Shown piece by piece: positions 1 through 64,000 of a stretch of 64,000 bases of DNA (its first letter is position 1; each line of letters starts with the position of its first letter). The notes under the pieces are model-generated. The model had not been told where the DNA came from and did not search any database. It saw nothing but the letters and a program-made list of their open reading frames with translations. Made by a program: the position numbers and the translations under genes. This stretch comes from Varanus komodoensis (Eukaryota; Chordata; Lepidosauria; Squamata; Varanidae), in the NCBI RefSeq assembly GCF_004798865.1, contig NW_025336088.1, positions 968,864-1,032,863 on the forward strand, in the 5' to 3' direction.

Positions 1-921
1 ATCGTATTCTCTTGACAAAATTCTACCAGCCTGTGCCCTGCTTCATTTTGTACTCCAAGGCCAAACTTGCCTGTTATTCCAGTTATCTTTTGGCTTCCTA
101 CTTTAGCATTCCAATCCCCCATGATAATAAGGGCATCATTTTTAGGTGTTAATTCTAGAAGGTGTTGCAAGCCTTCATAGAACCGGTCAACTTCAGCCTC
201 TTCAGCACCAGTGGTTGGGGCATAGACTTGAACTACTATGATGTTGAATGGTTTGCCTTGGATTTGAACTGAGATCATTCTGTCTTTTTGGAGGTTGTAT
301 CCAAGTACTGCTTTTCCTACTCTTTTATTGACTATGAAGGCTACTCCATTTCTTCTGAGGGATTCTTGCCCGCAGTAGTATACCTGATGGTCATCTGAAT
401 TAAATTCACCCATCCCTGTCCATTTTAGTTCACTGATTCCTAAGATGGAGATGTTCAATCCTGTCATCTCTTGTTTGACCACGTTCAGTTTGCCTTGATT
501 CATAGATCTTACATTTCAGGTTCCTATGGCGTATAGATCTTTACAACATCGGACTATCCTTTCACTACCAGATACATCAACAACTGAGTGTCCTTTCGGT
601 TTTGACCCAGTCGCTTCATTCTTTCTGGTGCTACTAGTACTAGCCCCCCGCTCTTCCCCAGTAGCATATTGGATACCTTCCGACCTGAGGGGCCTATCTT
701 CTGGCGTCATATGTTTTTGCCTTTTGGTACTGTCCATGGGGTTTTCATGGCAAAGATACTGGAGTGGGTTGCCATTTCCTTCTCCAGTGGATCACGTTTT
801 GTCAGAGCTCTCTGCTATGACCTGTCCATCTGGGGTGGCCTTGCATGGCATAGCTCATAGCTTCATTGAGCTACACAAGCCCCTTCACCACAACAAGGCA
901 GTGATCCATGAAGGAGAGATT
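1..921 (-). mobile_element. RTE-BovB LINE, 5' portion, cut by window edge
   Basis: This stretch is nearly base-for-base the same as 35863-36772, the 5' third of the BovB copy further right, in the same orientation. Read on the minus strand it covers the element's 5' leader and the start of its endonuclease region. The 5' end of the element lies at about 921, where the shared sequence (ending AAGGCAGTGATCCATGAAGG) stops. The rest of the element lies left of the window. The + strand open frames here, including 526-1041, are antisense to the LINE. Confidence 0.9.
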
Positions 922-924
922 CGG

Positions 925-1142
925 ACTAGATATCAGGAAAAGTTTCCTCACTGTCAGAGCAATTTGACAGTGGAACCAGTTGCCTCGAGAGGTTGTGGGC
1001 TCTGCCACACTAGAAACATTCAGAAAGAAACTGGACAGTAATCTGAGTGGGATGGTGTAAATCGGTGTCCTGCAACAACAGGGAGTTTGACCCGATGGCC
1101 TTCATGGCTCCTTCCAACTCAACTGTTTTATGATTCTATGCT
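925..1142 (+). mobile_element. CR1 LINE 3' end
   Basis: This shows the typical amniote CR1 3' tail: a 'CAGGAAAAGTTTCCTCACTG' segment, then the 'GGGATGGTGTAAAT', 'GACCCGATGGCCTTCATGGC' and 'CCTTCCAACTCAACTGTTTT' blocks, and finally ATGATTCTATG, the short terminal repeat characteristic of CR1. It abuts the 5' end of the BovB fragment directly. Confidence 0.85.
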
Positions 1143-2969
1143 CTTATAGCTCTTATAGCTATAAACATAGTAGCAAATCTGAGGAACCAAGAAGTGTGAC
1201 TTACGTAGGATTCTTCTCATGATTATGGGGATGAAAACAGAGGTTTCAAGGAAGCTGAGCTATTTCCATTCAAAATAATAATACCATTCAGTTTTTTCAA
1301 CCATGTGCGGATCAGATCTCAGCTGTCCTTTGGATGATGCACTTTCCCAAACTCTGCAGTGTAGTTCTTAGCTCAAAAAATGTACCAAAACAAGAAGAAA
1401 GTGTGTTTTGGATAACATATGATTTAAACTAATAGCTTGAGATATAATAGATTTAGACATGTGTATTTGTGGAAAAATATGTTCAAAACACATATTTAAA
1501 TCTTTTTAATAAACCACATTAGTATGAATGGCATGGAATGGACTTATGAAAGAATGCAAGCCACACTGACACAGCCTGGAAATAGACTGACCTGTCTGTC
1601 CCTAATTCTGGCCAGGCAAACTGGAAGGACACCATGGTTATTAGTATCAAAAGCTACTACTCTGGTTCAGCAGAACCAACATGGATCACTCCCCATCCCA
1701 TTCTCATCCACCAACGAGTGCAAAGCAGTCTCACTTCTCATATTGAGCCTGAGCTCACACTAGAAAGAATCCAGATGATCTTCTTCCAAGAAAATCTGGC
1801 ATTGGGTCATTGCTACTTACTCAAAATAATTTGTTTGTTCTGCATATTTCATTGTTTCTTGGAGTGAATCTTTATTGTAGTGCAGCATTCACATAACTCT
1901 AATTAAGGACCAGGTATGTGCATTTGCTGTTAAACGCTGGCATCTTTCATTTAGCAATTAAAGTGTTTGCCATTAGTGCAAAGGTTTTTAATTTACACAG
2001 AACTGTTGGTCAGTCTGCTCTGGATAAGTCACAAAGTGCGGCTCTCCTGTCTGTACTTGCTGTGATAGAGCATCAAGGCGAATGAAGGCATGGATTATGA
2101 TATAGTCTTCAGCAATGTAAGAGCACCTTCTTCCAGCTTGGGGAGCATAACCGGGGCTGTGAGCTGAAGTCCCAGGAGCTTTCCTAACTTCAAAATAGTC
2201 ATTGCACAATGCATGCAAAGTCAAACATAGAAACAGAGTGAGTCAGAAGGGGTCTCCTGGGCCATCTGGTCTGACCGTGGGCTCCAGCTGGCTCCACTCA
2301 TAATATGCCTACATCTTTAGCCACAGAGGGTATAAACATAGTTGATGATTCAGACTGGATGTAGGAGGTTGACACCACATCAAGACTTTTTGAGGGAGCC
2401 TGGCCTGAACTCAGTGGGGAACAATTTGAGAACTCCTAAATAGGAAACTGATCACCGATCCTGTGATACCCAGACACTGTTAAAGCATTCCATGAAACAG
2501 AGAAGCAAACAACACAGTATGGTTAGGAAATATTTGAACTAATGATTAAGGGTTAAGATTAGTTTGGAAAGGGTTTTATGGAAGCAGTTGAATCAGCAGA
2601 ATTGTGAACATCAATAAATAAAATTGGAAAAAAGTACATTAGAAAGAAAGAAAAATATATGGGGAAAAAGATGCCAAGGGATATTCCACAAGTATAGCAT
2701 ATAACTTTGGTATTTGAACATGTCCATAAAAAGGTGAAAATTTTGTCTGCTATGGTCCCATTTAAATCATTCAATTCTTAATCAGAAATTAATCTAGTTT
2801 ATAAAACTAATTGTTTTTATAATTGTTATAATATAACTAATTGTTATTTATAAAAAAATAACATTGCTTTAGAATTAGAATAAAGATCACTAACATTTGT
2901 AAAGATTCTACTTTCTTTAGCAATTAATTAAATTGTGCATAGTAAGCTTTCCATCTTTAGCTGGCATTA

Positions 2970-3560
2970 TATTATTAAAATTGGTTAGTTCACCACTGCT
3001 GCATACTCAGTTAGCTTGGTTTTCCAATCTTCAACAGTTGGACGGTTTTCAGCTTTCCAATTTGAAGCAATTGATACTCTTGCCACTGTTATCATATGTT
3101 TGAATAACTCTAACATAATCTTTGGAATAGTCTCTGGTACGATACTCAATAACATATTCTTGGCTTTCATAGGAAAGTCAATTTTAAGTATTTTCTGCAT
3201 TTACTTGTGTATCTGCTACCAAAATCTTTTGATTCAATCATATGTCCAGCATTTGCTTCTTTACATTTCCAACATTTTCTGTTGTAATTCTTGTCAATTT
3301 TCTGTATATCTTTTTAGGCAACATACCACTGAAAGTACATTTTCTCTTAATGCTTGACTGGCAGTAAATTTTATATTCATTGTCCATAGGCCTTTCCATT
3401 GACAGGACAATATTTCTTCTTCAAGATTTTGCATTCAACCCTTCATACATATTTTAACTTGTTGAGTCTTAGTGTAGTATTAGAGCAGTTGTTTACAGAT
3501 TTGTTCTAGGAAAGATCTTTTCCATATTTGATTATACTGTCAAAATCCATCAGATTTCTT
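2970..3560 (-). mobile_element. Truncated L1 LINE, end of ORF2
   Basis: On the minus strand, 3200-2985 translates to an L1 ORF2 C-terminal pattern. It contains 'ITVARVSIASNWKAENRPT' followed by 'VEDWKTKLTEYA', which matches the helical stretch of L1 ORF2 downstream of the reverse transcriptase. Further frames to the right (to about 3560) continue the same kind of sequence with interruptions. It is an old fragment lacking the 5' part. The boundaries are approximate. Confidence 0.6.
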
Positions 3561-4572
3561 ATTGTGCCTTTTCCTGTTTGAGTTTCATTTTTTTTTTTTT
3601 AAATTGAAGCCAGTTTGATGGTACAGGAGCCATTCTATGTGAGGCTGTAGAGACTGGCTCCAATTTTGTAGTCAGGATCCCTATAACTTGCACTATTGTA
3701 AGCAGGTGATTACCCAACTTTACTTTAAAAATTTCCTGTGGAGATCTTTCACTGTTGCTGTGTTGATCTAGCTGTCAGGAAGGTTTTGCTAATACTCAGC
3801 TTAATCTGATTCTCTGTTACTTAAACAGTTGACCTGGGCTGTATGTAGATTGCAGCTTCCCCATGGTTGATACAGTGCTGTGGATTAAATCTGAGAAAAT
3901 ATAAGCAAAATAATTAGGGCTAAAATAAAAGTGTATGTGTGTCATTCATGAAAATCTTTAACTATTCACTCTGTCTTCAGTGAAATTATCAGGATCAGAC
4001 TAAAGAGAAGATCCCCCTTCTTAAGCTAGCTCAAAATGTTCCTCTTGGCCAGGTTCAGCTTGTAGAAAATGGGCTAAGGAGAACTGTTTGTAGGAAACAT
4101 TTTAGAGCTGATTCACACATTCATCTTCAGTGGTTGATACCTAGCAATGAAATATGTGAGCTGGCTGCAGAAAAGTATGATTTAAAAGTTCTGTAATAGC
4201 AATCAGTTGGTATTGTAGTCATGGAGGGTCTTGTAGTGTATGAACCAGAACCATAAGTAGGACACAAACCTATCAAAGCTGTAGGACAGGAGTGCCCCAG
4301 CCCTACTCCAGTATCAGCTGAAACAATGCCAACCTTCATTGGTCAAATGTAGAGAGCAGATATTCCAAGGAAGTCCTTGCAGGACAGTTGCTCCAGCTGA
4401 ATGAAGCAAGTGAACTACTCCTGTATCAAATTATTGCTGCTCATGAGTAGCAATTTCCTTTGGTGTAGGAGCTGGATAAAGTGCCCATATGCTTGATTAG
4501 ATGTATCAAAAAGTGGTGGTGAGAAGCTTTATATAATACAGCTTTATATAATGTCATGTCTCTCTCTTACAG

Positions 4573-4739
4573 ACTGTCCAAAGGGGCCTGATATCTTGGT
4601 AGTTCTCCTTTCAGTGGCTGGAGCCATCTTGCTTATTGGCTTGGCTACTCTGCTCATCTGGAAGTTGCTTATCACCATCCATGATCGGCGGGAATTTGCC
4701 AAGTTTGAAGAAGAGAGAGCCAGGGCTAGATGGGACACG
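4573..4739 (+). CDS. ITGB3: Integrin beta-3, transmembrane and cytoplasmic exon
   Basis: Encodes the single membrane span and the proximal tail of the beta-3 integrin subunit, which pairs with alpha-IIb (platelet fibrinogen receptor) or alpha-V (vitronectin receptor). The exon starts with the last two bases of an Asp codon. It then reads [14 protein letters not shown], the glycine-containing membrane helix ([15 protein letters not shown]), the membrane-proximal [12 protein letters not shown] clasp and the [13 protein letters not shown] helix. The human protein has HDRKEF and RAKWDT at these places, so the assignment to beta-3 rather than another beta subunit is firm. The acceptor is CTCTTACAG, the donor is ACG|GTAAGA, and the 167-nt exon leaves in phase 0. 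The upstream extracellular exons lie outside the window. The single difference in the juxtamembrane clasp (Arg for Lys) is conservative. Confidence 0.96.
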
Positions 4740-5934
4740 GTAAGAAATACAGAATAATATGATGGGACAGAGAATAGATCTGTACCTTTTCTCCTAAGGA
4801 GAACGGTAGACTTACAGTGGCCCATACTTCAGCTTTCTTGGTGCAGTGTACCTAATGATGTCTGTGGGCTATGCATACTACATATCTGTATCCATTTTTA
4901 TGCCTGTTTCAGGCTCCAGCTAGACGTTTCCCTAGGGAAATGTGTTAGGAGATGTTTGAGCTAATTAGTAAGCTTCCTGGAAACCAGCCCACATCTACTC
5001 CAGCATGGTGCCGTTGAAAAAAACAACACATGACTGGACATCATTGCTTTAGTATTTCCTGCCCTTTGCTCTGCTTCGGTGGCTAATACATGCAAAAGCT
5101 AGAAGAGAAACCATAATGCAATCATATAATGTTATGTTTGTACATGGTACTGGGGAGATAGAATGTGCCTTGCACTTGTTTCAGTTTCCTTAAAAAAAAT
5201 CCTAGATTTGTAGTCTTCATGAGAACAAAGAATCCTGCCCCATTTTTTGACATTCCCAGCTAAGAGTCACTGGGTTGAGAGAGCAATTGTTAATTTTATG
5301 TCCATAACATATACTGGGGGTCAAACTATGTGGGAGGGCAGGGCACCCCCCTGACATAATTAGTTCCCCATCAGACATCATTCTTGGTAGATGACCCACT
5401 TGGTACCTCGGCCAGGGTGGCTTCACTGTGCACAGTGCCCTGAGAACTGGCCAGTGCACTGAGTAGAAGCCACCTGGAGCTACACTTTATGCACACTTCT
5501 GCCGTCGGGTGAAAATGCAGGGCAAGTAAAGCCCAAATGGGCAAGTACCTTCACTTCACTTGACTGGGGCAGCAAGCAGTGTGTAAAGGGAAGAGACTCG
5601 GCTGGTGCTAAACAAAGCTCCTGCAAGTGTTGGCTGAGATTTGTGTGCCACCCCGATATGAATGGGGAGGCACTCAATCTCTACTCCTACCAGTTGGAGT
5701 CCCCTTGTTTTGACTGAGCTGTGATTCCTGATAACAAGGGGATTACTTTTCCCAGTGCCTCCCAAGCTCACAGTAGCATCCATTGTAGGGAGGAGGGCTA
5801 AGGGAGGGGTCTCATGGAAGGAGCCCAAGGTTGGAGGTGCCCTATCCCTCATAAGGACACATATTTTGACAATAAGTTAATTAGCAGGTACAAGATATGC
5901 TTCGTTTAATCTATTCTTTTCTGTTCTGTTCCAG
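4740..5934 (+). other. ITGB3: Last ITGB3 intron
   Basis: Intron of 1195 bp with donor GTAAGA at 4740 and acceptor TGTTCCAG ending at 5934. I see no recognisable repeat family and no coding exon in it. The minus-strand open frames at 5217-5852 have no supporting features. Confidence 0.85.
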
Positions 5935-6003
5935 GCCAACAACCCATTGTACAAGGGTGCCACCTCCACGTTCACCAACATCACATACCGTGGGAATTCA
6001 TGA
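5935..6003 (+). CDS. ITGB3: Integrin beta-3, last coding exon
   Basis: Completes the cytoplasmic tail: ANNPLYKGATSTF, then TNITYRGNS and stop (TGA at 6001-6003). It carries the membrane-proximal NPLY motif and the distal NITY motif, the two tyrosine sites known in beta-3 to bind talin and kindlin and to be phosphorylated. The exon joins in phase 0 to the Thr codon at 4737-4739, giving WDT-ANNPLY as in other vertebrate beta-3 tails. Two differences from the human tail as I know it are Gly for Glu after NPLYK and an end in RGNS rather than RGT, so the tail is one residue longer. Confidence 0.96.
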   Translation, partial: ANNPLYKGATSTFTNITYRGNS

Positions 6004-6984
6004 AGGGAGGAAGTACATTTCAGGCCTTCCCAGGCCTTCCCTACTCATGTTTACAGAACAGTCGGTGTTGTGTTGGCATGTCTGTTGTGTGTTTGTGATA
6101 TTTTAGCAGCTGTTGCTCAAGTTGCTCAAGAGCCTTTGCTCTTCACTGATCTGCTGTCAAGTGAGAATGACTGCATTAGCATTCTTCCAAAATTCTCTGT
6201 TTACCTCAGCTCACCCAGAACTGCGGCTGGAACCATGCATTGAAGGAGAAAGGAGGACTTACTGTTGAGTAAGCAATATACAAATCCCCAGGGGTCAGAG
6301 ACCACACTCGTTGAATAAAATTAATGGGCAGGGATGTTGAGGTATATAATCTAACTCAAAAAGGTTTTTATAATGAAGTGTGGAATTGAGGGGTTCAGAA
6401 ACAAAGTCTTGCAATTCCTAATACCAAAGCTTGAAATGGCTCAGCAAGTCACATCTAAGTATTCTTGGTGCCACTCCCTTCCCATGGAAAGTCTATTGTT
6501 GCAGAGCTTGCTTGTCAGTGTTTCCTGACTCCCAGTAGAAGTTGGAAAGTTTGGGGAATAGGGATGATGAAACTGAACTTCAAAACAGATTCAGAAATAA
6601 AATGTATTTTCTGGGGGCTTTGAAAAATGTATTTCCTGAATCCATTTCAAACTGAAGTAATTACTATATTATGAGAAAAGATGATACTATATATTTTTGA
6701 AATATTGTTCTAGTATTTTTGTCCACTTTAGGAGGTCACAGTTGTCTGCTATTTAATTTCTAGAAAGTGATGTGCATGTGTTCAAACTTTCCTGAACACT
6801 CTGTGAGCCTAACCATTCACAGATATGTAAGAGCTATTTGGTGAAGAAGGAAAATATATGTTGGAGGTACTTCATTTTCTATAATGGCATCCTATGTTCC
6901 AAGGCTCAAATTAAGCCTTCACCCAAAGGCTTCTGTACATCTTGTATAACAACTTGATCATCAAGGGATATGTTTGGGGAAGTA

Positions 6985-7055
6985 TCCATAGCTTAGTGGT
7001 ATGGACATGCTTTGCATAGAAAGGGTTGAAGGATTAATCCTCATTGTCAAGTTTA
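6985..7055 (+). mobile_element. Degraded tRNA-derived SINE head
   Basis: The sequence AGCTTAGTGGTATGGACATG followed by CTTTGCATAGAAAGGGTTGA resembles the A-box and B-box head of tRNA-derived SINEs (…CTCAGTGGTAGAGCATCTGC…). The B box is eroded and no 3' body is clear. It is too degenerate to be a tRNA gene. Confidence 0.35.
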
Positions 7056-8453
7056 AAGCATGTAAACTAAAGCAAGAACCTGCTCATCAGAATGGAATAA
7101 GTATCTCTGCCAGTATGTCTGCATCCACATACTCCAAAGTCCTCAGTGTCTGCCTGTAGATGCATTCTCCTCACTCCTGCTTTTTACTCAGGGAACCAAA
7201 AATCCACCTTAAAGCAAAGAAATACTTCAGTGTCCTAAATGTCCAAACCACTGCCTCCAAAACTGTCCTCAGGTATGTTAAAGTGAGGAGAGGACATGCT
7301 GCAGCCAGTGAACCTCACTTCTCTGTGCCTTTGTTACCCAATATGTGTAAGACAAGTAGAAAGAGTCCTCCACTTTCCTCAGGCTATGAAATGCTCTTGC
7401 ACAAGGGGGTGTTTTCACTGCTGGCCCATCTGCACCCCTTGTGGCTGCTCAGTCTCTAAAGGCCCACACTCATTTCTAGATGTGGGGGCAGCAGCACAGT
7501 ACCCTTCCCGCCTTCCTGTCCTGGGTCCAAGTCAGCCACTCACACCAGCCCTCCTGTTGCCCAGCTGCAGCCTTCCCCAACTGGGTGCCTTCCCATGGTG
7601 ACTGACTATGGGCTTCTCTGCATAAGGCATTTGTTTTATACTTGTCGTCCCTTACTCATGGAAGTTTGTAGGGCCTTCTCCCAACATCATCATCCTTCAG
7701 GGCCTCTTCACAGTTTTCCAGCCATTTACACAATTTTGGGGGGAAACGTCTAGTATTTTCTAGATGCTGCCATTGTTTGCTACAAAAGCTAGGGTAGTTT
7801 TACAATTCCACTCTGTACCAGTGTACCATGTTGTCTTGTGTAATGGGTAGTAATGAAAAAGCCTTGTGTGGAGGGCACTCTGTAAGTATGTCAGGAAGAT
7901 GGAAGAAGAGTCCTTGATGAAGCGGGATCTTATATGCCTCATGCAAAGAAGCCCTGTACCTCCCATCAACTAAATGGACATAGAAGTATCCTCCCAAGGG
8001 CACCAGGTTGGGGAAGCTTATACATATTTCTTACATGTATAACTTTCTTACACTATGCAACCCTCCCACAACCCAGCACATTTCTGTCACAAATATCTGC
8101 CTCTGGAATGTTTTTTTAAAAAGGAGACAGTGCTGCAACTAGGATAGGCTATTGGGGATGATGGAACACAGGTTCGCTATTAGAAGAAGCTTGAGTTCCT
8201 TTTTGAGGGAGTCTCTGACAACAATTCACACAGTACCAATTTGCTTCTTTTCTACTGGCCCTGGAAATTATTCCCCAGGATTTCTTAGTCAGCATCCCAT
8301 GTGCATGGTTACCAACTGTGGTGAATTTGTAGGCAGAGTGGAGTCAGGAAATGGCTCTGCTCCCTCCTTTTAAATGGGGGGTAGGCAGGAGTGTAAAATT
8401 GGTTTAAAAAAGAGGTTTGGCAGTGTTGTGAAGTCATGCCTGTAGCACATGCA

Positions 8454-8459
8454 AATAAA
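8454..8459 (+). promoter_or_regulatory. ITGB3: Poly(A) signal, probable ITGB3 distal site
   Basis: AATAAA in the context GCAAATAAAATC, followed within 40 bases by a GT/T-rich stretch (CTTGTTGTGCTTTTCC). This is the arrangement of a functional cleavage and polyadenylation site, and it is the best such site downstream of the ITGB3 stop codon. Confidence 0.6.
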
Positions 8460-8879
8460 ATCAAATTGTCTCAGACCACTGGCTTGTTGTGCTTTTCCTA
8501 TTCATGTTTGCTTTTACCTCAATATCTTTAATATCAATATAAATTATACTGCAGAATAAATATGTTGCTGACACAAATCTACAAATTCATTAACTCCAAA
8601 ATGTATGGAAAAGGGCAATCTTATATGGGTCTTCTCAGAAGTAAATTTTATTGAACAATGGGACTTATTTTAAGGCAAATGGATGGACTATGCAGCCTAA
8701 AATAATCAGTAGTTTGGAGTACATTCCCTAGATGGGAAAGGCTAAAGTGCTTAGGAAAGACATCAGTTGCGTGGCATGATAGCAATATGTACGATTATAA
8801 ATTATGCAAACAACAGAATGTGAGATGTGTCTCATAATACTAGATTCAGAGTACACGAAGTGCTTTTCACACAGCATAG

Positions 8880-9180
8880 AACTGTAAGTGTTGAAATGGG
8901 CCATTTAGGTGACCAAGTTGAACCCCCCCCACTTGGTGCACTTTAAAGCAGCCCTGATCCAGGGCCCTCTAAGCCTTTGCTTGGATATGTGCAGCAACAA
9001 GAGAGCCTACCACTTCACTAGGCAGTTGGTTTCATAATTGGCTACCTACTTTGGCTGTTAGGAAGTTTTTCTTGATGTGCAACCAAAACCTGCTTTCCTT
9101 TTACTTAAGCAGAGCTCTCTAGGATTGTCCAGGGCCTATTACATGCTGGCTCAAGGACATCTTGGAGCCATCTGAGGCCC
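8880..9180 (-). mobile_element. CR1 LINE 3' end, antisense
   Basis: Read on the + strand this is the reverse complement of a CR1 3' region: a 'GGGCCATTTAGGTGACCAAG' start, a TTGAACCCCCCC block, 'AGAGCCTACCACTTCACTAG', 'GGAAGTTTTTCTTGATGTGC' and the Pro/Lys-rich end. It is diverged, and the terminal ATTCTATG repeats are eroded. Confidence 0.65.
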
Positions 9181-9289
9181 ACTGTAATATATTCACTAGA
9201 CACTTCCAGGACAATCTGTATTCACCAGAACTCAGACTCCAATGGTATAGCAGTTGAATCTGGTGAGATATCCAGAGCACAGCCTAGTT

Positions 9290-10015
9290 GTGTTGGATGA
9301 GTACCTGTTACTACAACTCAAGGATGATAACAAGGTGCTTGAACAGGCTAGTGTGACCATGTCAGTACTGGATCCTTGCTCCACTTGACTAATAGAACTC
9401 AGTAAGGAGGGAACTGCTAGCTGGGTCAGGGAGTTGATTAATGCTTTCCTGTGAAAAGAACTGGTCCCTGGCCGCCTGAAACAAGCAGTGGTGAGACCAC
9501 TCCCAAAGAAAACCCTCCCTGGACACAGAAGAATTCAACAATTTTAGGCTGGTGGCAATTATCCCTTCCGTGGCAAAGTTCCTGAGTGGTGGCCAACCAG
9601 CTTCAGCCACTCTTGGATGAGACTCATTATCTGGATCTATTTCAGCTGGGGTTCAGGTCTGGTTTTGTACAGAAACAGCTTTGGCCACCCTGATGACCTA
9701 TGCTTGGAGATAGACAGGGGGAATGCAACCTTGTTGGTTCTTCTGGACCTCTCAGCAGCCTTTGATACCATTGGCCATGGTATCCTTATGGGGCCACTGA
9801 GTTGGGTGCGAGAGGGCACTGCATTGCAGTGGTTCCACTCCCACTTGGATGGTAGGCTTCAGAAGGTGGTGCTTGGAGGATATTGCTCTCTTAGATCCTC
9901 CAGTATGAGGTTCCTCAGGGGTCAGTCTTCTCTCCCACACAATTTTAACATCTACATGAAACTGCTGAGTGAAGTCTTCCAGAGTTTAGGGTGTGTTGTC
10001 ATCAATATGATGATT
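9290..10015 (+). mobile_element. L2/CR1-clade LINE reverse transcriptase fragment
   Basis: On the + strand, 9617-10015 encodes an RT palm segment with LLVLLDLSAAFDTIGHGIL, then ALQWFHSHLDGRLQKVVLGG and a FNIYMKLLSEVF stretch, the order found in L2/CR1-type RTs. Upstream, 9340-9610 carries the preceding 'fingers' region with interrupted frames. The YADD box is not intact (the downstream frame reads VINMM). The fragment is broken and not coding. Confidence 0.75.
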
Positions 10016-10019
10016 TGAA

Positions 10020-10430
10020 AATTATACTTCTATTGATACAACCAAAAATGTATTTGCCTTTTTTTGCAGATACATCACACTGCTGACTCACATGCAGTGT
10101 GTGATTGGCCACAATATGAGATCCTATGCTGTTGCCAAACCAGGTGTCTCACATTTTATACCTGTGCCTTTAATTTCTATTTTTAAATGAAGAACTTTGC
10201 ACTTGTCTCTGTTGAATTTCATTTTGCTGTTGCCTGCTCATTTTCTTAACTGGTCAAGACCATATTAATTTTTTCCCTATCTTTTAAAGTATAAGCTATC
10301 CCATTCAAGTGTCATTTACAATATGATAAACATTTTCCCCACCTGTCCTTTTCTCCACATCAGTAATAAATACTTTATTTCTGGAATCTGTGGCCACATG
10401 CGATATGAGGATGGCTGATAGCTGATACTG
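10020..10430 (-). mobile_element. CR1-like antisense remnant
   Basis: The stretch 'GAAGAACTTTGCACTTGTCT' followed by 'CTGTTGAATTTCATTTTGCT', a GTCAAGACCAT block and a 'GTCATTTACAATATGATAAA' block resembles a repeat segment found antisense in CR1-type elements of birds and reptiles. It lies directly after the L2/CR1 RT fragment. Family assignment is by recall of this pattern, and the boundaries are approximate. Confidence 0.4.
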
Positions 10431-10439
10431 GGATAACAA

Positions 10440-10712
10440 TATAAATATGATGGTTGTATAGTTGTAAAGTTGTGTCCAACCCCTCACAACCCAATAGACA
10501 ACATTCCTTCAGGCTCTCCTGTGTCCATGGGGTTTTCATGGCAAGGATACTGAAGTGGGTTGCCATTTCCTTCTCCAGTGGATCACCTTTTGTCAGAGTT
10601 CTCTGCTATGACATGTGCATCTTGGGTGCCCCTGTATGGCATAGCTCATAGCTTCATTGTGCTATACAAGCCCATTCGCCACAGCAAGGCAGTGATCCAT
10701 GAAGGGGTGGCC
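10440..10712 (-). mobile_element. Internally deleted BovB: 3' tail joined to 5' head
   Basis: The left part (about 10455-10515, TTGTAAAGTTGTGTCCAACC then CCTCACAACCCAATAGACAA) matches the BovB 3' end seen at 33583-33640. The right part (10521-10712, TGTCCATGGGGTTTTCATGG onward to GTGATCCATGAAGG) matches the BovB 5' end seen at 36590-36768. The roughly 2.9 kb in between is missing. The copy therefore keeps both termini, like a miniature non-autonomous form, but it could equally be a single deletion. Confidence 0.75.
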
Positions 10713-12069
10713 AACTGCAAATGAGGGCAGGACTCCTGCACATTTCTTGTCTGGAAGAGGGAATTTATCAGGTTCTGTTTATTTCCTGTTCTACATGACA
10801 AGTTGTACTGGTTAAATGTTCATCTTCCTCACAACCATGAATAGCTGCAAGAGTCCAGGGCTTGCCCAACTACTATGCAGAGCAAGGTGGACTCCTGAAC
10901 TAGCTTCCATTGGGTGTCATAAAAAGGCACCAAATAATTAATTACGTATGTTTTACTCCCACATTTAAAGAGTCTGTGGGATTTTCTACCTAAGATGGGT
11001 ACTATAGCCAGCTGTACTGCAGGAAACAAAAGCAGCTTTGCAGGAACCTTGTCCTAGCGATCTTCTCTTCCAAATAGAAATACTTGGAGAAACCGTTGGG
11101 GCATCCCCCATGTCTGAACTAGTGCTGAAATGTAAATAGAAGGTACCCAGAAAGACGGAGGAAATCCAGATGAGGTTTTATTACAGTGGGCACTCTGTTG
11201 CAGTGTGCCACCTACTTTGTTCCTGTTGGTTCCTGCATGCCGTCTGGATCAGTGGGAGGTGTGACACACTCTTTACATGGTTTATGGAAGGCACCTCAGA
11301 TTCTCAGTTGGCACATCTGAAACTTTCAGCCCCCTCTAGCAGAATACCTTCACCAACATGGTTTTGATTAAGTGTTAGAACAACGGTGACACCTAGGGGC
11401 AATTTTGGGGATTTCTTCAAAAGGATATGTAGCATTCTATCATATAAAAACATGTAGGATTTGCATAGTGTTTGTGTGTGTGTTCCAAGCAGTTCACATA
11501 GTTTCATTTATGTATAATTAAACTTAAAGCACAGCCTGGGATGGGGTGGCTACTTGCCTCAAACTGAGGCAAGCTTTGCACCTGAATTTAGTGCAAAAAG
11601 TTGAGATTCAATGAAGGATGTCCCATTTTATAACTCAGCCTCTTAACCACTATGCTACACTATTAGGACATCAGCTGATACATGCATACCCAAACATGGT
11701 AGCACCTTATCTTTTAGCAAAACTCAGTCACAGGCAAACCAACTGAACTGCACTGACATTTAATCATTCCCATATTGCGAAGGGTTATGCTTTGAGACAC
11801 AAGATTCTCAATTTATGGTGTGCTAGAAAATTCCACTTCACATTAATGCATCTATTTCCCTTTATTGGAATATGTTGAGAATATTGCAGTTGTTCTGCTA
11901 TCTGTTGCACTTTTCTCTGTAATTTGTGCTGGCCTCCTGCTTGATGTGTTACAAACCAGCACAATTTCTGAACTGGCACAGGGTCTAAATATTTTGAGGT
12001 GAATTTGGAGGCAAAGATCTACATCTTTTGGGATGGGGTGAAGTTATTTTCTACAACATTATCTTTGTT

Positions 12070-12215
12070 GGGATCAGCTGCTGCTCTATGACATCATCAA
12101 GTTGGAACCCCTCTTATAACAGTTGGCATCTAAGTGGTGGTGGAGAATGTGGCTTGGGGAAGAGATGTGCCTCCATCTCTACCAGAGAACCACCTCCCCC
12201 CAACGCTTTTCACCA
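12070..12215. repeat. Unclassified dispersed repeat, copy 1
   Basis: Shares an ordered series of blocks with 45770-45905: CTCTATGACATCAT, then TTGGAACC with CTC, then CAACAGTTG-like, then a GTGG/GGGAAGA block, then a pyrimidine-rich CCACCTCC block. The two copies differ by small indels and many substitutions, so the family is old. I do not recognise it. Confidence 0.5.
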
Positions 12216-14538
12216 TCCTCTTGTTAGGGATAAAACTCCAGCTGTCATTGTGGTCCTTGGAACAATGGAAATCCTGACCTCTGTTTCTTATTCCTGTTTG
12301 TGGTCCTAGCTGCCTCTCCACCTTGCCTGTTCCTTTCGTCTTGGGCTGTCAGCCATTACCAACAAAAGTGCTGATCCCTGAGGAGTCATAGCAAGTGAGT
12401 GGTGGGAGGGAAGGGGTTAAAAAAACTGGCCTCTTAAGCACCTTTTCATGTTACTTGTGCCTCCACTGGCTGAGCATGACTCTAAATGCTAGCAGTGGTG
12501 ATAATGATTCCTTTTCTACCTTCAAGGAGTCTTTGATGTGGCCTTCACTTTTTTCTGTTGACCTTTTACTTTTCAGGTTTGACTAATATCTCCGCTAATG
12601 TGAAAAGAGTAAAACTTTCCTCTATACTTCCTGACAAAAAAAATGGATAACCCCCTTGACAGCACCGACAGGTAACAGATTCTCTGTCTGGGCAACTTAG
12701 AGGTTTCTCAGGTAGCAACATGCCCCTAATTAGGACTACCAAATTGTAAAGGCTACAACTGTAACTTTAAAATATGAATGGCCCACAAAGTGAAATGCAG
12801 CCCATCAGCTATGTATTTCAGTGGGCTGCATTCAGACAATTCAGGTGAATTACATAAGGTGTGTTAGCTCTGCTAAACTGTGTGTATAGGGGTGGGGACT
12901 ATTTCCAGCACTTAATAATTGTATGCACAGAAACCCACATGTCCATCTTGCAAATCTTTTCCAACAAGGTCTGCCCCATGAGACAGGGGTTGTGACCACA
13001 CCCATAACTGCATAGGCTGTGACCACACCAGGTGGAGATTGCCCGATAAGTAAATTGTATACAGTCCCTCAGCCACCTGGATAAGGCACTTGCTGCCTTC
13101 TTTCCTGGGCTCCCTGATGCAAAGCCAGAAGTAATGCCTCTGATTCTCTAATGGATAAGGGCTTGCTACATCCAACTTAATGTCACATGTACACACTCCC
13201 ACACATTCAGCTTATGCCTTATTCAACTATGCTGAGTAGGAGGAGGGCAAAATGAGGGAACAAACACTTTGGTCAGCCTATGAAGCACAGAGGTCATCTT
13301 TGCAATAAGCTACAAGTTGACATGAAGAACGATTTTATCAGAATGGAAACAGCATAGTTCTAGACCAGAAGAAAATCCACAGCCTCTGAAACTGTAACTA
13401 CTGATCCTTCTTTTAAGAGTGAATTAACACATCAGCACCATGACCATTGATGTAAAGGATGGCTCAATAATACTCCACATTACAACTCAGAGTCTGATTA
13501 GGGCAATAAGAGTGGATGTTGTCAGTCTAGGAACATGATATGTTCATAGAGACTATGAACCTACAGTCAGGAGGGTGAAACTGAAAAATACATCTCAACA
13601 TGCTTTTAAGTGCCACTGTGGATTTCTTCAATTAACTGGCCTATAGTCATCCATCGAGGTCTGACTGCAAAACTCCTAGTAGAAAGAATATGCCAGCTGG
13701 TTTGTTGAGGGATGTTTTGCTGATATATTATCTGTGCATATCAGCACAAGTTCATATTTACTTTGGGACTGAAATACCAGCAAAGCTAATTTGATGGTGC
13801 AAGGACAACAGTCAATTTATGCTTTTCTGAACCTCTCTCTTGGTCCAAGTGCTTGTGAAATAAAGCCCATTAGAGAAAATTATCAGATGGCATGCAAGAG
13901 AAATGGATCTCAGAATATTTCATGTACAGAGAGAAACAACAAATCACTTCCCATCCTTCTCTTTTTTTTTCAGTGTTAGCAATTTTGCCAAGTGAAAAAA
14001 CAATCTGAGTTTTGTATTCAGCCCAGCAAGTTTAGCTGGCACAATCCACTCTAAAATGATAAACCCTTCTTAAAATATGACAACACAAAAATTAATGTAT
14101 GAAACAGATGCATATCCCATGGAATTAGGAAGGATAGCTTAACACCTTAACATTTAAAATGATCTTGATAGGTTACAAGATCTGGCACTTTTATTCTGTT
14201 ATTTTCTCTTGACAATGTTTCCTCTTTGGCCCTTAAAGTCTGAAGCCTTGCTAAGATGTGTAAGATAAACAGAGGGAAACTGAGAAATGGGGGGGGGGGG
14301 AGCTCTTCTAACCTTACATTATTTGCATGAGAAGAAGACAATCCTTCCATGGAACAGGGCTTATCCTGCAAGCTGGTTCTGCCTCCTTTCCTCATCAGAG
14401 GCATACTCCCAAAGTGTTGTTTAAAGTTACTGCGTGCATGTCTGGGTTGCACTTTAGTAACCTTGCTCTTGCTGTATGTGGCTTCTCATGAAATGCGCTT
14501 ATGCTCCTCACATGTTCAGAGGCACTCTTCACTCATGG

Positions 14539-14960
14539 CAGTGGTTTTTTTTTTCAACCTTTCCACAGCTGGGGACAGGCAAAAACAGGAAAACCACCTC
14601 AGGAACTGCTGAGGCAGAAATAAAAAGCACCGTACACTTAACACAGTATTCTGTGTATTAGTTTCCAAACACAATGCCAAAAAACAAAACAACCAGAAAC
14701 TGAGCAACAAAAAGAACAAAATACTAAAATCTGTGTGGTGTGGCTCCCAGCTGGCTCCTACCAAGCCATCCCTCCCCTCCCCGGCGGCACTGGCACACCC
14801 CCCACGAACGCAATGCCAACTAAGGAATTGGTGGTGGAGCACAGGCAGCCCCTGCACCAGTCTGCAGTGAGTGGGATGTGCCCCCACTCCCCATCCCTGG
14901 ACTGGCAGAAACCTCTGGCGGACCAGCACTGGTTCACAGACCAGCGGCTGAAAACCACTG
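14539..14960. mobile_element. Non-autonomous hAT-like DNA transposon
   Basis: It begins CAGTGGTTTT and ends AAAACCACTG, terminal inverted repeats of the CAGTGGTTCTCAACC type typical of many amniote hAT elements. The inner bases CAACC at the left and GGCTG at the right extend the pairing imperfectly. The flanks ACTCATGG and ACTTATAC match at 5 of 8 positions, consistent with an eroded 8-bp target duplication. It has no transposase. The AT-rich left half and GC-rich right half differ in composition. Confidence 0.65.
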
Positions 14961-15010
14961 ACTTATACTAATGCTAGGAGTCCTCTCTCTAAAGGCACCC
15001 AATACATTAT

Positions 15011-15235
15011 AGCCAGTGTGGTGTAGTGGTTAAGAGCATGGGACTGGGACTCAGAGGATCTGGGTTCTAGTCCCCGCTCAGCCATGGAGCCAACTGGGTA
15101 ACTTTGGGCCAGTCACAGACTCTCAGCCCAACCTACCTCACAGGGTTGTTGTTGTGGGGATGAGATGGAGGAGGAGAGATGATGTAAGCTGCCTTGAGCC
15201 CTTTGTAGGAAAAAGGCAGGATATAAATCACAATA

Positions 15236-15287
<52 letters not shown>

Positions 15288-15290
15288 AGC
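15011..15290 (+). mobile_element. tRNA-derived CORE-type (MIR-like) SINE with AAAT tail
   Basis: The tRNA-like head is AGCCAGTGTGGTGTAGTGGT followed by a GGTTCTAGTCCC B-box. A MIR/CORE-like body follows (ACTGGGTAACTTTGGGCCAG), then CCTACCTCACAGGGTTGTTG and an L2-like tail (GGCAGGATATAAATCA). It ends in about 13 AAAT units. The B-box carries a change that argues against an active tRNA gene. Confidence 0.8.
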
Positions 15291-15562
15291 ACTTAGCTCT
15301 AGTTCAAATATATTTGTCAGTTAACCAGAAGAAAACAGCCAAGTTAGGATCATCACACCATTTCATTACCTCCTTTGCGTGTTTTGTTAGGTGAATGGAC
15401 AGATGAATAGGCCTCAGATGTACTGGAATCTCCTCAGCCCTAGCTTATTAAAAATGCAGGACTCTGTTTCGGAGTTCAGCAAACCTGGACCTCTTCTGAA
15501 AAATGGAATACAAGTTAGGACTGAGTAAAAATATGGTGCATGTTTCATGAACATTCCTCCAC

Positions 15563-15570
15563 GCTGCTGC

Positions 15571-15649
<79 letters not shown>
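15563..15649 (+). repeat. Composite CTG then AAT trinucleotide microsatellite
   Basis: About 15 GCT/CTG units with one GTT interruption run to 15606 and pass directly into about 14 AAT units ending at 15649. The poly-Leu, poly-Ile, poly-Ser and poly-Ala reading frames over it on both strands are products of the repeat, not genes. Confidence 0.97.
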
Positions 15650-16389
15650 CTGGATTTCTGGAAATCTTTTGGAGGCATTTTCATTAATTTTCTTGGGCAA
15701 AAGCAATGGAGAATGTATAAGGACCTCATCACCCCACATGTTCAGATACCACCTCCCCCTCATATGGCATTTAGGCAGGGGTAGAAGAGCTCTGTGCTGA
15801 ACTTCATTTTTATGTGTTTGCAGACTAACCCTACTTCTCCCAGGAGAGGCCAGCTCATCTTGAATGGTCAAATGAAGGTAGTTCAGAGTGAGAGAAGCAT
15901 AGCGCTCATTGCTATTGCTTTCCCTTAGTAGCCTCTTCACACATGACTTATGTGAAGGAGCATCCTCTGACTAAAGGGCTGCAAGGGCATGCCTCTGGCC
16001 AAGTTGTTTGGGTTGGCAGGCCTGTGCACAATGACTCTCTATGGCCAGGCTTCCCCAGACCTGGATACATGTATCATGCAGGTGCCACAGGCTAAGAAAA
16101 CCCACACACACTCACGGAAGTCTGTATGCACAGGTTATCTTGCTTCAGGCATGTGGCAGGGCCAGCTTTGTGTTGGCAGGCACTCACCAAATTTGCAGCC
16201 CCTATAACCAATGCCAGCGGCAGCCTCCCATAAGGAAGGGTAAAGTCCTCGCCTCAGGCAGTGGAGTTTTGAGGAGCAGTAAGCTGCACCTCTCTGTCCT
16301 GCTCCCATCAAGAGGTCCTGCCTCTGCCCTCAGATAGCGCCCCCAGTCATTTTTCTTCCATGGTATTTGCCACAGCAGGAGATAAGAAC

Positions 16390-16550
16390 CTCAGCACTCC
16401 TGGTGTGTTGGGAATGTTGTATTGTTTATTGGTATTGATGTTTTAATTGTTTTATTTATGTAGTTTTAACGTTTTGTGGTGATTTTATTACGTAAACCAT
16501 CCAGAGCCATGAGGCTATTGCGATGGTATACAAAAGTGTTAAATAAATAA
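16390..16550 (+). mobile_element. L2-type LINE 3' tail
   Basis: A TTTTAATTGTTTTATTTATG stretch is followed by AACCATCCAGAGCCATGAGG and TTAAATAAATAAAC. This is the usual end of L2-like elements in reptiles (…CCGCCCAGAG…GGTATATAAAT…AATAAATAAA). Confidence 0.6.
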
Positions 16551-17440
16551 ACAAACCAGCCAACCAACCAGAGAGCTTCTCGAGAGCAACGGCCCTTGTG
16601 ATGACCCAGGCCCTCTTTTTTTTCTCTGAGGGAACCCTCTCAGCCAGAGCCAGAGAGTGGGCAGGCTCTCTGGAGAGCTACCCTGGCTAGGGTCGTTCTT
16701 CAGAGAGGTGGCCAGACCACAAGGCCTGGTCCTGAGGGAGCCAACAGGCATTGTGCTGGGAAGGGTCCTGGGGGAAGGGTCCCCTCAGAGCCAGACATTG
16801 TGGTGAGCTCTCAGTGTGTGTTTTTCAGGCAGCGGGAAAGCTCAGGCCTGAGCTGTGCAGTGCCCCTTTCCACGACTAACATGTGAAAAGGGTAACAGTC
16901 ACATAGCTGGATCTGATGGGTTGCACTTGATAATACTTCTACTGCAGGGAGAAAGAAGGGCTATTTTTCAAACAAAACCCAGCATCAGCACTGTAGCCAG
17001 TTTAGCCTGTGAAGGGTAACAATGAATAAGCTGCTCTTGTGGGGAGGCAGGTTCTTCATAGACTTCCCAAAGATCCTTTTTCAAACCAAAAAAGTGTTAT
17101 CTGGAGAGGATTTGTCTCAGACATAATAGAAGCCCTCTCCAAACGCCATATAGCAAATGTAATTGAAGCAGAAATGTAAAGCATTCACAATTTTGTGATA
17201 AATAATTTAAAATTTGGTCTCAAGGGGGTTATTTTTAGCAAAAGAGGCATCCTTTCCATCTAACTACACTCTTTCTTGGGACTATGTGGTAATTTATAAC
17301 TGTATTGTTTATGGTTAGTCATACTGAAAAACTATTAAAACATCTATGGTATAAATTTAAACCAAGTGGAATTTCTTTAGCTCCCCAGACTTTATCCCCA
17401 TACCCTAGGAATTAGAGAATGCTAAATATTTCTTACTAGA

Positions 17441-17491
17441 GTGCAGCAAACTTGACAACGAATTGGCCTTCTATAGTTTGGAATTATGGCA
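17441..17491 (+). other. Possible upstream exon of the EF-hand gene
   Basis: A strong donor, GGCAG|GTAAGC, lies at 17492, preceded at 17440 by a plausible acceptor (TTCTTACTAG). Joining it to the exon at 17663 would need this exon to leave in phase 2. That frame is open through the 51 bases and has a TAG just upstream, so the acceptor would have to be used. It contains no in-frame ATG. The exon could be untranslated or spurious. Confidence 0.2.
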
Positions 17492-17662
17492 GGTAAGCAG
17501 TTTTTACTTGGGATTTAAAGGCGCAACACACACATGCCAGATCCATGCAAATTTGGGGAACGTAGATCTGTGTGAGATGATGACACTAAATTTGTCCAGC
17601 TATACTATAGCATTATGTTTTAATCTGTGTCTGCAACTGGCCATTTCCTCTGATTTTCACAG

Positions 17663-18385
17663 CAATCTCCAGAATGAAAGTGGACTGACTGAGAGCAGTA
17701 AACCCCAAGACCCTAATGAGCAACTCATAGAGGGCAGCAAACCCCCTGGTACATATGAAGAGACTGAATCCAGCAGCCCCCAAGAGCTAAATGAGCAGGT
17801 GCAAGTGAGCAGCAAACCCCAGGACCCAGATAAGCAGGCTGAAGACAGCAAAATCCAGGACCTAAATGAGCAAGTCAGCAAGCCACAAGACCCAAATGAG
17901 CAGGTCAACAACATCCCAGACCCAAAAGAGCAGGTCAACAACATCCCAGACCCAAAAGAGCAGGTCAACAACATCCCAGACCCAAAGGAGCAGGTCAACA
18001 ACATCCCAGACCCAAAGGAGCAGGTCAACAACATCCCAGACCCAAAGAAGCAGGTCAACAACATCCCAGACCCAAAGGAGCAGATCCAAGAGAGCAACAA
18101 ACCCCAAAACCCACATGAACGGGCTGAAAACAGCAGCATACAAGAGCTAACTGAGCAGGTTCAAGAGAGTGACAGATCCCAAGACCAAAATGAGCAGGCT
18201 GAAGGGAGAAAACTACAAGAATTAAACGAACAGATCAAAGACAATGAGCAGCTAGAAATTCCACCTCAGAAGCAGCCTGAGAAAGAGGCTGTCCTGTCTT
18301 CAGTGACTGGTGCACAGGATGTTCCTTTGAGGGAAACGCAGGCTGAGTCACATCACGCCCTGGCCCCTGAACCCAGGCTGGAAGA
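17663..18385 (+). CDS. EFCAB13: EFCAB13-like, cassette 1: Gln/Glu/Pro repeat exon
   Basis: First confidently placed exon of the large EF-hand gene. The acceptor is TCTGATTTTCACAG and the donor is GAAGA|GTAAGT; 723 nt, entering and leaving in phase 2. The 241 codons contain no Met, so the start codon lies upstream. The product is hydrophilic and low in complexity, built on a loose 'KPQDPNEQ' motif. Its centre is six tandem ten-residue units of VNNIPDPKEQ (17904-18083). The C-terminal third (LEIPPQKQPEKEAVLSS onward) is not repetitive. It is probably a disordered linker. The repeat keeps several other frames open, and those are shadows. Assignment to EFCAB13 rests on the downstream EF-hand exons and the ITGB3 neighbour. 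Confidence 0.75.
17904..18083 (+). repeat. 30-bp coding minisatellite, 6 units
   Basis: Six in-register units of GTCAACAACATCCCAGACCC plus AAARGAGCAG, each encoding VNNIPDPKEQ. Units differ by an A/G at one site and by one unit reading KKQ. Flanking sequence on both sides contains decayed relatives of the motif (KPQDPNEQ, KPQNPHER). Confidence 0.97.
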
Positions 18386-19639
18386 GTAAGTCTAGCACTG
18401 CAGTGTAAAGCCTGGGCTTAAGGTCTGGTTCTTTAAGGTTCCCTCCCCACACACCCCTTGCCACTCTGGGTGGTGTGCAGAGCACCTTGTTTGAGGATGC
18501 TTACAGAGTTCCTTACAGTAGGGACATCTCACCTGTAATACTAAGAATGTATTTCCTCATTTTATTAACGTCTTTGTTAAGAGTTAATTCATGTTATTAA
18601 GTACTCTTAAAATAAGAATTCCCCTCTTCTCCCAATAATTCTATCTCTAGTGGCCACCTTGTCCAGTATCAAGACATGGTGGCCATGTAATAAAAATTGA
18701 TTCTTGTTGCTGTAACATTTATTGCAGAATCCATGTCTATAACTTGGCTACTAAGACAAATCAACTTCAGGTGTAGTCCTAGGCGCGTTCAGTCAGAAAA
18801 AGCATCCTGGGAGTTGTATGGCTCAGCTTTGGTCTAGGTCTGCACCTTTAAGGAAGTTCATGGAAGGAAAGTTTCCTGCCATCTCCTCTCTGCTGTAGCT
18901 TTCTGCACCCCCTGAAAACCTTCCCACAGGGTCAGGAGGGCCCATGTGGAATGGGCAATGGGGCCTGTCAAGAGAAAATGGGATTTTAGGTGATTCTGCT
19001 CCACCAGCAGCCTTCCTCTCCTCATGCCACATTGATTCATTTCCCCTGCTCCCAATTAACTCCACATTGTTGCAAGTCGGATTAATTAATGAGAAAATGT
19101 CCTTCCATAAAGTTCCTTAAAATAGCTTATCCTAGGAGCCAAGCCTATATAATTAGTCAAAAATTAGTTTTCACTAGTTAAGCTGAGTGATACTGTACAA
19201 CATAACATCTAGATTAGTATATCCAGTATAAGAGTCAGCACTGTACTTTGCTTACAAACCCCATTTGAAAGTAAGTTTTCCATTATTTAAGCCTTTTTTT
19301 TGTCAATCCAGGATAAAGACAAGCAAAATGAAAAGCTAAAGAGATTGGAGGTGTTTAGTTGAGAAGAGTAATGACTAAGGCTGTGATCCTGTGCGGATGT
19401 CCCTGTGTCCCTCTTTTTTTTTTTTTTTTTGCAAAACAGCAATAGACAATTTTAGCCATCTAATTGCAGCACTGCAGAGTGGAAGGGAATGGGTCTAAGA
19501 TGCTGCCAGGCAAGCTCTCCTCCAGCACCACGTTTCAAATGCATCTATTTTCTTCCTGTCAGCTTTCTTCACTATCCCACTTTCACACACATGCACAGTG
19601 ATCTAGAATACAATTATGTGGATGACTTTGTCCTTGGTC

Positions 19640-21560
19640 CCCAGTGAAATGCCTTACACTGGATGATCTTTTCTAGTTCCTTCATTGCTGCCCTTCTGAA
19701 TTTGAGTCTCCACCAGGTATCTTGACTGCAGTCTCCCTTTAAAGTGACACCTGAGCCAAGGTATGCAAAATCTTTCACAATTTCATTTCTTTATTGTTGA
19801 CATTTAAGTTGTGTAGTTCTTCTGCAGTTATGGCTTTTGTTTTCTTCATGTTCAGCTGCAGTCCTGCTTTTATGATTTCTTCTTACACTTTTATCAGGAG
19901 TTATTTCAATTCATTGCTGCTTTCTGCCAGGACTATTGTATCATCTGCATGTCTTAAATGATGTGCTTTCCACCAATTTTCACTCCTCCTTCCTTTAATC
20001 ACAATTCAGCTTTCCAAATGATATGTTCTACATACAGATTGAACAGAGAGATAAATTAGACCCTTATCTGATGTCTATGTCTGTAGGAAACTGTTCTGTT
20101 TCACCATATGCTGTAGCTTCTTGTCCACAATAAGGTTATACATTGGCACAATCAAGTGCTGAGACACACTCATTTCTTTCAGGAACGTTAATAGTTTCCT
20201 GTGATCCACACAGTAAAAGGCTTAATCTATAAATCACAGACTGATCTTTTGAAATTCCTTGTTTTGTTCCAGTAGCCAACATGCATTTGCAATATGATCT
20301 TGAGTCCCTCTTCCTTTTCTGAATCCAGCTTGAACATCAGGGATTTTGCACTCCAAATAGAATAATATTCTTTGTTGCAACACCTTGAGCATCATTTAGC
20401 TTGTATTGGAAATTAGTGCAATGTTCTTATGGTTGCTGTCCTCTTTTGCCTCTCCTTTCTTTGACTCTGGAATGTATATTGAATGTTTCCAGTCTGTGGG
20501 CCATTGTTTTACTTTCCATTTTTGTTGGCAAATTCTTGTTACAATTTGGAGCATTTCAGTTTCTGCAGTTTGGGTGCTTATTCGCTCTATTTTTAGAGCA
20601 GCTTTTACTTCACTTTCTAATATTGCAGGTTTGTCCTCACAGCATTCCTCTTCAAAGGAGCATATCATCCAGCTTCTCTTTATGTTATCCTGATCAGATA
20701 TTATGTCCTGTTGTTGTTCTTTCAACATTACTAATCTAGGCTTAAATTCCCCTTTGATTTCTTGGATCTTCTGGAAGAGCTCTCTTGTTATTCTTTGTAC
20801 TTCTCTTCTATTTCTTTGCTCTGGTCATTGTAATAGTGTGGGGTTTTGTTTGTTTGTTTGTTTCTACATGATAATCACTGAACAGTTGCATTTAGGATTC
20901 TGAATTTCTGCTGCCTTTCCTTTTGTTTCTTACATGTCTTTAGTAACTGAGTGTTTCTCTTGTCATCCACTTTGTCTGTCTGTCTGTCACAGGAATTGTC
21001 TTTTTGTATTCTTCACTAATAATGCTTCTAGTTTCTGTCCACAGTTCTGCTGGTTCAGTCAACTGAGTTCAGCAATGCAAATCCTGAATGCAGGTGGCAC
21101 AGTGGTTTAAACTGCTGTGCTGCTGTGCTGGTTGATCGAAAGGTCACCAGTTCGAATCTGCACAATGGGGTGAGTTTCCGTTGCTCCATCCCAGCTCCTG
21201 CCAACCTTGCAGTTCGAAAGCATGCAGATGCAAGTAGATAAAAAGGTACCACTTTGGTGGGAAGGTACCAGCGTTCCGTGCACCTCGGTGTTTAGTCATG
21301 CCAGCCACATGACCACAGAGACCGTCTACGGACAAACACTGGCTCCCTCGGCTAGGAAACGGAGATGAGCACCGCCCCCTAGAGTCAGACATGACTGGAC
21401 TTAACGTCAAGGGGAAACCTTTACTTTTACCTTTTTAACGCAAATCCATTCCTTATGTGGACTTTAACTTCCTCAGAAATGTTATGTAAGCTGTATTTTG
21501 CAATGTGCTTATGTTAATGATCTTTTCCAGATTTACTCTGATTTTGATATTCATAGTTGC
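19640..21560 (-). mobile_element. Old RTE/BovB-type LINE, antisense, interrupted by a SINE
   Basis: On the minus strand, 20728-20396 encodes a pre-RT segment with ILESEVKAALKIERI, ICQQKWKVKQWPTDWKHSIY and IPESKKGEAKEDSNHKNIAL. These line up with the BovB copy at 33566-36772 (ILECEVNWALGSL, ICQQIWKL, NYRTIALISHASK). The nucleotide segment GTATCATCTGCATGTCT near 19935 matches the BovB YADD-region counterpart at 34337. Frames are interrupted throughout, so this is much older than the other BovB copies. The boundaries are approximate. Confidence 0.75.
21085..21436 (+). mobile_element. Sauria-type SINE with BovB-like tail
   Basis: The tRNA-like head (GGTGGCACAGTGGTTTAAAC; B-box GGTCACCAGTTCGAATCTG) is followed by the body block CCCAGCTCCTGCCAACCTTG and 'CAGTTCGAAAGCATGCAGAT'. 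Then come GGAAGGTACCAGCGTTCCGT, GCCACATGACCACAGAGACC, and a tail GACATGACTGGACTTAACGT ending in CTTTTACCTTTT. This order is that of the squamate Sauria SINE, whose 3' end derives from BovB. It is flanked by an 11-bp target duplication with one mismatch: AATGCAAATCC at 21074-21084 and AACGCAAATCC at 21437-21447. Confidence 0.9.
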
Positions 21561-22066
21561 TACTAATAATATGTGAGGAATCCAGTTTGTGGGGCGGGAA
21601 ACCATTGGATTTTCTCAGTTTGGCGCCTCAGAGCCTAGCCTGCTTTCTTTCTGCCCTGAGCCTGACTCCCATTGGGCACGTATGTGGGCATCCAGCAAGA
21701 AGCAGGTTCAACTGCCGCACAGGCATAACTAGCAATGTCAGCTTGTGCACACGTTGCCTGCAAGCTGCTGCACAAATGGAGTTCTGCTTCTGCAAGCATA
21801 ACTAGCAGGCTTTGCATACTTAGAGGGAGAATAATTTAGTGCAAAAAGGAAGGCCAGCAACATTCCCAAGCTTTCCCAGACTTGATCTAGCCTCAGCTTG
21901 GCTTGCTTCCCAGGCCATGCCCAGACTGCACATTCCTTCACTCACAGCAAACAGAAGGCCCTATAAGACCAGTTAAGCAATGGACAGGAATGACACAGGA
22001 AAGGATCCCAGTTTTACAATTGAGCTTTCATCATTGTAACTAGGCTTATTTTTCTCTCCCTCATAG

Positions 22067-22294
22067 CAGTACCCTGCATGAGCAGGCCAAAGAAAGCAGT
22101 CCCCAAGACCTGAAGGAGCAGGTGGAAGAAAGTAGGGAAGCACCCAAGGAGGCCCCCAAGCAACATTCCCAGAAGGCAATTTCTCTATCCACCTCTGCAG
22201 TCTCACCAAAGAAACCCATTAAAAATAAGAAAGATGAAGCGTGCAGCACTCATGCCCCTGGAAAACACCTGCACAGTGACTACTTTTCTGCCAG
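22067..22294 (+). CDS. EFCAB13: EFCAB13-like, cassette 1: second low-complexity exon
   Basis: Enters in phase 2, completing the GA left at 18385, and leaves in phase 2 (GCC AG|GTAAGC). It has 228 nt and is open throughout. The start reads STLHEQAKESSPQDLKEQVE, continuing the QD-x-x-EQ motif of the previous exon, followed by a Lys/Pro/Ser-rich segment (APKEAPKQHSQKAISLSTS) and a basic KKPIKNKKDEACST stretch. The acceptor is a tandem TAG-CAG, so one residue may be optional. No known domain is visible. Its counterpart in cassette 2 is likely 48041-48229. Confidence 0.75.
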
Positions 22295-22539
22295 GTAAGC
22301 AGCAGTGGGTGAAGATGGTCCATGACACATGATGGACCACAGAATGTGGCACTTCCTCCTCTGCTTTGAGCAATTTTTCCTCCTCCTCCTCCTCATCCTA
22401 AGATTCATATACCATTTTCTACAGAAATGCCAAAGCAGTGAACATAAAATATAATGGCATAAAAGTACCCATAAATATAACAATAGAGAGAAGACAGTGG
22501 AATTAATCAGCAATAAAACTGCTTGTGCTGCAACCCATA

Positions 22540-22915
22540 GATGGCTGAGTTGTACTACAGCAAAAGCCTCTGCATTTTAAGAACATGTCTGACAGAACTA
22601 GGGAGGTCTGTATATCAGCTGCTGAAGTGCTCCAGAGGGGATCAGTGCAGAACCACTGCAGTGGCGCCCAATCTATGGAATGCGCTCCCCAGAGAGGTCC
22701 ACCTGGCGCCGTCGTTATTTGTTCTTCCGCGCCAGGCGAAGACCTTTTTATTCAAACGTCATTTTAATTGTTAATAGTATTTATTCATTTTATTCTTTGG
22801 CCAGGGCGACTTAATTTTTACTGTTAATTTATATTAAGTAAGTTTATTTATGGATGTGAGCCGCCCCAAGGCTTCGGCAAATGGGGCAGCATAGAAGTCC
22901 CCTAAATAAATAAAC
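22540..22915 (+). mobile_element. L2-type LINE 3' end
   Basis: The 3' end of the ORF encodes VAPNLWNALPREVHLAPSLF and KTFLFKRHF, the C-terminal signature of L2/CR1-like ORF2 proteins. It is followed by an AT-rich UTR, GTGAGCCGCCCCAAGGCTTC and an AATAAATAAA tail at about 22905-22915. It lacks its 5' part. Confidence 0.85.
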
Positions 22916-22929
22916 CACTAAATGCTTTA

Positions 22930-23290
22930 CTACACATGCTCCTGAGGTAGACCTCCAGAGCACGTGGCATCCTCAGAAATGTTTCCTCAGATGGTTGCAG
23001 AACTCCAGCAGAGATGTAAGGAGTGAGACAATCCCTAAAGTAACCTGGTCACAAGTTCTTTAGGTTTTGTATGTTGGCAGCCAGTGAATCTTGGCTCAGT
23101 AGCTTGTTGGCAGCCAGTGAAGCTCTTCTAGCTGCTGGAAGGAGGAACCCTACTGGCAGCCTTGCCAGTGGATTCTGCACAGCTGCAGCTTCTGGACAAA
23201 GCCCAAAGTCCCACTGAGCAGATTTCAGACACAGTGATCCAACCTTAACATTACCATTGCCTATACCACTGTGGCTAAGCTTATGATACC
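22930..23290 (+). repeat. Unclassified interspersed repeat
   Basis: Contains the block TTGGCAGCCAGTGAA twice in 39 bases (about 23072 and 23108), then 'GCCTTGCCAGTGGATTCTGC' and ACAGCTGCAGCTTCTGGAC, and ends near CACTGTGGCTAAGC. I recall this pattern from interspersed repeats of reptile genomes but cannot name the family with confidence. Confidence 0.4.
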
Positions 23291-24579
23291 CAGTGTTTCC
23301 ATGTGATTGTACTTCTCAAGTGGTAAAGGGTTCGTTTTCATTTTATCAGAGTTTTGTCCGTCTTTTTTAAAATTACAAATTATGTTAAGTAATAACAATA
23401 CAATGAAAAAGTATATCCATAACAAAAAATTAGAAGGAGAAAAAAACTTAAAATACAAATAAAGTGCATCATATAAATCAGTCAAAAGAATTAATATTGA
23501 ATTTGCTAGATACCAAATACAAAAAGTGCACCCCCACATCAGGACAAAGACATCCACATTCATTGTGCCAAGAGTTTTTCTGTACCAGAGCCCGCTCTGC
23601 CAATTGCATGAAGTGGTCCCTGGATGTGTTACTAATGAAGGCAGGAGCTGGTCAGTGTAGATTTTAGATGCTTTTCATTCTTGCAGTCCTTTGTGTCTGT
23701 CCAGCAATATGACACACCTCTTGATGGCTCTTGCATGAATAGACTTTTGGGCCTCCTCTGTAAAATCACATTTTAATTCTCATTAGTGAGAACATCTACC
23801 TGGTGACCACGTTGTACATCTGATTTAGCCTTTAAATTACCCCAAGTCTCTTGCGGGTTTTGCTAGATGGCTGCCCCTCTGACTGTCTTTGTCATTCAGC
23901 TAGACAAATTCCAGAGTGCAATCCACTCCTAGCTGGTGGTGAGTTCATGTTGGAGTGTGACTAATATAAGCAAGCACCTAATGCAGGACAATGACAGGGC
24001 TAGCTTCCGGTCTGAGGGCCCTGGGCAAAGTGTCCCCTGGTGGGTTCCATCCTCTGTTATGGGCCCTGGTGGGATTATCTGGCTGTAGCAGAAGTCCTCC
24101 ATGAAGCTCTGTGCCTGGTTCCCCATTCCATTTTCCACAGTGGCCCAGAGCAGGGCCACACTGGGGGCATGCTGAGAAATGGAAAGGGTGGTTGGATCAA
24201 GTTGCTTGGAGAGGAGAGGAGAGGAATTGTGGGGTATCTGAGATTGGTATCACTAGGTGGCTGGCCCAGGTGCTGGACTCTGAGCCAAGCAGTTGTGCCA
24301 GAAATAAACTAGCTAAAATTGAGCTAGCTACTTCCAGTCTTGATTTAGATTAGTCTTCAAAAGATCAAATGTGTTGATGAATGAGACAGAGAGAGAGCAA
24401 TCTCTAATGCTGGGTCGTCTGATCAGAAGTAACAGCAGCTTGCAAAGCCACCAACTCAACTGGTGCTTGGAGGAGCCATCCACCCTCTGAAGGCAGAGAC
24501 TTGACCAGCTCTTGAAGGAGCCACTCCTCCAAGGCTGCCCTCCCCACACCCACAGTTTTCCCTTTTCCATTTCCCACAG

Positions 24580-24679
24580 GCCAAGGATCACACAGAGCCT
24601 GCCGGTGTATGGAAGAGCACCCTTTCAGGGATGCCTTTCTCCAAACAGAAAACCCAGAACTGCTGAAAAGGCCATTCAG
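24580..24679 (+). CDS. EFCAB13: EFCAB13-like, cassette 1: short basic exon (phase 2 to 0)
   Basis: The acceptor TTTTCCATTTCCCACAG is very good and the donor is ATTCAG|GTAAGC. The exon has 100 nt: one base completes the AG left at 22294, then 33 open codons (PRITQSLPVYGRAPF to TAEKAIQ) follow. It leaves in phase 0. Exon 48631-48727 in cassette 2 has the same phase change and nearly the same length (97 nt), with a similar acceptor (TTTTCCCATTGCCCACAG). This supports both as paralogous exons. No known domain. Confidence 0.75.
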
Positions 24680-24934
24680 GTAAGCTGATGTTGTGCTCTG
24701 TGCAGCCCGCCCAGTCCTAGGGTTGGTTTTCAGTAGGATGCTTGTCATCTTCACAGTCCAGGAAATTAAGCCCTGTGTTTAGAAGCTGCTGAAAGGCCAC
24801 AGAATGGCAGCACCTACTGATAAGCAATGAAAATTGGGACACTTTCAGTTGATAACAAAAAGAAACTTGAAAAGTTGAACAATTTTGTCTCGGCCCTTGC
24901 TTGCATGTACTCAGGCAGTTCATGTCATTGTCCT

Positions 24935-25095
24935 CCTCCTCTTCGCAATCTTATCCACACAACAATCCTGTGAAGTAAGTTGAGCTGAGAGTCTGTGACT
25001 GGCCCAAAGTCACCCAGTTGGCTCCATGGCTGAATGGGGACTGGAACCCGGATCGCCTGAGTCCCTGTCCCAGGCTCTTAACCACTGCACCCCTC
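24935..25095 (-). mobile_element. CORE-type (MIR-like) SINE, antisense
   Basis: Reverse complement of the same SINE family as 15011-15290. On the + strand it reads CTGGCCCAAAGTCACCCAGT, then TTGGCTCCATGGCTGAATGG and GGACTGGAACCC, ending CTCTTAACCACTGCACC (the tRNA-like head). It is adjacent to a short CA repeat. Confidence 0.75.
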
Positions 25096-26391
25096 CCCCC
25101 TCACACACACACAAAAGAAAAGGCTTGCCCAAGCACACTCAAGTCATGATCATGTGTGTTCTTAGTAGGTTTTTAAGGCAAGGAACTTCTTCAGCACCAA
25201 CAGCACATTCACACATATTACTTAGGTCTGAAGGATAATGTATCATATCATTTATTATTCAAGTGTCACTGAGACTGTAGCTGAATCTACAGCCTTGGAG
25301 GAGGGTAATCTATATGGTCCCAAGCACCATTATGTGTCATTATGCTATTATGCTAGCTCCATACAGGTGTTTGTCATTGACCAATTTATATAAACGGTAT
25401 GTGCAGTTCCCTGGCAGGCTCCAAACCCAGTCCTGCCACATTTTTCTCTTCCACAATGAGGAAGAGAGAAGGGGGAACAACTAGGCCAGCTTGTCCTTAA
25501 TAAGGGGACAGTTCACAGGTAATTCACCATGCCTGAATTCAACTCAAGTATATTTCAGATGACAATCCTGCATATAGTGGCCATACCTGGTGGTGATGAG
25601 CAGAATTGCAGTAGCAGGTCCCACCCTTCAAGGATTCTTAACCTTTCTGGGTTCATGGGAACATCTACTGATAGGGGAAGATGTTGTGAGTGCTCTCAAA
25701 ACAGTTACCACAGGCTATTCATTCATAGAATAGCTGCCATGGTGGGCCTAGCCAGCCAGAAAACACTCATTTCACAGAAGACAACTAATGAGACTAAAGA
25801 AAAAGAACTTGCCCAAAGACTGAAGTTCAAATGGGGCTGAATCTCAACTCAAAAACACAAAGCCACTGTTCTGAACCAGCCATAAGAATGGTGCTGGAGA
25901 TCATCATTTTGCTTTCCAGTGTGCTTGCCTCCTGCTTTAAAAACATTAAAACATTTCAATAAATAAAAATAAAAATAAGAAGGGCCAGAGACTCTGATGG
26001 GCACCCGGAGAAGTAACTGGTGCCCCTGGGTGCCACTTTGGAAGCTGAGCATTAGACTGTCCAATCCCTGTGTGCCCACAGTTCAGGTGTGAGGATGGAG
26101 ACCTTATTTTCACTGGATTTAATGCACTTCAAGTTTCTACCTGCAAGTTTGTACACACAGTTTGCAAATACATGAAGGCTGAGAGTAGGGCTTGCTTCAA
26201 CAACCTTGTCTCCTCACAGCTCCGCTCACATGTATGTATCCACTGTACACAAGTGTCATCTGAAACATGCAGCTGTAAAGACTGATGGCATGCAGAGACC
26301 TACTGCCAAGTCGCAGAGTTTTTCATATATTAAAACAGTAGAATCAGTTTATGTGCCTTCTGGGGACAGTCATTTCTGTTTGGTTGAACAG

Positions 26392-26496
26392 TGTAACAAG
26401 ATGCTTATGCGGCGCTTGCCACTGCTTGTGAGGAAACCACCTCAGAGAGTCTTCATCCCCAAAGCAAAGCCTCCAGTAGATGACAAAGCAACTCAG
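26392..26496 (+). CDS. EFCAB13: EFCAB13-like, cassette 1: short basic exon (phase 0 to 0)
   Basis: Acceptor TTTCTGTTTGGTTGAACAG, donor ACTCAG|GTGAGA, 105 nt. It reads CNKMLMRRLPLLVRKPPQRV and continues IPKAKPPVDDKATQ. Entry and exit in phase 0 fit the exon before it and the exon at 27399. It is rich in Arg/Lys/Pro with no known domain. I did not find a clear counterpart in cassette 2, so either that cassette lost it or this exon is not constitutive. Confidence 0.6.
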
Positions 26497-27050
26497 GTGA
26501 GACCCAGAATGCCCTCCTCCACCTAGACAATGGGCCTCTACCCAAGGAGCTTTCCCTGGCTCAGCTGCCCCTGCTCCAAGCTCCCCTCAGCACTCTCCTC
26601 CCCAGCAAGTGCCCTCCTATCACAGGTGACTGAAACCAGACTGCTCTCCTGGTTTCACAGGAGTTCCCCTGCCATGTTCTCCTGGGTAAGTTCACAAACT
26701 CCAGAAATCTGCATCATTTTCATTTGCACAGTGTGACGCTATCCTGGGCCAGCATTCCTGCTGTAACTCCAGTTCTTTCACCCTCCCTCTGGGGCAATCA
26801 GGAAGCAGGAGGAACACAGTGGGGAAGAAATGTGCCCCACTTGTTAATAGCTTCCTTCCAAGAAGAAAGGGCCAAACCTTCTCTGTTGCAACTTCTGTGT
26901 ATTTGCATACATAATAGTACTTCATACTTTCCTTTTCTCAGCTGAATTACTCCATCACTTCTGGCAGCTGGTTAATTTCAACTGGGTTCTGAGTGATGAA
27001 GCTTGGAGGAGCTACTGTTATAATGCCCATGCCTGTAGAACTAAGGTTAG

Positions 27051-27167
27051 GAATGTGGAGTTCTCCAGTTATTCTTGGACTACAACTCTCATCAGTCCCA
27101 GCCAGCAAAGCCAATGTGACAGATGATGGGAGCTGCAGCCTGACAACACTTGGAGAGCCCCACATTC
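27051..27167. mobile_element. Palindromic foldback element, copy 1
   Basis: Ends GAATGTGGAGTTCTCCA and TGGAGAGCCCCACATTC pair with 15 matches of 17. Inside, GGACTACAACTCTCATCA pairs with GATGATGGGAGCTGCAGCC. The whole 117 bp is therefore one near-palindrome. The inner arm carries the ACTACAACTC motif. A second, more decayed copy lies at 45441-45557. Confidence 0.7.
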
Positions 27168-27398
27168 TCCATCCCCACTGCAGAATGTTCTCCTTTTGTT
27201 CTGAACAGCTAGAAGCCTAGCAATTCTAGCAGTTATTTGATCAGATTTGGAAAGTGGGTTTTATGCTGTGAGATCTCCCTACACCACCCGTCCAAGGAGG
27301 ATTCTCCTTCCCTGTAATCTCATCAAACATTCTTGACCCAAAATTGACAAGCTGAATGGCTAAGTATGTGCTGTGGTCACCCCCACCTTGACTACCAG

Positions 27399-27550
27399 AT
27401 TTCTCCATCCTTTGAGAGGCTCCCGAAGAGGCCACCTCTTTTAGCCAAGAAGGAGAAAAAAGAGAACAAGGTGATCACCCAGATTTCGCCAAGCAAGACC
27501 CGCCCACCCAAGTTGCACAAAAGGAGAAGCAGTAATTGTAATTGTCGCAG
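27399..27550 (+). CDS. EFCAB13: EFCAB13-like, cassette 1: basic linker exon
   Basis: Acceptor CCACCTTGACTACCAG, then an open frame ISPSFERLPKRPPLLAKKEK and KENKVITQISPSKTR, ending CGC AG|GTATGC (152 nt, phase 0 to 2). A weaker inner donor at 27483 (AAG|GTGATC) would give a shorter exon leaving in phase 0. The cassette 2 counterpart at 50319-50437 starts in the same way (ISERMLKQRLL) and also leaves in phase 2, which favours the longer form. It is strongly basic with no recognised domain. Confidence 0.6.
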
Positions 27551-28209
27551 GTATGCATTCCATAATTGTGGCAGGTATGCATTCAGGAAAGCAAATATCT
27601 TAATCCTCATCTCCTTTTCTCTTCCATCTCATGCATCCTTAATTCTCTCAAAGTTTATCTTCCATCATATTAATGCATGCCTTCCATAAATTGGAGACTC
27701 CCTAGTGTCGAGCTATTCTTCCTTCCTTTTGCTTTGATGTCCAAATTTTGCCTCTTTTCTGTTCAATTTCCTAGTATTTTCTTACTTCCACCAGCAGAGG
27801 GGCCTCCATTAGAGATATTTTGCAAATACACAGATGAGCATGATGCACAATCAAATTCAGTGTCCTTTTACTTCTCTGTACATCTGAAATTTCCCTTGGC
27901 AGGGGCTTCCCCAGTCTGGCTCTTGTACTTCATAGAACTGAGCCACTCACAGGAGGCTGAGTTAGGCTTTCTGTGTATTCCCGTAACTTCCACATGATTA
28001 GGGTGGGCTGTAAGGTTGGACACCTCTGTACTTGACTGTCTCATTGTGCGAGGCAGAAATTGTAGACATTGCTAGGAGTGGTGCAGAAGCACCTACAGGA
28101 TGACAACAACCATGCACCATAGAAATGGAGCATGGAAGAAGGTGGGGACTTGGGTAGAGACAAGGGTTGGGTAGCTGCTCTGAAACCGCTCTCTTTGCTG
28201 TCTCTGCAG

Positions 28210-28248
28210 CGCAGCCGCACAGCCGTCCCTGACACTGAAAAAGGGCAG
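28210..28248 (+). CDS. EFCAB13: EFCAB13-like, candidate 39-nt microexon
   Basis: Flanked by an excellent acceptor (CTTTGCTGTCTCTGCAG) and donor (GGGCAG|GTGAGT). The 39 bases are open in phase 0 (RSRTAVPDTEKGQ) and in phase 2. The length is a multiple of three, so inclusion would not disturb the frame in either case. No counterpart is seen in cassette 2. Confidence 0.4.
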
Positions 28249-28455
28249 GTGAGTATTCCAGGCATGCTCTTCTTGCAGACTTGTTCCCTGCAATGCTGTG
28301 TCCCCCTTCTTTCCTTGAACACCTCCTCTTCTCCTTCTAATCTCCTGGACTTTCCACATTCCCTTTCTCTTTCCTTTCTGCCTCATCTATCCTTTCCATC
28401 TCTACAGTTGGTCTGAGGCTGGAGTGAACCTGGCAAGGCACCTCTATGGTCAAAT

Positions 28456-28492
<37 letters not shown>

Positions 28493-28524
28493 GGGGGGGT
28501 GGTGGTGGTGATGATGATGATGAT
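28456..28524 (+). repeat. Compound microsatellite GT-GA-G-GGT-GAT
   Basis: Successive runs of GT (about 28456-28475), GA (to about 28491), G, GGT and GAT, all adjoining within 70 bases. Confidence 0.95.
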
Positions 28525-29224
28525 ATACAAAGTGGGTGCTATGTATGCTGGGGCACTGTGAATGCTCCAATATTACAGAATATAAGCTTTGGCTGAGTTT
28601 ATGGCCAATGCGATGGCAAGTGTGGAGAGAAGTCATAACCTGGCACAGTAGAAGAAATGGGAAACATTTCATGCTTGGCAATGCTTGAGATGTCTCCTCC
28701 TAGTTCAGAAGGACTCATTCTGCAGTGGCAGAATAGATAACTAGATAAAAATTAAGCAAAACAGCAGTATACTAATCAACTTTTGTTACATGTTTTGGCA
28801 GGAAGCCTAATGTTATCTACAATCTCTATATAACCGTCTGTGACAGGTGGAGTGAAATTGATCCACTGCATATTAAGAGAACTTCTTGGGAAGGTACTTC
28901 ATGGGGTTGTACTCTGATGAAGGAGGTCCACGTGGCTAAAAAAAGACAGACTTCCTTATGTGTGAAAGTATTTTTCTTATTTTGATTTATTCTTTTGTTT
29001 TATAGGCCTGCAAAGAAACACACAAGATGGGATACAAAATATTAAAAAATAAAAAACATACACAAATTCATGTAGCATATTTTATAGCAGCAGAAGTTGT
29101 AAAAAAGTGTCTTGCCTGTTATATATGGGAGTGAGCCATACCCCTTTCCCCATCAGTGGCTATCAGTAGGTGCTTGTCTAATATGAAGGGATCTCTTAGT
29201 GCTATTTGTCATTAGCTGTTTGTT

Positions 29225-29283
29225 TTCCCACAGAGGAGGTTGCTATTCCAAGTTGGAATTCCCACAGAGGAGGTTGCTATTCC
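29225..29283 (+). repeat. 34-bp-period tandem duplication containing a splice-acceptor-like site
   Basis: The 25-mer made of TTCCCACAGAGGAGG plus TTGCTATTCC occurs at 29225-29249 and again at 29259-29283. Each copy holds a good acceptor (CCCACAG). A frame stays open downstream on the + strand to 29568, but I find no convincing donor, so I do not call an exon. Confidence 0.9.
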
Positions 29284-29589
29284 CCAGTTGTTCCAGAAGG
29301 CAGCCCAACATCTGAAAAGAGCTCATGTGACCTTCCCGTGTGGGAGAGCATCATGCCTCCTTCCCAGTTCCAGTCCACTTTAGCTCCCAAATACAAGGCA
29401 CTCATGTTGCTTCGTGGAAGGCAATTTGTTTCATCCAGTCCTGTTTCTTTCTTTCCTTCACCTTTGCTCTGGAGATGGCTCACGGGAAGGAATATGCTGC
29501 TTACCAGAAGACTAGGGAAGGAGCAAGCTGCAGAAATATCTTCCAGGTCCTGGGTCCTTAAAAGCTAGAGCTCTGAATACAGAACTGTT

Positions 29590-32215
29590 AAGAGTCCCTT
29601 AACAACTGTTCAGATTGCTCAAAGCTCTGCAGAGCAGAGAAGAATAACTGGTAAAGTGTCCAACTCTCCTGTCATAAAATTAGGGAATGTGGGACTCCCA
29701 GGCAACTGCGGCGAGTCTTGATAAAGGAGCTGGGTTCAAGCAGGGCTACAAAAGATCTACAGCACAAATAGGAAGACCACCTTAACTCCCACTTTCACCA
29801 GAAGCCACAGAGAAAGAGCCAGAAACTTCCATCTCCCTCTCATCTTCAGCCTACTCAAAGAAGTAGACATTAAGGGTCTACTATACTGAGTACACTTTCC
29901 ATATTAACAGAAAGTACTATGATCAAGCCTTCAATTCTCAATATCCTCAGATCCTAGATACCCCGTTAGGTAATGTTGTAAGGCATAAAAAGACAAGGTA
30001 GTCTACCCCCACACATACAGAGGTACCACAAGAGCTCCCAGCCAAACAAAGACCAATGACTAAGAAAGATAGTCAGGAAAAAAGGCAGAAATGCCTTAGT
30101 TTTGCGGGACACTCATTGCAAAGCTCCTTTGGATAGGAAGGCAGGGAGCTGTTGGCCAAAGAGTGTGTGGGGCATCCCAAAAAAATTTGGATCTTGTCCA
30201 CCAAGGATTTTCCTCTCCTCCTGCAGAAGATGGGTAAAATTCTGGAGATTAAAACTCAGGTTAAAGTAAGCCAACCCAATATATTTACAACCCTATCAGT
30301 ACTTGCTTTCCAAGTCCAAAGCAAATGATGCAGTTATGACCTTTCCAAAAAGTTTACTTGAGATAGTATAGGAGAAATGGGCTGCCCCTGGCTCTGTTAA
30401 GACAGGCACCATGCATTCCAAATACTTTTACTTCTTCACAGATGATACTGTGAGGAAACCTAAGGTTCCACTGGTTGACATACCTGGGGTGACCCTTGTG
30501 TCAAATGCCATTTATCTTAAGAGTAGAGAAAGACACACAAGCATCCTGAAAATAGGAAACATTGGGTGCTGCTCCAAAGGTCTCATGAGGCCTCTGCATT
30601 GGCCATTTAGGTAGCTTTTGCTACTTATTTACCCAGGCTTCCATCATATGGGCCAATATTTGATAAGGTTAAAACGTATAAAGGTGTCAACTAATGAGCC
30701 CAGCCATGAAATATGCCACTTTAGATACTGTCCAGTTTTTTTCCAGAACAATAGCTTTAGGTGTAATAGTCAACAATGGCTTGTGGTTAACCAACTGGAA
30801 CGTAGATTCGCAGTGCAAAGTAAATGTAGCCACTGTAGCCTTCAAAGCATGAAGAGTCTTTAGATGAGGTTCTGGTGGAAGCTATAGAGTAAATGGAAGT
30901 TCTTCATAAAAACAACACAGGAGAAAAGCTTCAAGAATTTGCTCATTTTTGGACTTCAGTCCTATGCACAATTTCACAGAGCTATAACAAAGACATCAAA
31001 TATCTATCCCATGACTACTTTATTTTGTCTCCCAGGTCTTACCTGGAAGAGGAAACAAGGTGGCAGTCAAGGGTATTGATGACCTCCTCCTCCAAAAAAA
31101 GAATGATGCACTGAGGAGTATTTTAGAGCTGAAAAGAATCCATTGGTGTGTGTTGTGAGACACATTTAATGTGGATACACTGAAAACCATCTGGAGATGT
31201 CTAATAAGGATTCCAGATTATAAGAAGAACACTCTAAGAAAATTCTTAATTTAAATTCACACATATCAAATTCACTTAAGTTTACTTAAAACATGGCTAC
31301 CAGAATTAAACAATTCACTATTGCTCCCATAAGCATATGCATTCAGAAATAAGCACCATATTGTTACTGAAAAACAATGCACCTATTCTTAAGTAAAAAC
31401 AATTAAATGAGCATCTCGAACCACAGGTAAGTCAGCCACCCAGCTTGCTGACTATCAAATATTTTTTATAAAGTATTCATGCTGTCCTAGTACTGCCTGT
31501 TTTCAGCAGCATTATTCCCCAACCCCTCACTGGTGACCCCAACAGCCAGCCTAGCTGCACTCCTGCTCCTCAGCATTTCCCATCCCTATAAGTACAGGAA
31601 TCCAAATGCTTCATGAATGGATCCCTTACTAATGCAAAGCACAGACTTTACTATATCTGAAATTATGGGACTATGTGGGAATATTGAACTTCTACACACA
31701 AACTATAAGGCTGGAAACACACGTTCAGCAGAACAACCTAGGAATGGGGGACTAGAGTTCTGAAGTTGCAAAGGGACTGTACCACTTCAGCCCATACATG
31801 AGGTAATCATATCTTTAAATGCCCCACCCCCAGAACTGGAAATAGAAAAGTAGGTCAGCAGGGAGAATCTTGGGCTAGAACCATTCTCCCTGAAATGTTA
31901 TTTTTCTTCTTTAGTGATTTTAAAATGTGTATGTTCAGTACTGGCATCCTCCACCTGGCATCTAAATGGAACACTCCCCCAGTGCCTCAAGACTCTGCCA
32001 TCTTGCTCTACTGTGTGTGTAGAACAGAGTTGTTATCAGGGGAATAGTGGCTCTCAAAAGCACAAGGAGTGTTGTAGGAGGTGACAGATTTAGGTCCCTT
32101 CTCTCAATTCTCTTTCCATGTGGCTTTAACTTTTGGTTGTCTCCTAGCTTGTCACAGTCAGCTCTGGCACTAATACCTTTCTACCCTCCTGTCCCAGATT
32201 GTGCAATGTGTTCAG
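29590..32215 (+). other. EFCAB13: Intron sequence before the first EF-hand exon
   Basis: Contains one further 39-nt candidate exon at 30227-30265, with acceptor CCTCTCCTCCTGCAG and donor AAA|GTAAGC; in phase 0 it reads KMGKILEIKTQVK. The stretch 29700-31150 has several short open pieces but no family I can name. 31150-32160 appears empty. One exon changing phase from 2 to 1 (the match of 52465-52550) should lie between 28250 and 32200, but I could not find it. Confidence 0.4.
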
Positions 32216-32359
32216 GGCTGTCTAGGGCCTGCACTGTTTTCAGCACTCTTAAGGCAGAGAGGATCCATCTCAGCAAACTCCTCCAGGTCCTGCGCACCCT
32301 GGGAATCCTGGTGACCAGCGATGAGATGCATCAGGCTCTCCAGTTTGTTAATGTGGATG
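32216..32359 (+). CDS. EFCAB13: EFCAB13-like, cassette 1: EF-hand exon 1 (144 nt)
   Basis: Encodes an EF-hand pair's first helix-loop-helix and the start of the second. It opens GLSRACTVFSTLKAERIHLS, continues KLLQVLRTLGILVTSDEMH and ends QALQFVNVD plus the first base of a Gly codon. The first loop has lost its acidic ligands (STLKAERIH). The acceptor is AATGTGTTCAG and the donor GATG|GTACGT; phase 1 in and out. Exon 53714-53857 is its paralogue, the same length and phase, sharing LSRACT, LGILVT and EMHQAL. EF-hand proteins usually bind calcium, but with this loop binding is unlikely at the first site. Confidence 0.85.
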
Positions 32360-33565
32360 GTACGTGGTAAGGTTCTTTGGCAGCTTTACTTTCTTGTGTG
32401 TGATCTGGGGGAAGCTTGATGTGCCTAGAAGTCTTGTTGAAATTGGAGGAATATATGGGAAAAACCCAATGCATTCATTTCAGTGTGTTGGACCCTGTTG
32501 ATGTGCAGTTGAGAGCAGCTGAGCAGGGCAAATGGCAACCTATATTCAACAGGTACTGAGTGTGTGGGGCAGGGAAGAATCACCTGACCTACTGTGGCCA
32601 GGTAAGCTTCTATGGCAGGTGTGTTTGGTCTCCTTTGTGCATTGTATAGTACACAGGGTGACTTCCTGCCTGGAGTTTCTCAAGTCATGTGTCCAAGACC
32701 TCCTATGTCCTCCTGTTCTGATACATTGTGATTTTTATCAAATTAGCTTTCAGTGGGTTGCACTTGTTTCTGAAACTTATGAAAAATGTGCACTTTTGAG
32801 TATATGATATAGCTTACATGTGTCTTTAGTACCCCCGTCTCTTAATGAGAAATTCTATTGGCTGACTCTCTCCTGCTCATGCACACTATTTTCCCTACAC
32901 AGAGGAGAGAGCACACTGGGCAAGCCACCATTTATGTCTTTCCACATGAGTTGGCCAAGTAAAGTGCCTTTTTAAAATCTCTTTTGCTTTTAAAGATGGT
33001 TGGCTCTTAGTGTCTTCCATAATGCCCATGCTAGCAGTGAAAAGGCAGAACCCCACTCTGAATTGGCAGTAAGCCAAGATGCTCATATGTGGCTTTTTGC
33101 CAGGCCGAGAGGGGCCATTGAGGCCAAGAAGAAGCCCCCCTCCTCAGTGCAGGTGGTCCAGTTGGCAGCATTTGTGTGCTCAGATACTCTGAATCCTCGC
33201 ATTCCATTTGCAAAGCCCCCCAAAACATGCAACAGATACACAGATTTTAGGAAAAGGCTTACAAATTCGAACCTGCAAAATGTCAAACTTCATCTAATTT
33301 TCAAAAGAAATAGGACATCTTAACAGATTTTAATCAAATGTATTGCCTTATGATATCCAAATTTACTTCCACTTACTGTGATATTGTACTATTAGTATAT
33401 TCTGTTCTAATATGGTATAGTTAATTTATTAAAGAATTTCAAAATCCAAAGCTGCACATTTTGAAAATATCTTTGTGCTGTTTTGATTTTCTAAATTCAA
33501 ACTCTGAAGACTATATAACATGTCAACAGAAATGCCTCACACACGGAAAACTGCAAAGTATTCCC

Positions 33566-36500
33566 TTGTTGTTGTTGTTGTTAGTCGCAAAGTCGTGTCC
33601 GACCCATCACAACCCCATGGACAACATTACTCCAGGCTTTCCTGTCCTCCACCATCCCCCGAAGTCCACTCAAACTCACACCAACTGCTTCAGTGACTCC
33701 ATCTAGCCACCTCATCCCCTGCCGTCCCCTTCTTCTTTTGCCATCTATTGTTCCCAGCATACGACTCTTCTCCAGGGAGTCCTTCCTTCTCATTAGGTGG
33801 CCAAAGTATTTGAGTTTCATCTTCAGGATCTGGCCTTCTAAAGAGCAGTCAGGGTTGATCTCCTCTAGGACTGACCGGTTTGATCGCCTTGTGGTCCAAG
33901 GGACTCGCAGGAGTCTCCGCCAGCACCACAATTCAAAGGCCTCAATTCTTTGGTGCTCAGCCTTCCTTATGCTCCAACTTTCACAGCCATACATTGCAAC
34001 TGGGAAAAACATAGCCTTGACTATACACACTTTGGTTGGCAGGGTGATGTCTCTGCTTTTAGTATGCTTTCTAGATTTGCCATAGCTTTCCTCCCTAGGA
34101 GCAAGTGTCTTTTAATTTCTTGGCTGCAGTCCCCATCTGCGGTGATCTTGGAGCCCAGGAAAATAAAATCTGTCACTACCTCCATTTCTTCCCCATCTAT
34201 TTTCCAGGAAGTGAGAGGACCGAATGCCATGATCTTAGTTTTCTTAATGTTGAGTTTCAAGCCTCCTTTTGCACTCTCCTCCTTCACTCGCATCAAGAGG
34301 CTCCTTAGTTCCTCTTCACTTTCTGCCATGAGAGTGGTATCATCTGCATATCTGAGGTTGTTGATATTTCTCCCAGCAAACTTAATTCCAACTGGTAATT
34401 CATCTAGCCCCGCCTTTCTCATGATGTGCTCTGCATATAAGTTAAATAGGCAGGGCGACAGTATACAGCCTTGTTGAACTCCTTTCTCAATTTTCAACCA
34501 ATCAGTGGTTCCGTGCCCAGTTCTCACTGTTGCTTCTTGACCCGCATATAGGTTTCTCAAGAGACAAATAAGATGGTCTGGTACTCCCATCTCTTTAAGA
34601 GCTTGCCACAATTTGTTGTGATCCACACAATCAAAGGCTTTAGCATAGTCAATGAAGCAGAAGTAGATGTTTTTCTGGAACTCCCTAGCCTTCTCCATGA
34701 TCCAGCGTATGTTGGCAATTTGATCTCTAGTTCCTCTCCCTCTTCAAAATCCTGCCTGTACTTCTGGTAGTTCTCAGTCCACATACTGCTGGAGCCTAGC
34801 TTGTAGGGTTTCGAGCATAACTTTGCTAGCATGTGAAATGAGTGCAATGGTGCGGTAGTTTGAACATTCTTTGGCATTGCCCTTCTTTGGGATGGGAATG
34901 TAAACTGACCTTTTCCAATCCTGTGGCCACTGCTTAGTTTCCAAATTTGCTGGCATATTGAGTGTAGCACTTTTACCCCATTGTCTTTTAAGATTTTGAA
35001 TAGCTCAGCTGGAAGACTGTCACCTCCACTATCTTTGTGGTTGCTCAGACTTCCTAAGGCCCAGTTGACTTCACATTCCAGGATGTCCGGCTCGAGGTCA
35101 GTGACCACCCCATCATGGTTATCAGGGATGTTAAGCTCTTTCTTTTATAGTTCCTCTGTGTAATCTTGCCATCTCTTCTTAATCTCTTCTGCCTCTGCTA
35201 GGTCCCTGCCATTTTGGTCCTTTATCATGCCCATCTTTGCATGAAACATTCCCTTCATATCTCCAATTTTCCTGAAGAGATCTCTGGTACTCCCTATTCT
35301 ATTGTTTTCTTCTATTTCTTTGCACTGTTCATTTAAGAAGGCATCTCTTCTAGCTATTCTCTGGAATTCTGCATTCAACTGGGGTATTTTTCCTTTTCTC
35401 CCTTGCCTTTCGCTTCCCTTCTTTCCTCAGCTATTTATAAAGCTTCCTCAGACAGCCATTTTGCTTTCTTGCATTTCTTTTTTTGGTGGGGATGGTTTTA
35501 GTTGCTACCTGTTGTACAAAGTTGCAAACCTCTGTCCATAGTTCTTCAGGCACTCTATCAGATCTAATTCCTTAAATCTATTTGTCACCTCTACTGTACA
35601 TTCATCAGGGATATGATTTAGGTCATACCTGAGTGGCCTAGTGCTTTTCCCTACTTTCTTCAATTTAAGCCTAAATTTTGCAACAAGAAGCTCATGATCT
35701 GAGCCACAGTCAGTTCTTGGTCTAGTTTTTACTGACTGTGTGGAGCTTCTCCATCTTTGGCTGCAGAGCACATATTCAATCCGATTTCTGTGTTGCCCGT
35801 CTGGTGATGTCCATGTGTAGAGTCATCTCTTGGGTTGTTGGAAAAAGTGTTTGCTATGACCATCGTATTCTCTTGACAAAATTCTACCAGCCTGTGCCCT
35901 GCTTCATTTTGTACTCCAAGGCCAAACTTGCCTGTTATTCCAGTTATCTTTTGGCTTCCTACTTTAGCATTCTAATCCCCCATGATAATAAGGACATCAT
36001 TTTTTGGTGTTAATTCTAGAAGGTGTTGTAGGCCTTCATAGAACTGGTCAACTTCAGCCTCTTCAGCACCAGTGGTTGGGGCATAGACTTGGACTACTAT
36101 GATGTTGAATGGTTTGCCTTGGATTCGAACTGAGATCATTCTGTCATTTTGCAGATTGTATCCCAGTACTGCTTTTCCTACTCTTTTATTGACTATGAAG
36201 GCTACTCCATTTCTTCTGAGGGATTCTTGCCTGCAGTAGTATACCTGATGGTCATCTGATTTAAATTCACCCATTCCTGTCCATTTTAGTTCACTGATTC
36301 CTAAGATGTCAATGGTCAGTCTTGTCATCTCTTGTTTGACCACATCCAGCTTTCTTTGATTCATGGATCTTACATTCCAGGTTCCTATGAGTATAGATCT
36401 TTACAGCATCAGACTCTCCTTTCACCACCAGATACATCTGCAACTGAGTGTCCTTTTGGCTTTGACCCAATCGCTTCATTCTTTCTGGCGCTATTAGTAC

Positions 36501-36772
36501 TAGCCCTCTGTCTTCCCCAGTAGCATATTGGACACCTTCCGACCTGAGGGGCTGATCTTCTATTGTCATATCTTTTTGCCTTTTGGTACTGTCCATGGAG
36601 TTTTCATGGCAAAGATACTGGAGTGGGTTGCCATTTCCTTCTCCAGTGGATCACGTTTTGTCAGAGCTCTCTGCTCTGACCTGTCCGTCTTGGGTCCTGC
36701 ATGGCATAGCTCATAGCTTCATTGAGCTACACAAGCCACTTCGCCACGACAAGGCAGTGATCCATGAAGGAG
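33566..36772 (-). mobile_element. Near full-length RTE-BovB LINE
   Basis: 3207 bp, minus strand, 5' end at 36772 and a TTG/CAA tail at 33566. It is flanked by a 10-bp duplication matching at 8 of 10 positions: AAGTATTCCC at 33556-33565 and AAGTGTTCTC at 36773-36782. Parts on the minus strand: APE-type endonuclease (36364-35972; ILGISELKW, then IIVVQVYAPTTGA, then DVLIIMGD), linker and pre-RT (35771-34557), RT (34698-34021; FIDYAKAFDCVDHNKLWQAL, GVQQGCILSPCLFNLYAEH, LRYADDTTLMAES) and C-terminal part (34030-33581; MYGCESWSIRKAE). The ORF is split over about six frames by frameshifts and stops, so it is not active, but the YADD box is intact. It sits in the intron between two exons that together encode one EF-hand unit. 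Confidence 0.95.
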
Positions 36773-36987
36773 AAGTGTTCTCTACTCCTCCAAATAAGGA
36801 AATTTAGAAAATTCAAATTCTTTTTTCCAAAATTCAGATTTTAGAATGTAGCTTTTACATAGAAATCTGAAATTAAATGGTCTGAACGGGAATCCTTTGA
36901 GACAGGTAGGTGTACAAAATTGGGTTCAGCTGCAATATGTGAACACATATTTCATGCCAACTTACTCTGTGTCTCACTTTCTTACAG

Positions 36988-37059
36988 GATCTGGTACTCT
37001 GAATTTCTATGAATTCTTGAAAGTCCTGGATAAAACGTCACCCTTCGCTGAGACAGAGG
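36988..37059 (+). CDS. EFCAB13: EFCAB13-like, cassette 1: EF-hand exon 2 (72 nt)
   Basis: Acceptor CACTTTCTTACAG, donor GAGG|GTATGA, phase 1 in and out. Joined to the exon at 32216 it gives the loop NVDGSGTLNFYE. It has Asn, Asp, Ser, Gly, Thr and Glu at positions 1, 3, 5, 6, 7 and 12, the most complete EF-hand loop in the window and the best candidate for real calcium binding. The exon continues KVLDKTSPFAETE. The intron that splits this loop is 4.6 kb, mostly because of the BovB insertion. Confidence 0.85.
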
Positions 37060-39385
37060 GTATGAGGAGGGAAACATGGTTTTGGGGAGGAGAGATAGCT
37101 GCATTCTTAATGTTGGGCTGCATCCTCCTTTTTCTCAAAGACTCATATGATTGGAAGGAGCTATTTAGGAAAACAACTATACCACTTTCCTTGCAGACCA
37201 CCACGCTAAACTGTAGCCATCCATCTTCTCTTCCTTGCACATCCTCCCTCTTTGCTACCAGTACAGCAACCCTTTCTCTTTCCCGTAGCAGGTTAGTTGG
37301 CTAGCCCTTCTGAGGACACACTGTCCTCTTAACTTACAGGGAATCCTTGACTTCCTCCACCAAACTCCGCTGTGAAAGTGACCCTGTTAGTACTTGGTTT
37401 GTTTCTTCCCTGGGAATGGTTGGCTTGTGTATTTTCTGGACCTCAATGGGATGCAGTCCTCCTATCACACATGATGAGCAGTCAAGCAGCTGTTTCAGGA
37501 CCCAATCTGAGTGCACAGCTTCTTAGGTTCACTCTTTTGTTGTGCCTGCAGTTGTGGAATTCCTCATCTTCCGCTTGTCGAGCGTCTTACAGAACTCCTT
37601 GTCTTTTCCACCTGCTAACCTCCACTGCCAAACTGCACTTAGCTTTCCCTGCTTTTTCTCTGTGTGTGTCTGTCCACACCTACTCATCAGCTGTTTCTCA
37701 TTTTCATTTCTCTTTACCTTAACCAAAAGATTTCATTTCAGGTTGTTTTTGTTTTCCCAAATATATACTAATTTAATATAGGTATCTGGAATTTATTTAT
37801 TTATTTATTGCAATTGTATTTCCAGCTCAGCAAACACAACTTGCGTTCTGCAAGCAGAAATATCTGCCCAGGGAATCCCACATTCCCTCAGTGCAAGTGA
37901 AGAGGAAACTCTGATGCACCCCACACTTCTGTCCTGTATATGAGCTTGAGTTGCCATCTGCTGGAGCACTGGCCACAGTTAAGATGTGATTTGATGTTGG
38001 ACATAACTGGACTAATAATAAGGGTGCCCTTCACTATCTCTGTGTGAGAATGCAGCATTCTTGTGTTCTGGGAAGTACTTTGACATCCCTGAGTGGGTCA
38101 AGGCCACAAGCATAGATGTCAACAGCAGGCAACACAGCATCCTGGGCACCCTTGGTGCCTACCAGCCAAGACACTCAAGTACTCCAGCACTGGGTATTCT
38201 CCAAGCCCCACACTGCCTAACTCACCTCTGTACTGCTGAAGCCCTAAATGGATGCTGTAAATTATCAATCTGGTCCCTGTCTGATGTCTTCCTCTTTAAC
38301 TATTCTGTGGTGCAAAAGTGAGGTTAGCAGGTGGGGATTGTGACTAGGGGCTGGGAAAGGTGTGTGTGTGGGGGGAAGAGTGAAGAAGGTGTATGCACAT
38401 ACACAAAAGCAGGGACTGCAGCAGGCAGAGATTGAAAATAGAGATTCCAGGAAGGGTGGAGGCAAACATTAAGAGATTCCTGGCAAGCAGAGAAAGAATC
38501 CAGGCAAGGGAGCAAAAATTAGAATCCCTGCTCCAAGTATAAATCTTTCTGCAGGACCAGGAAAAAAATTACAGCTTTTTCCTCAGGACCAGAAAGGGTT
38601 CCTATCCCAGCTGCGTGTGTGTTTGATGCTCCATTTATCCACACATAAGAGAAATTAATCTGAAAACATGGCTGCTGCTGCAGCTAATATGACTTCCACC
38701 CTCTCTCTCTTCCTGCTAGCCCCTTCCCTCTAATTGTCTCCAGTCCTTTTCTCTTTTTGCCACCCCGCCCTCTGGGCTCTCCATTCCCCCATGCAAGGTG
38801 CTGGCGGCAGCTCTGCAAGGCCTTTCTGGCACTCCCACTCTGGGTCACATGGTGTCAGCCGGCCTGCCCTCCCCCACAGTTCCCCCTCCCCATTCTAAGG
38901 CTGCTGCAGCAGCAGCTCTGTGAGGCCTCTTTGGCTTCTCTCCAGTTCAGCTGGTGTTATTCCAGCTGGCCACCTGACCAGCTCGCCTCCCTCCGGCTTC
39001 TACACTCTTCTGATGGAAGTTCTGTGGGCCTTTGGGGCACTCCCCGCTGTGCTCCAGCTCACACCAGTAAATGTTCCTCAGTAGAAGCTGAATGCCTTGG
39101 CCCTGGCATGCTTGCACCCTCCACACTTCAGTATCACTGCTGCCATCTCTCCTCTTTTTCTCAGTTGTCCCACAACAACCAAATGTATGGAATCATTACT
39201 CTTCTGCCAGAGTGGTTTGATGAGTTAGTTGGCAGATGGAATTTGGCCAAGGGGCTCTTTGTACCCCTCTTTTTTTAAAGGTTTGGCAAACGAACATGGT
39301 TAGAGATTATTTTCTTTTCCTGCCTAATTCTTGCCCACTGGAACATGGTTGTTTTCATCCTCCCTCTCTTCTTTCCTTCCTGTAG

Positions 39386-39529
39386 CTTTCCAAAATACCC
39401 TTCGGGTTTTCAAAAAGATAAAGAATGGCACAGTGACTGTTGATGAATTGAAACCTGTCCTAACAGACCTGGGAGTTAATCTGAGCTCTGAAAATATACA
39501 GCAGACACTGGGATGCGTGCACATTAACA
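39386..39529 (+). CDS. EFCAB13: EFCAB13-like, cassette 1: EF-hand exon 3 (144 nt)
   Basis: Acceptor CTTTCCTTCCTGTAG, donor AACA|GTGAGT, phase 1 in and out, 48 codons. It reads AFQNTLRVFKKIKNGTVTVD, then ELKPVLTDLGVNLSS and ENIQQTLGCVHIN. The first loop, KKIKNGTVTVDE, keeps Asn-Gly at positions 5-6 and Glu at 12 but has Lys and Ile where the first two acidic ligands should be. Its cassette 2 paralogue is 55626-55769 (ALQNAQEVFRKIK, ELEPILACLGVTLS). Confidence 0.88.
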
Positions 39530-40128
39530 GTGAGTATCTCCACGCATGACATGAAATTGGGTTGCATGGCCCATTAGGAAGTATATCAGCATTGACACTG
39601 GGCTGGAAAACTGACCCAAACAAGACTTGGGGAAGTTTGTGAATTTTGTGAATTTTCTTTATAAAGCCCACATGAAGAGAAAAATAGTACACAGCTTTAC
39701 TTAACACAGTTTTACAGACATTTCTCCTAATATAATGTACTGTTCAGTATTTTAAATATTTCCTAAGTATATATTTTTCTACACATTGCTTGATTAAAGA
39801 AGTGCTTTGTGGGATTTGTAGAAGTGTGCATTTCAAAGCATAACTGAATCCTGGTTTGCATATCAGTTCAGGAGAGTGAACTCAGATAAGTCTGCATTTA
39901 GATCTGAACCAAATGGGATGCATGCACATTGAGTTCAGTGGGACTTATTCCCAGTCAAGTGTGTCTCGAACTGAACATACAACTACACTGTAAATGTTCC
40001 TGCTTGAGCTACTCCGATTCCAGTTTTGAGTGTAAAGGCCAGAACTAAAACTTTGAATTATGAATGGAAGCCAACTGGGGGCTACTGAAGTTGCTTAGAT
40101 GCATGACCATTACTTTTTTCTGTGGCAG

Positions 40129-40200
40129 AGAATGGAAAAGTGGACCTTTTAGAATTCCTACTGGCTTCAAGGAAACTGCAGAGTAGCCTTGAGGAAGAAG
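40129..40200 (+). CDS. EFCAB13: EFCAB13-like, cassette 1: EF-hand exon 4 (72 nt)
   Basis: Acceptor TTTTTTCTGTGGCAG, donor GAAG|GTGAGT, phase 1 in and out. With the previous exon it forms the loop HINKNGKVDLLE followed by FLLASRKLQSSLEEE. Positions 3, 5, 9 and 12 have ligand-capable residues, but position 1 is His, so calcium affinity is doubtful. Paralogue: 57334-57405 (DGKVNILTFLLTVRG). Confidence 0.87.
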
Positions 40201-40249
40201 GTGAGTTGCTTGATGATTCCTAACCAGGCAAGAACTGGCTATTGCAATG

Positions 40250-40310
40250 GCTTATTTAATTTATTTATTAAATTTCTACCCCGCCCATTAGCTAAATGAC
40301 TCTCTGGGCA
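40250..40310 (-). mobile_element. LINE 3' tail remnant
   Basis: TTTAATTTATTTATTAAATT followed by CTACCCCGCCCATTAGCTAA is the reverse complement of an L2/CR1-like end. It is very short. Confidence 0.45.
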
Positions 40311-40844
40311 ATCTATGCTGCCTCAGTTTTGCAGTTACATTAGAATCTATGAATGAAGGCCACCTGCTGGCAACGGTAGGCACAAATAGGATATCCAGCC
40401 CCTCTTCCATAGATTCTGAATCTGATACATATTTTCATTATTTGATTTATATGGAAACTCTTTCCTAGGTCTGTACATACCTACTTTCCACTTACTTTCC
40501 ATTAACTGTTGTACTGAGTAGCATTTTTAAAAACATCAAAGTAGGTGTTATAAAAACTTCAATAATAACGTTCCCCATTCCGTTGCAAAAATAAACACCC
40601 ACTTTTCTTCATATGTGAAAATGGAGGCTTTCATCATATGATCTGTTAATTTAAGTAAGTTCACAGAAGGAAAGTTTCCCATCCCCCGCTCTGAAAAAAA
40701 CCTCTTTTGAGGGCTTGGAAGCCTTCCTGGACAATGAGATTTAGAGTGTGGGGACCTATTGCCAGAGGGAAGAAACTGCCCAAAATTGGATGAGGTGAGT
40801 CCTTCTTTTGTACTGCTGCCCTCTACCAGACAGTTAAGAAGTCC

Positions 40845-41455
40845 CCCCCCTTATTTTATTTTTACAGAAAAAATCATAATTACAATGCATCACAACAATA
40901 ATAATATAACAAAAACACAATAATAAAAAGGTAAATAATAAAGTGCCCCCACCACCCCGGAGACCAATACTACCACCATGCACATACTATAACAATTAAT
41001 AATAGATAATATACTTCAATTAATTCCATATCCCCTCCAAAAGTTCTTATAATCTTGACTGGGTTTACAGCCTTTGCCTTCTATCAGTACTGCTTTTACA
41101 AAATCTTCCCATATTTCATTATATTTATTTGCTTTCATTAACCCTCTTTTAATTTTTATTTCTGTCATAAGTTTATCATTAATTACCATGTTCCATATTT
41201 CATTATACCATTCATACCTTTGCAAAGCCCAATTCTGTTTCCAATATTTAACTATCACTAGCCTAACTGCCATTATCAAACTTACAATCAATTCTTTCTT
41301 AGCTTCATTTATATCTTGTTTTTCTATCAACAGTAATAACACCATTCTTGGTGACATTTCTAAGTCTATATTTAAAATTTCTCCAATTTCCTTAAATACC
41401 ATAATCCAAATCTTTTGTATATTTTCACAATCCCACCACCCGGACAGTTAAGAAG
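40845..41455 (-). mobile_element. Truncated L1 LINE, ORF2 C-terminus and 3' UTR
   Basis: On the minus strand, 41402-41016 reads AVRLVIVKYWKQNWALQRYE, WYNEIWNMVINDKLMTEIKI and RGLMKANKYNEIWEDFVKAV, the squamate L1 ORF2 C-terminal pattern. It is followed leftward by an A/T-rich 3' UTR ending near 40850. The 5' part is missing. Confidence 0.8.
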
Positions 41456-41754
41456 CTGGCAGACTCCTCCACATTAATCATGTGGTGAATTGGGTGTCTA
41501 TGCATCCACAAGAAGTGTGGCATCTGGGAAGCAGGAGCTGGCAGTCACCATGATCAGCAGACACAGAGGGCAAAAGAGGGACTGCTGAGAGAGGGACTGA
41601 GATATCCCACAGTTTCATTAAACAATACTGTTCTAGTTGGTCCCATAAAGGAGACATGGAGCTATCATGATGACAGATATTTGGGTAGGAACCATACTAC
41701 GATTCCTGTCAAGGAGGGATGCTATTGAAGTTAGATGATGTTACCCATTATGCC

Positions 41755-41860
41755 AGGGGTAGGAAACCTTTTCCAGTCCAAGGGCCAAATTCCATCCTGG
41801 GAATCATGTTGTGGGGAGGCATTCCATCTGTGAGCAAGACTTGCTTATGAATTTAAATGA
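41755..41860 (+). repeat. Possible hAT-like repeat end
   Basis: CAGGGGTAGGAAACCTTTTC followed by 'CAGTCCAAGGGCCAAATTCC' resembles the CAGGGGTAGGCAACC start common in amniote hAT-derived repeats. No right end was found. Confidence 0.3.
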
Positions 41861-42098
41861 TAATTAGCTGATTCTAATCCTATATGCAGTTGGATGCCAT
41901 TTTTACTTTGAAAATTTTTGTTTGTTCATGCTTCCAACAAAGGCATTATGTTTCTTGCCATGCAGAGCAGACTTAAAGTCAAAGGGTTGCTGGGGATCAG
42001 ACATATATTGCGCTGCAGCATTTTTTAAATGGATTTCCTTCTTGTTACTGAACTTCAGATAGAAAACCTGACCCAGGGTCCTTTGCTTCTTCTGACAG

Positions 42099-42458
42099 CA
42101 TTCCAGGATGAGTATACCACTTCAGGAAGGAGGCCTTTTCAGGATGTAGTTGCGCTTGTCAATGCAGAATCTAGATGGAGAAGAAAGTACCAGAGCTATC
42201 TTGATGAGGAAATACCAAGCTCCACATCCCTGCTTGCCCTGCAGGCATGTCCAGGCTCACATGAAAAATCTTCTCTTGCCCAACCACAGAAAAGTGTATC
42301 CTGGAACTCTGACCAGGAAATCCTCAGCACTGTATCCCATGATGAAGAAGGGGGAGATAAGGGCCATGACTTCAAAGAAGCAAAAAAGTCCCACTCAGGC
42401 ATCATTGACCAAAGAAACCCCAGTGTTGTACCTTCCTTACATACTGCAGAAGAGGAAG
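42099..42458 (+). CDS. EFCAB13: EFCAB13-like, cassette 1: long hydrophilic exon (360 nt)
   Basis: Acceptor TTTGCTTCTTCTGACAG at 42098, donor GAGGAAG|GTAAGG at 42459, phase 1 in and out, 120 codons. It starts AFQDEYTTSGRRPFQDVVAL, which resembles the start of the cassette 2 counterpart 58372-58971 (DDYATSQDFAAVGDLETLL). It continues with a Ser/Glu/Lys-rich tail (DEEGGDKGHDFKEAKKSHSG). The open frame runs on past the donor to a TAG near 42540, so intron retention would end the protein there. The rejected acceptor at 42110 would bring in an immediate stop in this phase. Confidence 0.8.
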
Positions 42459-45440
42459 GTAAGGATCATAACATCATGGAAAAGGAAAAGTCCCAGTCAG
42501 ATGGGAGCCCCTCGAGCCAGGACACTATCCAAGTCAATTAGCTAGTACAAGAAGCTGGACTGCTACTCCTCTCAGACTGGTGCTCTGTATTCCACCTTGG
42601 AATCTGTGTATCCCCCACTTCTGCAGCCTCCTTTTCAACCATGTTTTCAGGTGGAGCATCTTTCCAAAATGGGAAAAGTTAAGAAAGGGAGTCAATTCCT
42701 CTTGAACTCGAGGATCACAAATGGAGGAGGGGAATAGGACTGTTTCATGTAAATGTGGACTTGCTGGAAATGACTCATTGGCAGATGAGAATAAAATCCA
42801 ACAGAACTGTGTGTTACCAATCCATGTTTTAATTCGTGGCCTAGTTATTAATTTGCAATTGTTGCTGCTTTAAAAACACATTCATAACCAACAGTAATAT
42901 GCACAAATAGAACATGCACAAGGCCATCACAGAGGGCCCTTTTAAACAGTGGGGTGGGGAGTAGAGAGAGCAGGAAAAGAAATGAATATAAGAGAATATG
43001 TTGGCAGAAATAACACTTGGAAGGAACCTTTTCAAGATTCAATACCAATGATATTTACTGATGGTATCCTTATAAATTAAATCAGATGATGCTTCTGAAG
43101 TTGTAGGAAACCAGCATATTTTTCTGGGGATGTCATTGTCATGGACCAATACCTGCAACCTCATACTCAGAAGATTCTGCCCCCTTGTCCTCCGAGGAAT
43201 CTCCAGAAATAAGAACTCAGGAAGAATATTTCATCACAGAGAGGCATCACGAGTCTTGTCTGTGGACCTAGTAACCCAAATGATTCCAGGAGTTGGCTCT
43301 CTTGTGCACAGAGGAGGCCACCTTACCATTTTTTAGCTCAAAGGATTCTGGTCATTGGGACACTTGTATGCCATAGTCATTCCCAAATCATCCTAGCTTG
43401 AAGTTGCTGAAACAGTCCAAGCAACCATTACATGTTGTGCTGTCAATAGACCCATGTGCAAACTCATGCATGCCCAGATGAGACCCACAAAGACGTTTAT
43501 AAGGAATCTTTAGACATTGATTAATAGAGTTTATATGGCTAAGAAGGCCAAAGAGATCCACAGTCAAACAGTGTTGGAAAGGAAAATGCTAGAAGGGCAC
43601 ACACTGTGAGATTTTCAAAGATTCAAATACACAAGCTGATTTGGGGGGAAGTTAGATGAGCAGGTGGGTTTGGTAACCCTTACAGAAATTTGGGTTGCTC
43701 CGACCTTCAGCAGGATCTGATGAGGAAATTAGATATCTTCACAGTGAAGTTAAACTCCTGGACAAAAGGGAGACAGTTCCTGTTGCTAGGGTGTTGGGGT
43801 GATAGATCAAAGAAGGATGGGGTTGGGGTACTTAGTGTTCATTCATACCAGAGGGGAGGAGAGTATAGGACTGAAGAGGGAGATCTGGTGTGAGGCAGGA
43901 GGAGAGGAACCTAAAGAGAAGGGGGATCATTCTTGGATTATGCTGGCATTTATGAAGTGTCACTTTTGAGGCTGCAGGAATGTGTCTCTCCATGGCTTAA
44001 AGCCAATAGAGATTACACTAGAATTGGCATCTAGAACTCCCAGAGCAATATTCCTTTCCCTGGGTGAAGCCTTATCTTGCAGCAAGGAACAACTGAGTGT
44101 TGCAACTTCTAGTTTCTAGTACTGGAAAGAAAAAGATTTCCCTTTAAATTAGGTTGAGGTCAAAGCAAGAGATTTTCTACTAGCTAGCAAAGCAGACTAA
44201 GCTGGCTGGAATGGAGCCAGCCAGAACTGCAGCTTCTGCTGTCTGGCCTGGGCTCATGAATGGGGCTTGTCTGAAAGTGGAGGGATGCTGACCTTGCAGA
44301 CCTCTACTGGAGAGCAGCCCCATCATTGTAATATGTAATAAAAAGACAAAAGTAGTAATTCAGTTATTTGAAAACAAGGGCAATCTAGTATCAAAACCCC
44401 TTCAGTTTAAGAAAACAGTTATGGTACTTAACTGAGAAAATGTACTGAGCAATCCTATACTCCAGTTAGACTGCAGAGCAAGGTGGGTGGAGAAAGAGAC
44501 ATTTATCACTATATTCTATATTCACCAAACCCAGGAGAAGATGGAAAACATGGCTTGGAACTTTACAAAACAGTGGGAAAATGGCAAACACACATACAAT
44601 GCCTCTGTAATTGCCACTGAGCCCATGAATAGAGGCAGTACCAGTGATAACCCCCACATGCCACACAGAGATTGAGGGGACCAGTATTCACAGACCACTC
44701 TGTCACATCATGCTTCCAACATGGAAGACAATTAGTCAACAGCTATGGGCACAGTCAAGGAAGACTCTGAAGCCAAGGAATGTCACATTCCAGGAAGCTG
44801 CGGGACAACGAAGGTGATCTGGAGAGAAGGGAGCAAGGACTTCATGACTCTCAAAGTCTCCCCCTCCCCCCCCCACTCTCTCTCTCTCACATACACACAC
44901 TGGACTATAAGCACAACTTCATGGTTGAGGACGAGGGAGTGAATAGCCAGGTTGGGGAAGCCAAATGCACACACACCTTGTGATTCAAAACCAGAGGAAG
45001 ATGAGTCAGCCTGCTCTTGTCCCACCAGATGAGAGACTAGACTGTGTTCCTGATGCTGAGTGTGAGACCATGGTCAGGAGGCTTTGAGCCCTGAGCTGAG
45101 ACCATCATAAGTGCCTCACTGCAAACCTGATTCATCTAAGCTGAGTTGTCACCTACCTCCGACATCATTATGTCTGCCCAGTGATGCAGGGAGCACATCA
45201 CGTGGGAGGCCAAAGAAAAGAGGAGCGGCACTTGCTATCAGGAATTTTTATTCTTCTGCAGGAGAGTGCAGAGTGGGGGATTGCAAAGGAGATTTCAAAA
45301 GAAGTTGGTCAACATCCAACTTCTGTTACGATAAGTTCCTTGCTTAGAGCTTTCTGTGGTACTGAAAGCACCCCCCCCCCCCCGTTGCTGCTGCCACTGG
45401 GTCAGCAGAACATCAGAACTGACTGACATGTGAAAGAGCA

Positions 45441-45557
45441 GGCTTGGCACTCTCTAGAAGTTGTGAACTACAAATCCTAGCATTCCTGACCATTGACCAT
45501 GCTGGCTGGGGCTCATGGCAACTGAAGTCCAAAGCATTCAGAAGGTGCCATGTTGGA
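45441..45557. mobile_element. Palindromic foldback element, copy 2
   Basis: The left arm GGCTTGGCACTCTCTAGAAG, with GAACTACAAATCCTAGCATT, pairs imperfectly with the right arm GGCTCATGGCAACTGAAGTC and AGAAGGTGCCATGTTGG. Same organisation and inner motif as 27051-27167, more decayed. Confidence 0.55.
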
Positions 45558-45769
45558 GAAGATTGTGATCTAGTTTAACGTTGTAAGCTGTCCTGAGATG
45601 TTGTTGCAAAGGACAGCATATGAATGTTTTAAACAGCAGTAAATCTTATAGTATGGCAGATATTTTAGGGCACAGTTCACTGTTCTTTTTGGTTCAATGA
45701 ATCAATGGATATCATCCCCAAAATGATGATAAGTAACTCACAAATGAAGATGTATTTTATACTACTTGG

Positions 45770-45905
45770 GTCAGTTCCTACTCTATGACATCATTAGATT
45801 GGAACCTCTTCATGCAACAGTTGAAATCAAGGTAGTGGGGAAGAACTCAGTGTGGAGGAGGGCTGTATATCCACCTCCAGAGAGCCAATTCCACCAATCT
45901 CTCTT
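45770..45905. repeat. Unclassified dispersed repeat, copy 2
   Basis: Matches 12070-12215 in block order (CTCTATGACATCATTAGATT, GGAACCTCTTCATGCAACAG, a GGGGAAGA block and CCACCTCCAGAGAGCCAATT). Confidence 0.5.
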
Positions 45906-46241
45906 GGCCCCTCCTATCCCCCTGTTTATCATCAAACTTAAGACCTCATTCATGGTGCAACAAGAAGATCAGCCACCCCAGTACTCTCCCCTACAACAAC
46001 CTCATCTTTCCATTCTGAGTCCTCCAGCAGCCTTACTCTTGGACAGTGAGCTATAACAAAGATTAGCAACAAAAACATTTTGTTGTAAGTATTTTTATTT
46101 GCATCTATTAGGTGGTGGTGGCCATTCTGGGTGAAAAGCTGCTATCAAAAGTAGAAAATGGCTTCTGTTTCATCTCAGATTGAGACAAGGAGGAATCCAT
46201 CATGTTTCCATTGTGCCTTTTCCTTTTCTTTTCCCTTTCAG

Positions 46242-46326
46242 GATTTATCAGACATCACTACGGATGTGGAAGCAGCAGAACTTTCTGTTCCAGAAGGATG
46301 GAGTCCCCACTCGAAGATGCCAGCAG
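46242..46326 (+). CDS. EFCAB13: EFCAB13-like, cassette 2: first exon (85 nt, phase 1 to 2)
   Basis: Acceptor TTTCTTTTCCCTTTCAG, donor AGCAG|GTAACT. Entering in phase 1 from 42458 it reads GFIRHHYGCGSSRTFCSRRM and ESPLEDAS, and leaves with AG, which joins to the acidic exon at 47480 without a stop. The other two frames are also open (e.g. DLSDITTDVEAAELSVPEGW), so the frame is set by its neighbours, not by the exon itself. The window ends on what looks like the same exon of a third cassette (63994). Confidence 0.6.
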
Positions 46327-46349
46327 GTAACTGGTTTTCAAATGCCTTG

Positions 46350-46545
46350 AGCAAATTCTTTTCCTGTTGCCAAAAATATAATAATGCTGGCATGAGGCAG
46401 ACCTCAGTGGGCAAAGTGTCCCACAGAGAAGGCCCTCTCCCTTGTTGCCATCCTTCAAACTCCCCGTGGAGGAGACCCTTAGAGGAGGACTTCGGAGGAA
46501 CATAGTGGACAGACCGGTTCATTCCAGGAGAGGTGTTCAAATACA
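46350..46545 (+). repeat. Interspersed repeat fragment
   Basis: CACAGAGAAGGCCCTCTCCC followed by TTGTTGCCATC and a GGACTTCGGAGGAACATAGT block is a pattern I recall from abundant interspersed repeats of squamates. The family name is uncertain. Confidence 0.4.
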
Positions 46546-47479
46546 GTGAACTGATACTGGCAGTTGTGTTTTCATCATGATTAAAACTGATAACAATATT
46601 TTAAGGCCTGCATAATAAATTGTGACATTTTTAGACTTTATCTGGTCAATTTTCATATTCTTTTTAATTTGATTGGGCATTCCCATCCTCACCCCCACTC
46701 ATCTGCAGTTGTTTTTTCACTGCAACAGTTTGTATTCACCAAACCTGCACTTCATAGGCCTTTCAGCAAGAGACAGCACCTTAAGTGCACTTGACACCTT
46801 CTTATAACAGGCCTCAAGCCTCCATCTTGGCTCAAACTGAGCTCAAAGTCTTTAATTTCCTTGTGACCCATATACAAACAGAGGAGCTTCTCATGAATGA
46901 AAGATACTGGCTTGAGCTGTGATGAAACGTGATATGAACTTGAAATGTGTTGTGTGCATGTGACTTTTATGTTCCCAAACTGTCCAAGTTCCATCAAAAA
47001 TTATTTTGAGGGTGCACACATGCACAAAGAAAAAAATGTTCTTAATATACTCTCAAGGCAGTGTCTTCAAATATTGAGGCATGCTTTTCTAGTGGATTCA
47101 GGGAAGCCTTATGTTCTGTGTTATAAGTCAGAATTTCTATGCAGAGCATGCTTCCTCTGAGCATAGTTTATTTTGCTGTGGTGCAGACACATAGCAGAGA
47201 TGAGTTGCCCCCTGATTCAGAGGCGGGCTGAAGCTACATGCCCCCTCCAACAGGTTCTGATTGGTAGGAAATATGTCCATGCAGGGAGGCTACAGGCAGC
47301 ATCTGCTGCCCCTCTGTATCCAATGATAGCCCTGGCAGGGAAGGACAAGAACTACCCACCTGCAGTGAAGTCTGTCAGACAGAGAGGCACAGGAATGAGA
47401 TGCAGCAAATTGACATGGCACACACCAATTTATTTATCCATGTTTGTGACTGGGCTCATGTTTTCTCCTTTCATAGCAG

Positions 47480-47797
47480 ATCTCAAGACCCACATGAGAA
47501 GGCAGCAGAGGAGAGCAACTTCCAAGACCCAAATGAACAGGGTGAAGATGATGACAAATCCCAAGACTCAAATGCACAGAGTGAAGATGATGACACATCC
47601 GAAGACTCCAATGAGCGGAGTGAGGACAGGATCAGTATATTTCTGGAGACGCCAGACCAGCCATCCCAGGAAAGGGAGGTGACACACATTTCTAGTTCAC
47701 AGGAAAAGAGCGCAACAGACTGGAAGAACGATCTATCCAGCTTTCTTACTGATGAGTCAGACCCATCCACTCGCTTCTCTGCACTCCATTTGGACAA
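47480..47797 (+). CDS. EFCAB13: EFCAB13-like, cassette 2: acidic repeat exon
   Basis: Acceptor TTCTCCTTTCATAG/CAG (tandem), donor GACAA|GTAAGG, 318 nt, phase 2 in and out. It reads SQDPHEKAAEESNFQDPNEQ, then GEDDDKSQDSNAQSEDDD and TSEDSNERSEDRIS, then a non-repetitive part (IFLETPDQPSQEREVTH to LTDESDPSTRFSALHLD). The QDPNEQ motif is the same as in exon 17663-18385, and the acceptor region resembles that of 22067, so this is the cassette 2 match of those exons. Very acidic and probably disordered. Confidence 0.8.
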
Positions 47798-48040
47798 GTA
47801 AGGGAGCAACATATACAACAGAAGATAGAGTTTGGCAGCTCCTTTCCCCTCTTAGAGCTAACAGCAGAGCTTTTCATCTTGGGGTATTTTTCCAATGACC
47901 ATCAGTTATATAGTCCTTCAAGTTTTCCTTGCCTTTTTGTAATCCCAAATTGTTTTGATGTGACCCTAGCATGATATATGTAATGCTGCCAGCCATTACT
48001 GTTGTTTCTATGAAAAGGTTTGTTTTTCCCTCTCTTGCAG

Positions 48041-48229
48041 CAAATCCCAAGAGGCAGCCTGGGTAGAATCAGACCTGGAGATCCCAGAGACGGAGACGAA
48101 GTATGAGGAGCAGCTTCCCTGCACCTTGTGGAAACAGACCAGGACTGAATGGAAGGAGGAAATGCCCCGCTGCTGTGTTGCAGAGCGCAAGCAATCCTTT
48201 CACAACTGTTGCTGCTATAGTGCCACTGA
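48041..48229 (+). CDS. EFCAB13: EFCAB13-like, cassette 2: second low-complexity exon
   Basis: Acceptor TTTTTCCCTCTCTTGCAG, donor ACTGA|GTAAGC, 189 nt, phase 2 in and out. It reads KSQEAAWVESDLEIPETETK, YEEQLPCTLWKQTRTEWKEE and a Cys-rich end (MPRCCVAERKQSFHNCCCYS). By position it corresponds to 22067-22294, though the sequences have diverged. The four closely spaced Cys near the end are unusual for this protein; I know no domain that fits. Confidence 0.75.
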
Positions 48230-48630
48230 GTAAGCAGAGGCAGGGTGTTGTGCCTGGCAGCACTGAGTCTGGATGGCTAAAAATGGCTGTCTAGAGAACA
48301 TACTCAGTGTGAGGCATGGTGGTGGTGGCAGAGGTCACTGCATCTGCCATGGAGGTGATAAGACTGCACTCTCTGTCTCTCACCAATGCATGGGCAAAGT
48401 CTTGCCACTTTTCCCTTTTCTTTTATTGTGCCCTCATTTCTTTCCTTGGGGAACTGAAGTGACTTTCTGCTAAATGGGGTTGTCGCTCCTGGCAAGAGGA
48501 GACCTGTGAAGCCCTGTGAGGCAAGTTTACATGCTGGTCAATGTCCCCAGCTCTGTCAGCTCTGGGGCTTGCCTCAAAGGAAGTGAAGTCCCCAGTGTGT
48601 CACCCTTTCTGCTTTTCCCATTGCCCACAG

Positions 48631-48727
48631 GCAGATAATCAAGCACAGCCCAGTACGCCCTGCAAAGGGACCATGTCGCAGAGGCATCATTTGGAAACAT
48701 CAGGCACCAAAGTTCAAAAGAAGTGAG
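48631..48727 (+). CDS. EFCAB13: EFCAB13-like, cassette 2: short basic exon (phase 2 to 0)
   Basis: Acceptor CTTTTCCCATTGCCCACAG, donor AGTGAG|GTGAGA, 97 nt. One base completes the GA from 48229, then 32 open codons follow (QIIKHSPVRPAKGPCRRGII, then WKHQAPKFKRSE). Same place, phase change and size as 24580-24679. Basic, no known domain. Confidence 0.75.
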
Positions 48728-49566
48728 GTGAGATGAGCGCCTTTGAAAGGCATTCAGGTTTGGAATTTGATCCTCCAAGGCAGTGGTTTTCAAAGCAATG
48801 GGCTGCTCAAGGAGGAGTTCAGTAAAGGCAGGCAGACATCACTGAAAGACAGTTGCCCAGTTTCGCTACTGCTTTTCTGCTGAAAAGGGCAGCCCTGGGG
48901 AGAGTGAGGTGCTCCAGGGCACACTCTTGGCTGAAGCTGAAGAGCAACGGCCAACATACCTGACTGCCTTGTTTGAACGGCATGTGTGCCCATTGATAAG
49001 CTCACAAATGCTCTGGCAATGCAGAGGCATTCCTTGCTAGACAATTCAATATGGAAAGTGCTTCTGATAGAATGGTAACTTCAGCATGCCCCAGTTTGCT
49101 GTGGCACAGAGGCTGGGTAGTCCCAGGACTGTACTAGGTGCAGCTTTCAAACCCCACACAGTACATGTTACATCATCAAACTAACAATACACAATGGCTA
49201 GGATCCCTATGCAGGAATGGGCACAGTTGGCACCATAACCAAGGTTGGCAATGGGTGCTCCCAGCCACAGAGGTCACCCAATTTGCTAGTGTCAAAAATC
49301 CAGACCATAACTGTGTCTCATTCAGAAGATATGGCCTCTTCTGGTTTAGATATCACAGACAAATAGGGCTGGGTGTCATCAGCCAGTTGCTGACAGCCCA
49401 CCCAGATCTGCAGTGACCACTCCCAACAGCTAAATATAGGTGCGAAATAACTCTGTGGACAAAATAGTGTGTACATATAGCACCTCCTTCTCCACTCTCC
49501 ACTGGTGACTGTTGTGTGTGCACATTCTGGCAAGTTTCCCTGGCACACACAAGAAGCTGACCATTT

Positions 49567-49685
49567 TGGCTGGGCTGATGGCTCAGATTCTGAGAAGGGG
49601 ATGTATGAAGGGGAGTTGACCTATCCTGGCAGGGCTGACAGCTCATGCTCTGATAACGAGATGGTTGTTGAAACAAACTCATTCT
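49567..49685 (+). repeat. 60-nt direct repeat in an intron
   Basis: TGGCTGGGCTGATGGCTCAG recurs 60 bases later as TGGCAGGGCTGACAGCTCAT, each followed by a CTCTGA/TTCTGA and GGGATG/GAGATG block. The frame over it is open (WADGSDSEKG, GRADSSCSDNE) but has no splice support, so I read it as a decayed repeat of unknown origin. Confidence 0.4.
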
Positions 49686-50318
49686 AGCTGCAGTCCAAGG
49701 CCCTGGGTACCTGTCTGTGCCTGCTAGGGAAGAGATTAGTTCAAGGGCAGCTGAGGGGTCCAGTCAACTCACATGTGGAATGAGCAACAACATCCTGAGG
49801 CAGGGGATTAGATGGGGAGTCTATTGGATGGAGAATTCCAGCCCCCTGAGGAGGTTAACCCCATAGTCCATTGTCAAGTCAGAGGGTGGCCTAATTGGGG
49901 TCCCAGAGGAAGAAACACAGGCGTGCTCCCTCCAGAGGCAGGAGGAGAGGGTTTCATAAGCAAGGCTTTGGGTGAAGGGGGCCAGAGAGGGTTCAACATT
50001 TTGCTTTGTGTATGTTCAGAGATTATATGTAAAAATAAAGATGTTTGGCAAGAAGCACTGGCGAGACTGTTACTGCTGGGAGAAAGCAATCAGCTCACGA
50101 AAGTGAGGCAGATGTGCCAGCATATTGCTAAAATCACACTGGCCCCAACTCTGCACCCCTGCTGATGTCACCTGGATGAAATGTGGGCTAGAGCTTTGCC
50201 ACCTGTCTGCAGGACTACAGAGTGGCACCTGTGGAGGGAGGAAGCTGCTGCTTTCCATCCCTTCCTGCTCTGCTTCCAGACTGTACACTTGAACAGATCT
50301 CCTGTCACTCCATCTCAG

Positions 50319-50437
50319 ATCTCTGAAAGGATGCTGAAACAGAGGCTTCTTGCGGGCATAAAGAGGAAGAGTGACCACAAAGAATTTGCCAAGAATCAAG
50401 CAGATGAGACAACTTCATTTGGCTCAGCCAAGGGCAG
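50319..50437 (+). CDS. EFCAB13: EFCAB13-like, cassette 2: basic linker exon
   Basis: Acceptor CACTCCATCTCAG; reads ISERMLKQRLLAGIKRKSDH, then KEFAKNQADETTSFGSAKG; leaves as GGC AG|GTTTGA (119 nt, phase 0 to 2). The donor is weak, but the phase it gives is exactly what the next exon at 52465 needs, and the start parallels 27399 (ISPSFERLPKRPPLL). If the donor is not used, the frame reaches a TAG at 50474. Confidence 0.6.
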
Positions 50438-52138
50438 GTTTGAACACCTGATGCAATATGACAGATGGCTGTAGGAGACAGACCACTTTTACCTGAACCA
50501 GTGGAAAGCTTTGCCTGTTTCAGAATTTGCTCCTGGAAACTCTGAGAAGGGTTCCTGGTCTGAGCTGCAGAGATGCTTGAACTTAGGGCAGATCTGCATA
50601 GTGCAGTTTTCACAGGAATGCACACCAGCACTGCTAATCCCAGAAAGCCAGTTATCATGGACATTTCCTGCATCAGTAGCAGAAAGATGTGACAGCATTG
50701 TATGTTCAGTAGCTTATTCCAGAAGGAGTAGCCAAAAGATGAAGGAATGGTAATCAGGGACTGGAGGTGTTTTTTTTAACACCTGGATAATGCAGTCATG
50801 GAAGGAACACTTTTTGAACAGAAAAGCTGAAGGCTGGAGAGGGGACTACCTAAACCCTCTCTATGTGCTGTTTTCCCCTCAGCACCACATCCCCCAGATA
50901 AGGGGACCAGATGTGCATTTACTGCATCACGAATAAAAGAGGCAAAAGGATTTTAGAGGGAAGGCAGCATGTAGGAGGAAATGTGATCACCTCTGTGACA
51001 ATCTCTGTCTCCATGGCAAATGTCCTGCCATCTCTTCACAGCCCTTAGTGGCTATGTGGGTTCCCAAACCCAGGTATGCTATCATTTATGAATGAACCTC
51101 ACGAACCCCAACCAGCTAGAGATCCAGAATATGCTTGGATCTATGTTTCATGCCAGCATGTCACCTTACCATATAAACATACCCTGGTTTTGTTTGCTGA
51201 TGTGATGTTAGACTGACATCAACTGCAGCCACTTGTCACAGGTCAGTTAAAATGAACTGCTTGCACAGGAATTTGGGGATCTGGATAGAGACACCAAACT
51301 GGCAGAAACTATTGCATGTGTCACATAAATAAGCATAGACATGTGTTTTATCACCAGTAGGAATCTATGTTGTGCAGTGTTATGATATTTATGTCTTCAA
51401 GAAATGCTAATAGTTGTGTTTGCTCTCTCCCTCTTTTCCACTTCAGCAGACTCAGATGAAACCTTAGAAACACAGTCCTTTTATTAAAAATTAACAAGTT
51501 CCAAGATTTGTATAGCTCAAAGTAGCATTCTCTACAAAATGTGAGAGAAGTATCTGCCCATGTGAAGAGTTGAATCTGAAGTGAAATCCCCTCCTTTCCT
51601 CCATTTCAGTAAAGCTTCTGACTCCACCCTTAGGATGGCTCCTGCTGCTTGAGGATTACATGGCAGGAACATCAGGCACTTAATTGTTCTGCTTGCATTG
51701 CCTGTCTGCTCCTGACAGGGTCCAGGAACTCCCTTGATCACCTCCCCACCCAGGACTGAAAGGTCACCCTCCTTTTCCAAGGCAGGCTGGTTCTCAAGCT
51801 CTGTCTGTGAATCTTCACTAAGTAACTGCCAAGACATATGCCCAACTGTGCCTCAAAACCAGATGTATGTGTCTGAGCAGGAAATAATGTGCGAGAACTG
51901 GGTCCCTTCTCTACTAGTTACTCCATTTTCCTCATTATTCTCTAAAAGCAAAGCCCCCTTCAGTCATTCAAATAAACTCGAGGAGAAAGGAGTAAAACCT
52001 CTGTCCCTGCTGTGTTCATTTCTGTTCCAAGGTTCACTGGAGTAACTGAAAAGATCCCCATATGTTCACATGTAATGCATGATGAAGTTTCTCTTCATGC
52101 TCAGGAATCTTGCTGTTCAAGATGAACTATAGCAAGTC

Positions 52139-52140
<2 letters not shown>

Positions 52141-52201
<61 letters not shown>

Positions 52202-52218
52202 CCCCCCCCCCCCCCCCC
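52141..52218 (+). repeat. CT microsatellite followed by a C run
   Basis: About 29 CT units (52141-52199) pass into about 20 Cs (to 52218). Open frames over it give Ser/Leu runs only. Confidence 0.97.
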
Positions 52219-52464
52219 ACTCTTTCTCTACCTATAAGGTTGCCTGGTTTGTTTGTCCACAAGGACCATTTGACCATGTTGGCCACCCATTGGCTGATCA
52301 GCTGCAAGCCACCTGCCTTGATTCACCTCCTAAAACTATAGGAAAGAGTGGGAAAGACTCTACCCTTGGCCAGCCAGTTGAGAGGCTTCCAAGTCCTGGA
52401 ATACTAGGGATCGAGAGAGAGATTTCAGTGGTTGTAATAATGAACTGTATGCCTCTCTTGGCAG

Positions 52465-52550
52465 GAGGAGTAAAGCTTTGTACAACCTCTACACTACCTT
52501 CTATGATGAGGGAGAGCAGTTTGACCCATGTTTTGTTCAGAGAGGAAAAG
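52465..52550 (+). CDS. EFCAB13: EFCAB13-like, cassette 2: pre-EF-hand exon (phase 2 to 1)
   Basis: Acceptor GTATGCCTCTCTTGGCAG, donor AAAAG|GTAATG, 86 nt. In the phase set by its neighbours it reads RSKALYNLYTTFYDEGEQFD and PCFVQRGK. It joins to the EF-hand exon at 53714 as G-GA. It is the only exon in the window that converts phase 2 to phase 1, which makes the whole cassette add up to a multiple of three. No known domain. Confidence 0.7.
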
Positions 52551-53713
52551 GTAATGATGAACTGGGAAAGTTATTTTCATTGTCACAGCAAGGGCTGGAA
52601 ATTGTGGCCAAAGTCTAGATGGCCATCCGGAAGGCAACAAGTGATGACGACGGATGTAGACAAGGCCATTGTGTTGGGCTGGAAGTCACCAGCTTGGTGG
52701 CCACATGTTGCCCTGATGTTTTTTTCTTTGTATTTTCAAAAACATATTATTGGTGGGGGTGGTTGGCTAGGCAAGTACATGTCCAGATTCTCATGTTATT
52801 ATTTTTACCTTTAAATGATATTATCCATTCCTACAGCAAAATGATACTTACTTCCAAGTAAATGTGATATGCATCAAGGCAACAGATGGAAACTCCATTT
52901 TATGTCTATAGTCATGAGTTTAAAATGCAAACTACACATGCTCAGTATATTTTGTCTTCATTTTATCAGGTTGGTATGCTCCAGCAGACCAATACTGAAT
53001 TCATTGTAAATCATGGAATGAAATGAAAGTGGGGAGGAGAGGAGAAAGAGGAATGTTAGTTGTGTGCCCCACAACTGAACTGAACATGACATCTGAAGCC
53101 ATCATGAGACTGTTAAGCCCAGGATCTAAAATTACCTAGCTGCACCACCGTTTTTGTCACACTGCTCTGCTAACAAAAGTGATTAGGCCAGCAGCTTCCT
53201 TTTCATTAGATATCAGAGGATTTCCTCGCCATATAAGTTTGTCAATATTTTAGGCTATTTCACTGATGTGGCACGATGAAGTCATCTTTTCATGTTGATG
53301 GCAGGGGAACCCGGAATTACCACCTGGATGTATATATCAACAAACATTTTCATGTTGTCCAAACTGGCAGATTCCAGAAAGGTCTCTAGAAGCTGGTATG
53401 CAGAAACATATGATGCTTCTAGACAAAGTATTCCAAGTTTATGGCACCACTGCGCTTCCATATGCATAGAACATTAGGGTGGGCCCAGATTCATTCTTCT
53501 ACTCCTGAATCTCCCATGTTTTCGCATTACTTCTTCTGTCTTTTTCTTGCAAATGAAAAGCTGCACAGTGCTTCTTTGACTGCTAGTGCTAGGATCCCTC
53601 CATCAAGAAGTATCCTGAAACAGATTCAAGATGGGGTTGGATGTTTGGGGAATCACCTATTGGGCAGCAGGGGCAGGAAAATCTAGATTGACAATATTAT
53701 CCTTGCTTTTCAG

Positions 53714-53857
53714 GACTCTCTAGGGCTTGCACCATATTGAATGCTGTCAAGAAGGGAAAGATTAATGTCAAGCACCTCCTCCTCACTCTGCACACACTGG
53801 GGATCCTGGTGACTGCTGCTGAGATGCATCAGGCTCTGAAGTTTGTTCCAATAGATG
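53714..53857 (+). CDS. EFCAB13: EFCAB13-like, cassette 2: EF-hand exon 1 (144 nt)
   Basis: Acceptor CCTTGCTTTTCAG, donor GATG|GTGCGT, phase 1 in and out. It reads LSRACTILNAVKKGKINVKH, LLLTLHTLGILVTAAEMHQA and LKFVPID. It is strikingly close to 32216-32359, including intron-flanking bases (GATG|GTRCGTG). The first loop (NAVKKGKINVKH) has Gly at position 6 and Ile at 8 but no acidic ligand and His instead of Glu at 12, so it should not bind calcium. Confidence 0.88.
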
Positions 53858-54539
53858 GTGCGTGCAAGCTTTCAGTTCCAGACCTGAAGTTTTCCTCCAC
53901 TATTATTTTGCATTCATTGAAAAAGGGAGACTTCTGGTGGAAACAAGGGGAGCTTCTATTGAAATGAGCAGGAAACATAATTAACATAATTGCACTTATA
54001 GTTTTGCATCTTGACACAAATGGTATGTATCTACTTGCAAAATTTACATCAAGTTATGCCAATAAATTTTATGGTCAGTCAGAGAAGGCCTGTGTAAATA
54101 AAGATGTGTTCAAAGAGTCGCATCAATGTGAGTTCCCCAAAACTTTCAAAATCAGAATATTCTTTCATTTTAGACTTGCTTACTAGAAATTTCAAGTAAT
54201 ACTTGTTCTCACACACGTTATAGAGCATGCAAACAAGTACTTCTTCAAGCCATGACAACAGATCTGAGCAAAAGCACAAATGCCCACTGACTGACAGCTA
54301 AATGTTTTTGCTATTAGATTTCAGGCCATTTGCAAGAACCTCCTATTTGCATAATAACATGTTAGATTGTGCCTTTTAGAATTGGATTCATCTGAGTTTG
54401 GGATCTGAACTCGGATTCTCATTAGACACACAAATGAAGCAAAACATTTGCTTCAGTTATAATACACAGACTGCTGTCACCCCATACCTCTTACCAATGC
54501 CTCTTATCAACGCCTCTTACCTCCTTCTTCTCAATTCAG

Positions 54540-54611
54540 TACATGGGAACCTGGACTTTGGCGACTTCCTATGTGTTATCAAGGAGACATTGCCATGCAA
54601 TGAAACAGATG
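54540..54611 (+). CDS. EFCAB13: EFCAB13-like, cassette 2: EF-hand exon 2 (72 nt)
   Basis: Acceptor CTTCTTCTCAATTCAG, donor GATG|GTAAGT, phase 1 in and out. With the exon before it forms the loop PIDVHGNLDFGD and then FLCVIKETLPCNETD. Compared with cassette 1 (NVDGSGTLNFYE), position 1 is Pro and position 5 His, so this copy has lost the ligand set that its paralogue keeps. Confidence 0.87.
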
Positions 54612-55625
54612 GTAAGTGGAAGGAAACTGAGACAATAGCAGGAAAAAATGGCTCCTTAGTGCCTTAGTGAATAAAACAATGTATAATAACTATTTATTCC
54701 TTAGTGAATAAAATAATGTATAATAAGTATTTCTGACTGAGGTATCACACTCTTTTCCTTCACAAACACTCATCACTCATAAATCTACCTTTCTCTTCTG
54801 CACTCCAGTTCCTGTCAGCTTCACTCTTACACACCCTTAAAATACTTGACAATATTAGGTTTTGACTCTCCCTGGTCACTAATATGTCCATTAAGTAGTC
54901 TTTCCTTATGCATCCTAAATGCCTTCTAGAGCACCATATAGGATTCTCAAGAGAAGGCTGCCTCTTCAGATTTTGCAGATCACTGACTGTAACTGCTGAC
55001 AGACCACACCATCTATTTCTCTCTTCTCCCACACTCTCAAGCTCTGCCCACACACTCTCAGTCACCAGCCAATTACCTCACTCATCCCCCTCTTGTCTCC
55101 CACTTGCCCTTCTGAAACTTGCCAACATTTAAAGGAACACACTCATAACACTTTAAATCACTACTCCTTTGATCTCTGTTTCCCACCTTTATCCTCTTCT
55201 TCATTCATGTGGCTCACAGTCTCCTTGCCCTATCTCCTTCCCACTCAGTCAGCTGAACTCTGCTGCTCTTCGCTTTACATGTGTGACATTTTAAGCCATC
55301 ACTGACAGCTTGCCCTTCCCTTTTCAAAGGTGGACTGTGCATGTCCTGGTGCTGTTTTTTGTTTTCTGAGATACAGGCATCACACCTCCTCAGCCAATCA
55401 ATATGAGAGGCTGCGCTAGCTCAGCCAAACAATGCCTAAGACGTCAGCAACACAAGTGAAATAGAGGATAAGACCTGAACATGTTTCCTGCACTATGGGC
55501 AAAGATGGTTTATGTTGCATCATCTGTCCACCTCAGTCCACCCATTGGAATATATAGGAAAAGGGAGCGAATATTATTTTGTGCTTACTAATTGTGCCCT
55601 TTTTCCTCCCTGGTACTTTTTGCAG

Positions 55626-55769
55626 CTCTACAGAATGCACAAGAAGTTTTCAGGAAGATTAAGGAAGACATGGTGGCTATTGAGGAGTTGGAGCCAATTT
55701 TGGCATGCTTGGGAGTCACTTTGAGCCCCATGGTTATACAACAGGCACTGGAATGCACTCAGCTTAGCT
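55626..55769 (+). CDS. EFCAB13: EFCAB13-like, cassette 2: EF-hand exon 3 (144 nt)
   Basis: Acceptor GGTACTTTTTGCAG, donor AGCT|GTAAAT, phase 1 in and out. It reads ALQNAQEVFRKIKEDMVAIE, ELEPILACLGVTLSPMVIQQ and ALECTQLS. The first loop (RKIKEDMVAIEE) lacks the central Gly and the first two ligands. Paralogue of 39386-39529. Confidence 0.87.
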
Positions 55770-56289
55770 GTAAATATATACCAGTCTCAATATATGCTGG
55801 GGGAGCAAACACTGATTGTAGCATTAAGCTGAAAATTTTAGTCAAGCCTCTGTAGTCAACAGAATATTCTTGCTGGTAGTAGAGATTCTGGCAAAGCAGT
55901 CCTGATCCAGCTTGGAAAAGAACTTTGGGAGCACATTTAAACCCATCAGACAAAACAAGGCAGGTGTCTCAGGGAGCAGGTGAAAAAGGATGGCGAATGC
56001 TGGTGAGGTACTGGAGGACAGAGATGTGTGGCCCTCTGTCCCTTAATTTAGTCTGCCACCCTCAGGTATGGTGGAGGTCAGCTGGCAACACACAGGCAAA
56101 GAAAACCGAAATGCACATCAGCCTTCTTTCTCACTGCTATGAGAGTAGAAATGAGAGTTTTAGTTTCTGGAGGAAAAGCAAATTATAAATATAATTCTAA
56201 AAAGTAAATAAGGTTATACCAGAAAAAGATAATAGTTTTACATGATGCTCATAATAAGACTCCTCTACCAGCATATAAAATGGCCACTT

Positions 56290-56400
56290 GTACATTGTGT
56301 TTATTTATTTATTTATTAAAACATTTTTATGCCGCTCCATTCGCCGAAGCCTCGGGGCGGCTTACAACAAAAAATTAAAATAACATTTTAAAATATATAC
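56290..56400 (-). mobile_element. L2-type LINE 3' tail, antisense
   Basis: TTTATTTATTTATTTATTAA followed by TTTTTATGCCGCTCCATTCG and AAGCCTCGGGGCGGCTTACA is the reverse complement of the L2-type end also seen at 22850-22915 (GAGCCGCCCCAAGGCTTCGG). Confidence 0.8.
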
Positions 56401-57333
56401 ATTAAAATACAAATATATAATATAAAACATACAATATAAAACATGTGCAGTAGAGCAACATGCATCAAGTACCCCACCTGGAAATGTATCTTACAGAAAC
56501 TCAGAGAAAATACACATAAAAACCAACCTGCTTTGACCTGCACTGCAGTGATCTCAGCCTGTCTGCAAAATGGGACTAACAGCCAAGGACTGCTTGGGCA
56601 TGCTGATGCGGCCCACAGTCAGCCACAGAGTGCCCCCACCCACTGCCCTGCATTTAAGGGCATAACAGCAGATTTATTTTACATTAGTAGGTGTTTTCAT
56701 AGTTAAAGGCGATTTTTAAATGGTGCTTTTTGGAGTATGAAATAAGACCTGGGCTAACACACACACACACGCCCAATCATTCCTGCTAGCTGTTGTGGCT
56801 GCCATGCACAGCTACATGGACTGCCCAATAGTTTTCTGTGTGTTCCATGGGCAGAGATTTTTTTTTAAGAGGCTGGTTCAAAATGCACCAGGGAATTACA
56901 TCTGCAGACAAGCGCTCACTTTGTAGTTATCCCCATCACAGTAGTGGCTTCGCACATTACCTAAATGCACTGAAAGGCAGTAGTAGCTTCTTGTTTTGCA
57001 AAACAGTTCTGCTCTATGATTGCCGTTTCTCACAAAACAGTTGAAATGGGCCTGAACATTTTGCATTAGATCATATGTTCTATAAAGGCCAGAGACTTGT
57101 GCTTTCTTTATTTGTATGCTGGGAATCTGGGCTAGCTTGTGGGCACCTGGAGGTGTTGGGCCAAGGAGCTACTGTCCCTATAGCCTTGTGGGTACTCTTC
57201 CTGTGGAAGCCACCTTGTCCTTTGCCTCAGGCAGCAAAATGTCTTGGGTATGTCCTGCCATGATGGACTCGAAGGGAGAAAGGCATTCCCTTGCATAAGC
57301 AGGACACCTCCAATTCTTTCTCTTCTGTCGCAG

Positions 57334-57405
57334 GGGATGGGAAAGTGAACATCTTGACATTCCTGCTGACGGTGAGGGGAGCAACAGGCCTCTGCACAGA
57401 AGTAG
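57334..57405 (+). CDS. EFCAB13: EFCAB13-like, cassette 2: EF-hand exon 4 (72 nt)
   Basis: Acceptor CTTTCTCTTCTGTCGCAG, donor GTAG|GTAAGT, phase 1 in and out. With the exon before it forms the loop QLSWDGKVNILT and continues FLLTVRGATGLCTEV. Asp-Gly is kept at positions 5-6, but position 12 is Thr instead of Glu. Paralogue of 40129-40200. Confidence 0.87.
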
Positions 57406-58371
57406 GTAAGTGCCCTCACAACCATCCTGGCATCAGCCAGAAAGAGCAACACCAGGCTCCTCTGCTCAGTGGAATCAGTTGCTGCCCTCTAACAAGGATG
57501 GGGGACCTCCAGCATGCAGCTGCCAGGAATCCACCACAAAATTTTTCTGCTGTTATCTGTATTTATGGCAATTAAGTCCTCAATGTCCTGTGCAGTTTAT
57601 TGGCATGGGGGATGTTGCATGGGGGCTTACTCTTAAGTAGGCAGGATTAGAGTAGAGTTGTGTCGTGCATGCTTAGCATGGAAATGTTCCAGATAGTAAG
57701 AATGACACCCAGCCTGGCCCAACTTGCTTCCTCTGTCCTTGCCCCCACCCCCATTGTGCCCTTAGGTCCACCCAGTGCTGAAACTGGGCTATTGAAACCC
57801 TTCCCAAATTGGAACTTGGGTCCCAGAATGGAAAACATTCCACACCTCTTCTCTGTAATAATAAAAATCAGCATTGTGTAGTGCTTTCAGGGTGTCCCAA
57901 TCACTTTAATAGGACATCTTGTACAGTATTTTATATGGTTTATTAAAAAGCTTAACTTCTGATAAAAGAGGCTTACTGTATTTATGTTCTGCATCAAAAG
58001 TGACTCTTTGCTCTTACTTTTTGTTAGAATTTATAAGAGATGGCCCAGTTTTGGAGGGAGGGCATTCCTCCTGAGTTTCTATATGAGTTGCTGATTTGGA
58101 AGTAGGTACTGGATAAAAGGAGGTCAGCCTAGAGCAGCAACCCCTGGAAAAATGCAGTAGGAAGGCACTTCTGTAGTGTTTGCGGAGAGTCACTGAATGC
58201 TCCAGCCATATATGTACAACAGCAACGGGATGCAACAGGCAGCCTTCTTTGTGAATAGAATCATAAGTCCCCTGCCTTTTAATTTTTTTTCCTTGCTCAT
58301 AGCTGTGCAACATACTATTTGAGAGAGATTGTGCAGAATATTCTCTTTGCTTCTCTGTGTCACATCTACAG

Positions 58372-58971
58372 ATGACTATGCAACTTCCCAGGACTTTGCT
58401 GCTGTGGGTGATTTAGAGACTCTGTTGAGAAGAAAAAGGAGTTTACTAGAAGGGGAGACACAACCTGGTCATGCTAACCTTTTTACATTCTATGATCCAG
58501 ATGAAGGGGTCACGCTCGCCCAGCTACAGAAGGGAAAAAATAAATCACAAAAATCTGAAGGTCCAAGAAGACCCCAAACTGCATCTCCAGAATGTCACAC
58601 AGAGCAGAAGAGCAAAGAAAATCAAGGCATACAGTGGCCAAAGGTTCGACCACACTTTGGCTATACCAGCCAGTACACTCTGTTTCCCCTAAGCTCCTCT
58701 CTGTGCTTTAAAGAACAGGATAAACAGTTTGTCCAGAAGCCAAACACAAAAGAGTTGTCACCACGTGTGGACCAAAAGTCTGCACCTTCCTCGGTTGCAC
58801 AGATAAGAAGCAGCCATGAAGTCTTTCCACAGCAGAGGAAAAAGAAGATGCTGACCTTCCAGGAGAAACTCCCAAAGAGGTATGACCATGAAGATAACGT
58901 TCATGTAGCAAATCCCAAGACTTCTGGAAGTGAAGGCCAGCAACATTCAGAAGATCTTTCAGCCCAGCAAG
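58372..58971 (+). CDS. EFCAB13: EFCAB13-like, cassette 2: long hydrophilic exon (600 nt)
   Basis: Acceptor CTCTGTGTCACATCTACAG, donor CAAG|GTGGGT, phase 1 in and out, exactly 200 codons. It starts DDYATSQDFAAVGDLETLLR, then RKRSLLEGETQPGHANLF. A long Lys/Ser/Gln-rich region follows (QLQKGKNKSQKSEGPRRPQ; PNTKELSPRVDQKSAPSS; VFPQQRKKKMLTFQEKLPKR), ending SGSEGQQHSEDLSAQQG. It corresponds to 42099-42458 but is 80 codons longer. Probably disordered, with basic clusters. Minus-strand frames over this exon are shadows. Confidence 0.85.
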
Positions 58972-60089
58972 GTGGGTCCTGAAATGTTGTCTGTTCAATG
59001 CAATACATACCCGAGTTGCACATTTTGGTTCAGGTGAATTGTAGGGGAGACTTTTGAAATTACTTCTAAAGATGTAAGGAGAGTGTGCACATGTATGTTG
59101 CGTGTTGGGTGTTGTGGGGGGATCCTTCTCAACTTTCCAGCAGGATTAAGAAGTTCAGTTCATCAGTGGGACTTTCCTGCAACAATTTTGACTTAACTTG
59201 GATACTATACAGCCTCTCGTACCTTGATATAGCCTCTCTCCCTCCAATGGCCTCTGTTATCCCTCCTTCTTGCCCCTTCTGAACAATATTGACTTTATTC
59301 TTTTTTCCTTTCCAAAGTTGGCTCACCACTGGATCCTTGAGTCCAGATTCTCTCCAGTCTAGTACCCTCTTTTAGTGAACACAAACATAAGATGGCCAAT
59401 CCTTCACCAACTCCTGGAAGCTCCCCTTTCCTCACTATGTTATCTAACCTCCTTTAAAGATATGAACCAGGGAACCCTTGCTATTGAGTGATGGGCTAAA
59501 AGGCCAGTATTTTCATTTACAGGTTCTGGCACAGCTCCACCACCAGATAGCCTGCTGATTCTCCCTGTGTTGACTGTGCTTGGCTTCCCAGCTATGCCAT
59601 GCCAGTGTGGCATTCCATGTGGCAAAATGTCTGTTGCATTTTGCTTTCTGCATCCAACTCTCTGGCAGGACCAGCCCAACCGTTAGGCAATGGGGCCTCA
59701 GGCAGGAGATTTTGAGTGTGACTAAACAGCTGTTTCTTTTATTGTGATAGCATATTATTGTTAGGAAGTGAAAGAGGCACCTGTGAGATTTTCTGCCTGG
59801 TGGTACTATTCACCTTCATTTGGGAAAGGTGGAGGGGGTGTTATCTCAGGCAGCAAATGCTTTGGGCTAGGCCTGCCATATTGGATGTGTTCCATAGTAA
59901 ACACTCTTGTTCTGGATGATTCAGGCAGTACCTGGTTTCTGGCATTCAGCATCAGAGCTTGTAGACAACATTGGTCCCTTGAATGTGCTCCTGGCTATTA
60001 TAACATCAAGGAATCAGGGCAAAAGCAAGTTGCCTAAGGCCCAGTACTAACAGACAGCAAGGGGAGACACAGTCCTCTAGGTTTTTCAT

Positions 60090-60232
60090 CTGGATCTGGA
60101 GTTCAAGCAATCCATTTGAACTGAACAGCCACCTAAGGGGGATGGTTTAACTTGGAGTCCTGCAGTGAGCAGAGGGTTGGACCTGACATTCTCTTTGACC
60201 CCTTCCAGGTCTACACTTCCATGATGCTATGA
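60090..60232 (+). mobile_element. CR1 3' end, short
   Basis: CCACCTAAGGGGGATGGTTT followed by GGAGTCCTGCAGTGAGCAGA, GGGTTGGACCTGACAT and an eroded CATGATGCTATGA end. Confidence 0.7.
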
Positions 60233-60404
60233 CCATGGGAATGGTTAGCTGGTTTGCATTCTCTTTGTGGATTCACAAACTGAGCAAACATTTAAACCAT
60301 GGGAAAAGCAACATTGATACTCTGTTCTCCCCAAGCACTGAGATGTTCCAAGGACAGTGCTCTTGGTTTTAGTTTCTTTTGGATGAAAGAATACTGGAAA
60401 CTCA

Positions 60405-60736
60405 TCATGTTTCCATCAAGTTCCTGAAAGGCTGTCACAAAGAGGAGAGACAATCTCTTCTTGTCCATTCCAGAGTGCAGTGCAAATAATAATAGACTTA
60501 AACTAAAAGAAACCAGATTTAGACTAGACACCAGGAAGAATTTCCTCACTGTCAGAGCAGTATGACAATGGAATTTATTACCTGGGGAAGTCATGGGCTC
60601 TCCCTTGCTGGAGACATTCAAAAAGCACTTGGACAGTCATCAGAGTGCGATGGTGTGATTTAGTGTCCTGCAACAGCCGGGGGTTGGACCCAATGGCCTT
60701 CTGGCCCTTCCAATTCTACTATTCTATGATTCTATG
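60405..60736 (+). mobile_element. CR1 LINE 3' end
   Basis: CTGAAAGGCTGTCACAAAGA, CAGGAAGAATTTCCTCACTG, 'GAGACATTCAAAAAGCACTT', GTTGGACCCAATGGCCTTCT and a TTCTATGATTCTATG terminus ending at 60736. Confidence 0.9.
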
Positions 60737-60744
60737 TCACTCCC

Positions 60745-61015
60745 TCCTTCATGGATCACTGTCTTGTCATGGCGAAGGGGTTTGCGTAGCTCAATGAAGC
60801 TATGAGCTATGCTGTGCAGGGCCACCCAAGACGGACAGGTCATAGCAGAGAGCTCTGACAAAACGTGATCCACTGGAGAAGGAAATGGCAACCCACTTCA
60901 GAATCTTTGCCATGAAAACCCCATGGACAGTACCAAAAGGCAAAAAGTTATGACGCCAGAAGATGAGCCCCTCAGGTCAGAAGGTGTCCAATATGCTACT
61001 GGGGAAGAGAAGCAA
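60745..61015 (+). mobile_element. BovB LINE 5' end only
   Basis: TCATGGATCACTGTCTTGTC followed by TAGCTCAATGAAGCTATGAG, AAACGTGATCCACTGGAGAA and GGACAGTACCAAAAGGCAAA, ending in GCTACTGGGGAAGAGAAG. This is the reverse complement of 36500-36770. Only the first ~270 bp of the element are present, abutting the CR1 terminus on the left. Confidence 0.88.
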
Positions 61016-61584
61016 ACACAGGCTCCTATAGCAGGTACCATGGCTACAACCCTGCTTTAGATTTCCAGAGAATGCATCCTGCAGTACATCACTTTCGGCC
61101 AACCAAAGCAACAGACTTGGCTCTCTTTCCATCCCTTTGGGCTTCTCTAGATGAGGCATTTATTTTGAACAGTCATGGCAGTTGCATGGCATTTTCTCAT
61201 CTTCCAAGGCCTCTCTTATGTTTTCCTCCTCGATTAAACATGATTAAACTTACTTATAAAAGTCAGCTATTAAAATTCCGATTGCAACACCCAGGAACAA
61301 AAGCCTTGCAAAAAGTCATAAATCCAGTATACTGCAGCTATAGCACCACCTTGTGGTTAGTTAGTACAATATAAAGGCCAAGAAATAACAAACCACAGGG
61401 GAAAACACCCATGTAAAGGGTGCATTTTAATTCCAGCAATGGAGATGAAGCCTTTGTAAAGCATCAGGGTAATGCACTAGGAAAAATATAAAAGGTAAAA
61501 CACAAACATAAATATAAAATATAAATGCCCTTAGGTTTCTAAATGTACCTAGGAAAAAATAATCAAATGCATTGTTACAAGATG

Positions 61585-62296
61585 GGAGATACTTGGCTCA
61601 ACAAGTGGAAAAGATCTTGAAACTGTTGTAGATCACAGGTTGAATATGAGTCAACAATGCAATGTGGCTGCAATGTGATGTGGAAAATGCTATTTTCAAC
61701 TGCATTAATAGAGAAGTATCACTTCCAAATCCCATGAAGTACTAGTTTCACTTTAATTAGCACTGAGTAAAAGGCATCAGCACTCAGTTAGGGCTCATCT
61801 GGAGTATTGTATCCTGTTCTGAGCACCACAGTTTAAGAAAGATGCAGTCAAGCTGGAACGGGTTCAGAGGAGGGTGACAAGGTTAATCAGGGACTGGAAA
61901 TAAAGCCCTGTGAAGAGAGATGGAAAGAACTTGAAATATTTAGCCTGGAGAAGAGAAGACTGAGGGGAGATATGGTGGCACTGTTCAAGTACTTGAAAGG
62001 TTGTCACAAAGGGGAAGGCCAGGATCTCTTCTCAATCATTCCAGAGTGCAGGATGACAGTGGGCTCAAGTTATAGGAGCTGGATTCCAGCTGAACGTCAG
62101 GAAGAACTTCCTGACTGTTAGAGCACTACTACAATTGCCTAGGGAGGTTGTGTGCCCTCCCACACTGGAGGCACTCAGGATGCAACTGGACAGCCATGTG
62201 AGAGGATGGTTTAACTGGGAGTCCTGCACTGAGCAGGGGGTTGGACCTGATGGCCGAACTGGCCCCTTCCAACTCAACTATTCTGTGATTCTATGA
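61585..62296 (+). mobile_element. CR1 LINE 3' portion, longest copy
   Basis: Contains the RT-distal segments 'AGGGCTCATCTGGAGTATTG', TGAGCACCACAGTTTAAGAA, 'AGAGGAGGGTGACAAGGTTA', TAGCCTGGAGAAGAGAAGAC and TTGGACCTGATGGCCGAACT, and the terminus TTCTGTGATTCTATG. About 700 bp; 5'-truncated as usual. Confidence 0.9.
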
Positions 62297-63798
62297 AAAC
62301 CAAAAAAGGTAGGTGTCCACTAAACCTTCAAGTTTTATCCCATCCCCATCCACATAGGCTTCCTGTGCAATAAATGAATGATGCAGGGTTCCATTTTTGG
62401 TTGCCACTGTGGTTGTAGGACAATGAAATCCTTGCGGAAAGGCAAGCCACACCTTGTGAAATATGTATTTTCATGCCATATAAGGCACACTGCCATCTTT
62501 CACTCTGTTTTGGGAAGCATGTTGTCAGGAGGTAGGCTGGGATTGTGTTGTCTTTCACAAACTATTTGCCTCTAAAGTGTCAGGCACAACACAATCTGCT
62601 TTTCTCCCCTTCTCTTGCCAAAGAGAAAGGCAGGGATGTGAATCCTGCTGTGCATCGGCTCCTTTAATGGGAAAGTGCAGTTTTAAAGGTAGTAAACTTG
62701 TTATCTCTGGAGACGTTTGCTAAATGGTAGGTGTGTGGGGGAGATTTTTAGCAGAAGATGAAAGGTATGGAAAGCACTTCTCTTTCCTCCTCTATTTTGG
62801 TGCAACACTACTTTGCACTAGGCACTGCAAGCTAGCACAAGTACTACCAGGAACATCATTGAGCTGGAATTTTTAAGCAACTTCCCAAAGATGACAATTC
62901 CCATGGGACATGCTTCTAATGATAACTTGCCACTGGCTCCCAAAACCCATCTTCCAGCAAAATGATTTACCAGATCTTCTTGGGTGAACTTTCAAAGGAG
63001 GAAATTTTGACACTGAGCTAGCCATGCTGAACAGATCTTCCTAAACTGTGCTGTAAGGTATCACCAGGTGAAATTCAACATGGATTTGTCCATGCTGACA
63101 TGAGGAAATAGGTCAACATGATTTGGAACCTATGTGGGATCTGCATGAATATTCACCATAGAGAGGCAAGGAATTACACAATGAAACATGTTTTCAAAGC
63201 TCCAGATTCTTCTTAAACATTTTTCTGCCATATCCTGAAGATTTAGTATGAATTGCAACATGCCCTGTGCCCTTTCACTCTTTGAAACAATTGCATTCTC
63301 AACTATGGAATTAGTCCCTGATCCACCCTCCCAGCATCACAACCACAATAAGTAAACTGTACCTCTCCTCAGTCAGCCAGTTTAGAGACCCCCTAAAGGG
63401 TTTTAGCTTTTCATTATCCTACAGAAAGGGAGCTTCACCAACACCAAGCCGTGCTGGCAGTTTTGCAAAGAGCATATTTCAGCTGGGTTTTCCTGTGATT
63501 TCTCTGCTTCTAAAAGGATTGAAGTAGATCCACAGAATTCAACATCCTTTATGGCATGCCTCACTTGACTATCAAGGCCTTGGTTAACACGGCCACAAGC
63601 TTCCAATATCAGTGGGCACAAGCAGAACATTGCCCTGTATTCCAGTGGAAAGCAGCCAGTATCGATGACAACAGAATGGGTCTCTGTTGGATTGCTGCTT
63701 ACCTCACACAGGTGGTAGGAACTTGTACCATTGCTTCACAAGCACATCATACTCATTTTAGGACTGAATCTCTTGCTTGGCTCATGGAAAACATCCAG

Positions 63799-63894
63799 CT
63801 TTTAAGATGGCTAAGAAAGAGGCTAAGAAAGCTTCACCAGAAGTAATTCCTGGACCTGACCAGAATGTGCCACGGGTCATACCAAAGTTTAGGG
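63799..63894 (+). CDS. EFCAB13: EFCAB13-like, candidate 96-nt exon
   Basis: Acceptor CATGGAAAACATCCAG is modest; donor TTTAGGG|GTGAGA. In phase 1, as left by 58971, it is open: FKMAKKEAKKASPEVIPGPD, then QNVPRVIPKFR, leaving in phase 1. The length is a multiple of three. I found no equivalent between 42458 and 46242, so it is either specific to this junction or not an exon. Confidence 0.45.
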
Positions 63895-63993
63895 GTGAGA
63901 TGTCCTCTTTTGTCTTTCTGTCCCATGTGAGAGATACTTGCTATATGTTTCTCTAGCATGAAGAAAGTGCATAGGGAGACATTTTTCTTTCCA

Positions 63994-64000
63994 GGATTTC
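63994..64000 (+). CDS. EFCAB13: EFCAB13-like, start of a further exon cut by the window
   Basis: A strong acceptor, ACATTTTTCTTTCCAG, ends at 63993, followed by GATTTC. Exon 46242, the first of cassette 2, has acceptor CTTTTCCCTTTCAG followed by GATTTATC. The match suggests the first exon of a third cassette, but only seven bases are visible. Confidence 0.45.

Follow-up and report, generated by a model that had tools for sequence, protein, structure and literature searches.

What is one gene in mouse, Efcab3-like (Gm11639), corresponds to two genes in human and gorilla, EFCAB3 and EFCAB13, which arose by a split (PMC8662591). In human, EFCAB13 comes after ITGB3 (PMC10045734), and in cattle both genes lie within one 103-kb region (PMC6282042). 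The EFCAB13/EFCAB3-like genes are poorly understood, and their break-up in hominines is discussed in connection with brain size. Duplication of multi-exon units inside a gene is illustrated by nebulin, where intragenic super-repeats consist of multi-exon blocks that were tandemly duplicated with the phase kept. Here we describe a locus of the EFCAB13 type in the window, i.e., the whole 64-kb stretch of DNA that was analysed, which contains two runs of exons called copy 1 and copy 2 below.

Upstream of the EF-hand exons and on the same strand, the window contains the tail of ITGB3, the neighbour of EFCAB13. The penultimate exon of ITGB3 (4497-4754, + strand) encodes the transmembrane/cytoplasmic part with the integrin beta cytoplasmic domain (Pfam 1.7e-10), and the terminal exon (about 5941-6003, + strand) encodes NPLY...TNITYRGNS-stop, NNPLYKGATSTFTNITYRGNS. 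After splicing, the EF-hand exons of copy 1 match Pfam EF-hand_7 at 1e-11 (45.5 bits against the cut-off of 30) and calmodulin at 8.9e-20; those of copy 2 are degenerate but can still be recognised by a calmodulin match at 3.9e-9, Pfam giving no EF-hand hit below E 0.1. Taken singly, none of the EF-hand exons passes Pfam, so that the splicing of copy 1 is independently supported. EF-hand domain pairs were found in both copies, by Pfam in copy 1 and by the calmodulin match in copy 2. The initial annotation, made from the sequence alone, related the gene to EFCAB13/EFCAB3-like genes, and this identity agrees with both the EF-hand similarity and the ITGB3 synteny: the locus is EFCAB13-like, and the family assignment is sound.

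Human EFCAB13, in a sequence used as a lead and not as a database record, has one set of these segments: first a YNLY-like segment, then 144-a, 144-b, 72-b and the long hydrophilic region (exon names are those of the list below). This sequence aligns with the YNLY, 144-a, 144-b and 72-b exons at E 4e-19 for copy 1 and 3e-13 for copy 2 (26-28% identity), and a gap of 24 residues falls exactly on exon 72-a. The two copies are closer to each other (44%) than to the human sequence, which suggests, if the latter is right, a duplication within this lineage.

The features of the two copies are as follows.

12059-12249, + strand: copy 1, upstream non-coding block, candidate for a promoter or for a first exon without coding sequence; pairs with 45757-45950
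12577-12671, + strand: copy 1, start exon, ATG at 12643, out phase 2; z 12 to 46242-46326
17663-18385, + strand: copy 1, acidic repeat exon, phase 2 to 2, 30-nt tandem repeats with a QDPNEQ-type motif; extra acidic copy
22067-22294, + strand: copy 1, second acidic/low-complexity exon; top partner of 47477-47797
24580-24679, + strand: copy 1, 100-nt exon, phase 2 to 0
27399-27550, + strand: copy 1, basic Ile-Ser exon, phase 0 to 2; p 0.02 against 50319-50437
28802-28893, + strand: copy 1, YNLY ("LYNLY") exon, phase 2 to 1; z 13.0 against 52465-52550
32216-32359, + strand: copy 1, EF-hand exon 144-a; z 23.8, 57% amino acid identity to copy 2
36988-37059, + strand: copy 1, EF-hand exon 72-a; z 9.6, completes the most canonical loop NVDGSGTLNFYE
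39386-39529, + strand: copy 1, EF-hand exon 144-b; z 23.6
40129-40200, + strand: copy 1, EF-hand exon 72-b; z 9.0
42099-42458, + strand: copy 1, long hydrophilic exon with a phase-1 donor at 42458; alternatively a last exon, open to TAG 42536-42538
45757-45950, + strand: copy 2, upstream non-coding block; partner of 12059-12249
46242-46326, + strand: copy 2, start exon, ATG at 46298 in AGGATGG context
47477-47797, + strand: copy 2, acidic exon; paralogue of the copy-1 acidic exons
48631-48727, + strand: copy 2, 97-nt exon, phase 2 to 0
50319-50437, + strand: copy 2, basic Ile-Ser exon, phase 0 to 2; weak donor
52465-52550, + strand: copy 2, YNLY exon, phase 2 to 1
53714-53857, + strand: copy 2, EF-hand exon 144-a; pair with 32216-32359
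54540-54611, + strand: copy 2, EF-hand exon 72-a; pair with 36988-37059
55626-55769, + strand: copy 2, EF-hand exon 144-b; pair with 39386-39529
57334-57405, + strand: copy 2, EF-hand exon 72-b; loop without the position-12 acidic residue
58372-58971, + strand: copy 2, long hydrophilic exon with a phase-1 donor at 58971; TGA in frame at 58977-58979

Outside the exons, RTE/BovB-like retrotransposon remnants can be seen by eye at 1-1040, 35726-36804, 60744-61008 (- strand) and 33425-34474, the first three being near relatives of one another, as well as CR1- and L2-like LINE remnants at 61837-62293, 9548-10015 and 22541-22771. The combination of such LINEs with BovB-like elements points to an amniote, possibly a reptile. 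The Rfam search of the window gave no match.

The runs 17663-42458 and 46242-58971 were compared in all six frames for ungapped HSPs, with the reverse strand serving as the control. The forward-strand HSPs (scores 151, 121, 65, 61 and 51) lie in one collinear order: acidic exon, 28797/52460 (65), 32212/53710 (151), 36993/54545 (61), 39367/55607 (121) and 40119/57324 (51); in the control, transposon matches aside, the scores are about 52 or less. The 72-b HSP (40119/57324) is by itself at noise level and is accepted from its place in the order and from the exon-level test, i.e., the Smith-Waterman comparison of peptides against shuffles, in which the acidic exon pair has z 7.5. The EF-hand exons are exactly 144, 72, 144 and 72 nt long in both runs, all with phase 1 to 1 and AG/GT sites. 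Hence two runs in the same order with these EF-hand exons, and with an exon of 97-100 nt that takes phase 2 to 0 (24580-24679, 100 nt, and 48631-48727, 97 nt), are present approximately where the initial annotation had placed them. The self-alignment proposed there as a check succeeds for the acidic, YNLY and EF-hand exons (z 7.5-23.8) and fails for the peptide of the 100/97-nt exons, the long exons and the low-complexity exon.

The 100/97-nt, Ile-Ser and long exons are paired mainly by position and phase. The 100/97-nt pair has no peptide similarity (z -1.0 against shuffles), with a flank DNA score of 16 against the control maximum of 12; the peptide similarity of the Ile-Ser pair is weak (p 0.02), and that of the long hydrophilic exons is not significant between copies (p 0.10). 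The acidic exons are indeed paralogous; the best partner of 47477-47797 is, however, 22067-22294 (z 15.5 for flank and exon DNA, the closest acidic pair; blastn E 1.5e-6, with the match extending into the intron) and not 17663-18385 (z 12.8), which had been paired with it and is an additional copy of the acidic exon. A seven-copy 30-nt coding minisatellite (NNIPDPKEQV) occupies 17816-18115 in this additional exon and is likely to vary in length. The second low-complexity exon thought to be common to both runs had to be abandoned, with z 0.1 for 48041-48226 against its run-1 counterpart; the run-2 exon has no partner in run 1. Run 2 with 1926 nt in compatible phases, as we reconstruct it from the initial annotation, needs this same exon, which is followed by TG and not GT. 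The nearest GT after it (48229) gives 189 nt instead of 186, and the other 186-nt AG..GT stretches in the interval have very poor sites; a 186-nt exon was rejected.

Overall, copy 1 and copy 2 are 41-44% identical, and their paralogous exons are collinear, in the same order and phase. The tandem duplication of a multi-exon unit is real. The runs could be thought of as convergent low-complexity and EF-hand look-alike exons chosen by eye from intronic sequence, the more so as the run-2 low-complexity, Ile-Ser, 97/100-nt and long exons are weakly or not similar between the runs; however, six exon pairs are collinear and far above shuffles, and the spliced exons match calmodulin at about 1e-19 while single exons fail Pfam. 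We regard such an explanation as extremely improbable, and for the core exons it is already refuted. Exons 144-a and 144-b are similar to one another as well (z 8.4 and 7.1; E 0.0046), so that duplication of the 144+72 EF-hand module came first and that of the larger block followed.

The opening exon of run 2, 46242-46326, aligns with 12577-12671 (DNA z 12). The latter exon and its upstream block are absent from the initial annotation. The copy-1 ATG (12643) is preceded by three in-frame stops (TGA, TGA and TAA), and 12577-12671 is thus a start exon that begins with 5' UTR. The two start codons, at 12643 and 46298, align (AAAATGG and AGGATGG; in each, position -3 is A and position +4 is G). 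Both exons end in an identical donor (CAG/GTAAC) in phase 2, in agreement with the phase of the acidic exons. The predicted N-termini are MDNPLDSTDS-NLQNES... in copy 1 and MESPLEDASS-RSQDPH... in copy 2.

The upstream blocks 12059-12249 and 45757-45950 are 65.7% identical over 198 nt (E 4.5e-18), occur in two copies only within the window, and are separated from their start exons by 328 nt in copy 1 and 292 nt in copy 2. Both hold an identical 14-mer CTCTATGACATCAT, which includes the CRE-like TGACATCA. Elsewhere, intron DNA has no detectable similarity between the runs past exon edges; therefore, the block is kept better than neutral sequence of its age, and we take it for a probable promoter. 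A shared transposon was rejected as its origin, considering the two window copies at matching distances from homologous exons. A point against two separate starts is that no CpG island was found at either of them; the CpG observed/expected ratio of the window is very low, 0.129. Since the start exon and the upstream block are both present twice, the second cassette does not lack a gene start of its own, and what was duplicated is the 5' half of the gene, including the start and a probable promoter.

Each 144+72 exon pair encodes an EF-hand pair, with the intron inside the second loop. At loop positions 1, 3, 5, 6, 8 and 12, hand 2 reads NDSGLE in copy 1, which is near-canonical, versus PDHGLD in copy 2, and hand 4 reads HNNGVE versus QSDGVT, the latter without the acidic residue at position 12. 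Judging by these residues, copy 1 keeps one near-canonical predicted Ca2+ loop and copy 2 has lost key ligands; copy 2 may then function as a structural or protein-binding version and not as a Ca2+ sensor.

Over 498 aligned nt of the YNLY and EF-hand exons, pS between the copies is 0.61 (dS about 1.2) and pN is 0.33, with pN/pS 0.54 (bootstrap 0.43-0.67). The copies are old, and both are probably coding, considering that the frame and splice sites are kept and the EF-hand exon lengths are exact. One of them might be a decaying pseudogene: the loop ligands and the Pfam match below E 0.1 are missing in copy 2, and the pN/pS value permits relaxed constraint in one copy. At this dS, however, a neutral copy should have gathered stops and frameshifts, which are absent; in copy 1 and copy 2 alike, the frames of the EF-hand, YNLY, acidic and start exons are still open, and their phases match and their splice sites are retained. 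Decay of one copy was rejected as quite improbable.

We believe it fairly probable that this is an EFCAB13 locus whose 5' half was tandemly duplicated long ago, each copy with its own probable start. The duplicated half would comprise upstream DNA, the start exon, the acidic exon(s), linkers, YNLY, two 144+72 modules and the long hydrophilic exon. As the unit would have carried the start exon with about 0.5 kb upstream of it, we infer two promoters, i.e., probably separate transcription and translation starts in each copy. Copy 2 is probably the start of a gene that runs on rightward past the window, and copy 1 would either end in its long exon or splice into copy 2. The earlier proposal that the gene grew by duplication of a block of roughly 11 exons is thus retained as a multi-exon tandem duplication, whereas growth of one gene by internal cassettes does not follow from it, run 2 opening with a start-exon paralogue.

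The same exons might belong to one long gene with a start near 12 kb, in which the copy-1 long exon is spliced into 46242 and the gene continues through copy 2 rightward, the second start exon being now internal and coding. The donor at 42458 is strong (AAG/GTAAGG, score 7.5; such sites occur at about 0.05 per kb), the phase 1 of the copy-1 long exon fits the 46242 exon (1 to 2) and then the acidic exon (2), both long-exon donors are of phase 1, and the frame joined over both runs is stop-free for 1337 codons; moreover, mouse Efcab3-like, which includes EFCAB13, is a single gene, split in hominines (PMC8662591). However, the copy-1 homologue of the 46242 exon is a start exon with the three in-frame stops before its ATG, the non-coding block upstream of the 46242 exon is duplicated and conserved, and the pre-ATG codons of the latter, FIRHHYGCGSSRTFCSRR, are unlike the remaining protein and were UTR by homology. 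By our estimate, about 18 UTR-derived codons would be open by chance in about 4 cases out of 10, and the phase fit has a chance of 1/3. Because the unit includes the gene start, phase-compatible joining of the runs is not good evidence for one gene. One long gene of this kind is in our view rather doubtful; the single-gene internal-cassette reading is possible, and less likely than two tandem starts or genes. It is unlikely, too, that a fusion took place, in which the last exon of copy 1 is joined in frame to what used to be the copy-2 start exon and the old 5' UTR is now coding; the locus would then make two proteins, a long one with both cassettes when transcribed from promoter 1 and a short one when transcribed from promoter 2.

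For the tandem duplication with two starts, the 3' ends are suggested by the following. The copy-1 frame is open past the donor at 42458 to TAG 42536-42538, and AATAAA is found at 42790, 252 nt after this TAG; with 0.8 such motifs per kb in the window, it is weak evidence for the end of copy 1. An in-frame direct repeat with 102-nt spacing (42338-42399 and 42440-42501; z 9.9) spans the putative donor. In copy 2, neither AATAAA nor ATTAAA was found for at least 1.5 kb after the TGA, and so this copy more likely continues rightward. Past the hydrophilic region, no further EF-hand exons were found up to position 64000, where the window ends. The third block expected at the right edge was not confirmed: searches of 59-64 kb with the EF-hand profiles, with the start exon and with the 5' block gave no match, Pfam finds nothing in the stretch that ends at 63894 (MAKKEAKKASPEVIPGPDQNVPRVIPKFRG), and the acceptor score of the site before 63808 is -4.3, which makes it unusable. 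In the interval 63808-63894, an ATG in good Kozak context opens a basic stretch of 29 codons that has a GTGAGA donor.

The finding is a variant within a known gene family. The duplicated 5' half with its start offers a natural comparison for the gain or loss, in this gene, of starts and of EF-hand function, and exon-phase compatibility across a duplication does not prove a single gene. Similarly to EFCAB13 of human (17q21.32) and cattle (BTA19), the locus has the ITGB3 neighbour and EF-hand modules; in contrast to human EFCAB13, which presumably has one set, its 5' half is present twice. It shares the family with mouse Efcab3-like, and long genes and structural rearrangement are known there; the Efcab3-like split is a rearrangement of about 15 Mb, whereas the duplication here is local and tandem. 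As in calmodulin, which is the best solved-structure match by sequence, there are four EF-hands in two pairs; unlike calmodulin-type pairs, most loops are degenerate, the low-complexity flanks are long, and an intron lies in codon 4 of the even-numbered loops. Finally, the tandem multi-exon blocks with the phase kept resemble those of nebulin, although the unit here includes the gene start and so need not lengthen one protein.
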